From the NCBI GenBank assembly GCA_033439255.1, contig CM065884.1:2418001-2482000 (forward strand): a DNA stretch of 64,000 bases, given 5' to 3'. Under the pieces are notes generated by a model, which searched no databases, had not been told where the DNA came from, and worked only from the letters and a program-made list of their open reading frames with translations. Shown here in pieces: positions 1 to 64,000 of the stretch. The position numbers were made by a program, and so were the translations under genes. Positions within the stretch are counted from its first letter, which is position 1. Every line of letters begins with the position of its first letter. The stretch is from Hericium rajendrae (lineage: Eukaryota > Basidiomycota > Agaricomycetes > Russulales > Hericiaceae).

Positions 1-641
1 CAGAAGAAATGAACCAAGGCCGGAACCAGTACCGCCAGCGATGGAATGCATAAGCATAAATCCCTGCCTCAGTCAAAGGTTAGTGGCGGCAGGATCGGAG
101 CATCAAACATAACTACGTACCTCGAGAGAATCACTTCCCTCAGCTTCTCGGTCAACCATTTCCATTATATCTTCATACAAGCGCTCGCCTGCGGAATAGC
201 CCTGGGCCCAATTATTTCCAGCACCACCACCATCCTTGGACAAAAATATGTTTTCAGGGTTATACAGATTCGCGAAAGGTGAGGCTAAGATGTTGTTGAT
301 CACCTATAATGTGTACAAGCGGGCGGGCCATATGAGAATGACAGCTGGATGAGAATGACATTCCAAACAGTCATACCCGTGGCTCAAGATCCACTAAAAT
401 GGAACGCGGGATATAATGCTCGTCGTCAGCTTGATAAAAGAATACGTCTTTGCGATCCCCTCCTTCAATTGCCCACTCTTCAAGGATGCCTTCTCTGTTA
501 ATACCGTGCTCCGCACATAGGCGTTGCCAGAAGACAGAACCCACTGAAAACCATTAATATATCGTAAACATTTTTCGGGAATTGTTGCGTACTTTGGTTT
601 CCACATTGTCCAATCTGAACCGTGACAATCTCGCGTGGCAT
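1..641 (-). CDS. gamma-tubulin, N-terminal part (gene runs off the left edge)
   Basis: Gamma-tubulin is the GTP-binding subunit of the ring complex that nucleates microtubules at the spindle pole body. The gene starts with ATG at 639-641. I read four exons on the minus strand: 593-641, 377-543, 121-303 and 1-63, separated by introns of 49, 73 and 57 bp with GT/AG ends. The translation begins [16 protein letters not shown], continues with [22 protein letters not shown], and reaches the tubulin GTP signature [12 protein letters not shown] at the window edge. The [18 protein letters not shown] stretch and the MPRE start separate it from alpha- and beta-tubulin. The C-terminal two thirds lie outside the window. 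Reading phase is kept across all three introns, so this part looks functional. Confidence 0.95.
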
Positions 642-2344
642 ACTATAATCCGAGATTACTCGGTAGAAGAAGTTTGAGTAAGTAAGTGAAAGTGAATGCA
701 ATGATGCTCTCACGATTACGTAAGCGGTTTGGAATGGCGGTCACCCTATACTATCCGTAGATGGGAGTTGGATTTGAGACTAGAGATGGTTTTTTGGATT
801 TCGACAACTTCCACTACGAACTTGACAGCCAAAATACTCACACGTGATGTCTTGGATACTCTGAATATGATTCTGCTTTTTTTCGATTTGTTGTTCGAGG
901 GTGAACGAGTCAAACGTCATAAAGTGCCGAAAAGTGCACTTTTCTGCGAGCAAATGGTCCAGTTCCACAAGATCGGACAGACTTCTGCCTCCGAAAAAAA
1001 TTAGACCAGGGAAAGTGCACCTGCTCCATAAGAAAACACATTTCTCCGTGACAAGTTTCGCACCAGGAGGTAGGAATCTCGACGTCCTGGCATGGAGGAG
1101 GCTAGCTAAGCGTGACTGCAGCCACCGGCACTCGCTCGGCGCAGGCGTTGCTTTCGATGTCCGACGTCTCATGCGCCCGCTATTCTCGCCTACTTGCCGT
1201 CGGACTTGTAAGTCGGCATACGTGACTGACCGTGACAAGTCCCCGGCGAAATTGACCAACTCCCGTTCAGAGGGCCATTTGCGACCCCCCCTCCTCGGTC
1301 ACTGCCCGACACAACTGCATGCCCTTCGAAAAATCGGGAAAAAGCACATTCATAAAATTGAGATATTTTCCCCATCATGTATGTAAAAATTTCAGCGAGA
1401 TGTGTTGTGTGTAGAGCAGCACAACGCAAATAGTGAAAAGCTGACCAACTCTGGTGTATGCATAGTAGGTGTGCGGTAACAGGACCTAACTGAATTTGAA
1501 ATTGACCTATGTATGTAAGCAAATAACATTAAATATCGGGCCGAGAATAAGTGCCTGTTCTATCAGAGGCTCGACACTGGCCCATCAGCAAAAGTGTGAA
1601 AAAATGCTAAGGGCTTACAATGGTATGTAAGGGTTTACAAAGGTCACAATCTCCATCATCTGGTGAGGATGCCACATTTCGTCCCAAGGCTATGTACATG
1701 TACCATATGAATTTGCCATGCTCATAATCGGAGCCAATCCTTCCCGGACTTATCAGCCTTGCCAAGGCTTAGCCACAGATGAGACTTGTCCATCGACATG
1801 GTATGCGTGTATAGTACAAGTGAAAGAAAACTAAGCTTGCTGCCCAAGACAGCCACAAGCCTAGTCTTGTTTCCGCTGTTCTAGGAGAGATTTTTGCACT
1901 CTGATTCTGAGATGCAGGGAGGGCCCGGAGGGGGATAGGGACCGGTGGAATGGATCGTGCCACAATTTGGATCATTCTGAGTCAGAGTTGATTGTCAGAG
2001 GCAAAAAATGTGGTAAGGTTCATTGTGCAGGAATCCCTCCTAGAATGTCTGATGTAGTCCGTATAGAGAACAGTACTGCATGATATTGCGTGATCAGATA
2101 CACATTGCATGTGATCTCATCGTGAGGGAGCGCGAGAGGGTGTTCTGCATCAATCTCATGTTCAACCTCAGTCTTCACGAATTTGAGCTCGAAAAGAGTT
2201 TGAACTAATTTCAGAAAGTAGTATAATTGATTTAATTGCACTGAGCTGTCAATATTGTTGCTCCTTGGTATGTAACAGCCATCTTACCCAAGGCAAGTAG
2301 CCTGCAATTGGGGTGATAAGTTTGATGCTGGACTCATTATATAT
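642..2344. other. intergenic stretch, no gene recognised
   Basis: This lies upstream of the gamma-tubulin gene and holds its promoter. Several open frames of 60-160 codons overlap on both strands (around 780-1520), but none shows a known motif, exon-intron logic or codon bias. A minus frame at 2020-2241 reads rather protein-like (around ALPHDEITCNVYL), so a decayed gene or transposon fragment is possible. I could not identify it. Confidence 0.4.
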
Positions 2345-2430
2345 GCTTGTGTGGCTTAGTGGCTGAGGTATCCTTGACTTGAACATTTTGCCTCTGTGCT
2401 GTTCGAATCTCGAGGAGGCATCTTTTTTTA
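2345..2430 (+). repeat. tRNA-derived SINE head or tRNA relic
   Basis: The stretch contains a pol III A-box-like TGGCTTAGTGG and, 47 bp further on, a B-box-like GTTCGAATC, followed at 2422-2429 by a run of seven or eight T that would end pol III transcription. The T-arm does not pair well and no clean cloverleaf can be drawn, so it is not called as a tRNA gene. A similar A-box (TGGTTTAGTGG, minus strand, about 2615-2630) with a decayed B-box follows at 2550-2640, which suggests two tRNA-related repeat heads close together. Confidence 0.4.
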
Positions 2431-5400
2431 CACTTCACTTTTAGATCTCAATGAAATGCTAGTTCTTTTGCAAATTTTCTAGTTGAGAACAGGCACAACA
2501 GCGTGTACCCTACTTTTATTATGGCACAAAAAAAAGGACAATAGCTTTCGTGTTGTCTTCACAGTTTAAATCCAGGGCCACAAAAATCAAAAATGGCTAT
2601 GCGGGCCACACGCCAACCACTAAACCATCAAGGCTTTTCTTGTTAGGAGAAGTTATGTCATCCTTTTGGCCCTCAGGTGATTTGGAGAACAGTGAGACTG
2701 GTGGGTGCTACGATATATGGTCTCTCTTCGAAATATGCCTAAGTGCAGCCCATATGGACTTTTCTGATTGTTCTGTCATGATACATATGGTCATTATTGT
2801 GATCTTGTGAGCCAACTACACAGACTACCATACTTGCACTGTACAGATGAAATGAGGACACGTAGGGTTGCCAAAGTTCAGTCCTAAACTCAGGTCCGAA
2901 CTCTGAACCTCTGAACCAGACCTTGAGTTCAGGTCCAGTCCTGGTCCAGTTCAGCCATAGAGCTGTTGGTCCAGTTCAAAGTTCGGAGAGAGGAGGCACC
3001 TCCCTGAACCTGTTTAGAACTGGTTTGAACCTGAACTTGTAGTGTAGTAAAAACTCAACAATTGAATATTTTTGAGTCTCGGCAGACAATGAGAGTGCAT
3101 GCTTCGGATGCTGCTGAGCACGCCAAACCTTGATCTTAGTTGAGTCAAACCTTCCATTGTTGCACACAAGCTGTCAAAGAAGCAGCACTCGAAATGGATG
3201 CTCAAGGCTGCGCAGTTGGCTCTGACGGTCTGCTCAAAGATGCATCAGAAATCACCTTCTATAACTCAGAAGGCGACAACGATGTGTTGCCCCAGCTGAC
3301 TCTGGCTCCTTGACAACCCCCCACAATGTCAATGCACTTGCATCAACTGCCAACACACATGGCCATGCATCAACTGCCAAACCACGTGCATCAGCCAAAA
3401 AGCCACCCCCCACACTGCGCATTGCAGGGACACATATCAAGCGCTTGTCGATGAAGGTGTCTGATGTGAACAATGTCTCTGTAGAGATCAAGCACTTCTG
3501 GAACTCAGGCGGTGCGGGTTCATCAAGGGTCTCTACAGGTATGATTTTTTTTTCACTTCATTTGTTCTATTTTATTTTCTTAGATATCTACTTACTGTTT
3601 GCATACAGATACTGCATGCGAGGCACCAGACACGACAAACATGAACGGCAAGCGCCCAGCACCAGGTGCTTCAGCTAACCAAGGCAAATACGTGTGCAAG
3701 GATGCTGCACAAGCACAGAGCAATAATGAGTCAGATGCAGGGGATGAGTCCACAGGTGAAGAAGAGGTGGGGGATGAAATGGATGCATATGAGCATATGC
3801 AAGATGAGATCGCCACTGAGCAGCAGGTATGTATCTGATGCTCATTGGTTGTGACTTCACATTAACCATTTTTTTTTCTTTGATTTGTTCTCGCAGGGGT
3901 TCAAGCACCATAACATGCAGGGCAGGGATGAGCATACTGCTGATGTGTGGATGATCTTCACTGCCGATGAACACAATATTGGCAGTGGCAGTACGAAAGC
4001 CAGCCACTGGTGCGAAGTTTGCAAGTAAGTTTATTTCTTCTTCTCAGCTACATGTGTAAGATCCCAGATTCCATGCACACACATGTAGTGCTTGCATGGG
4101 TTCAGCTCTTAGCAGCTGTGCTCATGCTTTTAAGTCTATTTAATTTATGTCCCTGATGCTGATCATGTACATCCAGGGCTCTAAAGTGCCCAGAGGCAGA
4201 CTGCTGGTTCACCAGTGATGTGTTTACACTGTGTGCTCATATCCAATGGTAAGTGGTCAATTATCTTTCAGTTATCATGCTAATAGTTTGTCTTGACCTA
4301 TACAGAAAATGGAATACACATGGTGCAATTTACCTGAAGAAGTGCAAGGACATTGACATTGATCCAAATGCATGCACACTTCCCGATAAAGCAACCCCTG
4401 ATGAGATGGCCTAGGATGCAGTCAGTGGACAACAGAAGCTTGATGGCTTCATCAAGGCACCCCTCAAATGGACGAAAGAAGGGCTATTAGAGTATATTGT
4501 CGAACTTATTGTTAGTGAGGACAAGGTAAGTTGTATTGTTCTTATTTATATCATATTGCAGAACCTTTGCACAGGCATTCAGCCTTGTCGATAAGGCCCC
4601 ATTCTGCTGCCTATTACGCTATCAATGCTCAGAGACAAAAGAATCAGATATTCCACATCGGACGAAGCTGCATGAAGAGGTTCTCACAAAGGCACGTGAC
4701 ATTGAGCAGCGTCTACATGAGGTATTTATGGTACGGCTGTGTTTTTTTTTGCCACTAATGTTACTAATGTTTTTACAGAACATTCCTGGAAGATCTCAAT
4801 CATGTTCGATGCCTGGACGTCACAGGCTGGTGATCCCTTTTTGGCAGTAACTGCACATTACATTGACTCACCACTGGAGCAACCAAATGAGTGGAGCTTG
4901 AAGGCAAAGGTAGTCGGCTTCACCAGCATTGAGGGAAGTCATAGTGGCACAAATCAGGCCGCTATTATACTTCGAGTTGTTGATTGTTTTGACTTTCAAC
5001 ATAAGGTAAGTCTTTAACATATGCTATTGTAAAATTAATTCAATGATTGTATAGCTTGGATGGACTACATCTGACAATGCAACCACCAATGATTGTGTAT
5101 GCCGCATTCTTCAATGTGTTCTCAACAAGGATGGTCAGTTATGGATTGCTCATCATCATTGTGCATGCTGCATGGAGCATACCATCAATCTGGGTGTGAA
5201 GGACTTCATTGAGACCATATGTTCTGCTCCTTCTCGTAACAAACAGAAGGCGAGTGATAATGTCATGTGAGAACCATCTAAGCTTGAAGATGTAGTTGAT
5301 GAAAAAGATGATGATGCTGTTGATGATGAGAAAGAAGTTGAAGAGATTGATGATGCAGTTGACTTTGATCCTGGTGATGTTCTGGGAAAAGCTCTTGCTC

Positions 5401-5581
5401 TCATTAATCAGGTATTTCTCTTTTACCTTTTAAAGTCTTTATCTTATTGTTCCATTATCTTTTAAGTTTGAGCATCCCCTCAGGCTAAGACATACTTTCT
5501 CAAAGTGTGCAAAGAGGAAGGTGTTCCTGAGCTTGAGCTTATTCAGTGGGTTCGCACTCAGTGGGGTTCTACTCACAGTCA

Positions 5582-6890
5582 CCAAAAGTAACAAGAATTA
5601 TGTAAGTGATGCGTGACACATCATGTGCTGGCACTGTAAAATTTATCGCATACCACTACCTACTTCCTTCCTCTGCCTTCGGATGCCCCCTATCAGAAAC
5701 TTCTACTGCCATCATGACTCTTCTAAAAAGAACCAGTTCATTGGTGCAGTCAAATCTGGTATGAATGTCTCCCAAGCTGCCTACCAAGAAAATATCCCTC
5801 TTCCCACAGCCTATGCCCTCTTTCACAAGTATGAGGAAACTGGCTCGACACATTCTCTCCCACGAAGTGGCCATCCACCAAAGGCCATAGAGCATATCAA
5901 GCATCAAGTGGTGCGAGAAGCTCGAAACCATTGACGAGAATCACTCGCTGCTATTGGAAAGGCAGTCGAGCCACCAATCAGTGAAACCACCATTTGACAG
6001 ATTTTGAGCAAGGAAGAATACCACTGGAGGGTTGCTAAGAGGGTCCCATATCTCACTCTGGACCAGAAGAAGGCTAGGCTGACTTGGGCTCAGGTCAATC
6101 AGAGGCTGGGAGATGAGGATTGGAAGCACATCATTTGGTCAGATGAGTGTTACATCTATATCGGTGATACTCCAGGTCATATCTATGTTACACGTCACTC
6201 GGAGGAGGTCCTGCAGGAGAATTGTGTTGTTCCAACCTTCAAGCAGTCACCTGTACGTGTTATGGTGTGGGGATGCATTATGTGGGGAAAAAAAGGGCCG
6301 TTGGTGATGCTGGAGTATCCTGGAGGCAAAGGTGGTGGGATGAACTCTCAGTGGTATCAGGAACAGGTTCTGGAGCCATTTTTGAAGGACTTTTATAGGG
6401 AGATGATGGAGCTGAGGGGTTCAGTGAAGTTCTAGCAGGACGGTGCACCCTCACATACTAGCAAATCAACAACTAGCAAATCAACAAAACTCTGGCTCAC
6501 CTCTCACTTGATTGAGACTTTCCCTCATCCATCATCTTCTCCTGATATGAACCCCATTGAACCAGTTTGGTATGAGCTCAAGGTCCATATACATGCTCTT
6601 CCACATCTCCCAAATATCCTTGACCAGCTCAAAGTTGCTGTACACTATGCATGGAATGCTCTCACCATAGAGGATATCGACAAGCATGTTAGATGCATGT
6701 CGGACAGAGTGAAGGCAGTTTTGAAGGCAAAAGGTGGACATACAGGTTTCTGACTCCATGAACACTTAGAGTAGATGGAATTCAAGCATACATTGCATTA
6801 TGACACTATCAAGTAGCGTTGTCAACTGTTCCGAAGGCAAACAACAAGGGGTATGTCACGTGATCCTTATGTAATTCTCATTACTTTTGG
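5582..6890 (+). mobile_element. Tc1/mariner element nested in the hAT transposase
   Basis: The inverted ends are about 35 bp. The left starts CCAAAAGTAACAAGAATTA and the right, read inward, starts CCAAAAGTAATGAGAATTA. The dinucleotide CA sits on both sides (5580-5581 and 6891-6892), where Tc1/mariner elements normally show TA. Either the target was CA or both copies have changed. The element fills the space between two parts of the hAT transposase reading (ELELIQWVRTQWGS before, DKFCLLVDTSPHVPKLCNKL after), so it inserted after the hAT element was already there. Confidence 0.88.
5623..6753 (+). pseudogene. Tc1-like transposase (IS630/DD34E type), three in-frame stops
   Basis: All recognisable parts lie in one frame. 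An N-terminal helix-turn-helix paired-like region (VKSGMNVSQAAYQENIPL, then SGHPPKAIEHIKHQ) is followed by the catalytic blocks. These are IIWSDECYIYIGDTPGHIYV (first D), QDGAPSHTS (second D) and SSPDMNPIEPVWYELK (third acidic residue, E), the spacing of Tc1-like DD34E enzymes. Stops interrupt the frame at 5932-5934, near 5995 and at 6433-6435. The last precedes QDGAPSH, so the enzyme cannot be made whole. No intron is needed. The final stop is at 6751-6753. The length of about 375 codons fits a full-length Tc1 transposase. Confidence 0.9.
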
Positions 6891-8377
6891 CAGCTGCAAG
6901 TATGTATGATCTTATTCAGCGTATCCTCAAGAATAAAGTGGTATGTATTTTTATTGTCTTTTTGAATATATCTATATATCTCATTTGTTACAGGCAGTGG
7001 ATAAATTCTGTCTACTTGTAGATACTAGTCCTCATGTTCCTAAGCTTTGTAACAAGCTCTATGCTGAGTATAAGCTCACTGCTAAAGAGTGGAAGTTTTT
7101 AGATTTGATGTGAGAAGTTTTAGGGGTTTGATTTATTTATGATTGCCCATCTTGCATGCTCTTATTCATTTGATTTAGGAGCTTAGACAAGCTCAGTCAC
7201 TTTTTTCTTCAGAGAAGTCTCCTACAGTCTGGAGGACACTTTCTATTTTGGAGTGTTTGATAGATCGATGGGAGGCTATGGCTGAGAATGAAAAGTTTGC
7301 ACAAGTGAAAGATGGCATTGAGAAAGGAATTGGAAAGCTGAGGAAATGGTATCAGGCAACAGATGACTCTGATATTTATTTTATTTGTTTGGGTATAGTT
7401 TTTTTTATCTCATTTTTTATCAGCTCTTGATCCCTCAGTAAAGCTTGAATATACCAAGCAAAAGTGAAATAGAAGACACTTTCAAGCAGGTAATCAAGCT
7501 TTGCACAAGGCAGTATATGATCTTTTCTTTTAAGATTTTTTAATTCTAATGATATCTAGTTTGATAGCTATGCTGAAGCATTTGCATCATCAACTTCTTC
7601 TGAGAAAGCCTCTAATCTCTCAGTTTCAAGTGAGTTTATTTAATAGATTTATGTTACTTGTATTAAATTTGATATCTCTAGACTCTCCTATAAAATCTAG
7701 TGGCTATGCAGCATCTTATTTGTGCAATGCTGTTCAAAGCCATGTGCACAAGGAGCAAGTATCCAGAAACCCTCAGCAAGAGCTTGATGACTATCTTAAG
7801 AGTCCTTTGGAGGCTACAGTCTCTGATGTTGTAAAGTGGTGGGGGGTATGAGATTTTCTCAATATTTTTTGAAACTTTGTTCTAATTTTATTATAGTATT
7901 ATGCTTCACAATATCCCATCTTATCCAGGCTGGCAAGAGATTATCTTGCTATTCAAGGTTCCTCTGTCAAGTCTGAGAGGGCTTTTTCAAGTGGGAGTAA
8001 GACAGATACTAAGGAGCATAATCAGTTAGATCCTGAAACTTTTGAGGCCATTCAAATTCTCAAAGATGGCTATCATGATGGGCTTATCAGTGCTGAAAAT
8101 GAGGCTGCTGCATTTGAACCTCAGCCTTAGACAGCTGATATTATGTAATTTGCTTATTTACTAGCTACTACTATAGAATAAAAATTTGAGAATATTTAAA
8201 TGTGGTTCTGAGGTTCGAACTGGTTCTGAATCTGAACCGAACCTGATTGAACCAGTTCATATAGGTTCAGTTCAAGTTCAGTTCAGTTCAGGTATTAATA
8301 ACTAGGTTCAGGTTCAGGTTCAGTAAAATACCTCAAAGAACTGGACCAAACTGAACTTTGGCAACACTAAGGACACG

Positions 8378-8890
8378 AAGCACCTGACATGGTTCTCACA
8401 TGACTTGTGACACTCTGTCACCATGAAATACGAACTGCACCAGACGTTCGAGGAGAGATATGGGTGAGTGAACCTTACTCGAGTGCTGCCAGGGGCAGTG
8501 GAGCCCTTGCTCGGAGTTTGAGTTCGAGTACTGTTTGTGTTCAAATTTGAGTTTGAGTTCAGCTGAAAGGCTGGCAGTCAGTGCGCAGCATGATAACTTC
8601 AGCATGAGATCACAACTGAGGTCATTGCCAGCCAAAATAGAAATTTTATCCTAAAAAGGCATTTGTTTGTTCGAGGATGCTGTGCCTGCATGTTTTCATG
8701 CAACATTGTGAGACTGAAGAGCCTGCTCTCTGAGCAAGGGATCTCTTTTTTTGCCTCTGCTTTCATTTCTGCTTCGGGTACCAGGCTGGGATTTTGCTCC
8801 CTCCTCGAACGGCTGGAACCAAGACTACTGTACCATTACAGTCTTAGGCTCGAGGGGGTCAAGCCATAACCAAAAATTAGGTAGGCTTAG
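8378..8890. other. spacer between hAT element and 0.7-kb repeat
   Basis: Short overlapping frames occur on both strands, none longer than 80 codons and none with a recognisable domain. I see no gene here. Confidence 0.5.
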
Positions 8891-9588
8891 TGTTCATGGG
8901 ACATGATGGCGTTGGCAGGGCACTGACTAACAACATGTCCCAGGACACATTATGGCACATGATGCCACAGCGGGTCGGGGAGGCGTCGAGCGACACTCGC
9001 GACAGCGACCAAGGTGGCGGGCACACATTGGGGACGGTGAGGATGACCGAGGGACCCATGCACCGAGGCAGGGGGGGCAGGGAATGAATTTTGATGGATT
9101 TTAGCACCACCAGGAACATCAGAATCGACTGCCCGATGTGGCTGTGTGTCCCAAGGGCACAAGAAATCGAGTTTTCCATGGGACATGCTCTCCTGCCAGT
9201 GGAAGGCACTGGGCCAGCCAAAATAGCATGTCCCATGGATGCCTAAGATCCTGTTTTCTCTCTGGGACATGCTCGGCAGCATGCCGAGCAGGGTTCTCGA
9301 CATGATGCAGGCAGGAACTTAGGTAAAAGGGCCAGATTCGGCAAAAATGGTGACTCGGACGCGTTTTCGTGCCCTCCCCTTTGCGCGAAAAATCTCATTT
9401 TTCGCCCGCATGTAGCTACACATCGGATCCACGTCCCTGCCAAAAATCGCGGCGGCCGAGGGAATATCGAGCGACTTGCGCCGTAGACGACGTCCCGAGG
9501 TGGTCTCCGGGCATCTTGGGCGAGGGTCGGACTAGGGTTAGGACCCTGACTAAGCTGACTCACACCGTGTCCCAGAGCGAACTAAACA
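8891..9588 (+). repeat. 0.7-kb dispersed repeat, single copy (decayed)
   Basis: This is the same unit that forms the tandem array near 50.3-52.0 kb. It starts TGTTCATGGGACA and ends CTAAACA, with TAG on both sides. The motif GGGACAYG occurs repeatedly in both orientations inside. A telomere-like but isolated GACTAGGGTTAGGACCCTG block sits near the right end. Compared with the unit at 51272-51968 many CG dinucleotides have become TG or CA. No protein is apparent, although fortuitous frames of more than 100 codons exist. It is probably a non-autonomous DNA transposon. A solo long terminal repeat was considered less likely. Confidence 0.75.
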
Positions 9589-10224
9589 TAGCTTGTTTCA
9601 GTGATAGGCTCACCGATCGACAGGACCTGTGATCGAGAAAAAAATAAGCTCATTTGGGCTTGGTTTGGGGCCATCTCAAGCCTCATCTGTCTCAAACTTG
9701 CATATAATTTACACATGTGTGGTCATAACTGCTCTAGAGGGCCCTTGGACCCAATATTACAGTGCAAAAGCCACAAGTTTATGTGATAATTGTAGCTAAG
9801 TAAATGTACAGAAATTGGGAATTTTTTTACCCTAAATCCATAGGCTCACGACCCTCTGTGACTCATGACCAAAGGCCGAATAGGCAGGGCTCAGCAGGCC
9901 CTGTGACCTGTGACCAGTACCACAAAGCCATCATGCGCGGTAGTTGTTATTCATAATGTTTCTATGGTGCAATCCAATTTTTGGGCTTGTTTGCACGTCA
10001 TTGTCTGTCCGATTGATACCGGAAGAAAGATCGCCAGCGAGATCCTGCGAGGCCGAAACGGTCACGCTCGTAACGACCAGTCACGATAGGTCACTGAATG
10101 TGGCGCTGCGCCACAGGACCTTCGAGTCGACCTTCGGAAGGTTTGAATCCCCCTATTGTCTGCGACTCCGAGTATCTGCGCCAATTTTAAATTCCCCTAT
10201 CGATATCCTTGTCTCTGTCTTGCC
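9589..10224. other. spacer and promoter region of the SRP receptor gene
   Basis: There is no gene motif. The frame open from 9944 into the SRP receptor gene is not needed for it, because the conserved protein start (MLDHCSISHK) is at 10225. The region presumably holds the promoter. Confidence 0.5.
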
Positions 10225-12900
10225 ATGCTGGATCACTGCTCTATATCCCATAAAGGTCATCCGATTTTTTTTTCTTCATGTTCTCGCTCGCTCACATCTC
10301 CCGTTAGGTGGCATAGTGTTATGGTCTCGTTCCTTTACGCCGGCCGCTTCAGATTTGGTTTCCTCTTCCGCTTCTCCTGTGAGCTCGCTCATACGCGAAG
10401 TTCTCATCGAGGATCGTACCCCAGAAACAAATTTCGAAAAGGATGGGTGCACTTTGACGTGGACGTTTGACAATGATCTCGAGCTGATCATCGTTGTGCG
10501 TCCCTACCTGCCAATGCGCATCTAATCGCGTTGTTGATTTCGCTCTTCCAGATTGCATATCAGCGCATTTTGCATCTGACATACATTGATGATCTGCTTG
10601 CAGCATTGAAGACATTATTTATCAAGCTGTTTCATCCATTTCTTACCACATTCGTCGCGTCCCTGCACACCCTCACTGACGGCGACGTGGCTATTTCTAC
10701 TGGTGCCCTGGACCTGTTTCATTGGGACTTTCCGAAAGCATTGGAAGGATGGGACACTATATTCGACAAGTTATTGAAAGGTGTAGAGGAGAAGGCTGCA
10801 GAGGTACGCACTCACCCTGAGAGTGAATCCTTCAGTTTTGATGCGGCTTGCTAGGGTCGGAAGTTCCGTATTCGCCCTGCGATCCGAAATACCTTGGAAT
10901 CCCCAAGCCTCATTTCGAAAGGTCTGGACGCGGGTGGGTTCATTTGTTCTGGGTCTTGCTAACTGCAATGCTGAAGTGCGGTACCAGTTTCCGATGGACA
11001 CTCTTCCCCAAAATTGGATGAACAAGAGATTGCTAGGAATGTGCAAGCCCTCAAAATCAGGCTGAGAGGTAGAGGCGGGAAGCGCGGAGCGCGAGGGATA
11101 GTGCGAGCCCATTCTGGGAGTAGCAAAGACAGCTACCCCAATTTTGAGTAGGTCAATTTATCATTTGGCATTTTCCGATCTTATTTCTTCCATATCACAG
11201 TTCCGATATCGCTGCCAACCGTAAGTCTAAAGAGAAGGTCCAGCGCAAGTGGGGAGACCAAGCCCCGACGGAGTCTGATATGGCTTCTCTCGATTTCAGT
11301 TCTGACAAACTCAGAGATGTTGGCTCAATCGGCTCGCCGGACCTGCATGCTCTGGTGGATGAAACATCTTTAGGTATACGTACGAGTGACGGTCTTTACG
11401 AAGTGAAGGATTGGGAATTTGGTCAGGTCGCGAACGAAGCAGATGATGCTGTCTCGCAAGCCTTGAACACAACGAACCGGCCTCCTGTAGAAAAACCCTC
11501 AGCAACTTCCCTTGGTGCTCTTGGATCTGTGTTGGCGCGGCTGACGGGATCAAAAGTGCTCGTGCAGGAAGATTTGAGACCAGTACTCGAGGACATGAAA
11601 CAGCATCTGATGAAGAAAAATGTCGCAAAGGATATCGCGGAGAAAATATGCGAAGGCGTGGAGGAGAGCTTGGTAGGAAAGAGGGTCGGTGGTTTTCAGA
11701 GTGCGTCCCATGCTTTTGTTGGTATAATGCATTATCTTAGGGCATTATAAGCAACGAACGCTACTGTTCGCCAGGCGCTATCAATATCTATCACGCGGAT
11801 CCTAACTCCTAAGACATCAACGGATCTCCTGCTGTCTATTCGAAGCAAACTTTCGTCTCCGTTGTCATCAACGCAGCTACGATTGCCGTATACTATCGCC
11901 TTCGTTGGTGTGAACGGTGTTGGCAAGAGCACGAACTTGTCTAAAGTTTGTTTCTGGCTCATACAGAATGGGCTTCGAGTTCTCATTGCTGCTTGTGATA
12001 CTTTCCGGTGAGTTTTGATAGTGTATTCTCAGCTGTCTGTCGTTTTGAGGGGTCAACAGCAATGCTGACTGAATTTGTAGAAGCGGCGCAGTAGAGCAGT
12101 TGCGGGTACATGTTCGAAATTTAAGCATGCTGGGCATCAATGGAGCGACGGATAGCAAAGGAAGGGTCGAACTCTACGAGAGAGGGTATGGAAAGGACGC
12201 CGCTGGCATCGCGAAGGAAGCCATTGCCTTTGGTATTTTCGATTGATCCATTTTTGAATTCGTTTTCACATAACTCACTGTAGCGAGGGACAATGACTTC
12301 GACATCGTACTTATCGATACGGCTGGTCGAATGCAAGATAATGAGGTATGTGCGTCTTCCGTCGGATGATATGAGATGATTTACCACAATTTCAGCCATT
12401 GATGCGTGCCTTGGCAAAGGTCAGTCGAACACGTGGGACCACCGGACCTTGTTTCTAAGTGAGCTTTTGCAGCTCGTCTCCGTAAATAATCCCGACAAAA
12501 TAATCTTCGTCGGCGAGGCGCTTGTGGGAAATGAGGCAGTGGACCAGTTGTCTAAGTTTGATCGGGCGCTTCGCGACTTCTCTGGATTGAGCGGCATCGG
12601 CAAGGGTCGCGGAGTGGATGGGATGTTAGTGACTAAATGGGATACTGTCGATGACAAGGTACCAACATCTTATCATGTATAGGACCTCTTTTGACTTGTC
12701 TGTCTATCAGGTTGGCGCTGCTCTATCGATGACCTACGTCACTGGACAACCGATTCTCTTTGTCGGGACTGGTCAGGTATGTCGAACATGAAATTATCCT
12801 CCGAATAGGCATTGATAATGCTCTATGACTTTGACAGACATATACAGACCTGAGGCAATTGCGTGTGGCCAATGTTGTCCAAGCGATCCTTTCCGACTAG
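10225..12900 (+). CDS. SRP101: signal recognition particle receptor, alpha subunit
   Basis: SRalpha is the ER-membrane-docked GTPase that receives the SRP-ribosome complex during co-translational protein targeting. I read 13 exons: 10225-10255, 10308-10495, 10552-10803, 10855-10921, 10988-11147, 11201-11700, 11752-12007, 12081-12232, 12284-12345, 12396-12419, 12473-12658, 12711-12776 and 12838-12900. They sum to 2,007 bp, or 668 aa. The N-terminal SRX/longin domain that binds SRbeta starts MLDHCSISHKGGIVLWSRSF. A basic linker follows (QALKIRLRGRGGKRG). The NG GTPase domain shows G1 GVNGVGKST, DTFRSGAVEQ, G3 DTAGRMQ, G4 TKWD and the closing GTGQTYTDLRQLRVANVVQ. One exon (12396-12419) is only 24 bp. 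All junctions keep phase, so the gene looks intact. Confidence 0.96.
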
Positions 12901-14861
12901 AATCATCTACGTATTTCTATATGTGGTTTGATAACATCAAAGGCATTTTGTGTTGTCTCAGTACTGTGGCTAACCCAAAACCGGGCCACCCCACTACCGG
13001 GTCATCCAGCCTGCCAAAGTGTCAGTTTTTGCGCTTTCAAATATATAGATAAGTCCATATCGTTCCTTAGATTATTATCTAAGTACTGATTGAAAAGAGG
13101 GGGTGTCTTGCCGTGGTTAAAGAATGACGGCTCACGGTAAAGAGAATGGGAAATTGTTCGCATTTGGAGTTTCGTCCTATTCCAGTTTACATTCGACCGT
13201 CGTGCTGAAGGAATAATTCCTGGTCCTTCCTGGTTCCGATCCCAGCTCTTATCCAGTCAGTTGTCAGTAGCTTGTCAGTAGCCTAATGTCTCAGTCTAGT
13301 AAGATAGACGACGCGCAAATCCACCACTCCTTATGTAAGCAACTCGGACCCTCGACGGCGATGACAACTCCTCCATGGCCACTTACACATTCATAAAACT
13401 ACCTCCTGGGATGTATAGCAGGGATGCATGAGCACAGATGCCCGGAAGAATTTCGAGGAAATATGAAATTTTGGGGGCTGTATAAGGCCCACAACCTGAA
13501 CCAACCCAACCCTTCCCGAAAGTGCTTTACTGTCCTTTCCGACGCTCCTGGTGCATTTTCCAAAATTTGGGCACGCTGTTCATGCCTGTGGGCTTATTAA
13601 TAATAACTCAAATATTAATAATATAAAAAATCGGCCAATCACAGGCCTCTATCTAAGGCCTCTGCTGCTGCTTGTCGGGGCGAGTATCATCGAACGGAGT
13701 GAAATTGTTAATATTAAGGTAGCTTACAATGACCATTCCTTGGTGGAGACCATGAATACGTGTCATGCCTATTTTTTGGGGGGCGTGCTGCCGCGCGCAA
13801 GCAATCATATTGCAGTAATTTGTGATCTGAGTTCTGACCGAACTATGTTAGCTGCAGAGTGATTTATGTCCTCAAAAGGTGGGACCAAACTATCTATATA
13901 GCTATTATGTCCTGAGCTGTTCTTATTGATGTGTAGGAACTGAAGGTGGCCGTTTCGCGCGCTCGAGGCTTCTCCAGGGTGGGCACTCAAAACTTCATCA
14001 CCGAGACGGCGCCTGCTACTGATTTTTGCACACCGGACGGCCCGACATCATGCGAAAATTCCTCCGCTGTCTCCCAGAACACGTCTGCGGAGTCCTCGAC
14101 GAGTGCGACGGTCTGCAGAAGTGAGCTGAGCGCAGCACGACGCGATGCTGGACGCGACGCGCTCGTCCTAACACGCCCGGCAAGCGGCCCGGAGCCATCC
14201 GCTGGCGGATCCTCCAGCAAACCGCTAGCAGCTAGCTGACTAATGCTAGCGGCCACAGGCATGAACAGCGTGCCGGATTGTGCCGGATTTCCCATTGTTC
14301 AGATATCGTTCGGACGCTGACAAATGCTTCCAAATGTTTCCTTCGCTTCCCGTACCCGACTAAGCGACGAGACGGTGAGATGAGACGAGACGAGACGGGC
14401 GAGCAGGAATTGAGCAGCCCCAATTGTTATTGAGAGAATAATCATGGTGAAGAGTAACTACGATATTGTTTCAAATGTAAAACCCACTGCTACTCCACCA
14501 CCCCTTTCAGAACCAGTGAGTTAGAGTCAAGAGTTTCGGTGGTTTCGGTGTCCTTTCCTTTCCTTTCCGAGTCAATAGGAGACCACCCACTGCTCAGGCT
14601 GCCTCCCGGGATGGATGGGTAATATGAGCCTGCATCTTTGCTACTCGACGGACTGGTTCGGTATGACACGAACAGCAGGTATCAGAGCTGATCAAGGTGT
14701 AAGTCAGAGGCAGCGGCCTCTTGTGCTGACCTCGACAAATGTTTGCCTCCAGACAAGCTAGTTGACTTATGTGGGAAAAATCTAGTGGAGAATACTAGGC
14801 ATGTTGGAGTCAATACAAATGGCATTAAACAGATTCTACGAACATCATGTCAAGTTGTAAA
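12901..14861. other. intergenic region between convergent SRP101 and MBF1 genes
   Basis: Both neighbours end here. Open frames near 13551-13862 and 13946-14295 overlap on opposite strands and show no domain or exon structure. A short GAGAC-type simple repeat lies near 14370-14400. I see no further gene. Confidence 0.5.
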
Positions 14862-15637
14862 CTACGACTTCTTCGAGCTCTCAAGTTTCTTTCCAATGTC
14901 TGACCCTACGTGATAGGATGAAGTCGATCAGTATCAACAGTATACAGACGGGTTATAAATCATATAACATACCACGCAGCTTAACTCCCAAAACACGCTC
15001 GAGCTTGCCCAATATTTGGGGATTTGGTATAGCCCGACCTGATTCATAATCTTGTAACACAGAAGGCTTCTCATTTATCTTCTGAGCCACATCTTTCTGT
15101 GAAAGCTTCCGGTCCATGCGAGCTGTCTGCATGGCCTACATGGGGCCGTAGGGAAGTAGGGTCAGAATTGGAACCAAGACGAGCTTGTGGAGCGACGAGA
15201 AAGGAAACATACCCTGCCCACGCTCGGCGCAATTTTCGGTGGGGGCGCAACTTCATTCTCACGATCCAACTTGGCAATCCTCTGGTGGTCGGTACCTGTA
15301 AACCAATTGAATGATTCAAGAAAACGGAACGAGAGCAAAATCATACCTTGGTGCGCCTTGTTGGCGCCACTTGTAACTTTCTTATCTGTAGCGACGATAG
15401 CCCCGGTTCGTCTGGCCTAGATATACCAGTCAGTCTTCAATTGATGGTTCCTGTATGAATACACAAACCGCTGATGCAAAGCATTTGGAGGGAAGAGAGT
15501 AAGTACACTGCACACGAAATGCAGACTAGAGGGTGCGTGACAAACGCACCATTCAGATCAGAAGTAGTTCTAGTGACCTTCGGCGCCTTCGCCTTGCTGC
15601 CTATAACGAGTTGGCTGTCCCACTCGACGTTGCTCAT
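14862..15637 (-). CDS. MBF1: multiprotein-bridging factor 1 (transcription coactivator)
   Basis: MBF1 bridges gene-specific activators and TATA-binding protein, and also acts at collided ribosomes. The ATG is at 15635-15637 ([20 protein letters not shown]). Exons on the minus strand are 15550-15637, 15469-15470, 15347-15416, 15213-15295, 14973-15135 and 14862-14905. The total is 450 bp, or 149 aa, the usual family length. The second exon is only two nucleotides (CG). With it the protein reads [16 protein letters not shown], exactly the conserved MBF1 core; without it the frame is lost. The helix-turn-helix domain is complete ([40 protein letters not shown]) and the tail reads [16 protein letters not shown]. 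It is divergent from NOT1, 287 bp away. Confidence 0.94.
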
Positions 15638-15924
15638 CTTCGTTGCTTATCTGTCGTTTGATGCTGAGTACTTGAAGTGAGAGAGTTACGGTGAAGGATG
15701 GTGAATAAGCCGACAGTGCCATATACAGTGTGGGTGAGGCGGAGCCTGAATATGAGTGGCCAAACAATCCCTAACAGTCAGGACGTCAGGCTAGAACTTA
15801 CTAATCCAACACGCACTTATACCGAGGCTCTGGGAGCTTCGAGTACCTCATACACAGTGAGAGTATCTCTTGTCGACTATACTTGACCACGCGAGCAGGC
15901 TTCTTTTGACTCTGGCCTTCTGCT
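15638..15924. promoter_or_regulatory. shared divergent promoter of MBF1 and NOT1
   Basis: Only 287 bp separate the start codons of two genes transcribed away from each other, so both promoters and both 5' untranslated regions must overlap or abut here. No clear TATA box is seen. The assignment rests on position alone. Confidence 0.5.
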
Positions 15925-18900
15925 ATGGATAATCCTCCAAGCAACAACATTCACACCATCGTGAAGGCACAAATCGTATTTCTTCTCTCTACCTTGACAG
16001 AAGATAATTTCGACCGAAATCAAGCTGAAATACGCTCTGTAAGCAAATGTATTGCAACTGTCTTCATGTTTTTGACACAGCCGATGCAGTTATCCGAGCA
16101 ACATGGGATCGAGACATATCTGCATTTCATTCGACGTCTCATCGTACATTCACAAGGCCGATTACAGTCCACTGCTACATCCTCGGCGTTCGACACCTCC
16201 ACTTCCTTAACCTTTCGCCTTCTAGTTCAAGAGACCCAACGTCTTGCACGCGACCCTTTTCTAGCGGAAAGGTTTCGGGATGCATTGGATCGTGGCGAGG
16301 GCGAGATTTTTCGTCATTTTGATCTCATGCGTTTTATGGACCGAGTTGGCCTTCGCCCCTTGGAACGACTTGTCCTGGCATCGTCAATAACGACCACATC
16401 GACTCGCAAAGAACTATCTGAACAGGCTACTACGGTCATACGTGTCGAATTCGAGAATGCCGTTCTGTCTCTGTGTCAACACCCCTCGTTCGATCATGCA
16501 GATCTCTCGCCGAGTCATGTGGCCAAGTTGCTTTCCAATCTTCTGGTGGGACCGTCTTTGGACGCTCCTGTCCTTGATGCTGTTCAACGTCAAGCACTCA
16601 TTGCTGCAGCTCAAGCTAAATATGGATTAGATGCTGTCACGCCAATGTTACGTCAAGTACTTCCTCATCTAAGGTCTGTCCCCATGATTACGTGAAGCTA
16701 TAGTGCATGACATCGTCTTTTAGTTTACCATCTGGAACCTCGCTTGTCCAGGCTTTCAATCAGCTTGGCCACGAAGTTACCCAAGACATCGACATTGTTC
16801 GTGCATTGCTGATCCGCTTTGGCATCTCGGATGCGAATCCACCTCATGAAACTCATATCCTGGAATTCGTGTCGAGTCTTGCGCGATTGGCGGCTGAGGG
16901 GTGCGCTCTTGGTGACGTGAATGCGTTTGTCAGAGCATTAAGCAGTTTTGTGAGCATTGTGGTCTATCTTCAATTCACAATTCTCAGAATGTCACAGCCC
17001 GTTGTCTTGAACTGGGCGAACGCCATAAAATCTTTCGACATTCCTGATCGGTTTGGTGTCGACACGGCGACGTTAAAGTTGATAATCGCTATACTCGTGA
17101 ATAGCCCTCGCGACGCTCAAATTCACGCAGTCACCGGCTTCTGGTCCACGTGGTCAAACTCATTATATCAACTACGACTGTTGGATGCTCTGCTTTCTCT
17201 TCCGGCGGACACTTTCAATTTTGTGACCCTACCGGGAAAACGTATCGTCACGATGGATGATGTGGCTAGTGCCAGTCCCACGATCAAGACACTTGCGGCT
17301 AATGTACAAGGTCATACCTGGAATTCCTTAGATCTTTTCGAGGTACTCGTGCGCTTAGCTGCTTCAGATTCAGTTGAGGTCCAAAGTCACGTGCGAGATA
17401 TGCTAGACAAAGCTATGCGCATCAGTGCCGAATTAGTGCACATGGGTTTACTGGAAGCACCGGTATGCACATTGTTCTCCTCACTCGTCCGAAAATTAAC
17501 ACTTTATCTTCGACTCACTAGCAGACAACTTGGAATAAGATACGAGTGGAATACTCACAAAAGCTCCTGAACATGTTCTTAGCGGGACACCCAAATCATC
17601 AATTGGTTTTCATGCGTATATGGCAAACGCAGCCTACATACTTGACCACGGCATTCCGTGGTTTTTACGAAGAAAACCCCCTCAACATTACCAGAATACT
17701 TGATGTCGCCCAGGATCTCAAAGTACGTTTGCAACAGGTTATATTGTACATCAGATCTCATGGCATCACGAGCAGATTCTGGATGCGTTACTTGATGTTC
17801 GCCCTTTCGACTTTGCCCTCGACATTGCTGCGCTGGCCTCGCGGAGAGAATATTTGAACCTGGACAAATGGCTCGCTGACCATGTTGGCATCCATGGGGC
17901 GGAATTTCTCCATGCCGTGATCGCGTTTTTGGACGCGAAAATGGAGAGTGAGAAAGCATCGCGGATGTCAGACCCTGTCGTGGAGAGCCGGACAATGGCT
18001 TTGAATCCACTTACAATCTCTATTTTTCTTCGCATTCTTCGGAATAGGTGCGCGCAATGTTCCCTATCATCATAACATTAATTGACTGCCCATCGCAGTT
18101 CAAGTGTTATGCTCTCCAGTGACGTCGATTATTGCTTGGAAGTTCGCAACGCCTGCTTGCAGATTCACCCGCGCCTCATGACGCTTTCCCCAGGATCAGA
18201 CGTGGAACCCGGTTTCTCCGTGGTCACCTACTCTCTGGAGATCGAGGCTGAAGTCGACAGCATTTTCAAGCAAATGTATGATGAACAAATCACAATCGAT
18301 GAAGTCATTGCCATGCTTCAGCGGAACAAGAGTTCTTCTAATCCTCGCGACCAAGAAATATTCTCTTGCATGCTTCATTTTCTCTTCGATGAATACAAAT
18401 TTTTCCAGACTTGGTACCCTGCGCGGGAATTGGCAATGACTGGCTACTTATTTGGCTCCATCATTCAATTCGAGCTTGTCGACTACATCCCACTTGGTAT
18501 CGCCATACGCTATGTGATTGATGCCTTAAATTGTCCTCCGGATACCAATCTCTTTAAATTCGGTGTTCAAGCGCTCTCCCGATTTGAATCTCGACTCTCT
18601 GAATGGCAACCTCTTTGCCAGGCTCTTCTCGATATCCCTCATCTTTTGGAGGTCAGACCAAATCTGGCTGGGAGTATACGTAGAGCAATCAGTGCTCTTA
18701 ACGACGGTGTCACATCGGACATCGCGGACTTCAAGCCTATTTTCCTGGATCCTCCTGCCGTCTTCACTGCCATCAGGCCAGATCGGCACGATGACATGCT
18801 CTGTACGCCACCTGACGAAGTGTCAGATAGAATCCTTTTCATTGTCAATAACCTTGCACCAACGAACTTCGATTCGAAAGTGAGCGACATGAAAGCGAAT

Positions 18901-21900
18901 TTCAATACCGACTATTCTTTGTGGTTTGCGCGTTACCTGGTAGAGCAGCGCATTTGCATCGAGCCCAACAATCACAAGCTCTATCTACGCTTTCTCGATG
19001 CTCTTGGTGCTCGATCTTTGATGCAACTCGTTTTTCAAGAGACCATAGTCAAATCAGCTGCAATGCTCAATTCTGACAAGACTTTACAATCCAGCGCCGA
19101 ACGCAACATTTTGAAGAACGTAGCTGCCTGGCTTGGCGCGATTACACTTGCTCGCAACATACCAATCAGGCATAAAGTCCTTTCTTTCAAGGACCTTCTC
19201 CTCGAGGCTCATGAAGGTGGTCGACTTGTTGTCGCTATACCATTCGTCTGCAAAACTCTCGAATCCGCTTCAGCATCGAAGATCTTCAGGCCTCCAAATC
19301 CTTGGCTCATGGGTGTCATCAATCTGCTGGTGGAACTCTATCACTTTGCAGACTTGAAGTTAAACCAGAAATTTGAAATTGAAGTCCTTTGTGGAAGTCT
19401 CAAAATTGACGTTGAAAGCGTAGAAGCAGCCTCTATTTTACGCAATCGGCCTCTGGCAGAGACGATGGCAGGGCCACCCCTACCGGATTATGTGGCGGAT
19501 ATTGATGCGTTACCTATGGGCGGTTACGATGTCACCAATCTACAGACCGAAAATCAAGTATTAACACTCGGAGGCGGCAGCACGGACGCTCATCGGGCAT
19601 TAGGTTCTCAGATCGAGGTCATCCTTGCTGACCTTACGCAACATGCGATGTTCAACCCACAGCTAGTACCTCTGTCAAGTAACTCGGCGTTCAAACGCGC
19701 GGTAATCCTCGCCCTGGACCGTTCTGTCCGCGAGGTTAATATTCCGCTTCCTCCTGTTATGCATATATGTTTCTCATTATGTTTTCTTTCAGATTATCCT
19801 GCCAGTGGTGGAAAGATCTGTGACAATTGCCTGCATTTCGACACGTGAGCTTGTGATCAAAGACTTCGCCACCGAAGCCAGCGAAGAAACTTTGCGTCAA
19901 GCATCGCATCGTATGGCCCGGAAATTGGCTGGGAGTCTGGCATTAGTAACTTGCAAAGAACCTTTGAGGAGCAATCTGTCCAGTCACGTTCGCCATCTTT
20001 TGAATGAACACGGTTTCACTGAGGTGTGGTTCGTTTCTTCTACGCACTTGTCACGTACTAATCGGGATGATAGCAAATGGTTACGAACGAGGCAGTTATC
20101 ATCCTTGTACAAGATAATATCGAGGTGGCTTGTCAAGCAATTGAGAAGGCTGCTATGGACCGTGCCATCGTGGACATAGATGAAAGTCTGGCCCCAGCGT
20201 ATGAGACTCGACGTCGTCATCGTCAAGTATGCATCTCTTTCCAGGCTTAAACAAGGAGCTGACACGGTATTGCGCTACAGGCGAATCGCGGACAGTCTTT
20301 CTGGGATCCTGCGTCTGCGCACTCCAGCTTTTCGACCTCGTTGCCCGATCCTTTGAGAGTCAAATCATCGGGAATCCAGCAGCATCAACTGGGGGTTTAC
20401 GAAAACTTTGGTATCTCACAAACTACATTGTTAAGTATTGTAACTAAAGAATTGGCAGGTCTTGAATCCAAGCGATCTTGGGCAAGCCGACCCTCTTCGG
20501 CTGCATCCTACTCGCGTAGCGACCTTTTATCAACCGGGATGTATCCGACGTCGCCGGCAGCTGACGCATCGGCAACAGGATCGTCTGCATTGTCCCATCA
20601 AGAGGCCATGGATCGTTTCAATGTCGGTTCTATTCATATTTTAGTTATCTATCAGGCTGACAATGTCACAGGCTTATGTGAAGGAGTTGGACTCTGCCTT
20701 GGCTCAACTTCCCATTGAAGCATTGGCTGCACTATCTCCAAATCATGAAATTCGACACCTTGTTCGCCAAATGATACAGGTGGTTGTTGATTCCAGGGAC
20801 CACCGTCGTACGCCATTGCTCGTATCACAGAAGATTGTGCAACTTCTCTACAAGACCCATAATCAATTAGCGAGGGAAATATATGTCGCCTTACTTGATC
20901 AGCTTTGCCATTCGTTTGAAGACGTAGCCAAGGAAGCGATTACATGGCTTATTTATGCAGATGACGAAGTGAGTCCTGCACATCACCTTCTAAATCTGTG
21001 CTAATGTGTGAATATCCTACAGCGAAAGTTGAACATACCGGTGACAGTCATGTTATTGCGTAGCGGTCTCATCACTATCGCACAGCAAGATCAGCAGCTT
21101 GCAAAGTTCCTTTTCTCGGACCAGCGACTTAGTTTACAAGATTTCGCCGCGGGACTGATCAGGGAATGTCTAACTTGTGATCCGCCACTGGCTTCGCAAA
21201 GCCAGTTCAATTGTACCGTCGATGTTCTCGTTCAGATTATGCAGTCTGGAAAAGCAAGTGATGAGTGAGCACATTCATCTTGTTCATTTTCGAACATACG
21301 CCAATAATGTTTTTAGAACTGTACGACTTTTGGATGACCTACGTGGCGTACGAAGACTCGCATCACTTGAAACCTCGCGCGGACAGCAGAACAGTCCTAA
21401 ACCAGAGGCTGAACACCTGCGTGAAAAGCTCTTCATCTGGTTCCAGCAATGGGTCAATATCTTTCAACGTTCGCACTCCCCTGAGAAGTCATTCGTTCCC
21501 TTCATTACTCAGTTGACCAAGCATGGCATACTCAAAGTGGAGGACCTATCGTCATTCTTCTTCAGGGTCTGTGCGGAGTCCAGTGTCAACAGCTACCTTA
21601 AGTGCATATCTTCAGGAGACCACAGATATGCATTCCATGCGTTGGATGCCATGTCAAGACTGATCGTTTACATCATCAAGTATCATGGAGATGCTTCAGG
21701 TGTCAACAACGATCAGGCTAAAGTACACTATCTAACAAAGATCCTTTCCATCTTTGTGCTTGTCCTCGCTAATACACACGAGGAACGAGGACTTGCTTTT
21801 CCACAAAAGCCTTTCTTACGATTCTTTTCAAGTTTGATCAATGACTTGCATGCTATGGAGGCACATCTCGGGTCTGCATATTTTCACTTGCTTCTTGCGA

Positions 21901-23139
21901 TGAGGTTTGCATTTCTCCCTTTTTTCTGGAGCATTCTGCTAATCCTATGGTTAGTGACACTTTCAGTTCCTTACAACCAATATACTTTCCAGGCTTTGCC
22001 TTCTCATGGCTCAGTTTGATTTCTCACCGTATGTTCATGCCAAAGCTTTTGCTGTCCGAACACCGGGAAGTAAGTAATAGGAATATTCACATTGAATTGA
22101 CGGCTGATTATATTTTAGGGCTGGTCTGCATTCCATAAGCTTTTGTTATCGCTGTTCAAATTTTTATCCCCTTTCCTCAAGTCGGCAGAACTGGAACAAC
22201 CCTCCCGCGATCTATATCGGGGCACACTGAGGCTATTGCTCGTTCTACTTCACGACTTTCCGGAATTCCTCAGCGAATACTACTTCACACTTTGCGACGC
22301 TATACCGCCCTACTGTATACAGCTCCGCAACATTGTCCTGAGCGCCTTTCCTCCGACTCTTACTCTCCCCGATCCGCATCTACGCCTGATCAAGTTTGAT
22401 GCAATCCATGAGATGGGACCAATTCCTCCAATTTTGAGCGACTTCACATCTGCTCTTCAATGTGGCGATCTCCGTAGCCAGCTTGATCAGTATCTTCTCA
22501 ACAGGGGATCACCTACCTTTTTGCTGTCATTGATAGACCGACTAAAAATTTCGGTGCTAGATCATACGGCAACCAGGTACAATGTGACTCTTATCAACTC
22601 ATTGGTCATGTACATTGGCGTTTCGTCTGTAGCTCAGGCCAAAGCAAAGAGTAGATCCTCGCTCTTCAAGTCTAGTGATCCTGGTGTTATGGCTCTGCAA
22701 TATCTTATCACAAATCTGGATACGGAAGGTTTGTTTTTCATGTTGTTGTTCATAAATTTTGATTAACAATTTAAACAGGCCAATATTACCTTTTCAGTTC
22801 AATGATATTACATCTCCGATATCCAAATGCACACACACACTGGTTCAGCTCATTGTTGCTGCATTTATTTCAGGAGATACAGGATGAACTTGTCGAAGAA
22901 GTTCTTGTTCGTACTCTTTTGGAAAGGTTCATTGTGCATCGTCCTCATCCATGGGGGGCATTGATGACATTTATCGAGCTCTTGCACAACTCGAAATATG
23001 CATTCTGGAACAAGAGTTTCATTCAATCACTACCTGAAGTTACATTGCTATTGGAGAGTGTGAGTATTTCAGTTATCTATAGTAATTGTCAGCTTTTGAC
23101 CTTACATGTTAGGTGGCACGATCAATCTTTCAATTATAA
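15925..23139 (+). CDS. NOT1: CCR4-NOT complex scaffold subunit NOT1
   Basis: NOT1 is the large helical-repeat scaffold on which the CCR4-CAF1 deadenylase, CAF40 and NOT2/3/5 assemble, and so controls mRNA decay. The start is MDNPPSNNIHTIVKAQ and the end VARSIFQL, stop 23137-23139. Many short introns break the gene (for example 16674-16723). Conserved blocks in order are SRILDVAQDLK-like RILDVAQDLKILDALLD and IAALASRREYLNLDKWLAD (near 17.7-17.9 kb); the CAF1-binding MIF4G domain (SSNPRDQEIFSCMLHFLFDE, near 18.35 kb; LGIAIRYVIDALNCPP, near 18.5 kb); the CAF40-binding DUF3819 region (RALGSQIEVILADLTQHAMF to HRMARKLAGSLALVT, 19.6-19.95 kb); and the C-terminal Not1 superhelix (YYLFSSMILHLRYPN, NSKYAFWNKSFIQSLPEVTL, 22.78-23.05 kb). 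Estimated length is about 2,000 aa. No break was noticed, though not every intron border was worked out. Confidence 0.94.
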
Positions 23140-23599
23140 TTTCTTTCTTATGATTATATCGATCATCTGTAAAATTGCCTGTTATAACTTCTTTTACTTT
23201 AGTATATCTTGAATTATCATTATTGCCATTTGCAGTAAAGTTGGCGCCGCATTGTTTTCGATGTGTCGTGTGATCTTTCGCATTGAAAGTTCCGGTTGCC
23301 ATAGCTCCTCGAGGAGGTATTCGATTGACGTGAACAAAAGTGTACTGGATTTGCCTTGATGAGTACTTGTGTACCTTGGTTTTTTTTGGACAATTTGGTG
23401 CACATAGTAAAAAGTCAATAAATCACCCCTTCTATATATTGTGAGTCCTGTAGGAGTGAAAATAAAACATTTTAAAATAAACAAAAGCCATAAAAGAGTG
23501 TTGCATGGTCAAGGGATGTGCACCTCAGTATCAATTTGGTGAAAAATAAAAATGATAGAGATATGAACTTCGCAGAAGGACTGCTCCTGCCCTAAGGTT
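23140..23599. other. NOT1 3' flank
   Basis: AT-rich sequence with no gene. It includes the 3' untranslated region of NOT1 and the transition into repeat-derived DNA. Confidence 0.5.
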
Positions 23600-24410
23600 G
23601 TAGCTGTACTGCGAATGCATATGGTGTCAATTAATAGCATAAAAAAAGGCTTCACTTTTCAGCTCTTACATAACATAGGAGTAACTTTTCTTGGGTCTTG
23701 TCTCTCTACCTTTGGTAAGTCTTTCTTCTTTAGGTTTGCTGCTCTATGCTTATGTCATTCATATCTTAGTATCATTTATTTGCTTTCTAACACTTCTGGT
23801 ATGTCTTAAAATCTTTTGTTACTGTTGGTTTGTTACTAATCAACTTTTTATTTTGTAGACTAATTTTGCTTTTCATAATCTTTGTAAGTCTAGTATACTT
23901 AACTCTTGTGTTTATCTTTTAGTAGTAAATGTAGTCTTTATAATTAGTAGTAGTGTCTTTGATCTTTTTGTATTTAGTAGTAATGTCTTTGTTTGTAGTA
24001 GTATAATAATATGAATATAATGTTGATGCATTAAACAAAGCTCATATTTGTGTGATCATTTCATTTGGATCTTGCTATGAGAATCTAGTTAAAATTTATA
24101 GTTTTTATAGACTTTATTGCTTCAATAGACATGTCAGTTCTATATATTGAATATAAAATATATAAGTGATATAAGTCTCATAGCTTTGATAGACACTTAT
24201 AGCTCTCATAGTCATGCATACTATAGTAGCTGCATAGTTGGCAGCTATCATAGCTATCATAGTGCTCCATAGTATCACTCTTGAGCTCTATAGTACTATA
24301 TAGCATCTCCCTTTAGCTATGTGGGCTATAGAGAAAAGGGCAGTGCTATGGAACTATGAAATTCAGATAGACTTTATAGAGTTATGTACCACTTGCAGAT
24401 TTTTCAGATG
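23600..24410 (-). mobile_element. R-family element fragment (left arm, inverted)
   Basis: The right border of this stretch, read on the minus strand, begins CATCTGAAAAATCTGC and continues with an ACATAACTCTATAAAG-type arm. This matches the left end of the full copy at 45881 (CATCTGAAAAATTTGCC, ACATAGCTCTATAAAG). The next 400 bp are rich in CTATAG, TAGCTATGATAGC and related palindromic words, as in the other copies. No inverted partner end is found toward NOT1, so the fragment is truncated. Its left limit is an estimate based on fading similarity. Confidence 0.7.
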
Positions 24411-25366
24411 AAGACTTGTTGTCATTTTCATTTTTAGTTTACCTTCAACACATCATAATCTCTTCTATCTCTTCAACATCTTGCATTCTCTCTATGCATC
24501 ATCTTCACATTGTAGCTAACATGACATCTCATATCCCTCATCTGTGACCTTCCTCATGCCTGCTAGCCCTGCACACTTGCATCTCCACACATTCACTATG
24601 TGAAGTCAGTTCACATCTACCAATCAATCTTGTACAGTTGCTATTGCAGATATCTCTTTGCTGTAACTCTTACTCTTTGAGTCCGATCATGAATATCTTA
24701 GGTATGAAGATAGCTGCTTCTATTGCTGCTAGAAGAGCTATGACTTCTGTGACTGTTCTTTTGAGGCTGACCTCAACTTTTATGCTCTCATTTCCTGTGT
24801 CTGAGTGCTAAAAACTGGCTCTTCTCAGAAGTAGCTCAAGATGATTTAGCTGCTGCTCTTGCTATTTTTAGCATCAACAAGTCTACTGCTGACTTATTGT
24901 CACAGTTAAAGGACTTGAGTGAGAAGAAGAGAAAAAAGATAAAAGCTATATTAAAGAACATGGTTGAGGATTTTTAAAGTGTTCTCCTGATCACATTATC
25001 TATAGGTGGCAAGAAAGATTTCTTTGATCTATTGAATCACTTCTTTGTACTGTCTGATTTCTGTGAACAATCATATCTATCCTCTCTGTATATGTCTACA
25101 ATCATGTCTAACTGTTAGACATTATCTATTATGCTTCAAGACCAAGTCAAGATTATCACTACCCTGATCAAGAAACAAACTGATACTGAGACAATTCTCA
25201 ATAGTGATGCAAAAGACATCATTGTGCATCCTGAGTTTGCCAACTTGAAAAAACATCAGTTCTCTCTTAAGAAACTTTTTAAACCCTTCTTTATTTGTAA
25301 TGTAAACAACTTCAAAAATATCATAAGCTAAGTCTGCTACTCAATCAACTAGAACATTTATATTTA
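24411..25366 (+). other. host sequence or older element between two R copies, with coding remnants
   Basis: This 956-bp block lies between the inverted R fragment and the full R copy at 25367. It is less repetitive than its neighbours. Two short frames look protein-like: one near 24820-24975 containing LSQLKDLSEKKRKKIKAIL before a stop, and one at 25131-25331 (MLQDQVKIITTLIKKQTD). They are lysine-rich, lie in different frames, and match no family I recognise. The block may be the remains of an older transposon or gene into which R elements inserted head to head. Confidence 0.4.
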
Positions 25367-26382
25367 CATCTGAGAAATTTACTACTGGTATATAAAGCTA
25401 TGTAGGCTATATAGCTTTCCTAGGTCCATAGCTGTCCTCTTTTCTACATAGCAGTCTCATAGCAGTCAAGTAATCTATGCATAGCTATCATAGCTTGCTA
25501 TAGCTACCATAGCATAGAGTCTAAACTATATAGCTGGTATAGCATAGAGTATAAGATATCATAGCTGCCATAGCTATTATAGTATAAAGTAACTATAAAA
25601 ACTATATCAAGTATATACTATATTACCATTGTGATATTATATCTAGCTAGTAAGATTTCTATCCACTCTATATCACTTTTGTCAAATATGTTGTTCCAAC
25701 ATATTAAAAACATTTTTTAGCTCAAAAATTTTATTCATCTTAATTACAAATATCAAAAGTTAAAAAATTATTATATTTTTCAGTCTTATTACAAAACATT
25801 ACTAAAGCCATAAAAACTACTAGATAACTACAACAGACAACAAACTTATAACAACTATAAAAAGCAAACATATAAATTAATAAAAAGATGTTAGTCTTAG
25901 ATGATGATGAACTTAACATAGAAGCTTACCACACTGACAAAAAAAAAGTGAAAACCTGCAAAAGCATTAAGACATAACATTGCTTACCTGATAAGCATAC
26001 AAAAGTACTATATAACAAGTACTATATAACAAGTACAAAAGCATTAGCATTTGACATCAGACATAAGAAACTAAGAATAAAAAAACATACCTGAACACAG
26101 AGCAACGAAGAAAGAGAGAAACAACAACAACAATGAACGAGAAACTGACGACAACAAGAGAAACAGCGACAGCGACAAGATAGGGAGCAACGGCAATGAG
26201 AGCAATGGCGACGAGGGAACAGCGACAAGGGAGGGAGCAATGGCGACAAGAGAGGTAGCGACAACAATGAGGGAGAGAGGGAGGCAGCGACAATGATAAG
26301 AAAGAGAACGACAACATCGACAATGACGTGGCAAGAGGGATGGCGGGGGTTTAGGAGCAAAAGGCAACGTGCATCATGCAAG

Positions 26383-26391
26383 CCTTATATA
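26383..26391 (-). promoter_or_regulatory. TATA box of leftward R transcript, copy 1
   Basis: On the minus strand the sequence reads GTATATAAGGCTTGC. The same TATATAAGGC word followed by a GYRCGAYG-type stretch occurs at the same place in copies 2 and 3. This is a promoter inference from conservation. Confidence 0.55.
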
Positions 26392-26774
26392 CGAATCCCA
26401 GACGAAGCCAAGAATCATGGCTGCCGAGCGTTGCCGAGCCCCGCATCAGAGACTAGGTGTTAGATTTCAATATCTTCACCATGCTGTCTAGTAGTATACC
26501 GTACGCTTGCTAGAAATGTAGCTCATGTAATGTACTTACATAAATGATACATAGTTTGATCCTTTTTCTCGTATTTCTAGCTGTTTTATTTGATTTGTTG
26601 TGTGTCTTCGTGCATTCGGTGGCTGAAGCCCCGAGTTAATGCGTCGAGACTTGCAACTTCTCACCCACTTTTCTTCTCTCTCCCTTCTCCCGGTTTCCTC
26701 TTTCCCCAGCTTTCTTTTATTCTCTGTCAACTATCAACACGGCCAAGGTGGATCTGCAGCAGGAAGGGCTATAG

Positions 26775-26845
26775 GTGAGTAAAAAGAAAAATCTCTGGTT
26801 ATCTTTTTGTGCTAACGAAGGGTGTCGCTCGATTTTGAGCGACAC
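26775..26845 (+). ncRNA. R copy 1: mini-intron and conserved hairpin of the rightward transcript
   Basis: The intron-like segment 26775-26820 begins GTGAGTAAAAA, has the branch-site-like TGCTAAC and ends AAG. It is followed at once by a hairpin with arms GTGTCGCTC (26822-26830) and GAGCGACAC (26837-26845) and a six-base loop. The same unit occurs at 47725-47800 and 60096-60169. In this copy a G-C pair replaces the A-T pair of the other two, so the structure and not just the sequence is kept. Confidence 0.6.
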
Positions 26846-28365
26846 TCATTCTTTCGACATCTCCACGTCTTCACTCGACACCCCACGACCCCCACCGCCC
26901 ATCATACGTCCCTGCCCCTTCACACTGCCCCCGCCGCCTTTCAACGACCTCGTCAACGATCTCGATTGCCCACGTGTGCTGCCTCAACACCCCGTGCTCG
27001 ATATGCCATGACACCCACACCCCGGTCTCCATTTTTGCATGCTCGGCCACCAACTATGCACACCCACTGACTATGCACACCCACCGACTATGCATGCCCA
27101 CCGTGCAGCACCTTCTGTGCTCCGTCAACGACGTGTGCAGACGTGGCCCATGTTGTCGAGTCCCGTTGCCATGGCAATGGGACTCGAACATCGTCCTTTC
27201 GTTGTCCGAACCCCTCAAGCATGCCCCGTCTGAACCCTTCCAGTGCCGTGTCACCAGCATGGCACCTGGCTCCAGCATCACCCCGCCTGCTCGCCTGATA
27301 ACCCCGCCCGTGCCCACAATGCCCCGCTTTCGCATGCATGCAATCACGTCCCACCCCACCCTCCCGTGTGCAGCCATCGCGCCTCGTGCACTGGCCTTCC
27401 ACATCATACATGGGCCCACAGCAACACAACAATTCGCTCATGCCCCCTGCCCATTGTGTGCGCCTGCACGCCTTGCACTTCCGGCACGCAGGCCTTCCGC
27501 ATCACGCAGGCCCCTGCACCTTGTTCGCAGAGCACGCCGCAGCTTGACGCTTCGTGCAGCCATTTTGTGCGTGTTCCGCAGGCCTTGCGCTGTCCTGCGA
27601 ACCTCGTGCGGCCTGCCAATGCCTCGCGCACTGGGCCGTCATACCCTAATGCCTCGCACATGCCCATCGTGCCTCACACATCTGCAGTGCCTCCCATATC
27701 TGGTGCGCGGGCCTGCCACGTCATGCAAGGACCTATGATGTTGCACAAGGCAGCGTGCTCGCTCTTTGTGCCTCGTGCCCACCGCCGGCCCCCATCTTGT
27801 GGTGCTTTCGATGTCTCGTGCCCAGCCCTCGTGCCTCATGCATGCGCCCCGCGCCTCGCACCCGCGTCCTGCTCTCCTGAGTGCGGCACCTATAGCTGCT
27901 CACCGACACCTCCCCGTGCCTCTCACACGGGCCCGCATTGCACGTCACACATGACTGCCATGTCGTGCACGAGCGACTGCCGTGCCACGCCTCGTGCATG
28001 TGCGCACCTTGTCACATGCTGCCCGTTGTAGTATACTTGCCTGTAATAGTAATTATATTCAATATAATTTTGATTTTGAAAATTTCGTACCTAAGTACCT
28101 AGTTGACTTGACATAGTACTAGTAGTACTCATAGTACTCATAGCTCATCTTACTAGGTATGATAGTGTATGGTAGTGCTATATATTTCAAACTGCTGGCT
28201 ATGGAAACTATGATAACACTATATAACTGACACTACTAGCTATGAAAGCTATGGAAGCTCTCATAGCTCTACATAGGTGGATAAGCAAACTACATAGCTC
28301 TGATAGCTCAGTCATAGCATCCATAATACAACCTGCAGCTATATAGAATTCAGTTTTCTCAGATG

Positions 28366-29486
28366 TATGCCAAGGACTCAATTTAAATATCTAAGATAGA
28401 AAAGATAAATGTATGAGAGATTGTCTGAGTATCAAAACTTAGTTGTAAACAGCAGAGAACTACTCAAGTTACCAACAATGATAAGAACAAGAGAGCAGAG
28501 AGTAACAAGTAGTGCAGTGAGTCACATCTATATTGAAGGTACAGTATAGTACAAATGATATGGACAATCAAAGAGCCTATAAGTACTAGAATGACAATGA
28601 AAAAAGAACAATGGATACTATAATAGATCAAACAATAGAGTGAGGATAAAGGTGATCAAATGAAGAACAATAAAAAGAAGATTAATAGTGTGTCTTAAAG
28701 GAGAACAAGGGCATGAGTGAAGGATAGCCTCAGATCATGTGAAAAAGTGAATATGTACAGTTTGGTGCAGAGATCATGACCATATTTAAGACAAAAACAC
28801 AAACAAAAGACACTATTTCAAGCATAAGTGATGGCACAGCTAAAATACATGATCAATGTGATGCTTTGATGGTAAAGAAGAAGGTAAAGAGAAATGAAGT
28901 GATCTGTAACAAGTAAGGCATCTTGCAATGCTGCTACAATACTATATGAGTGTGATGCAAGCAGCATATACTTAGTAGAAGTGCAGCATATACATTGTAT
29001 GCTTATATAATGTAAAGTGTTCAAATGTGATCTGAATTAGTCTTTCTTCTCTCTCTAAGAAATGTGCCTCAAAGTTATATCCTTTGAGATTACTTATAGC
29101 ATGTTTGCTCTAGTGACAAACTTGATGCTATATTGACATTGCTATATGACAAAAAAACAACACAAGTTACAAATCTGATCAGAACACTTTGTCTTGTTCT
29201 TAGCCATCAAGGCATTATATTGATCATACACTCTTGAAAATTTATTGAATGTTCATTTTCTCATATAATTTAGCTTATCCTTGATCTATATTCTTTATCC
29301 TATTTTTATTTATTTGATCATTATTGTTCTCACTTCCATTGTTTAATCTATTTCTGTGTCTATTGTTCTTTTTTTTATTGCTCATAGATTTTTTGTCACT
29401 CATCTATTTTTTAGACTGTTTATTTTGTTTATATAATACTGCATCTGCAATACAGATTACTACACTGCTTGATTTTTTTGCACATA
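28366..29486. other. AT-rich repeat-flanking sequence
   Basis: Low-complexity AT-rich DNA with short frames only. No domain and no recognisable repeat border was found. It may be the other side of the block split by R copy 1. Confidence 0.4.
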
Positions 29487-29697
29487 CATTAGAAAGGTTG
29501 ACAACTTTCTGCTAGACTTGTGAGCAATCTGAGAGCATCTGAGAGCATTTGATTGACCTGCAGATTTTCTGATCTTATCTGATGAGTGTCTGATTTATTT
29601 GTCAGACAAGATCAGAAAGTCTGCAGGTCAATCAGATGCTCTCAGATGCTCTCAGATTGCACACAAGTCTAGTAGAAAGTTGTCAACCTTCCTGATG
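29487..29697. mobile_element. fold-back MITE, 211 bp
   Basis: Almost the whole element is one inverted repeat with arms of about 95 bp. The left starts CATTAGAAAGGTTGACAAC and the right, read inward, CATCAGGAAGGTTGACAAC. TA lies on both sides (29485-29486 and 29698-29699), fitting Tc1/mariner-type insertion. The related element at 58246-58655 shares the terminal CATCAGGAANNTTGACAA. Confidence 0.85.
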
Positions 29698-30257
29698 TAC
29701 TCTCTTTATTGTTGGTAACTTGGATGACTATTTGCTATCTTATATTTATTGTCCTGCTGATAAAGTAAAATTTCTCTCTTTCTTTTTTTCTATGCTATAA
29801 GCCAATTTATCCTGCATTTATTTAGCAGGATTTTTTTTTGATACATTTTGCTTTTGGATCACATTAGCTTAATGCAATTGTCTTAAAGTGAAAATTGCCA
29901 AGATATCAATGTGACTGAGACCAATGTCCCAACAAGGCAGAGGTTTAAAAGAGCAGACATCTGATGGAACAATCTTGAGATTCAATGATTGAGCATTCAC
30001 TCTACTCTGCCTTAGGAAGACTAGTATGATGCTCAATTAGTCACTGTCATTGGCCAGGATTCTTATTGAATCTCAACTCTTTTAACCTTATAATGAGGCT
30101 GAAAAAAACCTTGTCAAGCAGGATGAATATTAAAAAACTTGAAACATTTGTTATACAGGTGAAGAACATCGGTAAAAACAGAGTCATAAAGAAGACAAAA
30201 TATATTCTGCAGTAAAACATTTCGTGGATGACACAGTATCCGCGAATAATTATTGAA
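29698..30257. other. spacer downstream of the RRM gene
   Basis: AT-rich DNA with no gene. Partial inverted similarity exists between GAGGTTTAAAAGAG (about 29939) and the reverse of CTCTTTTAACCTT (about 30078), perhaps a decayed small inverted-repeat element. It holds the 3' flank of the gene at 30258. Confidence 0.4.
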
Positions 30258-32020
30258 TCATAGCTCCAAAGGCTCATGAGACCGTGCTTCTAGCCCCCTA
30301 CTCCCACTTTCATTAACAGAAGCCCTTTCTCTACGACCTCCAAAACCTGTAAGTCCAGGACCTCGCGGTTGCCTAACAATACCGCTCATGGGACTATCAT
30401 TGCCACTACCGTTCACTGCTCCGGAAACGCTCGTAGGTAGCGTCGGCACCGGGGGAACGGAAGTCCCAAAAGCATTGCCGAATAGCGCACCAAATCCTCC
30501 TGGTGAGCGGCGAGAAGGAGAAGCAATCGTCGCATATCCTTCACGAATGTTCCCATTGGAAGAGCGTGTGTGGAGACGAGGGGCTTGCGTGTGTAGGGTT
30601 TTCATGTCTGGCATGGACTTCTTTGTACGCAATGTCTGTGCCACTGATGAGGATGTTGGAGAAAGGTAAGCCGAGGGTGTGCGTGTCAGGCTGGAATGGT
30701 TCATGCGAATTGCCTGTTGCCTCTACATCATCATTAACTACCATGGGAGAGGTCATGAAAATCGACGAACTTTCTCCGGATCATTCCGCGTGACGACCGC
30801 ATACCGGTCCTCGCCTTCTCCCATAGAGTAGTGATATACACCCAACTTCTGTGCCACAAGGTGTACAACTCGCCTCTGCTTAGAACTCAGTGTCCTAGAA
30901 AAAGCAAGCTCGTCCCGCATGTGATCATCTTTGAATAAAAGAATGCGAGAATATATCTCCAACGTGGATGGATCATTCAGATCCAGCTCATTCGATGATG
31001 CAGATTTCGAATTTATCGTAGGAGACTGCACCAGAGGTGGCGTCTGAACTGTGTAAGGTTGCGAAACTTGCGAAATCGGCGGTGAATACTGCTGCTGATA
31101 CGTTGCACCAGCAGAGAACGAGCGCTGAGGTGAGAATGGAGTTGGGATGATGGAATGGAGATCTTCATACTGCGACGGCTGGTTGCCTTGGTGAGCAGCT
31201 TGATGCTCTTTCTCCAATTGCATAGACCTCATGCGACGAATGGCCTTTTCCCTTTCAATGCGCTCTTTTTCCCCAGCTTGTAGAACCTTCTTGTATTCAA
31301 CGCGTAACTTGCGGCCTTGGACGTCGAACCCATTCAATGCGGCGACGACCGCATCCGCGTCGGACGCTTGCCGGAAATTGGCAAACGCCAATCCACGGAA
31401 AGAACCAGATTGGTCGAGGTGGTAATTGAAAGCATATGGAGTGGGGATGGATAAAGATGCCTGAAAAGGCGAATTATGAAGATTGAATGGTCACTGAGAC
31501 ACTATTATGTAACAGCACACGCACAATAATGTCCAATAAAGTCTCGCGTTTGACATTGAATGGGATGTTCTTGATGACGATGGCAGTGGGTATAATTTCA
31601 TCGTCAAAATTCTGTGAAGCCATTCCTGCGACATTGATTGGTGGTGAGCCTCGCCCAGAAGAAAGCTCAGAGTTGTTGGGAGGAGAGAGCGAGCCACTAT
31701 CATTTAAGACCGTCGGATTGTCCATCCATTGCTGACACGAATAAGAGATAAAGTCAGTGAAGGCGAATCACACGTTGCATTGTGTGGAAATGGCATACAG
31801 CAGGCAGCCCGCCACGCAGAGGCTTGTTTTTTGTGAGAGCTTGGTTCATATTCAAAGCACTGTGTTGACTTGGAAGAGGTGGAGAAGTCTGAAAGCGATA
31901 CTGGGATGATTCATTGCCGTTGTCGTCGTAGTCGTAAATGTCATGCAGACGTTGTTGGGAGGACCGAGAAGACAAAGACAACGAAGCAATATCCGGAGTG
32001 GAAGACGAACTGGTCATCAT
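30258..32020 (-). CDS. RRM and R3H RNA-binding protein, Pin4/Cip1-Cip2 type
   Basis: Proteins of this family (budding yeast Pin4, fission yeast Cip1/Cip2) bind mRNA and link stress or DNA-damage signalling to transcript stability. The start at 32020 gives MMTSSSSTPDIASLSLSSRS. Exons join through introns near 31.73-31.80, 31.46-31.52 and 30.70-30.76 kb. The RRM reads IPTAIVIKNIPFNVKRETLL and then SGSFRGLAFANFRQASDAD and LNGFDVQGRKLRVEYKKVL. The R3H-like domain follows (DELAFSRTLSSKQRRVVHLV, KLGVYHYSMGEGEDRYAVVT). The N- and C-terminal parts are long, disordered and Ser/Pro/Gly-rich, and the end is HEPLEL. Neighbour spacing and intact exons suggest a working gene. The exact orthologue among Pin4-like proteins is inferred. 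Confidence 0.88.
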
Positions 32021-32664
32021 GAGACGTTAGGCTGATCCGGTTTGTAGATAGATAGAAGAGATGAGTGAAAAGCCGTGTTCAAACCAGAGAGCAAGACAAA
32101 TAGACGTCCAGTGAGCCCGGTAGACACAATGCGCGTTCGCCGTTCGTCTCATAAACGTCCGATGCCGATGTCACATCTCAGCCACCGGTAAAGTCCGGAC
32201 TTGGGAGATCATCTCCTGCACGCCACACTCTGGATTGCTTTGCTTAATCATATATTAATCTTTCTGCTTGGTGACTTGGTCGTTGGCATGTAAGACCTTG
32301 GATTCCATGTAAGGGACCTCGGAAGATGTACAGACGTCATTGGAAAGTTTACTTACCTTTCGTTTCATTTGCCTGCAGCTATGATAAGTATGCTGCCGTA
32401 GTGTCACCTACGCAAGTGGCTAATGTTGACGATGTGAGGTGGTTACATGGAGTCGGTGTGCAAGAACCCCTGAAAAGCGAAGGGACTGGGCCGCAGAGCA
32501 ACGGTCTTCTCTACCAATGTTGTACCAGCGATCTTCCATCTCAGGCCCAGGTCATTATATTCATATAGAAGTTAAAGTTCATTTGTTCGAATTAAATTTA
32601 CATAGGCATGCCCTCAGTGGATTCAAGCATGATGAGGAATATGGCAACCCGTCCATCATGAGCC
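32021..32664. other. spacer between RRM gene start and striatin gene end
   Basis: It holds the promoter of the RRM gene (minus) and the 3' end of the striatin gene (minus). No other gene or repeat is recognised. Confidence 0.5.
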
Positions 32665-35417
32665 TCATGATGATGCATACAGCCTGACTACTCCGTCTGC
32701 CCCAGCACTAACCATAAACGGCAAAGAGGGGTGGAACTGGACATCTAAAACGCCTTCATGTGCCTTCTCCCGGTGACTGCTAATTTCCTGAATGCATGCC
32801 CTCGTCCCCAAAATGTCCCAGAGCCGGATTGAGCAATCATGGCCACCAGAAACCAGAGAGAATCCGGCGGCATCTAGAGATAAACACGTTACTGAGTCGA
32901 GGTGCGCTGCCATCGCATGTGTACATTGGCCTGTTATTCGATGTTAGCAAAGAAATCCAGATATGGTATATGGTAAAAAGCAGACCTGTGATAATGTCAA
33001 ACAACCGGATGTACTTGTCATCATGGGCAGTGATGAGAATAGGCATAGTTGGATGTGAGACAATGCTGTTGACTTGAGCAACCGAACTATCTATTCAATC
33101 GTCTGTCAGCGGCACGGAGGTCCTTGCATCGATCAAAACTTACCGTCAACTTCAACATGAAGTAACATTAGATCCTTTCCAGATTCGATATCGAATATTT
33201 TGATAGCTGCATTTTGATAGGCAACAGCAACCTTTTTCAAATCAACTTTGATCGGTTCGATTGCTGTCACTCCAGGAACATCGTCGCGTTCTTCGCCTTC
33301 ATCTTGCAGGCCAGCGAATGTCCAAGAAAGGCGTAATGAGCCGCCAAAAGTGCCAGTGATATCCCAGACTTTGACGGAGCCCTCGGCACCACAGCTAATC
33401 AAAGTACTCTCGTCCCTCACAAGCGCAAGATCCCAAACAGCATCAGTATGACCAACGAGCTCACCACGGAAATATGAGGAGTCAAAAGGCGCATATGTTG
33501 TGTGCCCGGGCGTTGCTAGTCCCCACATGCGGATGGTAGAATCTAAAGATGCTGAAAATATACACTGCTTGGATGGAGCAACTATCAGCTTTGTGATTGC
33601 TGCAGTGTGACCGCGAAGGGTCAATTGTGGCTCCACTTCGGTCAATGGACGGGCGCTGCAGTCAAGGCACAAGGTTATTGGCAGAAATAACAAACATAAA
33701 TTAGTGTACGCACCTTATGGAAGTGAGGCCAGCAGCATCCATTCGCCATAGTTTAACGGTGCAATCATCACCACCCGTTATCAGGCAAAATTCAGTAGGA
33801 TGAAAAGCAGTAGCTCGCACAGCATCCAGATGACTGACAGACATATTCAGTGAGTGCCAGGCTGGATGAAATACATCAAGACACGGCAACTGACTTGCGT
33901 AATGTTCGCTTTGTTTTCCACAACTTGGATCCATCTCCATCTCCATCTCCATCTCCAATAAAACTCGGGTCTTCGTCATCCAACTCGCCCACAGCATCCT
34001 TAGATTCATCCTCATCCTTCAAGTCATTACCAGAGTTACCGGTAGAATGATCTTCGCACTGATTTTGTCCCATCTCACAAACTAGACCACTAGGGTCTGC
34101 CGCAGTTACGAGACGTGACTGTAATCCTGTGTCTTTCTGCTTGTCCGCATCGTAATATTGAAAGTGCTGAGGGAGCGGTTGGCCCGATATAAGCTGCGAG
34201 TGGAACTGAGAAACAGCAGTTCCGGACGGTGCTTGCTGTCCTTGCGCTCCTTGTGAAATTGCGGCGTCCACAGTATTGCCACGCTCCGGAAGAGGGTTCG
34301 GAAGCCCAGGCACAGTAGATGACGTGGCTAAGCTAGACATTGTTCCAAAACCATTGGCGACGGGTGAGTCTTTGCTTGCCTCCGGCATGACTTTTCGGGG
34401 TCGAGGATTAAATGGCATTTGATCAAATGCGGGGACATTTGGCAGTGTGACCGGGAGACTGCTAGCGTTGCTCACAAGTTGACGCGCTGGGAGAGGATTG
34501 ATAGCTTGAGGTGAAGTGAGATATGCAATCTCCTGCAGACACCTAGGAAACAAAAAGAAATGACCTATTTGCGGACTTCATTCAGATGTATACACAATAC
34601 TTGCTGTTTCAGATAATCCCGGCTACGCGCCCGGCTTTTGGGGTCACGGCCGAGAGGAGGTTTTCCTGCGCTTGTAGCAGGCCCTTGCGCGTTCGTATAG
34701 TTCCCACCCGCCAACGAGCTAGTGCGATGAATAGAACCCGCCATGGTCACGACATTGCTGAATACTCGCTCTGTGGGTAACAGGGAATCAACTGGGGAGT
34801 TGCAGTCAATAACGCAACATAACGGATGGAAATTCGACTCTTCACTTCGAGGAGAACTCGAGTTACTGCCTTCTTTGTGGCTCACAGCATCGTCTCTTTG
34901 GACTGAAGATACGTGTGATTGCGCGGACGTCACTTTCGAGGGGAGAATAGATTGCGAAGCTCCTGGTTGGAGGAGCTGTTTAGAGCTGTTGAAATCACGT
35001 CACCACATGCACGAAGATACAAGGAAAGTATGCTCACCGTTCTACACGCAGGGCATACTCAAGCATTTTGATTCGACGTATGAAATCCACTTTGATATTC
35101 TCAAAAGACCGCCTTTCGCCTTCCAACAAAGCAATTCGTGCCTTGAAAGGTGTTCAATGCATCAAGTAACAAACCTCCAGAAGAAAACGCACCCGCATCT
35201 CAGCGCGTTCTATCTCCCATTCGTTCCGGTCGCGCTCATACTTCCTCCATTCCGACTGTAGGAAATGCAAGACACTTGAAAGGTTGAAATCCTGACCACT
35301 CAGCGGAGGCGGAGGTATGTCAGATGCATTTTGGAGACCTGAGGACTGCTGAGACGCTTGCTGTTGATGAAGCTGAGACTGCTGTTTCAGAGGAAGACCT
35401 TGGACAGAACCGAGCAT
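32665..35417 (-). CDS. striatin-family WD40 protein, STRIPAK scaffold
   Basis: Striatins hold the PP2A-Mob3-GCK kinase STRIPAK complex, which in fungi controls hyphal fusion, septation and fruiting. The start is MLGSVQGLPLKQQ at 35417. The N-terminal striatin coiled coil reads LHFLQSEWRKYERDRNEWEI, and after an intron ARIALLEGERRSFENIKVDF and RRIKMLEYALRVER. A long low-complexity linker includes an acidic GDGDGDGDG tract encoded by a (CCATCT)n repeat near 33930-33960. The C-terminal WD40 propeller covers 34.0-32.67 kb (HLDAVRATAFHPTEFCLITG, DCTVKLW; LRGHTAAITKLIVAPS; STIRMWGLA; GHTDAVWDLALV; VKVWDI; DDKYIRLFDI; AAHLDSVTCLSLDAAGFSLV; DCSIRLWD; GVVRLYASS). All blades expected of the family are present. 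It is the orthologue of fungal HAM-3/PRO11-type proteins. Confidence 0.92.
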
Positions 35418-36637
35418 CGATAACTGGAGGAGCCAGGAAGAAGATTAGATGCTAGACTGGTGATCTTCTTTCGATGCGCAAAGTTGAGCGAATTGGATAT
35501 TTTGTGAATGCTGGGACTAAGTAGCTTTAGTGGAGAAACGCTCGATGACAAGGACCACCATGGTGACTAATCAGACACGTGAATTTATCAAGTACATGCG
35601 ATTTGTTGTGCCTCGTGGGTTTCCACTACAGCCTGCTCCAAACAACAGGACCTGTAGGGAATTATGTAATGTTGCTACAGTGCCTTGCATATCAGTCTGC
35701 AGTCGACGCGTCGAGAAACCTATTTGTAGTTGCCAAATAGTCACATCATGTCACACTTCAACCGCCGACTGCTCGGACGTTTCACTCTGCGTCTTGCCGT
35801 CTTTGACGACGGCCATTTACTTTCTGTAAGTGTCTGACCCAGTTGACAAAGTAGCTGAAAAGCCATGAGAACCCATCTGGCAACAAATCTCTCTGCAAGC
35901 TATGCATAGCTTCGAATTTCGCATCGAGACATGCATTTCCAGCACCCCGGCATAGCATCCATAGCTCTCGCGCTTATGTGTGTTCCATGACTGTCAATAT
36001 TGAGGGGAGCCAAGATCTCGTGCTGGCTGTGGTGCGTGAACATTCTGAATGCGCTGACATGTTCTTCGCCCAGATTTACATGCAGCGCAAAGCGCAAGTT
36101 CGCGCGCCTCAGGCACTGCGACTTGTGCTTGAGCCAGACATTTATGCAGGTAGGACAATGATAATCCCCGAGCCACATCCATGCCCCGATAGGCTTACCA
36201 TAGCTATGCCGGAGGATGTCGAGCACGTGTTGGAGATGCCTCTTCGGGAGGGCAGCAGGAGCATTATGTCTCGATGGCACTGGGGCAGCAAACATGGTGT
36301 GCAGGTGCTGGTTGGGCGGGAGCCATTCGAACTTGATGTCTTTACAAGACTTTGTCTGTAGACTAGATTTACCTGTTTGTTTAAAGGGGAAGTTGAGTGC
36401 TACACGACGTACGAGTGCGCATACTGCGAACTCGCAAACAGGATTTAGAGCGCTAAAGTGTCACGCTTTGGTCCGAACAAACAAAGATCTCAGCGCGTCG
36501 ACTGCAGACTGATATGCAAGGCACTGTAATGCAACTACCTCAACCGCCCCTTCAAACTCATCCGAAACACCTGGACGTTGTCTATTGTCCAGACTCCAGA
36601 AACTGTTTAACTTTGCAGCATCAAATTGCGTTTAAAG
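35418..36637. other. intergenic stretch with unassigned frames
   Basis: A plus frame at 35978-36361 (127 codons; MCSMTVNIEGSQDLVLAVVR) and a minus frame at 35900-36295 (131 codons; contains GDYHCPTCINVWLKHKSQC) cover the same DNA, so at most one is real. Neither shows a family I know, and no supporting introns were found. Confidence 0.35.
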
Positions 36638-37411
36638 ATGCCTCTGGAAAATGAAGAGCAGATGCTGAAGGATTTTGTTTCCGTAAGCCTTTATCCTGCC
36701 TAATTTTATCAGTCCTTTACTCCGCTTCCAGCGAGATCCCACAGCCAAGTACATGTTCGACAGCGAGCGCGATGCTTCTCAATCAGAAATTTGCAGGATC
36801 AGCAGGCAGAAGGGTAAAGAGTGTATCACAGTGAGTTGAATCATACACTTCGCTAGTTGAACTGACTGGAGCTCGCGAAGTTGCACATGCACTCAAAGAG
36901 GATGTTCAAAGCTATGCAGGTGGAATGGCCGACTCTGTATTTCCTCCGATGAGTCATGGCTTACAATTGCCCATTTTACAGGAACAAGGATTTTTCTGTG
37001 CATTACCCATAGATCCATCTCGGACCGACATAGAGTGCACGCCCATCCCGAAGTCATGAGACATCGATGATGCATGTTTGACGATGGATGTACTAGTTAT
37101 CATGCCATCCCCTCCCGCCTCAAAAAGGAAGATGTGTTATACGGTCTGCTTTGGAGACTAGGATGTACTGCTCCTAATCCAGCCTCATTCAGCACTATTG
37201 GCAGCTGTTGCCTATGTGGTATACATATATATATGCTTGGGAAGATTGGAGACAGCCAGAACGGATGGATGAAGCATGGAGTCATTGGATGGCTAGACAG
37301 ACCTTGTCTCGTGATTTTCGAAGGCAGCAAGATCATGGGGAAACATTGGGGGAGAGAATGACCATGTATGAGGAGTGTATACTTCACCAACCGGCAATGT
37401 TAAAGAGGTAG
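36638..37411 (+). pseudogene. unrecognised gene or gene remnant
   Basis: An ATG at 36638 opens a short exon (MPLENEEQMLKDFVS) ending at a good GTAAGC donor. After a 49-bp intron with CAG acceptor comes RDPTAKYMFDSERDASQSEI and then CRISRQKGKECIT, and another GTGAGT donor. A later frame at 37208-37411 also reads protein-like (YIYAWEDWRQPERMDEAWSH, ending PAMLKR, stop). The stretch between is not continuous in any frame, so this is either a gene whose introns I cannot place or a decayed one. No family is recognised. Confidence 0.3.
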
Positions 37412-37594
37412 GCGAGAGGTGAAGCATGAGCTAGTAGCAGAATATAAGTAACAAAGTGAGAGATAAAGATGTATTCTTTAAACATTTCAATTATTGTTAC
37501 GAGGCCTGAAGGCCTCATCATTGAAAGCAACATGAATCACAACATCACATTGAGCAAATGTACTTCATATTTAATAAACAGGCTCGAGTCATTT

Positions 37595-39026
37595 CTAAGT
37601 AAATGAAAAATCAACACCCAACGTGCCACCTTTCGCCAGCTGTTCCTGCTCTTCCGCGATCAATCGCCGCTGTTCGACGGCTAGGACATCAATCAAACCC
37701 ATGTCACAATCGTATTGCGCGCGGTGGGCAGCCTTGATGAGCTCAAAGTAATTTGCGAGCAAGCTCACCCGACGGTTCTGAAGAGTCGACATCTAGCATA
37801 ATTTATTAGGTGATTAGTCAGTCATATGTGAGTAATGATAGATTGCACCTCGGCAAGTTTGGGGTCGTTTAAGGACGTGGTCCCTGGTACCCGCGGCTGA
37901 TACGCAGGCACGGGGACAAAAGTTTGAGATGAGTCAACACGTGCGTCCTGCACTTGGGCAAACCACGTCTGAGAACTCGTCTTCCTCATCTGCTGCATCT
38001 CAAGTCTGCAAAAATGAGAACAGTTTGAGACCGTAGACGCATTGAAATTCGTTAGAGTGTGGGGGCCCATTGACGGGTGTGACGGCCCAAGATATGAAGA
38101 CCGGGCTTCTTCTACTGATACACCTATATCTCCCACGATTTCTTCTCTCTTCTTGCCCTTATCCTGTGCCGGCGGAGACTCTACGGAAGTCGGGGCTCGA
38201 AGAATTGCATCGGGAGAAAGTTGATCTTGCGAAGGAACAAGCTCGATTGCCGAGCGGACTCCTCCACTTTCGATAGCACGATTCTGTACGGAGCTACCCT
38301 CACTGAGATCTGCATGGAGATGGTGCCGGGGACTATGCGATAAGACCTCTGGGCGATATTCTTGTGCAGACGATGGGCTCCGTTGTCGATATGACCTTTC
38401 GTGGTGTGATTGATAGGAACTCTGACATGGCGATCCTGGGTCGTGACAAGGGGTCGATGAGTTACGACATTCATCTAAATCTTGAATATCAGTACTGTAC
38501 TTGAATGTATAAGAGCAGCAATAGACAAACCAGTGTGATGATGAGGCGGAGACCTCGACCTTCTATCTCGCCGATAGTAACGAGGTCGCGGATTCTGGCA
38601 GGAGTTCTGGTAAGGTCCTGTCACAAGGCGGGTCCTGTCTTCATCTCGGAATCGCCGATCTCGTGGAGGCCCGTTACGCCAAGAAGGCTCTTGTCGAGGT
38701 GTATATGTCCCCTCGCGTTCGTTGTGATCGTTCGGGATTGCTCTACGACTGTGCGCATGAACATCACGCGTTTCCCACTCTCTTGGTGGACCTTTCCAGC
38801 GAGATGAATCTGGACGAGGTATGTAAACATCGTCTCCAGGAGGATCTCTGTGCCATGACAAAGTTCGGGGGATGTAAGTATCAGTATCAGGCGGCCTCGA
38901 GCTGTGAGAATTAGAGCGCTCATTTCGAGATCTGGTGTATAAACCTGACGACCTTGGGTGTTGCTCGTGTCGGAAGATCTGAGGAGGGAGGTATGCAAAA
39001 TCTGGTTTGGGAGGGAGGCCTGACAT
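37595..39026 (-). CDS. uncharacterised RS/Pro-rich fungal protein
   Basis: The start is MSGLPPKPDFAYLPPQIFRH. Exon 1 runs to about 38535 and is rich in Arg, Ser, Pro and aromatic repeats of a TYIPR/DVYIPRPD type, ending RRSRSPPHHHT. After a ~55-bp intron the second exon (DECRNSSTPCHDPG to NDPKLAE, about 38474-37851) keeps phase. A ~60-bp intron leads to the last exon (MSTLQNRRVSLLANYFELIK, then DCDMGLIDVLAVEQRRLIAE), ending DFSFT at 37595. The C-terminal helical block looks conserved and could be the functional part, and the RS-like front suggests RNA or nuclear work. I do not recognise a named family. Intact phase across both introns argues for a real gene. Confidence 0.7.
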
Positions 39027-40870
39027 GATGGTTTGAAGGAAGGAAGGAAGGTTGGAAGGAAGGAAGGAAGGTTTGACGAAGAGATAATGCTGGAGCCTCG
39101 TGTTTGTAATGAATAGCGCAATAAACTCAATAATATTATTAGAGCGCCCCGCAGCTTGGGTGGCGCCGAGCGACGGCCGGCGGCACTCATATTATAGGTG
39201 TACATGGGCCGAATATTAAATCAATATTAAATAAATTAAATCGAAAAAGGAAGGAGGGGGGAAAGGGGAGAACAACATGTCAAAGATCTCGTGGTTGCCC
39301 TCTTCATGGATTTCTCTGAAACTCGAAAAATGAGTGTGACAAGCAGATCTCGAGAGCTCGGTTATTTTTCCGGGGCACCTTCGGCGCCCAAAAAGGTGCA
39401 AATCGGGACTTCTCGCTGCTTCGCCATGCGAGAGATATCTTAAATTTCGCAAACGACGAGAGCTCAGATATGCTCGAAACCTCCTACGGGACCCTTTCGT
39501 TACCTGGAAAATGTATCGAGACTAGAAATAGAATTGTCTGACTTCGATTGGACCTTCAGAGAGCTACATCTCGAGAGGTAGACATGCTCGACCAGACACC
39601 TGCCTGCATCGGGTATGATAGCTAAATCAGCTTCATTTTTTCTGATCTCTATGTTTTCATATCTCTCTCGAGCTTGGAAACAAGGACCCGAAGCCGACAA
39701 ACACCCGTCATTCAGCATAGGCCTGAGACTAAGCACCACCTGCATAGTTGGCGATGTTTCTTGCTTTTCGAGAGAAATAGTAACTATTTCGACTCAAACA
39801 AAGTTCGGCATCGACGCGCGAATGTTTTCGACAGATCGGACCCATCATAGCATTTTTTCGAGCAGCCATTGTTGAGCAAATGAGGCGCGAAGTGTGCAGT
39901 TCTGCTGCTTTGTTTGTACATGATTATATCATATAATTTCAAACTCAGTTATGTCGCGTCGACTGTACACCTATGAATTAAGTCCCCGGCCGGCGGCTTC
40001 GCTTATGCAATTGAGCAACAGACGCACGCGGGTCCACGGTAGACGCGAGGTCCCAGGGGGACCGCTGGCCTGGCTACACGGCTAGCAAGGCGACTGACGA
40101 CAACCGACGATCTAATGGATCTGTGATTTAGGAGGTCAGGATGTCTGGTAGACACGATTCGGGCCTATTACTGGCTTTCGAGAGTTGGATCACAGGATAA
40201 CGGTGATCTGGATCAGACGGTGCCAGCACTTTGTGGCTGTCAGGCACGTAGAGAGATAGCGAGTACCACTGTCAAGGATGAAAACTAGAAAACGGGATGG
40301 CAAGCACGGTGATAGAACCATGTGCACTTTGATTCAAGAAGGAACAATGCGGTCGAAAGCCATTAGGCCATATTGCCTTTGGTACATATGCACAACAATG
40401 ATAATTGACTCATTGTGGCGAACTTCAACTTTCGTCAGACATTTCATAGCTGTCACTTTGGTGCTCATTGCTGCATGTCCAAGTCCCCTGAGGTCCCCTG
40501 CACATCGAATATGACTTCGATGCTGTGATGTATGTATCTGCCATAAGTACTGGTCCAGTGCCATGGAGAATCAGTGACAGATGAAGGTACTGCACACGGG
40601 GCAGCACCAAAAATCTTGAGGAAATGAGGCTTGGTCTGAGAAACTACAATTTGTAGACTACATAACAATGATGATGGTATCAATCAGTGGATTCGGGCAG
40701 TTTCGATCGGACTCTGAGTTTCCTGTGATCCAGCCTCCAGATTTCAATGATAGGCCCAATTTGCATTTTCCAGTGTGCTCCAACCCATTTTCCTCAAATT
40801 TGCACTGGCAATTGCAACTGATCCCACAGATCATCGGCTTTCACCAATCTGCTTGCTAACCGTGTATGTC
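39027..40870. other. intergenic region with simple repeat and possible small inverted-repeat element
   Basis: A (GGAA)n tract lies at about 39038-39076, just upstream of the RS-rich gene. ATAGGTGTACA near 39195 and its reverse complement TGTACACCTAT near 39967 could be ends of a 0.78-kb AT-rich element, but no target duplication is clear. The rest shows no gene. Confidence 0.4.
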
Positions 40871-41089
40871 CGTGCATGTCCCACCAAAATTGACTGCCTG
40901 ATGCAGATGTGTGTCCCGATGACACCAGAAATCAAGTTTTCAATGGGACATGCTCCCCTGTCAGCGAAAGGTGCTGGCCCTGGCCCAGCCAAAAGAGCGT
41001 GTCTCGTGAAAGCTTAAGGGGCATGCTCGGCAACGTGCTGAGCATGCCGAGTGCAGTTCTCGATGTGATGCAGGCACGAACTTAGGTAA
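40871..41089 (+). repeat. 0.7-kb repeat, left part of a unit split by the composite transposon
   Basis: The sequence from about 40871 to TTAGGTAA at 41089 matches the middle of the 0.7-kb unit (GACTGCCTGATGCAGATGTG; CATGCTCGGCAACGTGC; GAACTTAGGTAA). The same unit resumes at 50286. The beginning of this unit is missing or too diverged to see. Confidence 0.8.
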
Positions 41090-41572
41090 CACTGCAGGCA
41101 TAGCCCAATTTTATGCTGAAGAACATGTAAAGAATGTTGAAGCAAAAATGTTAAAACAGCACTAGATATAATGCTAGAGAAAATTGGAGGAAGATCTGAG
41201 ATTATCTGAGGAAACTTCATTGTCTGTTCTGGGACAGACATTATTGAGTCTTCTTTCAATATTCTTTCAAGATCTTTTCTCTAGGAAGACTTATGATATT
41301 CTTTGGTTTTTCTCATGTGTTTATTGTTATGGAGAATTATCAATATTGCAGCATTTTCTGTGGCATTTAATTCAAGATATTCCACTGATCTATAAAATAT
41401 AAGCTGATGCCTAAGATGTCAAATCAGACTGTACTGAAAACTTGTAGTGAATATCTCCTTGTACTTTGAATCTTCCTTCAAACATGCTTCTCACACTATT
41501 AGAAAGTCATTTCTGATTTTCAAAACACAAAAGCTCAAAAAGAATCTATACGGAATGTAAAGTCTGCTATTA

Positions 41573-43232
41573 ACATGCTCAACATTTTTTTGCATCTAAA
41601 AATTGAGATTTCTTGTCAGCACAAATTTATAAAAAATGTGCTGCAATTTTCAAGTCTCCTTTTACCTTGCTTGTTAAGGTATCTCGCACCCTCATAATTA
41701 TTAGCACCCCGACTCACATCATCAACAAGGACAAACAAAAGCTCGGTACACTTACTACTCTGTCTAGCACTCCAGTCATGTATCAGAACCCTTTTTGTCA
41801 TCATTATCAATGGTTTTCTATGCTTAAAATATGTTTCCCAATGTTGTCATAGAATTGGACAGACAAGAAGTTACAACTTGAAGAGCCGACATTGTGACTT
41901 ATCACAGCACCAGTGACATGAGTCACACCTCCCATTTTTCGACAGTCGGCAAAGCGCTCAACTCGAAGACAATGACTAAGTACAAGATAGAATGAGCATA
42001 CAATTATCAGCATGCAGGGCATAGTTAACGGTGCCACCTAGTGGATATTTCAACATCTCACGAACCAACTATGAGTTTGAGGTCAGTAGACTAACAGCTC
42101 CTTCAGCAAATTAAACATGCCTATGTAGGCAACAAGCAGACCACAGATCGAATGGGACTGCTGTGGAATAAACTTCCTTCCTTCCTTCCTTCCACTGTGC
42201 GCACGCTGCATCACCTTAACAACCTGCCTGATCCCGACTTCACTGTCCCACTACGTGCACTTTCAAGCTCCCCAGGTGCGACATTGTATACACGGAACAT
42301 GTGTGGGACGATCTCCAACAGGGTCTCAAGGTGCATCTTTCAGACTCGTACATGTCTGCAGCATGCAGCACTTTTTCTCAGCCTTCAGATTTGGTGAAGA
42401 CCTAGATCGCATCCTCCACGAGCTCAGATGCATGAAGAGGTTGCTCCTCAGCATGCACATGCAACCAGCCGTGAAGGAGAATGTGAGCGGTACAAGGGTG
42501 TCAGATAGAGTCAGTGAGTCGGCGTGCTGGGGCTTGCTGGGGAGGGCGTGGTGACCACGCTGAGGTCCATGCTGCTCCCGCTGTTCACTTGGGATCTGCT
42601 GGTCTGCGAGCTCATGGCTTGTGCATGCAAGGTGTTTACCAGCACTACACGGCCTATTGTTAGCTTCCAATCTTAAAGCCTATCCTTGTTTTATCAGCCC
42701 GTGGTTGAACTAAAGGCAGAGGACACTCATTGGGGAATATGTGCTGGTGCATGGCGTCCGAGCTCATCCTTACTTGTCCAGCATTTGATCATCTGGCAAG
42801 TAGCTCCGATGCATAGATCATTCAGATGTAATATATGCACAGAATATAGCATGCATGAGACAAAAACAAATCTTCTCAAACTCCATATGTGAGATAGGAG
42901 TCATTTTTAATTTGACCACAGACATATTGTGCCTGAAGTTTTTGATAGTCTTTCGCACCCATAAGAGCTGCCTAACATGAGGAAAGCCACTATATAACAG
43001 CTATATCCTCGTCAGGACAAGCAAGGTTTATGCCGATGCAGTCGGCACTTCCCTAGTACATTCTATTAAGCAGAATACTGAACTGTTCAATATTCTGTTT
43101 GATATTACTGGATAATCTAGTATTCTGCTTAATAGAATGTAAAAGAGACTTGAAAATTGCAGCACATTTTTCATAAATTTGTGCTAACAAGAAATTTCAA
43201 TCTTTAGGTGCAAAAAAAAATGTTGAGCATGT
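41573..43232. mobile_element. 1.66-kb TA-flanked element nested in the left arm
   Basis: The inverted ends are about 92 bp and start ACATGCTCAACATTTTTTT on both sides. TA lies at 41571-41572 and 43233-43234. Removing the element and one TA rejoins GTCTGCTATTA with CAGCCATTTGG, which is how the right arm of the composite transposon reads (near 49785-49800). The interior (including a (TTCC)n tract at about 42174-42193) shows no transposase. Short frames near 42150-42550 are not recognisable. Confidence 0.85.
43059..43139. mobile_element. 81-bp MITE inside the 1.66-kb element
   Basis: Perfect terminal inverted repeats of 20-21 bp (CATTCTATTAAGCAGAATAC) enclose about 40 bp, with TA on both sides (43057-43058 and 43140-43141). 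It sits directly beside the right terminal repeat of the 1.66-kb element. Confidence 0.85.
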
Positions 43233-43410
43233 TACAGCCATTTGGAAAAATGATGACAGTGTGCGACACAGCGAGGAATTCTCATGGTGTTGCCAAATTG
43301 GGCATTGATGCATCTCTAGCTCTTCCTCTACTGTACTATCTGTCTCACTGCTTTAGTGCTCTCATAACTAGCTTGTCTATCATTGTCTATTTGACCTGGC
43401 ACCATAAAGA

Positions 43411-44449
43411 ATGACCATGCCCTTCCAAAAGATCAGTGCCGACGTAAAGCTTGCTGCACTGGAACTCTACAATCGACAGCTCCTACCACTCGACACTATT
43501 CTCGAATGCATTGGGTTCTCTGAAAGCATGTTCTGGAGAATGAAGAAGCTCTTCAACGAGACTGGGAGTGTGAATCCTCAGCCATGTCATACCTGTAGCT
43601 GACCTCGACTGCTTGTGCATAGTGATCTCGAGTACCTCCTTGAGCTCATCAATCTCCGGCCACCTTGGTTCCTCAATGAGCTCGAACACCTTCTGTCCAC
43701 CAACTGGCTCATCTCTGTTCACTTCACTACAATCCATTGGGAGCTTGAGCATGCTGGAATATCATCAAAGAAGTTACATCACATAGCACAGGAGCACAAC
43801 AAGAATGTACGTGCAGACTTCGTCCATTGCATGGCGCAATATGACCCTATTGAGCTTGGCTTTCTCGATGAAGTCTCGAAGGACGAAAGAACGGTCCAGA
43901 GAAGGAAAGGTCGAGCTAAGAAGGGCCAGAGGGCAGTGATGAAGGGGGTATTTGTGCGAGGTCGCAGGTTGTCCAGTGAGGGGCTGCTCACTGTTGATGG
44001 CATGGCCACGTGCCATTGTCGAGAGATCAATGACCAGGGCTCTCTTTCTGGGGTTTCTTGAGCACAGCGTGGTGAGTACTACTTGAGATATATTGTATGC
44101 ATCTTATAGATTTTGTAGATGCCATTATGTTCTCCATATCCTGACCCGTTGAGCATGCTTGTCATGGACAATGCATGTATTCATCATGGCAAGGAGATAC
44201 TCGAATTGACAGCCCATTTTGGTAACAGCTTTGTTTTTAACCTTGATGCTGATGATATCTTACATATCTACAGGAGTACGTGTGATATTTCTGCCTCTCT
44301 ACTCACCAGACTTGAATCCAATCGAAGAGACTTTCTCGAAAATAAAACATTTTATTCACCGCAATGAGGACAAGTTTGCTGCCTCTGACAATGGAATTAT
44401 TTATGACATGTATGAGGCTATGGATGTTATTACAGCAGAGGATGCATAG
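43411..44449 (+). pseudogene. IS630/Tc1-like transposase of the composite element, broken
   Basis: The start MTMPFQKISADVKLAALELY leads a helix-turn-helix (LPLDTILECIGFSESMFWRM). The DDE blocks follow: LGFLDEVSKDERTVQRRKGR (first D), LVMDNACIHHGKEIL (second D) and LYSPDLNPIEETFSKIKHFI (E). An intron at about 44069-44118 and another at about 44221-44272 (GTAACAGC to CTACAG) are needed to join the blocks. A TGA at 43600-43602 interrupts the frame, and a shift of frame lies between the REIND reading and the expected ALFLGFLEHSV reading near 43995-44060. This is the typical basidiomycete IS630 subgroup. It probably once mobilised the 9.2-kb element. Confidence 0.8.
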
Positions 44450-46830
44450 GGCTACATATGGCATTCAGGCTACATATAACAAGAGGAGACACGACAAAAT
44501 AGAATGAGAACTTGAGGATGACAGAAATCATGACTGAGTGAGAATAATTGACGTATAATGTCCAAGACAGGTCCAAGGTCCAAGAATGAAAGAGAATGGT
44601 ATCAAGAAAACAGTCATTTACCCAGCTTGAGCAGCCTATTTCATGGTGGCGACTCTCATCTCAGCAATAGCACCCATCTTGAAACCCATCGAGTGCAAGT
44701 TGTCAAGAGAGATATGACCAAATGTATGTGAGCCTGTATACTCATTTTCTGTGAGAAGGTCACCAACACTGGTCAGGAGGTGATATGCTTCGCAGAATTC
44801 AGCTACTGTCATCTGGCACCCAAGAGTGTGACCTTGCGGCAGAAGCATTTCTACCTTCAGAGCCAGATTCGTAGCATTGTCACCTGTAGCACTCATCGAG
44901 CCTTGTGTGAGATGCAGGATCTCTACTGGAAGATTCCAGACATTTGTGATAGGTGGCTGCAAGGGTGCAGCTGTGGGCGCAGCATTCTCCTTTGAAGATG
45001 AAGCTTCACACTCACATGCATGTCGCTGAAGCAAGGATGGAGCACCGAGAGAGTGAGTGGGCAGGGCATCGAACAACCAGTGATTGAGTGGCTTGTCCAA
45101 CGTACTAGTAGCTAATGTGTCATCCTTCTTGAGCTGACAGAAGTCACCAGTTAGCTATGCAATATGAAATTGTCTCAAACAATGTACCAGGGCAGATGCC
45201 CAGACATCTATATGATTCATACCAAGCGCGAGATGCTCGTTATCATCAGGATTGACAAAGCAACAGCCAGGAGTGGGACAGCCAGGTTTCTGGCATGTCC
45301 AGCGATTCTTGAGCATCTGAATTTGTTGCCAAAGAGGTTCATCTTCAACATTCAGGTCTGAAGCATGTGGAATCTATGGTGATGTTGTATTAGTAAATGT
45401 TCAGAGCAAAAGACAATACATACTTTTGTTTTGGCTTTCTTTGGGGCCTTCTTCATCTTCATCTTTGCCTTCTGCTTTGCTTCTGGTCCACTGATGTTGC
45501 TGTTGTCTGAACTGTCATCGCTCACCATCTTGGACTTTCAGCTCTTCTTGGTGCATTCTGCCTTGTTGCTATTGCCCTGTTGCTTGACCTGACCATGCTT
45601 CTTCCATTTCTATAAAAGTAGTTAGTAGTGAATCCAAGTTGAATAACAGTGCATATAGTCTACCTTTTTCATCACATGAACTCGTTCAGTGACGTCCAGA
45701 TTGATCGTAACAGTGTCTGACCATGCCCCGACTGCGCACTTGACCATGTTTTGGTAATCTTCAGATGAGTGAACAGGAAGAGATGCGGTCGAGATGTGAG
45801 AAATGGTGAAGAAGATGGAGTAGTCATCGAGAATGATGTCCTGTCTTTCAAGCCAGACAGAGATCTTCTCAAGGAGCATGCATCTGAAAAATTTGCCAGT
45901 GGTACATAGCTCTATAAAGTCTACATAGATCTCCTAGCTTCATAGTATCGCCCTTTATTGTATAGCCCACATAGCCAAAGGGTGATGCTATGGAGTGCTA
46001 TGAGGCTCAAAGGTGATGCTATGGAGTGCTATGGAGTGCTATCATAGCTATGAGAGCTGACTATGTAGCTATGATAGTATGACTAACTATCAAAGCTATC
46101 AGTATCTATCAAAGCTATAAGGCTTATGTGTCTTATATATCCTATATTCAATATGTGTCTCACATAACCTATGTATAATATATGTGAGACATATCCTACA
46201 TTCAATATGTGTCTCATATATCTTATATTTAATATATAGATCTGATATACATATTAAAGCAATAAAATTTATTAGAACTTTTAATCTTTTCTACAATCAT
46301 ATCAAAATTAATAACATATGATCACACAGATTTAGAATATTTCAAAGCATCAAGATTATATTGATAATACAAACACTACTACTAACCAAAAAGTGAAAAT
46401 ATAAGTAAGAAAATAAAAAGATAAGATAAGATAATAATAAGATAAGATAAGATAATACAAGAAGATAAGAAGATAAGAAGATAAGATAAGATAAGTAAAA
46501 GGTCATAAGATAAGAGAATATAAGAAACTAAGTAAGAAAAGATAAGAAAACATGAGTCTTAGAAGATAAAAATAACATATAAGAACTTACCAAAGTAACA
46601 AAAAGCAAAATCTAAGAAACTAACTTGAAGACATTAGTATTAGTATAAGCAATAAGAGACCAACAATCCCTTAAAGACAGCAACAACGAGCAAGAAACAA
46701 CGAGCAAGCAGAAAACAATGACGAGCAAGCAAAAAAACAACGATGAACAAGCAAACAACATCGACGAAGGCATCGACGTGACAAGAGATAGTGGGAGTTA
46801 AAGAGCAAGAGGCAGCGTGCGTCGCGTGAG

Positions 46831-46839
46831 CCTTATATA
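46831..46839 (-). promoter_or_regulatory. TATA box of leftward R transcript, copy 2
   Basis: On the minus strand the sequence reads GGATTCGTATATAAGGCTC, almost identical to copy 1. The downstream pyrimidine-rich leader is also shared. Confidence 0.55.
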
Positions 46840-47724
46840 CGAATCCTGGGCGGAGCCGGGATTCGTGGCTGCTGGGCACTTGCCGAGCATCGCGTCAGAG
46901 ACTGGGGCCAGACTCCATTACATGGACCTTGGCTCTCTGTGAGCTTGATGTATAGTAGATACTTACAATGCTCATTCATTCGAATCACATTTACAACTTA
47001 TGGCTCTACTGTTTTTTTTCTAAATTTGTGTAATTTTTCTTGATTTGTGGTGGTTCGAGAAATGTAGCTTCGCTCGTTCGGTGGCTGAAGCACCGAAACG
47101 CACGTCGAAGTTTGTCTCTCGCTGTCTCCACCACATCCACTCTCCACTCTGTAACGGATGGTTTATCAGTTACTACTATAGTCTTCTACTTTCTTACTCT
47201 TTTCTACCTGACTTACTTTTCGAGTTTTGCAGAGTTTCCTTATTAGGATAGCTGAGTTTGAATCATGTACTTAGAGCGGATTTCCTTATTGGGAATAAGC
47301 ATCTATCTTGCCAACTCACCACCATCTGTCTGCTTTTGTCTCAGTCTCTGCTTGTTCTCCTCATATCTGAAAGGTTCACTTGGGATCCAACCCTCAAAGG
47401 AAGGTGTGTGGCCCCCAAAACCCTCATCAGGAGGTCTATATCTGCTGCTGGCCCTCAGAGGAGGTGCCAGCTCATCGCTCATCTGCTTGGCTGCAGGACT
47501 GAGGCATCCTCGGTTCTGTTAGCTTTAGCTTGTGGACTCTCTCTAGGAGGTCTACGACACCTTTATACCCTCCTCACTTGCTCGCCTACCTTGGACTTCC
47601 TGGGCAGTAGCGGCTCGACCTCTATCATCCGTTACACACTCTCCTCCCTCCACCCTCCTACTCTCCCTCTAACTCGTCAAACCGCATGCAGGAGGGACTC
47701 AGGCGGATGCAGAGGGTCTCGACG

Positions 47725-47800
47725 GTGAGTAAAAAATACTTTTATTTCGTTTATTTGTGCTAATGTCGAGAGTATCGCTTGTTCGAGCGATACTCTCGAC
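47725..47800 (+). ncRNA. R copy 2: mini-intron and conserved hairpin
   Basis: The intron 47725-47770 (46 bp) begins GTGAGTAAAAA, has GTGCTAAT as branch-like site and ends GAG. The hairpin has perfect 15-bp arms, GTCGAGAGTATCGCT (47765-47779) and AGCGATACTCTCGAC (47786-47800), around a six-base loop. It overlaps the 3' splice site. Confidence 0.6.
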
Positions 47801-50285
47801 TTCTTTCATTCTCCCATGCCCTCACTCCCCCTCGCCTCTGACTGCCGCCCCTCCCGCATCACCTTGCCCTCCACTGACCTCGCCACCTTGCCATCACGTC
47901 GCTAGCGCCTGGCGCACCGCCTCCAATGGTCACGATCAGTGGAGTGCGCCTGATCGTCCACGACCCGGGATGGGCATGCCAGCACACGCACGTCGCATGT
48001 GGCCCCCTCCATCCGCGTGACCGTCTACGCCATCGTGCCTCCCGCGCATGCCTGCCGCGCTGCGCACGGGCCCGCGACAGCCCTGCATCTCGGTCACGTC
48101 TCTCATCCCTCACGTGTGGACCAGCTGCCTGCCGCGCCTTGTGCACGCTACCGAATGCCCCGCGCATGTCGTTCAGTGCCTCATGCATGGGCCTGCTGCC
48201 GTGTCTCGTGCACGCAGGCCTGACGCATCGCCCATGAGCCTGCAACCACCCAGCACCTCGTGCACGGACCCGCAGCAGCCCGGCACCTCGTGCACGCCTC
48301 GTCCCAGGCCCGCTGCCCCCGACGCTTCGCACACACCTCCCCGCGTGCCTCGCGTCTCCCACGTGCAGGTTGCAGTGTCGCGCACGGGCCCACTGCTGCC
48401 CACGCCTCGTGTGGGTCCCTCGCGCCTCGTGCGGGTTGCCCTCGCCTTGTGTGGGTCGCCCTCACCTCATGCACGTCACCCTCGCCTCGCGCACGTCGCC
48501 GTCGACCTCGTGCACGTCACCATCGCCCTCACACCATCGCCCTCACCCTTGTGCACGTTGTTGTCGCCCTCATGCACGTCGTCTGCCCACACACACGTCA
48601 TCTGCACCATGCGAACATCCTCTGCGCCACGCGAACGGTCCCTGTGCCTCGGGAATGGTCCCCGCGCCACGCGCACGTTCCATTGCGAACGGTCCCCGTG
48701 TTCTGCATCTCCCGCGTGCAGGCTTGCTGCATAACGCAGGCCCGCCCTATCGTGCACGAGCCTCACAGCATGCGACTCTCGTGCACGGGTCCCGGGCTTC
48801 ACGTGCACCATTGCACCTCACGTGCAGTGTTGTGCATACCAGTCACGCCCTTGCGCATGCACGCCTTGTCACACCTCGCAGGCATACATGTAACTTAGTG
48901 TACTTGATTGTTGTAGTAGTTAAATATAATTTAATTTGACCTGTTTTGAGTATAGTATCAATATCATAGACTCTACATTAACTGTAGATATTATAGCAGA
49001 CTAAAGCTCTGTATGGAACATGGTATCTATAGGATACATAGAGGGAGACTAGAAATATATAAGTTACATAGCAGGCATAGTAATGTCCTATTACTATGTA
49101 ATACTATGTACCCATCACCCATGACTATGATAGCTATGATAGCTACCATAGTCCTGTATAGCTGTGTGGCCCAACTACATAGCAGCCATAGCACTATGAT
49201 ACCAGACATAGCATTGGCTGGCAGCTATGTAGATTTCAGATTTTTCAGATGTGTGCTTGTACTCCTCCATCATGGTGATACTTGTTAGCTTCATGTACAT
49301 ATTGAGCTTGGCTTGTTTCTTCCTTTCCTTGTTGACTTCAGAGACAGGGATCACGGTGACATTGTACATGAGTGTCTTGCCCTTGTTGGATGACTTTTTT
49401 GCTGCTGTGAGACCTGAGCAACTTGAATGGTGCAAGCATATATACATGTCTACTTACCTTTCTTCTTAGCTACTGGAGGCCGTGGGCTTGGAGGATTGCT
49501 AATGAGTTCGATGTCACTGTCTGCCTTGAGCTTGCCAGAGGCTAAGATCTTAGCCAAAGTGAGAGGGAAAAGAGTCTCAGATTCACTTGGAGGATAGGAA
49601 AGAGCATCAGAGTGGTTAGATATCAGTTCATCCTGCTCTGATGAGGGCTCAGGGCTTTCAGACATTATATATGGCACATAGGATAGTGGCAAGAGGCAGG
49701 ATGCACATCGCATTGTGTCGAAAGCCCGATTTGGTGAAGTTGCGATGACACCATGAGAATTCTCACCACGGCGTGACCTGTCATCCTTTCTGCAAATGGC
49801 TGTAATAGCAGACTTTACATTCTGTATAGATTCTTTTTGAGCTTTTGTGTTCTGAAAATCAGAAATGACTTTCTAATAGTGTGAGAAGCATGTTTGAAGG
49901 AAGATTCAAAGTACAAGGAGATATTCACTACAAGTTTTCAGTACAGTCTGATTTGACATCTTAGGCATCAGCTTATATTTTATAGATTAGTGGAATATCT
50001 TGAATTAAATGCCACAGAAAATGCTGCAATATTGATAATTCTCCATAACAATAAACACATGAGAAAAACCAAAGAATATCATAAGTCTTCCTAGAGAAAA
50101 GATCTTGAAAGAATATTGAAAGAAGACTCAATAATGTCTGTCTCAGAACAGACAATGAAGTTTTCTCAGATAATCTCAGATCTTCCTCCAATTTTCTCTG
50201 ACATTATATCTAGTGCTGTTTTAACATCTTTGCTCCAATATTCTTCACATATTCTTCGGCATAAAATTGGGCTATTCCCACAGTG

Positions 50286-51968
50286 TAAATGGGTCAGGTT
50301 TGACAAAAATGGCGACTTGGACACATTTTTGCACCCTCCCTTTTGCGTGAAAAATCTCATTTTTCGCCAGCAGGCAGTTTCACATCAGGACCACGTTCCT
50401 GTCAGAAATCGCTATGGTAGAGTGAGTATCAAGTGACTTGCACCATGGATGATGTCCGGAGACAGTCGCCAGGCATCTCGGGCGAGGGTCGGACTGTTAG
50501 GACCCTGACATAAGCTGACTAAGTACGTGTCCCATTGGGATCTAAGGATAGCATAGTGTCGACAGGACATGGCGGGTTGGCAGGGGTGCTGACTAATAGC
50601 ATGTCCCGGGACACGATGCAGGCACGTGAGGTGGCAGCAGATCGGGGAGGCATCGGGCGACGTCTGCAACAGCGACCGAGGTGACGGGGGCGTATCAGAG
50701 ACAGCGGAGATGACCGGCAGACCTGCACACCAAGGCGGGGGGTGAGAAATAAATTTTGATGGATTTTAGCACCACCAGGAATGCTGGTATCGACTGCCCG
50801 ATGCAGATGTGTGTCCTGATGACACCAGAAATCGAGTTTTCAATGGGACATGCTCCTCTGCCAGCGGAAGGTGCCGGCTCAGCCAAAAGAGCATGTCCCG
50901 TGAAAGCTTAAGGTGCTATATTTTCAACAGGACATGCTCAGCAACGTGTCAAACATGCCGAGTGCAGTTTTCGACGTGATGCGGGCATGAACTTAGGTAA
51001 ATGGATCAGGTTCGGCAAAAATGATGACTCAGACACATTTTCGTGCCCTCCCCTTTGCGCGAAAAATCCCATTTTTCGCCAGCAGGCAGTTGTACATCGG
51101 GACCACGTTCATGCCAAAAATCGCGGTGGCAGAGCGAGTATCGAGCGACTTGCGCCGCGGACGATGTCCGGCGGCAGTCGCCGGGCATCTCGGGCGAGGG
51201 TCGGACTAGGGTTAGGACCCTGACATAAGCTGACTAAGTGCGTGTCCCGTTGCAATCTAAACATAGCTTAGTGTTCATGGGACACGAAGGGTTGGCGGGG
51301 GCGCTGACTAACAGCGTGTCCCGGGACACGATGCGGCACGTGATGCCGCGGCGGGTCGGGGAGGCGTCGGGCGACGCTCGCGACGGCGACCGAGGCGGCG
51401 GGCACACGTCGGGGACGGCGAGGACGACCGAGGGACCCGCGCACCGAGGCGACGGGGCGGGAAATGAATTTTGATGGATTTTAGCGCCGCGGGGGACGCC
51501 GGAATCGACTGCCCAATGTGGCTGCGTGTCCCAAGGGCACGAGAAATCGAGTTTTTCATGGGACACGATCCCCTGCCAGCGGAAGGCGCCGGGCCAGCCA
51601 AAATAGCATGTCCCATGGATGCCTAAAGTCCTGTTTTTTCTCTGGGACACGCTCGGCAGCGTGCGGAGCAGGGTTCTCGACGTGATGCGGGCAGGAACTT
51701 AGGTAAAAGGGCCAGATTCGGCAAAAATGGCGACTCGGACGCGTTTTCGCGCCCTCCCCTTTGCGTGAAAAATCTCATTTTTCGCCCGCACGTAGCTACC
51801 TATCGGGTCCATGTCCCTGCCAAAAATCGCGGTGGAAGAGGGAGTATCGAGCGACTTGCGCCGTGGACGACGTCCGGAGGCGGTCGCCGGGCATCTCGGG
51901 CGAGGGTCGGACTAGGGTTAGGACCCTGACTAAGCTGACTCACACCGTGTCCCAGCGCGTTCTAAACA
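50286..51968 (+). repeat. tandem array of the 0.7-kb repeat (one partial and two whole units)
   Basis: The units are the tail of the interrupted unit (50286 to about 50547), then 50556-51263 and 51272-51968, separated by an 8-bp TAGCTTAG-like spacer. Each unit contains many GGGACACG/CGTGTCCC words in both orientations, a GGGTTAGGACCCTGAC block and a conserved AATGAATTTTGATGGATTTTA segment. The last unit is GC-rich and may be the youngest. The middle unit shows many CG-to-TG/CA changes. Frames of up to 138 codons are side effects of composition. Confidence 0.85.
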
Positions 51969-52171
51969 TAGCTTTGTGCGATCGGCCGCAAATCCGGATC
52001 TCGGGTAACCGGAGATCCCGAAATATCGGTGGCAGCACCCGATCAGATGGCTGGCAGTGTAGACTTCACAGATGAGTAAGACGATTTGACTGATTGTTTA
52101 CAGGAGACGCGGTCCATAACCAGATGGACGTCGCTCGGTGAAACTTGGGACATAGGACCTACAAGTTATCC

Positions 52172-53270
52172 ATGTCTGCCGCTCTTTATCCCCTCGCCTC
52201 ATGCTCGCAGACCGAGAGAACGCCATCACGAGAAGATGGGATGCCAATCGATCTGGAGGAGGACCTGCGAGCCTACGGATGTAAGCTTATACATCAAGCT
52301 GGCATATTGCTCCAACAGTACGCAGCCTTGTTATTTCAGCGTAAAGGGAAAATTAACCTGGAATTAGAAAGCAAGTTGCTGTAGCTACTGCTCAGATACT
52401 CTTTCAACGGTTTTTCTATGTCAGTTCCATGACGCAGTATGGCATTGCAGTATGTCATCTCTTTCTCTTTCTCTTTCTCTTTTTCTTTCTCTCTTTCTCT
52501 TTTTTTTTCTTTTCTCTCTGTCTTTCTTCCTTAAACATTGTTATTTGAGTATGCAATCTTAATCCAAATCGACTTGCACAGGATATTGGAATGGGCGCTT
52601 TGTATCTTGCTTCAAAACTCGAGGAATGTGTCATACGCATGCGGGACCTTGTCAACGTCTATGATGTTCTCTTGCAGAAGGCAGCACATCCTGCGATATG
52701 GACTTCACACCCCCCTTCAAACTTCAAATATGTGCCCATGTCTTACTTTGGAAGCACGTTTTATGATCTCAAGGATGCGCTTGTTGTCGCAGAAATGCAC
52801 ATTCTCAAGCGCTTAGGCTTCAACGTCCGTGTGGTGCTGCCTTACGGGCCTGGTGAACTACATGAGGCTTCTTGGGCTTATTGCGCGAGAAGATGCTGTA
52901 ACAAGGGCGTGGGGGTACCTCAATGATGCGTGTGTATTGCATTTTTCTATGCTGTTGGACATCATTGAAGATATAGGAAAGCCTTCAAACACCAGTGTAT
53001 GCGTTGTATGCAGTTCCAACCATAGTCAGCGCGGCCATCCTTCTCACTACACGTCATCTTGGTATTTCTCTTCCATCCTCATCATCGAATCCTTGGTGGG
53101 AGCTATTTGACGCAGAGTGGAACGATGTGTGGTGTGTATGTGGATATATCATGCGATTGTACCGACGCCGCAATCTCGATAAAATGAAGGAAGTAGCTGG
53201 TATGGTGGGGAAGAAGGAGGTGCGAAAGTGGATTGGGCAGGTAGACATCAATGCATCTACCCGGGCTTAG
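52172..53270 (+). CDS. cyclin L-type cyclin, with a one-base frameshift
   Basis: Cyclin L partners CDK10/11-type kinases and links transcription with pre-mRNA splicing. Exons are 52172-52317, 52368-52449, 52582-52929 and 52982-53270; the second intron carries a long CTTT tract. The reading is MSAALYPLASC, DLEEDLRAYGCKLIHQAGIL, QKQVAVATAQILFQRFFYVS, DIGMGALYLASKLEE, YVPMSYFGSTFYDLKDALVV and ILKRLGFNVRVVLPYG. Then the frame shifts: LVNYMRLLGLIAREDAVTRA and WGYLNDA follow in another frame. The total of 865 bp is one base too many, and TACGGGCCTG (52843-52852) would read correctly with two Gs instead of three. The second half ends LQTPVYALYAVPTIVSAAIL to KKEVRKWIGQ and stop 53270. It is either a young pseudogene or an assembly error. 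Confidence 0.88.
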
Positions 53271-53442
53271 GCCAGTGAATAAATATCAGATACTGTTTGC
53301 TCCGGAAGGCTAGACAAGCATCTGGATACATTGACATGGTCAGAGCTTGCTCAAATGTGTGATGAGGACATCTAGACTAGCAAAGAGAAGACCTCGCAAT
53401 GCCATTGCCACGGAACAACTCTTTCCAGACCCCTCTTTTGAG

Positions 53443-53627
53443 ATGGCCGATTGTGACGACTATTTCGCTTGTCCGTGTGCGGGTGGCCGTTCATGGTGGT
53501 CAAAGTGCCAGAGGAGCCGGTTGCAATTGATTTCCGTACGCGGTTCCAGAAGAGAGTCAAACTAGTACAAGAAAAGGAGCCCGAGCAACTCGAGGCCAAT
53601 GCAGACATGACATCCATGACAGCCTGA
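53443..53627 (+). CDS. coding-like exon of unknown gene
   Basis: The last part (about 53490-53627) reads VVKVPEEPVAIDFRTRFQKR and VKLVQEKEPEQLEANADM, then stop TGA 53625-53627. It is charged, helical and protein-like. An ATG at 53443 (MADCDDYFA) could begin the gene if a short intron joins the two frames, but no convincing splice pair was found. No family is recognised, and the opposite strand has a competing frame. Confidence 0.3.
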
Positions 53628-54584
53628 TCTCTGCCGGTTTACTTGAACGGGATCTCAGACGTCGGACTAGTGCACATTGCACTTCGAGTGCTAGGGAAGA
53701 AAGGTACGTTATAAGTACTTATGTCAAGTAATGAAATATCTATGGTGCGGAAACCCGTAGGCCGCTACTTTCCGTAGGCCCACACGCGCGCGAGGACTTG
53801 ATCGGTCTCCCGCTGTATAGGGAGTGCTTATTGTAAGTCAGCCCGGCCTTGGGATCTCAAAAGTCTCTTAGCCATGGTGTACCGTATACGTCACACTGGG
53901 TGCAAACCCCGATAACGCGGACCATGTTTGTGAGAAAATATGGAAAGAGTATAGCACTAAGTTACCGATTTGTGCGAGAAATATAAAATTTATCCTGAAT
54001 ACCATTCAAGTTTACGTATTCCGAGCCCGTAACCCATTGGAGAATTTTGAATACAAACGTCGTACGTTCTTTATAATCGTGTTTATGTTAAAGATATGTG
54101 GATCATGTAGAATTTTTTGTCATGCTATTAACAACTCTTCCTTAATGTCCGCACCTATATGTCGAAGGTGGTTTGGACACTTTTCCCAAGTCCTGCTCCG
54201 ATTAAGTACGTTGAGATCGGCAGTACTACTTTTTTCATATTTCTTACAGTCTAGCCCGGTTTTGCACCCTGTGTCATCCACGTCACTGATCAGTCATCAG
54301 AATGAAGCTGCAGGATGATCCGTGAGGTCAACTTCCTCTGTACCCTTTGCATATTCGACAGTGCATAATCCTAGCAAATTCAGAATATAGTCTATGCGGT
54401 AGCAATACATGTTCAAGGAGATAAAAGGTCGGCTGTTCCAGGACTGGCTCATTCTCCAGCATTTCATTCATGATATTATGAGCAGAACAAAAAATTTTAT
54501 ATAATACTCAATTTGATTTGCGGTACATCAAGACAACAATTTAAAAGGGGCTTTTCGTGCTGATTTTTCATCTCTGATGAAATC
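53628..54584. other. intergenic region between cyclin locus and PDX1 3' end
   Basis: No gene motif is seen. A stretch near 53740-53830 is GC-rich and includes two nearly adjacent CCGTAGGCC words. It holds the 3' flank of PDX1. Confidence 0.45.
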
Positions 54585-56209
54585 CTACCAACCACGACCC
54601 GCCATGCGACCGCCCTGAAGATTTGCATCGCTACCTCAACGACAAAATTAGACACTGCAAAGAGAACAGAAAAACAGCTGCACGGACATAGAAAGGCCGA
54701 CCATGGGCGCACCCAGATCCTCCGATATCTGTCTCATAGTCAGTTTCTGAGTAGCATGAAAAGTTTCCGACGTTTCGCCTGCACACCTCAGCGAGAATTT
54801 TGGGATTGTTGTAATGCGTAACCTAGCGAGAGTATCAACATAAACATCCAGAAGGTTAATCATTCCACGTACGGCTTGGACGATCGCTCGCGCACGTTTC
54901 GCAGGATCGCCAGACTGAAATCAAAAATGGCTGAGGGGGTATCAAGGCAAATTGCGTATATGAACATACGTGGAAGATGCCTGAGCCTACGAACACTATG
55001 TCGCTTTTATTGTTAGCTAGGAAGACAATGTACGGACAATTATTGCTACTTTACCTCCGTCACAGCCCAACTGCATCATCAGAGCGGCGTCAGCTATAAA
55101 TGAAGTGTTGACTATGATTATTGCAGTTAGGAATGATAAACAGACGAACCAGGTGTTGCGATGCCTCCGGCAGCGAAGTTTACGACAGGCAAACGCTTCA
55201 ATCGCGCAGTTTCCTTCAAGAGATGGAAAGGTGCTTGAATTTCCTTGGCATAGGCGAACAGCTCTTCTTCGCTCATCACTGATGCCTTGCGAATCTCGCT
55301 GGCAACAGCGCGCTGGTGGCGGACTGCCTCCACAACATTGCCAGTACCGGCTTCACCTTTTGTACGGATGAATGCGGCCCCTTCTGAGATGCGACGAAGA
55401 GCCTCGCCGAGATTGCGTGACCCACAAACAAATGGCATCTTGAACGCATGCTTATTGATATGATGTTCGTCGTCTGCAGGGGTCAGGACCTCAGATTCAT
55501 CGATATAATCGATCCCAATGCTTTGCAATATCTTTTTAGGGTGCAAATCAGAAAAAGAGACGGAGACGGGATGTGCAGAACATACTTGGGCCTCCACGAA
55601 ATGTCCGATGCGCACTTTAGCCATGACAGGGATTGTCACCGCCGCGACAATTTGTTTGATCATGTGTGGGTCACTCTACCAGACGAACATTAGTTGATCC
55701 TGCCGAAGGCCCAATCTATACTCGATGCTATACCATTCTGGCAACACCACCCTGCGCGCGAATGTCGGCGGGTACTCGTTCGAGGGCCATGACCGCACAA
55801 GCGCCAGCCTCTTCAGCTATCCGCGCCTGAGACGTAGGCCAGTGAAACATAATCAGGGAACCGGATTTTCACTCAGAACATTGTAGCATGCCAACGCACC
55901 TGCTCCGGAGTAGTTACATCCATGATAACACCACCCTAGAAGAACGATACACGATTCAATAGAGAAGAGACAATTGCGGCTGCTCCATTCACCTTCAACA
56001 TCTGAGCAAGACCTGACTTGACCTATTCAACACAATAAGGCGTTACCCGGAAGAATAAAGAATGCGAAAAGGGTGGAAGCAGAACATACACCGAACGTTC
56101 CCAAGTTGCTGCTTCCGCCGTCTTTACCCTGGACGCGGGTTGGCGCACCAACAGCAGAGCTCGCAGAACTTGCTGCAACTTGTGGAGGAGTTTGTATAGG
56201 CGTCGACAT
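54585..56209 (-). CDS. pyridoxal 5'-phosphate synthase, PDX1/SNZ subunit
   Basis: PDX1 makes pyridoxal 5'-phosphate from ribose 5-phosphate, glyceraldehyde 3-phosphate and ammonia supplied by the glutaminase PDX2/SNO. I read twelve exons: 56090-56209, 55993-56022, 55900-55935, 55734-55826, 55586-55675, 55150-55531, 55055-55093, 54970-54995, 54873-54914, 54787-54822, 54688-54728 and 54585-54630. They total 981 bp, or 326 aa. Key parts are [12 protein letters not shown] (catalytic Asp), [13 protein letters not shown] (Lys that forms the sugar imine), [12 protein letters not shown] (second Lys), [27 protein letters not shown] and the C-terminal GGRMAGRGW. The last 57-bp intron uses GTCCGT; reading through it would give a wrong tail (VQLFFC). 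All junctions keep phase, so the gene looks functional. Eight exons are under 50 bp. Confidence 0.96.
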
Positions 56210-56941
56210 GATAGGGAGTAAGTAGACTGGACGAGTGAAATAAGGATTCACAGGCAAGATAAACTCAGTGAGTACTAGTGACTCGAGAGGCTCCGAGACA
56301 GTCGGATAGGCGACTCAAAGATGTTTGACATATTACATAAGCACATTCGACTCCACGGGCCGCCTCTGGAGCGGCTTCGTTCAGGACCCCCGCAAATTCC
56401 GGCAAGTCGAGTTAAGTATAGGTGGGCATTCTTAGTTTGGACCGAAAAAGAATTAATTAATTTGAAAAGAATTAAGTAACGATAGCGCCGGCTTCGCGGC
56501 AAGGCCCACTACCCTCAGTTGGAACTTGGAAAGTGGCAGACAGAGATTATGCTGATGCAATTTTTCATTTGAAAGAGGCTAATGTTCGATACATTGGAGA
56601 ATGTAGGCCAGTCACAATACTCGCATGAAATCCATTCCTTGCAAAGTGATGTGACATCAGCAACATCAATTTGAATATATTTTGTGAGGACATTGTGCAC
56701 ATCAGCACATAGCAAGGCAAGAAGAGTCTAAAGCAGAGTTCAGACTAGTGCACAGCCATCAAAGTTTAAATCTCCTGCAAAAAGTGAAAACACATTTAGC
56801 ATCCCTATAGACCCACTATCTTAAAAAATAGCAGGGATCAATTCAAGGCAGCATGCCTTGCAAGTAAGGCTCTAACTATTTTGTTTATCTACTGTGTAAA
56901 AATGATTTTTACTGTTTTTTTTTTTTTTAATTACTATCTAT
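56210..56941. other. PDX1 promoter region and spacer
   Basis: The start of the region must hold the PDX1 promoter. No TATA box or other gene is clear, and a long T run at about 56914-56928 precedes the repeat cluster. Confidence 0.45.
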
Positions 56942-57035
56942 CATCAGGAACCTTGACAACTTTCTGATTGACCTGCAGTGTCTGACAGAATCTGGTGCAA
57001 GTCAAATTAGATGTATCAGACAGTTTCAGAGAGCT
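56942..57035 (+). mobile_element. left end of a CATCAGG-type MITE
   Basis: The sequence CATCAGGAACCTTGACAACT and the following TTGACCTGCAGTGTCTGACAG closely match the left end of the element at 58246. The other half is absent, and R-type arm sequence follows directly, which suggests interruption or deletion. Confidence 0.65.
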
Positions 57036-57040
57036 ATGTA

Positions 57041-58193
57041 TATCAAGAAGAGAAGATGTAGTATGTATATTTGACATAGCTTTGATAGTTAAGATAGTAT
57101 ACATATAGTCCATAGCTAATGTAGCTATCCTTGTATGCTATGATAACTATGATAACTGCACCTTTGAGCTATGGTAGCTATGATAGCTATGATAGCTCTA
57201 TATAGATGACCCTGCATCTATGGCTAGGCTATACATAAAAGGACACTGCTATGAACCTATCAAAGCTATATAGCTGACATAGCTCTATATAACAGTGATA
57301 ATTTTTTCAGATGCTGTCTTGACTGTTGTTAGAAGGAGGAGTAAAGCAAGGAGAGCAAGGGGAACCAGAGAAGGACAGAGTGAGCAAGGGAGGAGGTGAA
57401 GACTGAGCAAATGAGATGTCTTGATGTGAGTTGGCCACCGAACGAGTAAGTCAAAGTTTCTCATAATGTAGCAAATCAAATAAAATCTGTATAATTACAA
57501 AACAAAACATAATATTGTAGAATAGTAATCTACATAGATTGAATGAGCTGAATATCTACATAATGTAGCACACAAGACTGAATGGCAGAGTCAAAGTTAT
57601 CATGTCTGCTACTTAGCCTCTAACACGGCACTCGGCAATGCCTAGTAGACATGATTCTTGGCTTCGCTCAGAATTTGTATATAAAGCTTGCATGATGCAC
57701 GTTACCTTTTGCTTTTTACCCCCACCATGTCTTGCCATGTTGACACTTTGTCGTCGTCATTTGCTTGCTTATCACTGTTGCTTGCTTGCTCGTTGCTGCT
57801 ATCTCTAAGGAAAGCTTTTATTCTTTCTCTTCATCAGGTAAATCTGTTTTTTACATAGCTTCCAGCCAATGATATGACTCTTATGATAGTACTATGAACC
57901 CTATGTATTTTGACAGCACAGCTATACTTGGGGAAAGTGGGCCGATGCTTCACACGGCAAGACAATTCCTTTTTTTTATTAGTTACATTTAACTTGGAAG
58001 AAGAGGGGTGATGCTTCACATAACAAGATGATTTTTTTCAATTGTTAGTTATATTTAGAATAGTGTATAAATGAGTAAAGTCTTACTGGTCAGATTGATT
58101 ATAAATTGTGGCTCAATTACATAGCAGCTATAGCACTATGAAACTAGGCATAGCGTTGGCTAGCAGCTATGTAGATTTTACATTTTTGAGATG
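57041..58193 (-). mobile_element. R-family element, rearranged and shortened copy
   Basis: The stretch 57120-57313 matches an inverted R left arm and ends ATTTTTTCAGATG. 57420-57445 carries the exon motif inverted (GGCCACCGAAC), and 57678-57685 a plus-strand TATA box followed by GCTTGCATGATGCACG as in copy 1. 58087-58193 is about 87% identical by eye to the right end of copy 2 (CAGCTATGTAGATTT). The GC-rich core, intron and hairpin are missing. The order and orientation of parts do not match one simple copy, so recombination between copies is likely. Confidence 0.6.
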
Positions 58194-58245
58194 GCTGCAC
58201 ATCTATGCTCATATATGCTGCTACACTGTTAAGTTATATATACTA

Positions 58246-58655
58246 CATCAGGAACCTTGACAATTTTCTGATGGGTCTGACAGTGTCTGACAGTACTTGT
58301 GCAAGTCAAATCAGATGCATCAGACAGTATCAGATAGCTGTTAGTTAAATCAGACAGCATTAGACTCTATCAGACACTATCAGCTAAATGGACATGCAAA
58401 TGCTGTAGAGATTGCTCAGAATGTTCTCAGATTTGTGAAAATATCAAATATTAGAAATTTTATTATGATATATAATTAGAGATGGATAACTCCTATAGTG
58501 AACAATAGGTGTCCACTCTTAAATGTATAAGCTAAATCAGATGTGATCATTTGAAAAGTGGCTGCAGACAGATCAGACTCTATGAGCTCTATCAGATACT
58601 GTCAGACACTGTTAGACACTGCAGGTCAATCAGAAAATTGTCAAAGTTCCTGATG
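58246..58655. mobile_element. CATCAGG-type MITE, 410 bp
   Basis: The ends are CATCAGGAACCTTGACAATT on the left and CATCAGGAACTTTGACAATT inward from the right. TA lies at 58244-58245 and 58656-58657. The interior has many CAGACACTGTCAGA-like words and no coding potential. It belongs to the same family as 29487-29697 and the fragment at 56942. Confidence 0.82.
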
Positions 58656-59691
58656 TATATAACACTATTATCAGAGTTATAGCATCATTGGTTGAAAGTT
58701 TAGTACAAAGAAAACTCATTTTTTGGACATACAAAATTGACTTTTTTAAACATTTAATTCAATGTTTTTGAGTGTAAAAGTTGATTCTACATGTAATATA
58801 TCCATCTGAGAAATTTAACAGTGGTATATAGCACTATGTAGCCTATATAGCTCTGATAGGGCCATAGCAGTCTCTTTTTCTACATAGCACTCTATAGCAG
58901 CAAGACAATCTATATAGAGCTATCATAGTACTCTATAGCAGTAAGACAATCTATACAGGACTATCATAGCTATCATGGGGTAAGGTAGTAACTATCATAA
59001 TTATCATAGTTATCTGTTATAAGATGATAACTATTATAACTGCCATAACATATGATGATTATTATAGCTATATTAGCTATGTGGTATATCCTTAGTATCA
59101 TATTATATGCAGCTAGTTAGACTATTATTGACTCTATATCATCTTTACCAACAATGTTACTCAAAAGATGCTAATTATAAGACATCTCAGATATTCAAAA
59201 CATCGAAAATTTAAAAGCATTATATTTCAAGTAATATTTGATTATAATACATCTACAAATATTACTAGCAAATCTATGATACACTATAAGATATAGTAAG
59301 ACTGTAAGATAAAGACAAGATAAGATAAAAGATAAGATAAAGATAAAACTTACTGTCAAGATAAGAAAAAGCAAAAATGATCTACAAAAGAAGTCAACAA
59401 ATTAGTATCACAAAATAAAATAAAAACATAAGGCTTACCTAATGGAAATAAAAGCGAAAATGAAGTCTATGAAGAACATTAGGGTTAAAAACAATCAAAC
59501 AAAATAACAACATACCAAAGAAAATAAAAAAGTGAAAATGCAAAGGCTATAGAAAAAAACATAAGGTTAAATACAATAAAACAAGAATACAACATATCAA
59601 ACATAAGAAGATTAAAGCAAAAGAGAAGAGAGTGACGAGAGATGAGAGATGGTGGTGGTAGGGAAGAGAGAGAGCAAGCACATCGTGCACG

Positions 59692-59700
59692 CCTTATATA
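59692..59700 (-). promoter_or_regulatory. TATA box of leftward R transcript, copy 3
   Basis: The minus strand reads CTATATAAGGCGTGC at the place matching copies 1 and 2, followed by the same kind of pyrimidine-rich leader. Confidence 0.5.
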
Positions 59701-60095
59701 GACGTGGTGAGCGCCAAATGTGAGTGACGTGACTCGGCCCGGGTGCTGCCGGAACACTGCATCAGAGGCTAAGGTGGTAGACATCATTAAGTTCGTGTTG
59801 CTGCCTGGTAGCCTGTAGTACAGTAGCTAGGTAGTTAGCTCATGCAATCAAATTATATTGGTAAATTGTATACAACGTCTTTTTCTTGAATTTGTGGCTA
59901 TTTTATTTTATTTGCTAAGCTTGAGACATTTGAACTCACCTGTGTTCGGTGGCTGAATGCGTGTCAAAAGTTTGAATGTTCAACTCAAGCTTCGACCACC
60001 ACTACTTACCTCTCCCTCTCCTCCTCCCTTCTGTCTGTCCTCTCCCATCAAACCGAACACTGAAGGAGGGTAGCGGGATGCTGAGGGCCCTGCAG

Positions 60096-60169
60096 GTGAG
60101 TAAAAAAAACCTCTATACATTTTTTTTCGTACTAACTCAGAGAGTATCGCTCATTTGAGTGATACTCTC
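60096..60169 (+). ncRNA. R copy 3: mini-intron and conserved hairpin
   Basis: The intron 60096-60140 (45 bp) starts GTGAGTAAAAA, has the branch-like TACTAAC and ends TCAG. The hairpin arms are GAGAGTATCGCTC (60140-60152) and GAGTGATACTCTC (60157-60169). One position is a G-T pair, which is stable only in RNA of this strand. Confidence 0.6.
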
Positions 60170-61617
60170 ACCACCTTTCGCCCTTGCAGGCCTCCCTCAT
60201 CACCATTCCTCGCTGCCACCCCTCCCTCGTCGACTCCCCATCTCCCGACATTGCCCCCACAAACCATCGGATGATGCACGCCCCTTCGCGCATGGGCCAG
60301 GCATGCCAGTGCATGCACAGCCGGTGGGTGGCCATGGCCATGTGCGGGCACATCAGCCAGCACACACATGCATGCACGTCGTGCGTGGCCATGCGAGGCA
60401 TGCTTGCACGCAGGCCCTGGGGCCTCTGTGCAGGCCTCTGCATTGCGCACGAGCCTGATGCCTCGCACATGCCCGCTATGCCCTGCCGCACCCACCGCAC
60501 CCTGCATACAAGCCAGCACCCAGAGGATGCCTGCCATACCTCGTGTACGGGCCCACAGCAGTCCAGCACCCCGCGCATGCTCCCCGTGCCTTGTCCACAC
60601 TCCTGCGCCTCGCCCACACCCTCTACACTCTCGCCTATGCTTCCTGTGCCCTGCTCATGCCCTCTGCGCCTTGCTCACATCCCCTGCGCCTCACTCACGT
60701 CCCCCACATCTCACTCACGTCCTCCACACCTTGCTCATGCCTCCCACGGCATCCCCGGGGCCCACGATGCCTGTTGTATCCCGCGGATGCCCACCATATC
60801 TCGCGGATGCCCGCCGCACCTCGTGGATGATGCCACACCACATACAATGCTGCCATGCCTGCAATATCTCGTGCACAAGCCAGCAGGAGCCCTGTGCCCC
60901 GTGCAACATCTGGCGTGCCTTGTGCATGGCCACCGGACCCTGACACGTCACTCATGCCTGCTGCTTCGCGCACGGGCCTGCCACACCCTGGCGACTCGAG
61001 CACGCCTGCCGCCGTGCCCCACCGTACCTTGCACATACCCTCCATCTTGCATATGAGCCCACCGCAGCCCGATGCTGGTGTGCATAGCCTTGGCGCTTTC
61101 CGTACCTTGTGCACAGACCTAATGCCTCGCGGATAGACCAACGCCTCGCACACGGGCCTAGCGCCTCATAGATAGGCCTGCTGTGCTGCACGCATGACTC
61201 CTGTGCCCCGCATGCCTGCTGCACCCTGTGCACTTGAGCACGCTTGTCCGTGTGGCATGCGTTGTTCATATTAGTAGTGTAATTGATTGTACTACTAGCC
61301 ACATTAAATATAATTGATTTTATTGTACTTAATTGACTTCTAAGGTAGTAATAATAGTATTCATATCTCACTTACTGTAGGGATCATAAGGACCATAGGG
61401 ACCATAGCAAGCCAGTGAATTTATATAGCAGCTATAGCTGCCCCTTAGAAATATATAGCACTATATAGTGTCTAACTACTGCTATATAAGCTATGATAGG
61501 CCTCATAGCCTTATATAGTTGAGAAAGATAGCTACATAGATGATGATAGACCTAATAACATTATGATAGGACATATAAATGAACACTAGACTATATAAAA
61601 TTTTAATTTCTCAGATG

Positions 61618-62411
61618 TCAATACAGATAAGTTTTACTTGTCAAGCATTAAACACATTTATTATAAATTAAAACACAAGAAAAAACAAAATGGTCAGAGG
61701 TGGAATTGAACCTGAGCAAACACCTTAACGGCCGTTAAGGCATTGCTTACATAAGCAAAACTCGGTTTTGAAGTGCAACATCTCCCTGCTAGCCTTTTCT
61801 TCAGACAGTTGTTGAAGCCAGTGGTCCCTCTACCAGTGGCTGTAACACTTTCAGACTACTTCTCCTCCCCTCGATGTGGGTGGGTGGAGAGGATGTCTAC
61901 CCGATGGCTGTAGTGGTCATCCTGTATGTATCTCACTTGCTGATGTGGCAGACTAATTTCATTTTAGCTCTATCAATACTGCACCAATGAAGGTGGATAA
62001 GGGCTCATTGAAAGCAGATTTGTAGCTGCTTTTAGATAATATCTTGTGAGTCATAATAGCACCACTGGTAACCAAGATATAGGGGTATGACTGATTGATG
62101 ATGTGGCAGATATACTGGATCATATCTTCACTTCCTGTGATCTGATTTTTGCATTCTAAATTGTTTTGCAAAGCTGCTATATAGTATGTTCCAACCCAGA
62201 TTACTGCTTGTTGATTGATTCACTTGTTGCAGAGCTATGAGACAGTCATTGTTTACAGTAGGCTAACTCTTGGATGCATGTTTTGCTTATGTAAGCAGAT
62301 GCTAATACTTCATTCAGCTACATAAGGTCCTGTGGGATCACATCACTGAGAGTCTCAGAACCCAGTGCTACTGATAAACTGCATTTTTGGCTCATTTAAG
62401 TAATAAACAGT
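61618..62411. other. spacer with a tRNA-related SINE head
   Basis: At about 61691-61770 the minus strand carries a B-box-like GGTTCAATTCC preceded by a palindromic CCTTAACGGCCGTTAAGG, resembling the heads of the larger units further right. The remaining sequence shows no gene. Confidence 0.45.
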
Positions 62412-62933
62412 ATCTAACTTTGTTTGCTGTATATCTCTTTACTGGCTTTGTCTTTCCATAAGCAGTAAACTGTATTGGAGACGGGTTTTCTGATAGATCC
62501 AGACAAACTTGAGAACAAGTGAATCGGCAGAGAACTGACCAGTTTAGCTAGAATTCAAACATTTTAGAGGGGGAAACAAAGAAATGCTTCACATTCTGCG
62601 AGTTCTTAACCAATCCAGATGCATGAAATATGGCTGAAAAGCTATAAATAAGTGGATCTATACGCACTTGAGAACGAGTAAATCGGAGGAGAATTGACTA
62701 AGTTAGCTCAAGTTCAAATATTGTAGGGGAAAAATGTAGGAATTCATTTCACTCTGTGAGTTCTGCATGGATCAGGATGCAAAAAATACTATCAGAAAGC
62801 GATAAATGAGGAGATCCAGACACATTTGAGAACATGTGAATTGGTTGAGAACTGATCAAGTTACATTAATTTAAGTGTAAATAAAAGTCCGGCCAGACCT
62901 GGAGTTGAACCTGCAACCTCTAATGAGTGTTAA
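62412..62933 (-). repeat. tRNA-headed SINE-like element with internal tandem repeats, copy 1
   Basis: Read on the minus strand it starts with a tRNA-related head (B-box GGTTCAACTCC near 62900-62912), followed by a body of 155-160-bp tandem units. Each unit includes CACTTGAGAACGAGTAAATC and GAAATGCTTCRCATTCTGCG-like blocks on the plus strand. It ends in CAGCAAACAAAGTTAG. No protein is encoded. It is about 520 bp with two and a half units. Confidence 0.65.
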
Positions 62934-62995
62934 GAGATAGGTCACATGGTGTGCGCCTTAACGGCCATTAAGGCGCACACCATGTGACCTACCTC
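62934..62995. repeat. long perfect hairpin
   Basis: Arms of 24 bp (beginning TAGGTCACATGGTGTGCGCC at 62938) pair perfectly around a six-base CGGCCA centre (62962-62967). With one mismatch the pairing extends to 28 bp. It lies between the two SINE-like copies, where the tRNA-like head of copy 1 begins. Confidence 0.8.
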
Positions 62996-63027
62996 TAAAT
63001 GGCTGTTAACAGGTAGATCACATAATT

Positions 63028-63737
63028 ATCTAACTTTGTTTGCTGTATATCTTTTTACTGGCTCTATCGTTTTGTAAATAGTAAATTGTTTTGAAGATAG
63101 GCTTCCTAATAGATCCAGATACACTTGAGAACGAGTAAATCGGTGAAGAATTGACCAAGTTAGCTAGGATTCAAACATTTTAGGGGGGAAAACAAAGAAA
63201 TGCTTCGCATTCTGCGAGTTCTTGACCACTCTAGACGCATGAGATATGGCTAGAAAGCAATAAATAAGTAGATTTAGATGCACTTGAGAACGAGTAAATC
63301 GGTGAAGAATTGGGCAAGTTAGCTAAGATTCAAACATTTTAGAGGGGAAACCAAAGAAATGCTTTGCATTCTGCGAGTTCTTAACCGATCCAGACGCACA
63401 AAGAATGGCTGGAAAGCTATAAATGAGTAGATTTAGATGCACTTGAGAACGAGTAAATCGGTTGAGAATTGACCAAGGTAGCTTAAGTTCAAATATTGCA
63501 GGGGGAAATGTAGGAACTCATTGCACTCTGTGAGTTCTGCACAGATCAGGATGCAAAAAATACTACCAGAAAGCGATAAATGAGTAGATCCAGATGCATT
63601 TTAGAACAGGTGAATTGGTTGAGAACTGATCAAGTTACATTAAATCAAATGTAATTAAAAGTCTGGCCAGACCTGGAGTTGAACCTGCAAACTCATCAGA
63701 TTAGTGATCTTGCAATTAGATAAGCTGACTGCCAAAT
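63028..63737 (-). repeat. tRNA-headed SINE-like element with internal tandem repeats, copy 2
   Basis: It has the same layout as the copy at 62412 but about 700 bp and three and a half tandem units. The tRNA-related head at 63661-63737 (minus) contains B-box GGTTCAACTCC and a closing GGTCTGGCCAGAC. A full cloverleaf is not convincing. Confidence 0.68.
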
Positions 63738-64000
63738 GGGGGTAGTGGTCGTTTGGGTGTCATTTTCGATAGGAAAACCCAGTATAGAGTAAACGATTCT
63801 AAGGAATCGTAATAACTCTATGAGATTTATCATAGCTTTGATAGTTGTTGGTGGAGGGTATATAGAGCTATGTGGTTATGAGTTGCAGCTATGGCAGCTA
63901 TGTAATGTTTTGAGGTTGTTATCAATGCTATGACTCCAACTATGAGTCTTAGTTCCACTCCCAATCAAAAAATTGCAATGATCATCGTAGGACCCATGTG
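63738..64000. other. right edge, start of another CTATAG-rich repeat
   Basis: From about 63830 the words TATAGAGCTATG and GCAGCTATGGCAGCTATG resemble R-family arms, so a further copy may begin here and continue outside the window. No gene is seen. Confidence 0.4.

Follow-up and report, generated by a model that had tools for sequence, protein, structure and literature searches.

The three repeated elements in the analysed stretch of Hericium rajendrae DNA (64,000 nucleotides, hereafter the window) are members of a large family, R, whose copies mostly measure 2.7–3.4 kb. The CNOT1 of this genome is 98% identical to that of Hericium alpestre. We give roughly even weight to the reading that R and F2, a sister family, are non-autonomous DNA transposons whose ends resemble those of Plavaka and which carry a conserved non-coding module, putatively transcribed and spliced, with a probable role in cis. 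A preliminary description of this DNA had proposed a mobile element that encodes no protein and whose product may be RNA; its observation was confirmed and its interpretation was partly supported, an RNA product being plausible.

Anatomy of the three copies in the window

All three full copies that had been described are present, with ends CATCTGARAAA and flanking 2-bp target site duplications (TSDs) TA, TG and TC. The inverted ends reported as shared are so only in part, as the left ends all carry the full CATCTGARAAATTT and the right ends diverge after 11–12 bases. Each copy contains a minus-strand TATA box, read on the plus strand as CCTTATATA, followed by the 13-bp motif TTCGGTGGCTGAA, an intron-like stretch of 45–46 bp, a hairpin and a GC-rich core of about 1 kb:

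25367–28365, plus: R copy 1, 2,999 bp; TSD TA at 25365–25366 and 28366–28367
25367–25380, plus: left terminal inverted repeat of copy 1, CATCTGAGAAATTT
28352–28365, minus: right terminal inverted repeat of copy 1, minus-strand reading CATCTGAGAAAACT
26383–26391, minus: TATA box of copy 1, TATATAAGG; a conserved block in the group 1 alignment
26615–26627, plus: TTCGGTGGCTGAA motif of copy 1, within TTCGGTGGCTGAAGCACCGAA in many relatives
26775–26820, plus: putative 46-nt intron of copy 1, GTGAGT..GCTAAC..AAG
26820–26847, plus: hairpin of copy 1, 12-bp stem, starting at the putative acceptor
26871–28020, plus: C/CpG-rich core of copy 1, 20-bp period
45881–49251, plus: R copy 2, 3,371 bp including a nested insertion; TSD TG
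46831–46839, minus: TATA box of copy 2
47077–47089, plus: TTCGGTGGCTGAA motif of copy 2
47150–47636, no strand assigned: nested solo-LTR-like repeat in copy 2, TGTAACGG..CCGTTACA, 5-bp TSD CACTC; not part of R
47725–47770, plus: putative 46-nt intron of copy 2
47765–47800, plus: hairpin of copy 2, 14–16 bp stem containing the putative acceptor AG
47801–48880, plus: C/CpG-rich core of copy 2, 20-bp period
58803–61617, plus: R copy 3, 2,815 bp; TSD TC; within a duplicated segment of at least 5.2 kb
59692–59700, minus: TATA box of copy 3; second match to the plus-strand reading at 61509
59945–59957, plus: TTCGGTGGCTGAA motif of copy 3
60096–60140, plus: putative 45-nt intron of copy 3
60140–60169, plus: hairpin of copy 3, 13-bp stem, starting at the putative acceptor
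60171–61260, plus: C/CpG-rich core of copy 3, 20-bp period

The solo-LTR-like repeat inside copy 2 is a separate high-copy repeat, and without it this copy measures about 2.88 kb. Copies 1 and 3 each lie within larger duplicated segments, and their nearest relatives are thus not independent insertions. We note that the minus side of R carries repeated GTAAG..CTAAT..AG units.

R is a family of DNA transposons

A genome-wide search for the exact R end motif returned 167 matches against none for the reversed control, and TTCGGTGGCTGAA was found 210 times against once. Exact hairpin-arm matches numbered 498 and 121, compared with 7 and 11 in controls; a perfect hairpin contributes two arm matches. 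AT-rich arms and repetitive cores can mimic such signals, but the end and motif counts refute a chance or low-complexity artefact, to which we assign negligible probability.

The 2-bp TSD is identical on both sides in 18 of 21 R copies (14 of 17 once copies with shared flanks are counted a single time), against a chance expectation of 1/16, and in both F2 copies; the ends of L046, F2a and F2d were chosen from scans with the TSD required or in view, which favours a match. The three mismatched R rows include the sole CATCAG copy, and a search for R duplications of 3, 4, 5, 8 and 9 bp found none. Among 18 elements tried, empty sites were recovered for two insertions: that of L032 lies in L007 (161 bp, 96.9% identity, no gap), and L035, an R inserted in R, has its unoccupied site in L003, L007, L008 and L010 (78–79%, one gap). 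Since the duplications match and empty sites exist, R is a DNA transposon, which bears out the mobility proposed earlier.

In length, 20 of the 21 rows fall between 2.7 and 3.4 kb, L067 reaching 5.8 kb, and the termini are CATCTG..CAGATG in 20 of 21, with CATCAG at both ends of L049; the left end of F2a is also CATCAG. Many insertions have distinct flanks. Differences between close copies are nearly all transitions (217:8, 84:2 and 167:10), which suggests methylation-type decay.

A conserved unit of putative intron and hairpin

The landmarks had been described as keeping their order while the sequence between them diverged, and an alignment of copies agrees. Between and within subfamilies, respectively, identity was 0.61 and 0.79 for the intron, 0.66 and 0.89 for the hairpin, 0.44 and 0.78 upstream and 0.35 and 0.70 downstream (24 of 36 units, in three subfamilies); across subfamilies the unit has thus kept more of its sequence than the DNA on either side of it. 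The intron-like stretch holds GTRAGT, then CTAAY as a branch-like site, then AG, ordered and spaced as in an intron and in a single orientation relative to the promoter and array. Stem positions are paired in 97.2% of cases and 5 of 14 pairs show changes on both sides; none of 500 shuffles was as high for either value or for the covariation score, and 20 of 500 reached the observed number of pair types, in controls that ignore the relatedness of copies. We note that the units behind the splice-signal, identity and covariation results were collected with a pattern that demands both a stem and a start resembling a splice site, so that these two features look more conserved than they are. Paired differences between subfamilies include GTATC/GATAC, GTGTC/GACAC and GTCTC/GAGAC. 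Some copies, such as L064 and L067, have broken stems.

These observations bear on whether the module might simply be a repeat moved by recombination or gene conversion and amplified by segmental duplication, homogenised rather than selected. Copies 1 and 3 do lie in duplicated segments, the array is repetitive and elements are nested, with an F2 end by an R end in L055 and a Plavaka element by an R arm in L063. Homogenisation, however, does not predict paired stem changes between subfamilies, and the many insertions with distinct flanks also argue against such passive spread, which we consider very unlikely.

A covariance model built from 36 units gave the three window units as its best window matches (E 2e-13 to 3e-16), all three being in the training set; the remaining three window matches were these hairpins again, in minus-strand reading. 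RNA folding z values for the three window units were -4.7, -4.7 and -3.4. In an Rfam search over seven loci, all seven matches were to miRNA-precursor models below the gathering score and none fell on the unit, which rules out a ribozyme or known RNA family as its identity at these loci. The hairpin had no match in viral contigs.

The unit recurs in a second family with a related array

The intron and hairpin unit is present in a second family, F2, as well as in R. It was found in all eight fetched hairpin loci without the exact TTCGG motif, four of them R-like and four F2. In three of the four F2 loci the covariance model detected a further unit, on the other strand (E 6e-8 to 2e-6), and these F2 matches involved no pattern filter. 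The F2 promoter carries an CCATATATGG box in all four loci. F2 and R can be nested: in L055 an F2 end lies against a 21-bp piece of an R end.

The GC-rich core, present in the three copies as described, is a degenerate 20-bp repeat. Lag 20 was the best of 65 lags in all seven cores, with lag 22 nearly equal in copy 1, and period 20 outscored 17–19 and 21–23. The array units of R and F2 correlate at r 0.53–0.57, compared with 0.28–0.34 for the next-best phase and 0.31–0.37 for the best reverse complement; the two cores are related 20-bp-period arrays. The 20-bp period, F2 and its two divergent units are absent from the preliminary description. The left half of F2d (L053) was rejected as a captured gene: its 236-aa frame gave no candidate at E <= 0.001 among 483, and of four F2d frames compared with Pfam two had no match and two matched only far below the cut-off.

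The conserved stem could also be read at the DNA level, as a palindrome bound by a transposase subunit or host factor, with the splice-like signals part of the site or incidental and RNA uninvolved. The hairpin is indeed a near-perfect DNA palindrome, and F2 carries 36-bp DNA palindromes in addition to its promoter box. Transitions leaving G-U or A-C are both tolerated; G-U cells outnumber A-C mismatch cells 33:14 in 52 hairpins, but only 10:6 when counted by distinct position and type, in a list that includes a few opposite-strand or chance rows. A binding site alone, however, fits poorly with splice-like elements kept in intron order and spacing and in one orientation to promoter and array, or with the repeated intron-like units on the minus side of R, and we regard this explanation as unlikely.

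Transposase and relation to Plavaka

The genome contains 132 Plavaka transposase matches, fragments included. Within the 23 R and F2 copies for which both ends were read, there was no match to PF18759, the transposase that marks PlavakaB, or to PF02992 (positions compared by eye). Among the loci read, which took in a minority of the Plavaka loci, no relative with such ends, full-length or otherwise, was found to bear a transposase. The only Plavaka with both ends mapped differs from R at its termini (CATCAGGAACCC) and is rich in TCTGA on its 3' side. That R termini are Plavaka termini had first been suggested by Plavaka elements adjoining R arms, end inward (L048 and L063). A second copy of the L048 Plavaka (L065, 99.93% identical) stops exactly at CATCAGGAACCC; the L048 element had therefore inserted into R and was rejected as its autonomous partner. 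Judging by its CATCAGGA-type end, the L063 Plavaka is probably likewise a separate element.

As described earlier, no protein was found in the elements. Core frames are open through composition, and the two that were scanned had no Pfam match. In the longest core frame, copy 3 and L038 differ at 33, 39 and 51 sites at first, second and third codon positions and show indels of 3 and 2; we note the slight third-position excess. Other candidate partners showed no association with R: Transposase_21 has 31 genome matches, and KDZ has at least 172 elsewhere in the genome. One Transposase_21 match sits 3.5 kb inward of an R end (C4:721471 and 724933). A PF07282 (TnpB-type) protein was rejected as partner, with no genome match in a search that was positive in 6 of 14 control genomes and could miss divergent Fanzors.

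Non-autonomous elements normally originate from autonomous ones, and fungal transposase genes often have short introns. R and F2 could be deletion derivatives that retain, as promoter, intron and hairpin, the 5' leader of an autonomous ancestor's transposase gene, the coding part having been replaced by the repeat array and the module having no present role; an R-type transposase may be absent from the assembly or sit at loci outside those read. Against this stand the copies free of PF18759 and PF02992, the core frames without Pfam match, the occurrence of the module in two families, twice in three of four F2 loci and followed by the same array type, and its better preservation between subfamilies than that of adjoining sequence. 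We consider a relic leader a serious possibility, if still an unlikely one.

Comparison with known elements

The earlier remark that no known superfamily was recognised with this set of features is not supported: the CATCTG/CATCAG ends and the 2-bp duplications are like those of PlavakaB, a group of the CMC/CACTA clade in Agaricomycotina with ends CATCA..TGATG and a 2–3 bp TSD (PMC12730594). R is similar to PlavakaB in its CATC-initial ends, in its TSD (18 of 21 R and both F2 copies), in short repeats towards the ends and in a host genome where Plavaka matches abound; it differs in its mostly CATCTG ends, in having no detected transposase and in the intron-hairpin module and 20-bp array. Its arms are rich in CTATAGC, whereas the Plavaka read in the same genome has TCTGA repeats instead. 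The same source gives CACTA/EnSpm 5'-CAC..GTG-3' ends with a 3-bp TSD and KDZ/Zisupton an 8-bp TSD (PMC12730594). The CATCTG ends and 2-bp TSD of R set it apart from the former, and its TSD length from the latter.

Maize En/Spm, a CACTA element, resembles R in two respects, its subterminal repeats, which run in both orientations, and the GC-rich repeats that lie downstream of its promoter; it differs by its CACTA ends, its 3-bp duplications and its proteins, and we know of no conserved intron-hairpin in it. MITEs are short (under about 0.8 kb) and derive from a known autonomous element, unlike R, which is mostly 2.7–3.4 kb and for which no autonomous parent was found. Structured non-coding RNAs encoded in DNA transposons exist in bacteria, namely the omega-RNA of IS200/IS605 and the bridge RNA of IS110, which guide a protein of their own element. 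R differs from these in that no protein of its own was found, TnpB/Fanzor-type proteins included, and in its putative eukaryotic splicing. Among mushrooms, Marasmius oreades has active non-autonomous, non-coding elements (MarorhAT-4, -11 and -12, and MarorTcMar-21), of which the MarorhAT elements have ends in common with an autonomous partner (PMC9674265). Unlike R, these are hAT or Tc1/mariner relatives, and the accessible part of the report mentions neither a conserved transcript unit nor a hairpin (PMC9674265). Among the papers listed, titles and abstract openings pointed to no relevant literature on a spliced non-coding inverted-repeat element of fungi.

A probable cis-acting module and its implications

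In our preferred reading of R and F2 as non-autonomous transposons with a cis-acting module, a Plavaka/CMC-type transposase would move both in trans. The module would comprise a promoter, a short exon, an intron of about 45 nt, a 12–16 bp hairpin from the 3' splice site and a C/CpG-rich 20-bp array, with one module per R and usually two divergent ones per F2; this anatomy is visible in the DNA, and its transcription and splicing are predicted from it. Single copies decay while lineages retain the module, so it is probably required in cis if an element is to serve as a good source of further copies. By the most likely route, transcription and splicing through the module would keep the chromatin of the element open, or would tether its nascent RNA to a protein assisting the transposase, with the acceptor hairpin as the site for that protein or as a switch for splicing and the array as a CpG platform; this route is the weakest step of the scheme.

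Taken together, the data suggest that a non-coding RNA or DNA signal helps R and F2 persist. The stricter proposal is that these eukaryotic cut-and-paste transposons, served in trans by a DDE-type transposase, rely in cis for their own spread on a non-coding RNA that is structured and spliced (intron, acceptor-side hairpin and 20-nt array). It is in our view quite unlikely; if true, it would be a eukaryotic counterpart, in logic, of RNA-dependent bacterial insertion sequences.

In non-coding DNA transposons only the ends are expected to be kept, and to our knowledge no model of Plavaka/CACTA-type transposition includes a cis-acting internal function. The maintenance of intron-like stretch, hairpin and array between lineages, in two many-copy families whose copies decay, implies such a function. 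The finding would tie splicing, DNA methylation (through the CpG-rich array and transition-biased decay) and transposon success together in mushrooms.

R elements in the window and in the genome

Re-reading of the sequence confirmed the three copies of the R element family proposed in the preliminary description, at the same coordinates, and located their ends and 2-bp duplications, minus-strand TATA boxes, TTCGGTGGCTGAA motifs, intron-like stretches, hairpins and GC-rich cores where that description had placed them. These copies and other repeats of the window are as follows:

25367-28365, R copy 1
45881-49251, R copy 2
47150-47636, solo-LTR-like repeat within R copy 2
58803-61617, R copy 3
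24144-24410, minus strand, R relic (c2-type left arm, ending at 24410)
57313-57683 and 58107-58198, R fragments directly left of copy 3
8885-9592, 40889-41572 and 50244-51978, another repeat, with tandem units of ~712 bp at 50-52 kb and no kinship to R as far as seen
62411-63694, 159 bp tandem repeats and a 774-bp duplication

The window also carries a CCR4-NOT subunit 1 gene. A 588-aa open frame of this gene shares 98% identity with a protein of Hericium alpestre, while identity is 70% or less for the remaining 119 matches listed, which places the host, a wood-decay mushroom, in Hericium or close to it.

In the genome searched (19 contigs, 46.8-Mb, including the window), the R end motif CATCTGARAAATTT was counted 167 times versus 0 when reversed, and TTCGGTGGCTGAA 210 times versus 1 in the control; the hairpin arm GAGTATCGCTCG and its variant GAGTGTCGCTCG gave 498 versus 7 and 121 versus 11. 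Since these counts are far above the controls, the R landmarks exceed chance. Searches with the three copies as queries returned at least 83, at least 83 and at least 91 matching stretches, with 40 candidates scored per search.

A second family, F2

Eight hairpin loci without the exact TTCGG motif were fetched, and all of them contain the unit formed by the intron-like stretch and the hairpin. Diverged R elements account for four of the loci, L049 with CATCAG ends among them; the other four (L051, L053, L055 and L056) represent a separate element, F2, with CATCTGGAAAAA or CATCAGGAAAAAGT ends and CTACAG-rich arms. The two fully read F2 elements have target site duplications (TSDs) GA and TC and lengths of 4,015 and 3,457 bp. 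F2 loci carry two or three 36-bp palindromes of GTGGGAACTGTTTTGCTGCAGCAAAACAGTTCCCAC type each (up to nine substitutions allowed), the palindrome core being found at 61 places in the genome versus 0 reversed. A central CCATATATGG box, which we take to be CArG-like, is present in all four F2 promoters (L056 being C2:1810160-1814160). In three of the four loci a covariance model detected a second unit, on the other strand of the divergent promoter; the same scan found none in L053 (F2d), whose left half (557-1264) is non-repetitive and holds a 236-aa open frame with no homologs at E <= 0.001 among 483 candidates.

The intron-hairpin unit

A GGTGAGTAA-like site (at most 1 mismatch) was found within 600 bases at 29 of the 35 motif sites of the fetched loci. 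Four of the six exceptions (L007, L008, L020 and L021) have no such site nearby, yet contain the unit by covariance model; in L027 (copy 2) a nested insertion adds distance, and the sixth is one motif site in L035.

The DNA anatomy of the module (promoter, short putative exon, unit, then C/CpG-rich array) is conserved in the two families, with compensatory changes in the stem. Alignment of 36 units displayed a GTRAGT start (ATGAGT in one), a CTAAY-like branch site and AG. The stem, with up to 14 aligned pairs, starts at or includes the putative acceptor; 97.2% of its 492 cells are paired, and both sides have changed in 5 of the 14 pairs. Its covariation score was reached by none of 500 shuffles and its number of pair types by 20 of 500, in shuffles that ignore relatedness.

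For 24 of the 36 units, belonging to three subfamilies, identity between subfamilies was 0.61 for the intron and 0.66 for the hairpin, versus 0.44 for the upstream and 0.35 for the downstream flank. The corresponding values within subfamilies were 0.79 and 0.89 versus 0.78 and 0.70; shuffling gave a floor of 0.22-0.26 for the two flanks. The higher between-subfamily identity of intron and hairpin indicates that the unit has been kept between lineages, part of this conservation being built in by the splice-site and stem pattern used to find units. That the unit is kept between lineages while single copies (L064, L067) lose it argues for a cis role in source elements.

On the minus strand of the R left half, the TATA box is followed by a variable pyrimidine-rich leader and then by GTAAG..CTAAT..AG units with short exon-like blocks between them. 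This pattern is recognisable in groups 1 and 3, although individual copies have lost some of the sites. A window scan found no intron-hairpin unit on this side of the three R copies.

The 20-bp array

Lag 20 gave the highest self-match of 65 lags in all seven cores compared (three R, three F2 right and one F2 left), with a narrow margin in copy 1. In a phase model of three cores per class, period 20 performed better than 17-19 and 21-23 for R, F2 right and F2 left, with four random starts for period 20 and two for the other periods. The 20-bp consensus is CTCGCGCATGCCCCCCGCGC in R, CTCCCGCGCGCCCGCGCCGA in F2 right and, on the transcript strand, CTCGCGCACGCCCCCGCCGA in F2 left. R and F2 profiles correlate at 0.53-0.57 at one phase, versus 0.28-0.34 at the next best and 0.31-0.37 for the best reverse complement. 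In the nine cores measured, the transcript strand of the arrays is rich in C, with observed/expected values of 0.69-1.16 for CpG and 1.56-2.44 for TpG; judged by a Pfam scan of two core frames and by codon-position differences, the arrays are not coding.

Mobility and decay

R and F2 have the ends and duplications of transposons, and empty sites were seen for two R insertions. The 2-bp flanks match in 18 of 21 R copies with both ends read (TA, TT, CA, TG, AT, TC, CG or AA; the exceptions are L029, L045 and L049), or in 14 of 17 when shared-flank copies enter once, and in the two F2 elements that could be read at both ends. For L046, F2a and F2d, the ends were chosen in scans with a duplication required or in view; all others were set by alignment extents. 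The one Plavaka element in the same comparison has unequal flanks. In a comparison of all fetched DNA with the flanks of 18 elements, joined as if unoccupied, the empty site of L032 was found in L007 (161 bp, 96.9%, gap-free, 41 bp past the junction). For L035, an R element nested in another, L003, L007, L008 and L010 carry the unoccupied version (78-79%, one gap), as does the window at 57449-57683 (75%). Matches for copy 3 (L037) were discarded, being its own left junction and those of close copies.

Copy 1 and L002, as well as copy 3 and L038, have common flanks (matches of 3.7 and 5.2 kb); copies 1 and 3 therefore also spread through larger duplications. Three R copies (L066, L067 and L016+L064) have an identical 8-bp left flank and AA duplication and adjoin Plavaka sequence at three places, where a larger repeat may carry R along. 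The solo-LTR-like repeat of copy 2 (TGTAACGG..CCGTTACA, TSD CACTC) has at least 19 near-identical copies (98-99%) among the matches listed; several form pairs at a distance of ~4.65 kb (C4:1287198 and 1291843, for example), a spacing expected of two retrotransposon LTRs.

Transitions and transversions between close-copy R pairs numbered 217:8, 84:2 and 167:10, and 53-68% of the transitions fall at CpG in one copy. Judging from this excess, largely at CpG, single R copies look like methylated, decaying residents.

Relationship to Plavaka and possible role of the module

The genome is rich in both KDZ and Plavaka matches, with 132 to PF18759 (Plavaka), fragments counted, and at least 172 to PF18758 (KDZ transposase domain). 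PlavakaB elements of mushrooms have CATCA..TGATG ends and 2-3 bp duplications (PMC12730594). The sole Plavaka with both ends mapped (L048+L062, C12:962500-976500) spans 9.66-kb, with CATCAGGAACCC at either end and perfect CATCAGGAACCCTTGGAACT ends; its transposase gene is followed by ~1.2 kb of TCTGA repeats, and this copy lacks a TSD. CATCWGRAA-type ends are therefore common to R, F2 and Plavaka, but their arms differ. No transposase-bearing element with R or F2 ends was found among the loci read, which take in a minority of the Plavaka loci; a Plavaka-type transposase would be supplied in trans.

The module is probably transcribed and spliced, and would act in cis. Transposon transcripts that are spliced inefficiently serve as siRNA templates in another basidiomycete (SCANR; PMC5851062), and splicing could thus matter for R and F2. 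One hypothesis is that a short, efficient intron offers a way past a SCANR-like check, controlled by the acceptor-side hairpin. We found no description of such families with an intron-hairpin module in the open-licence literature searched. The two families, R and F2, are real and large; they consist of non-coding transposons in which an intron-hairpin module is conserved. Their transposon features mark them as a known kind in variant form, and it is the module that is surprising.
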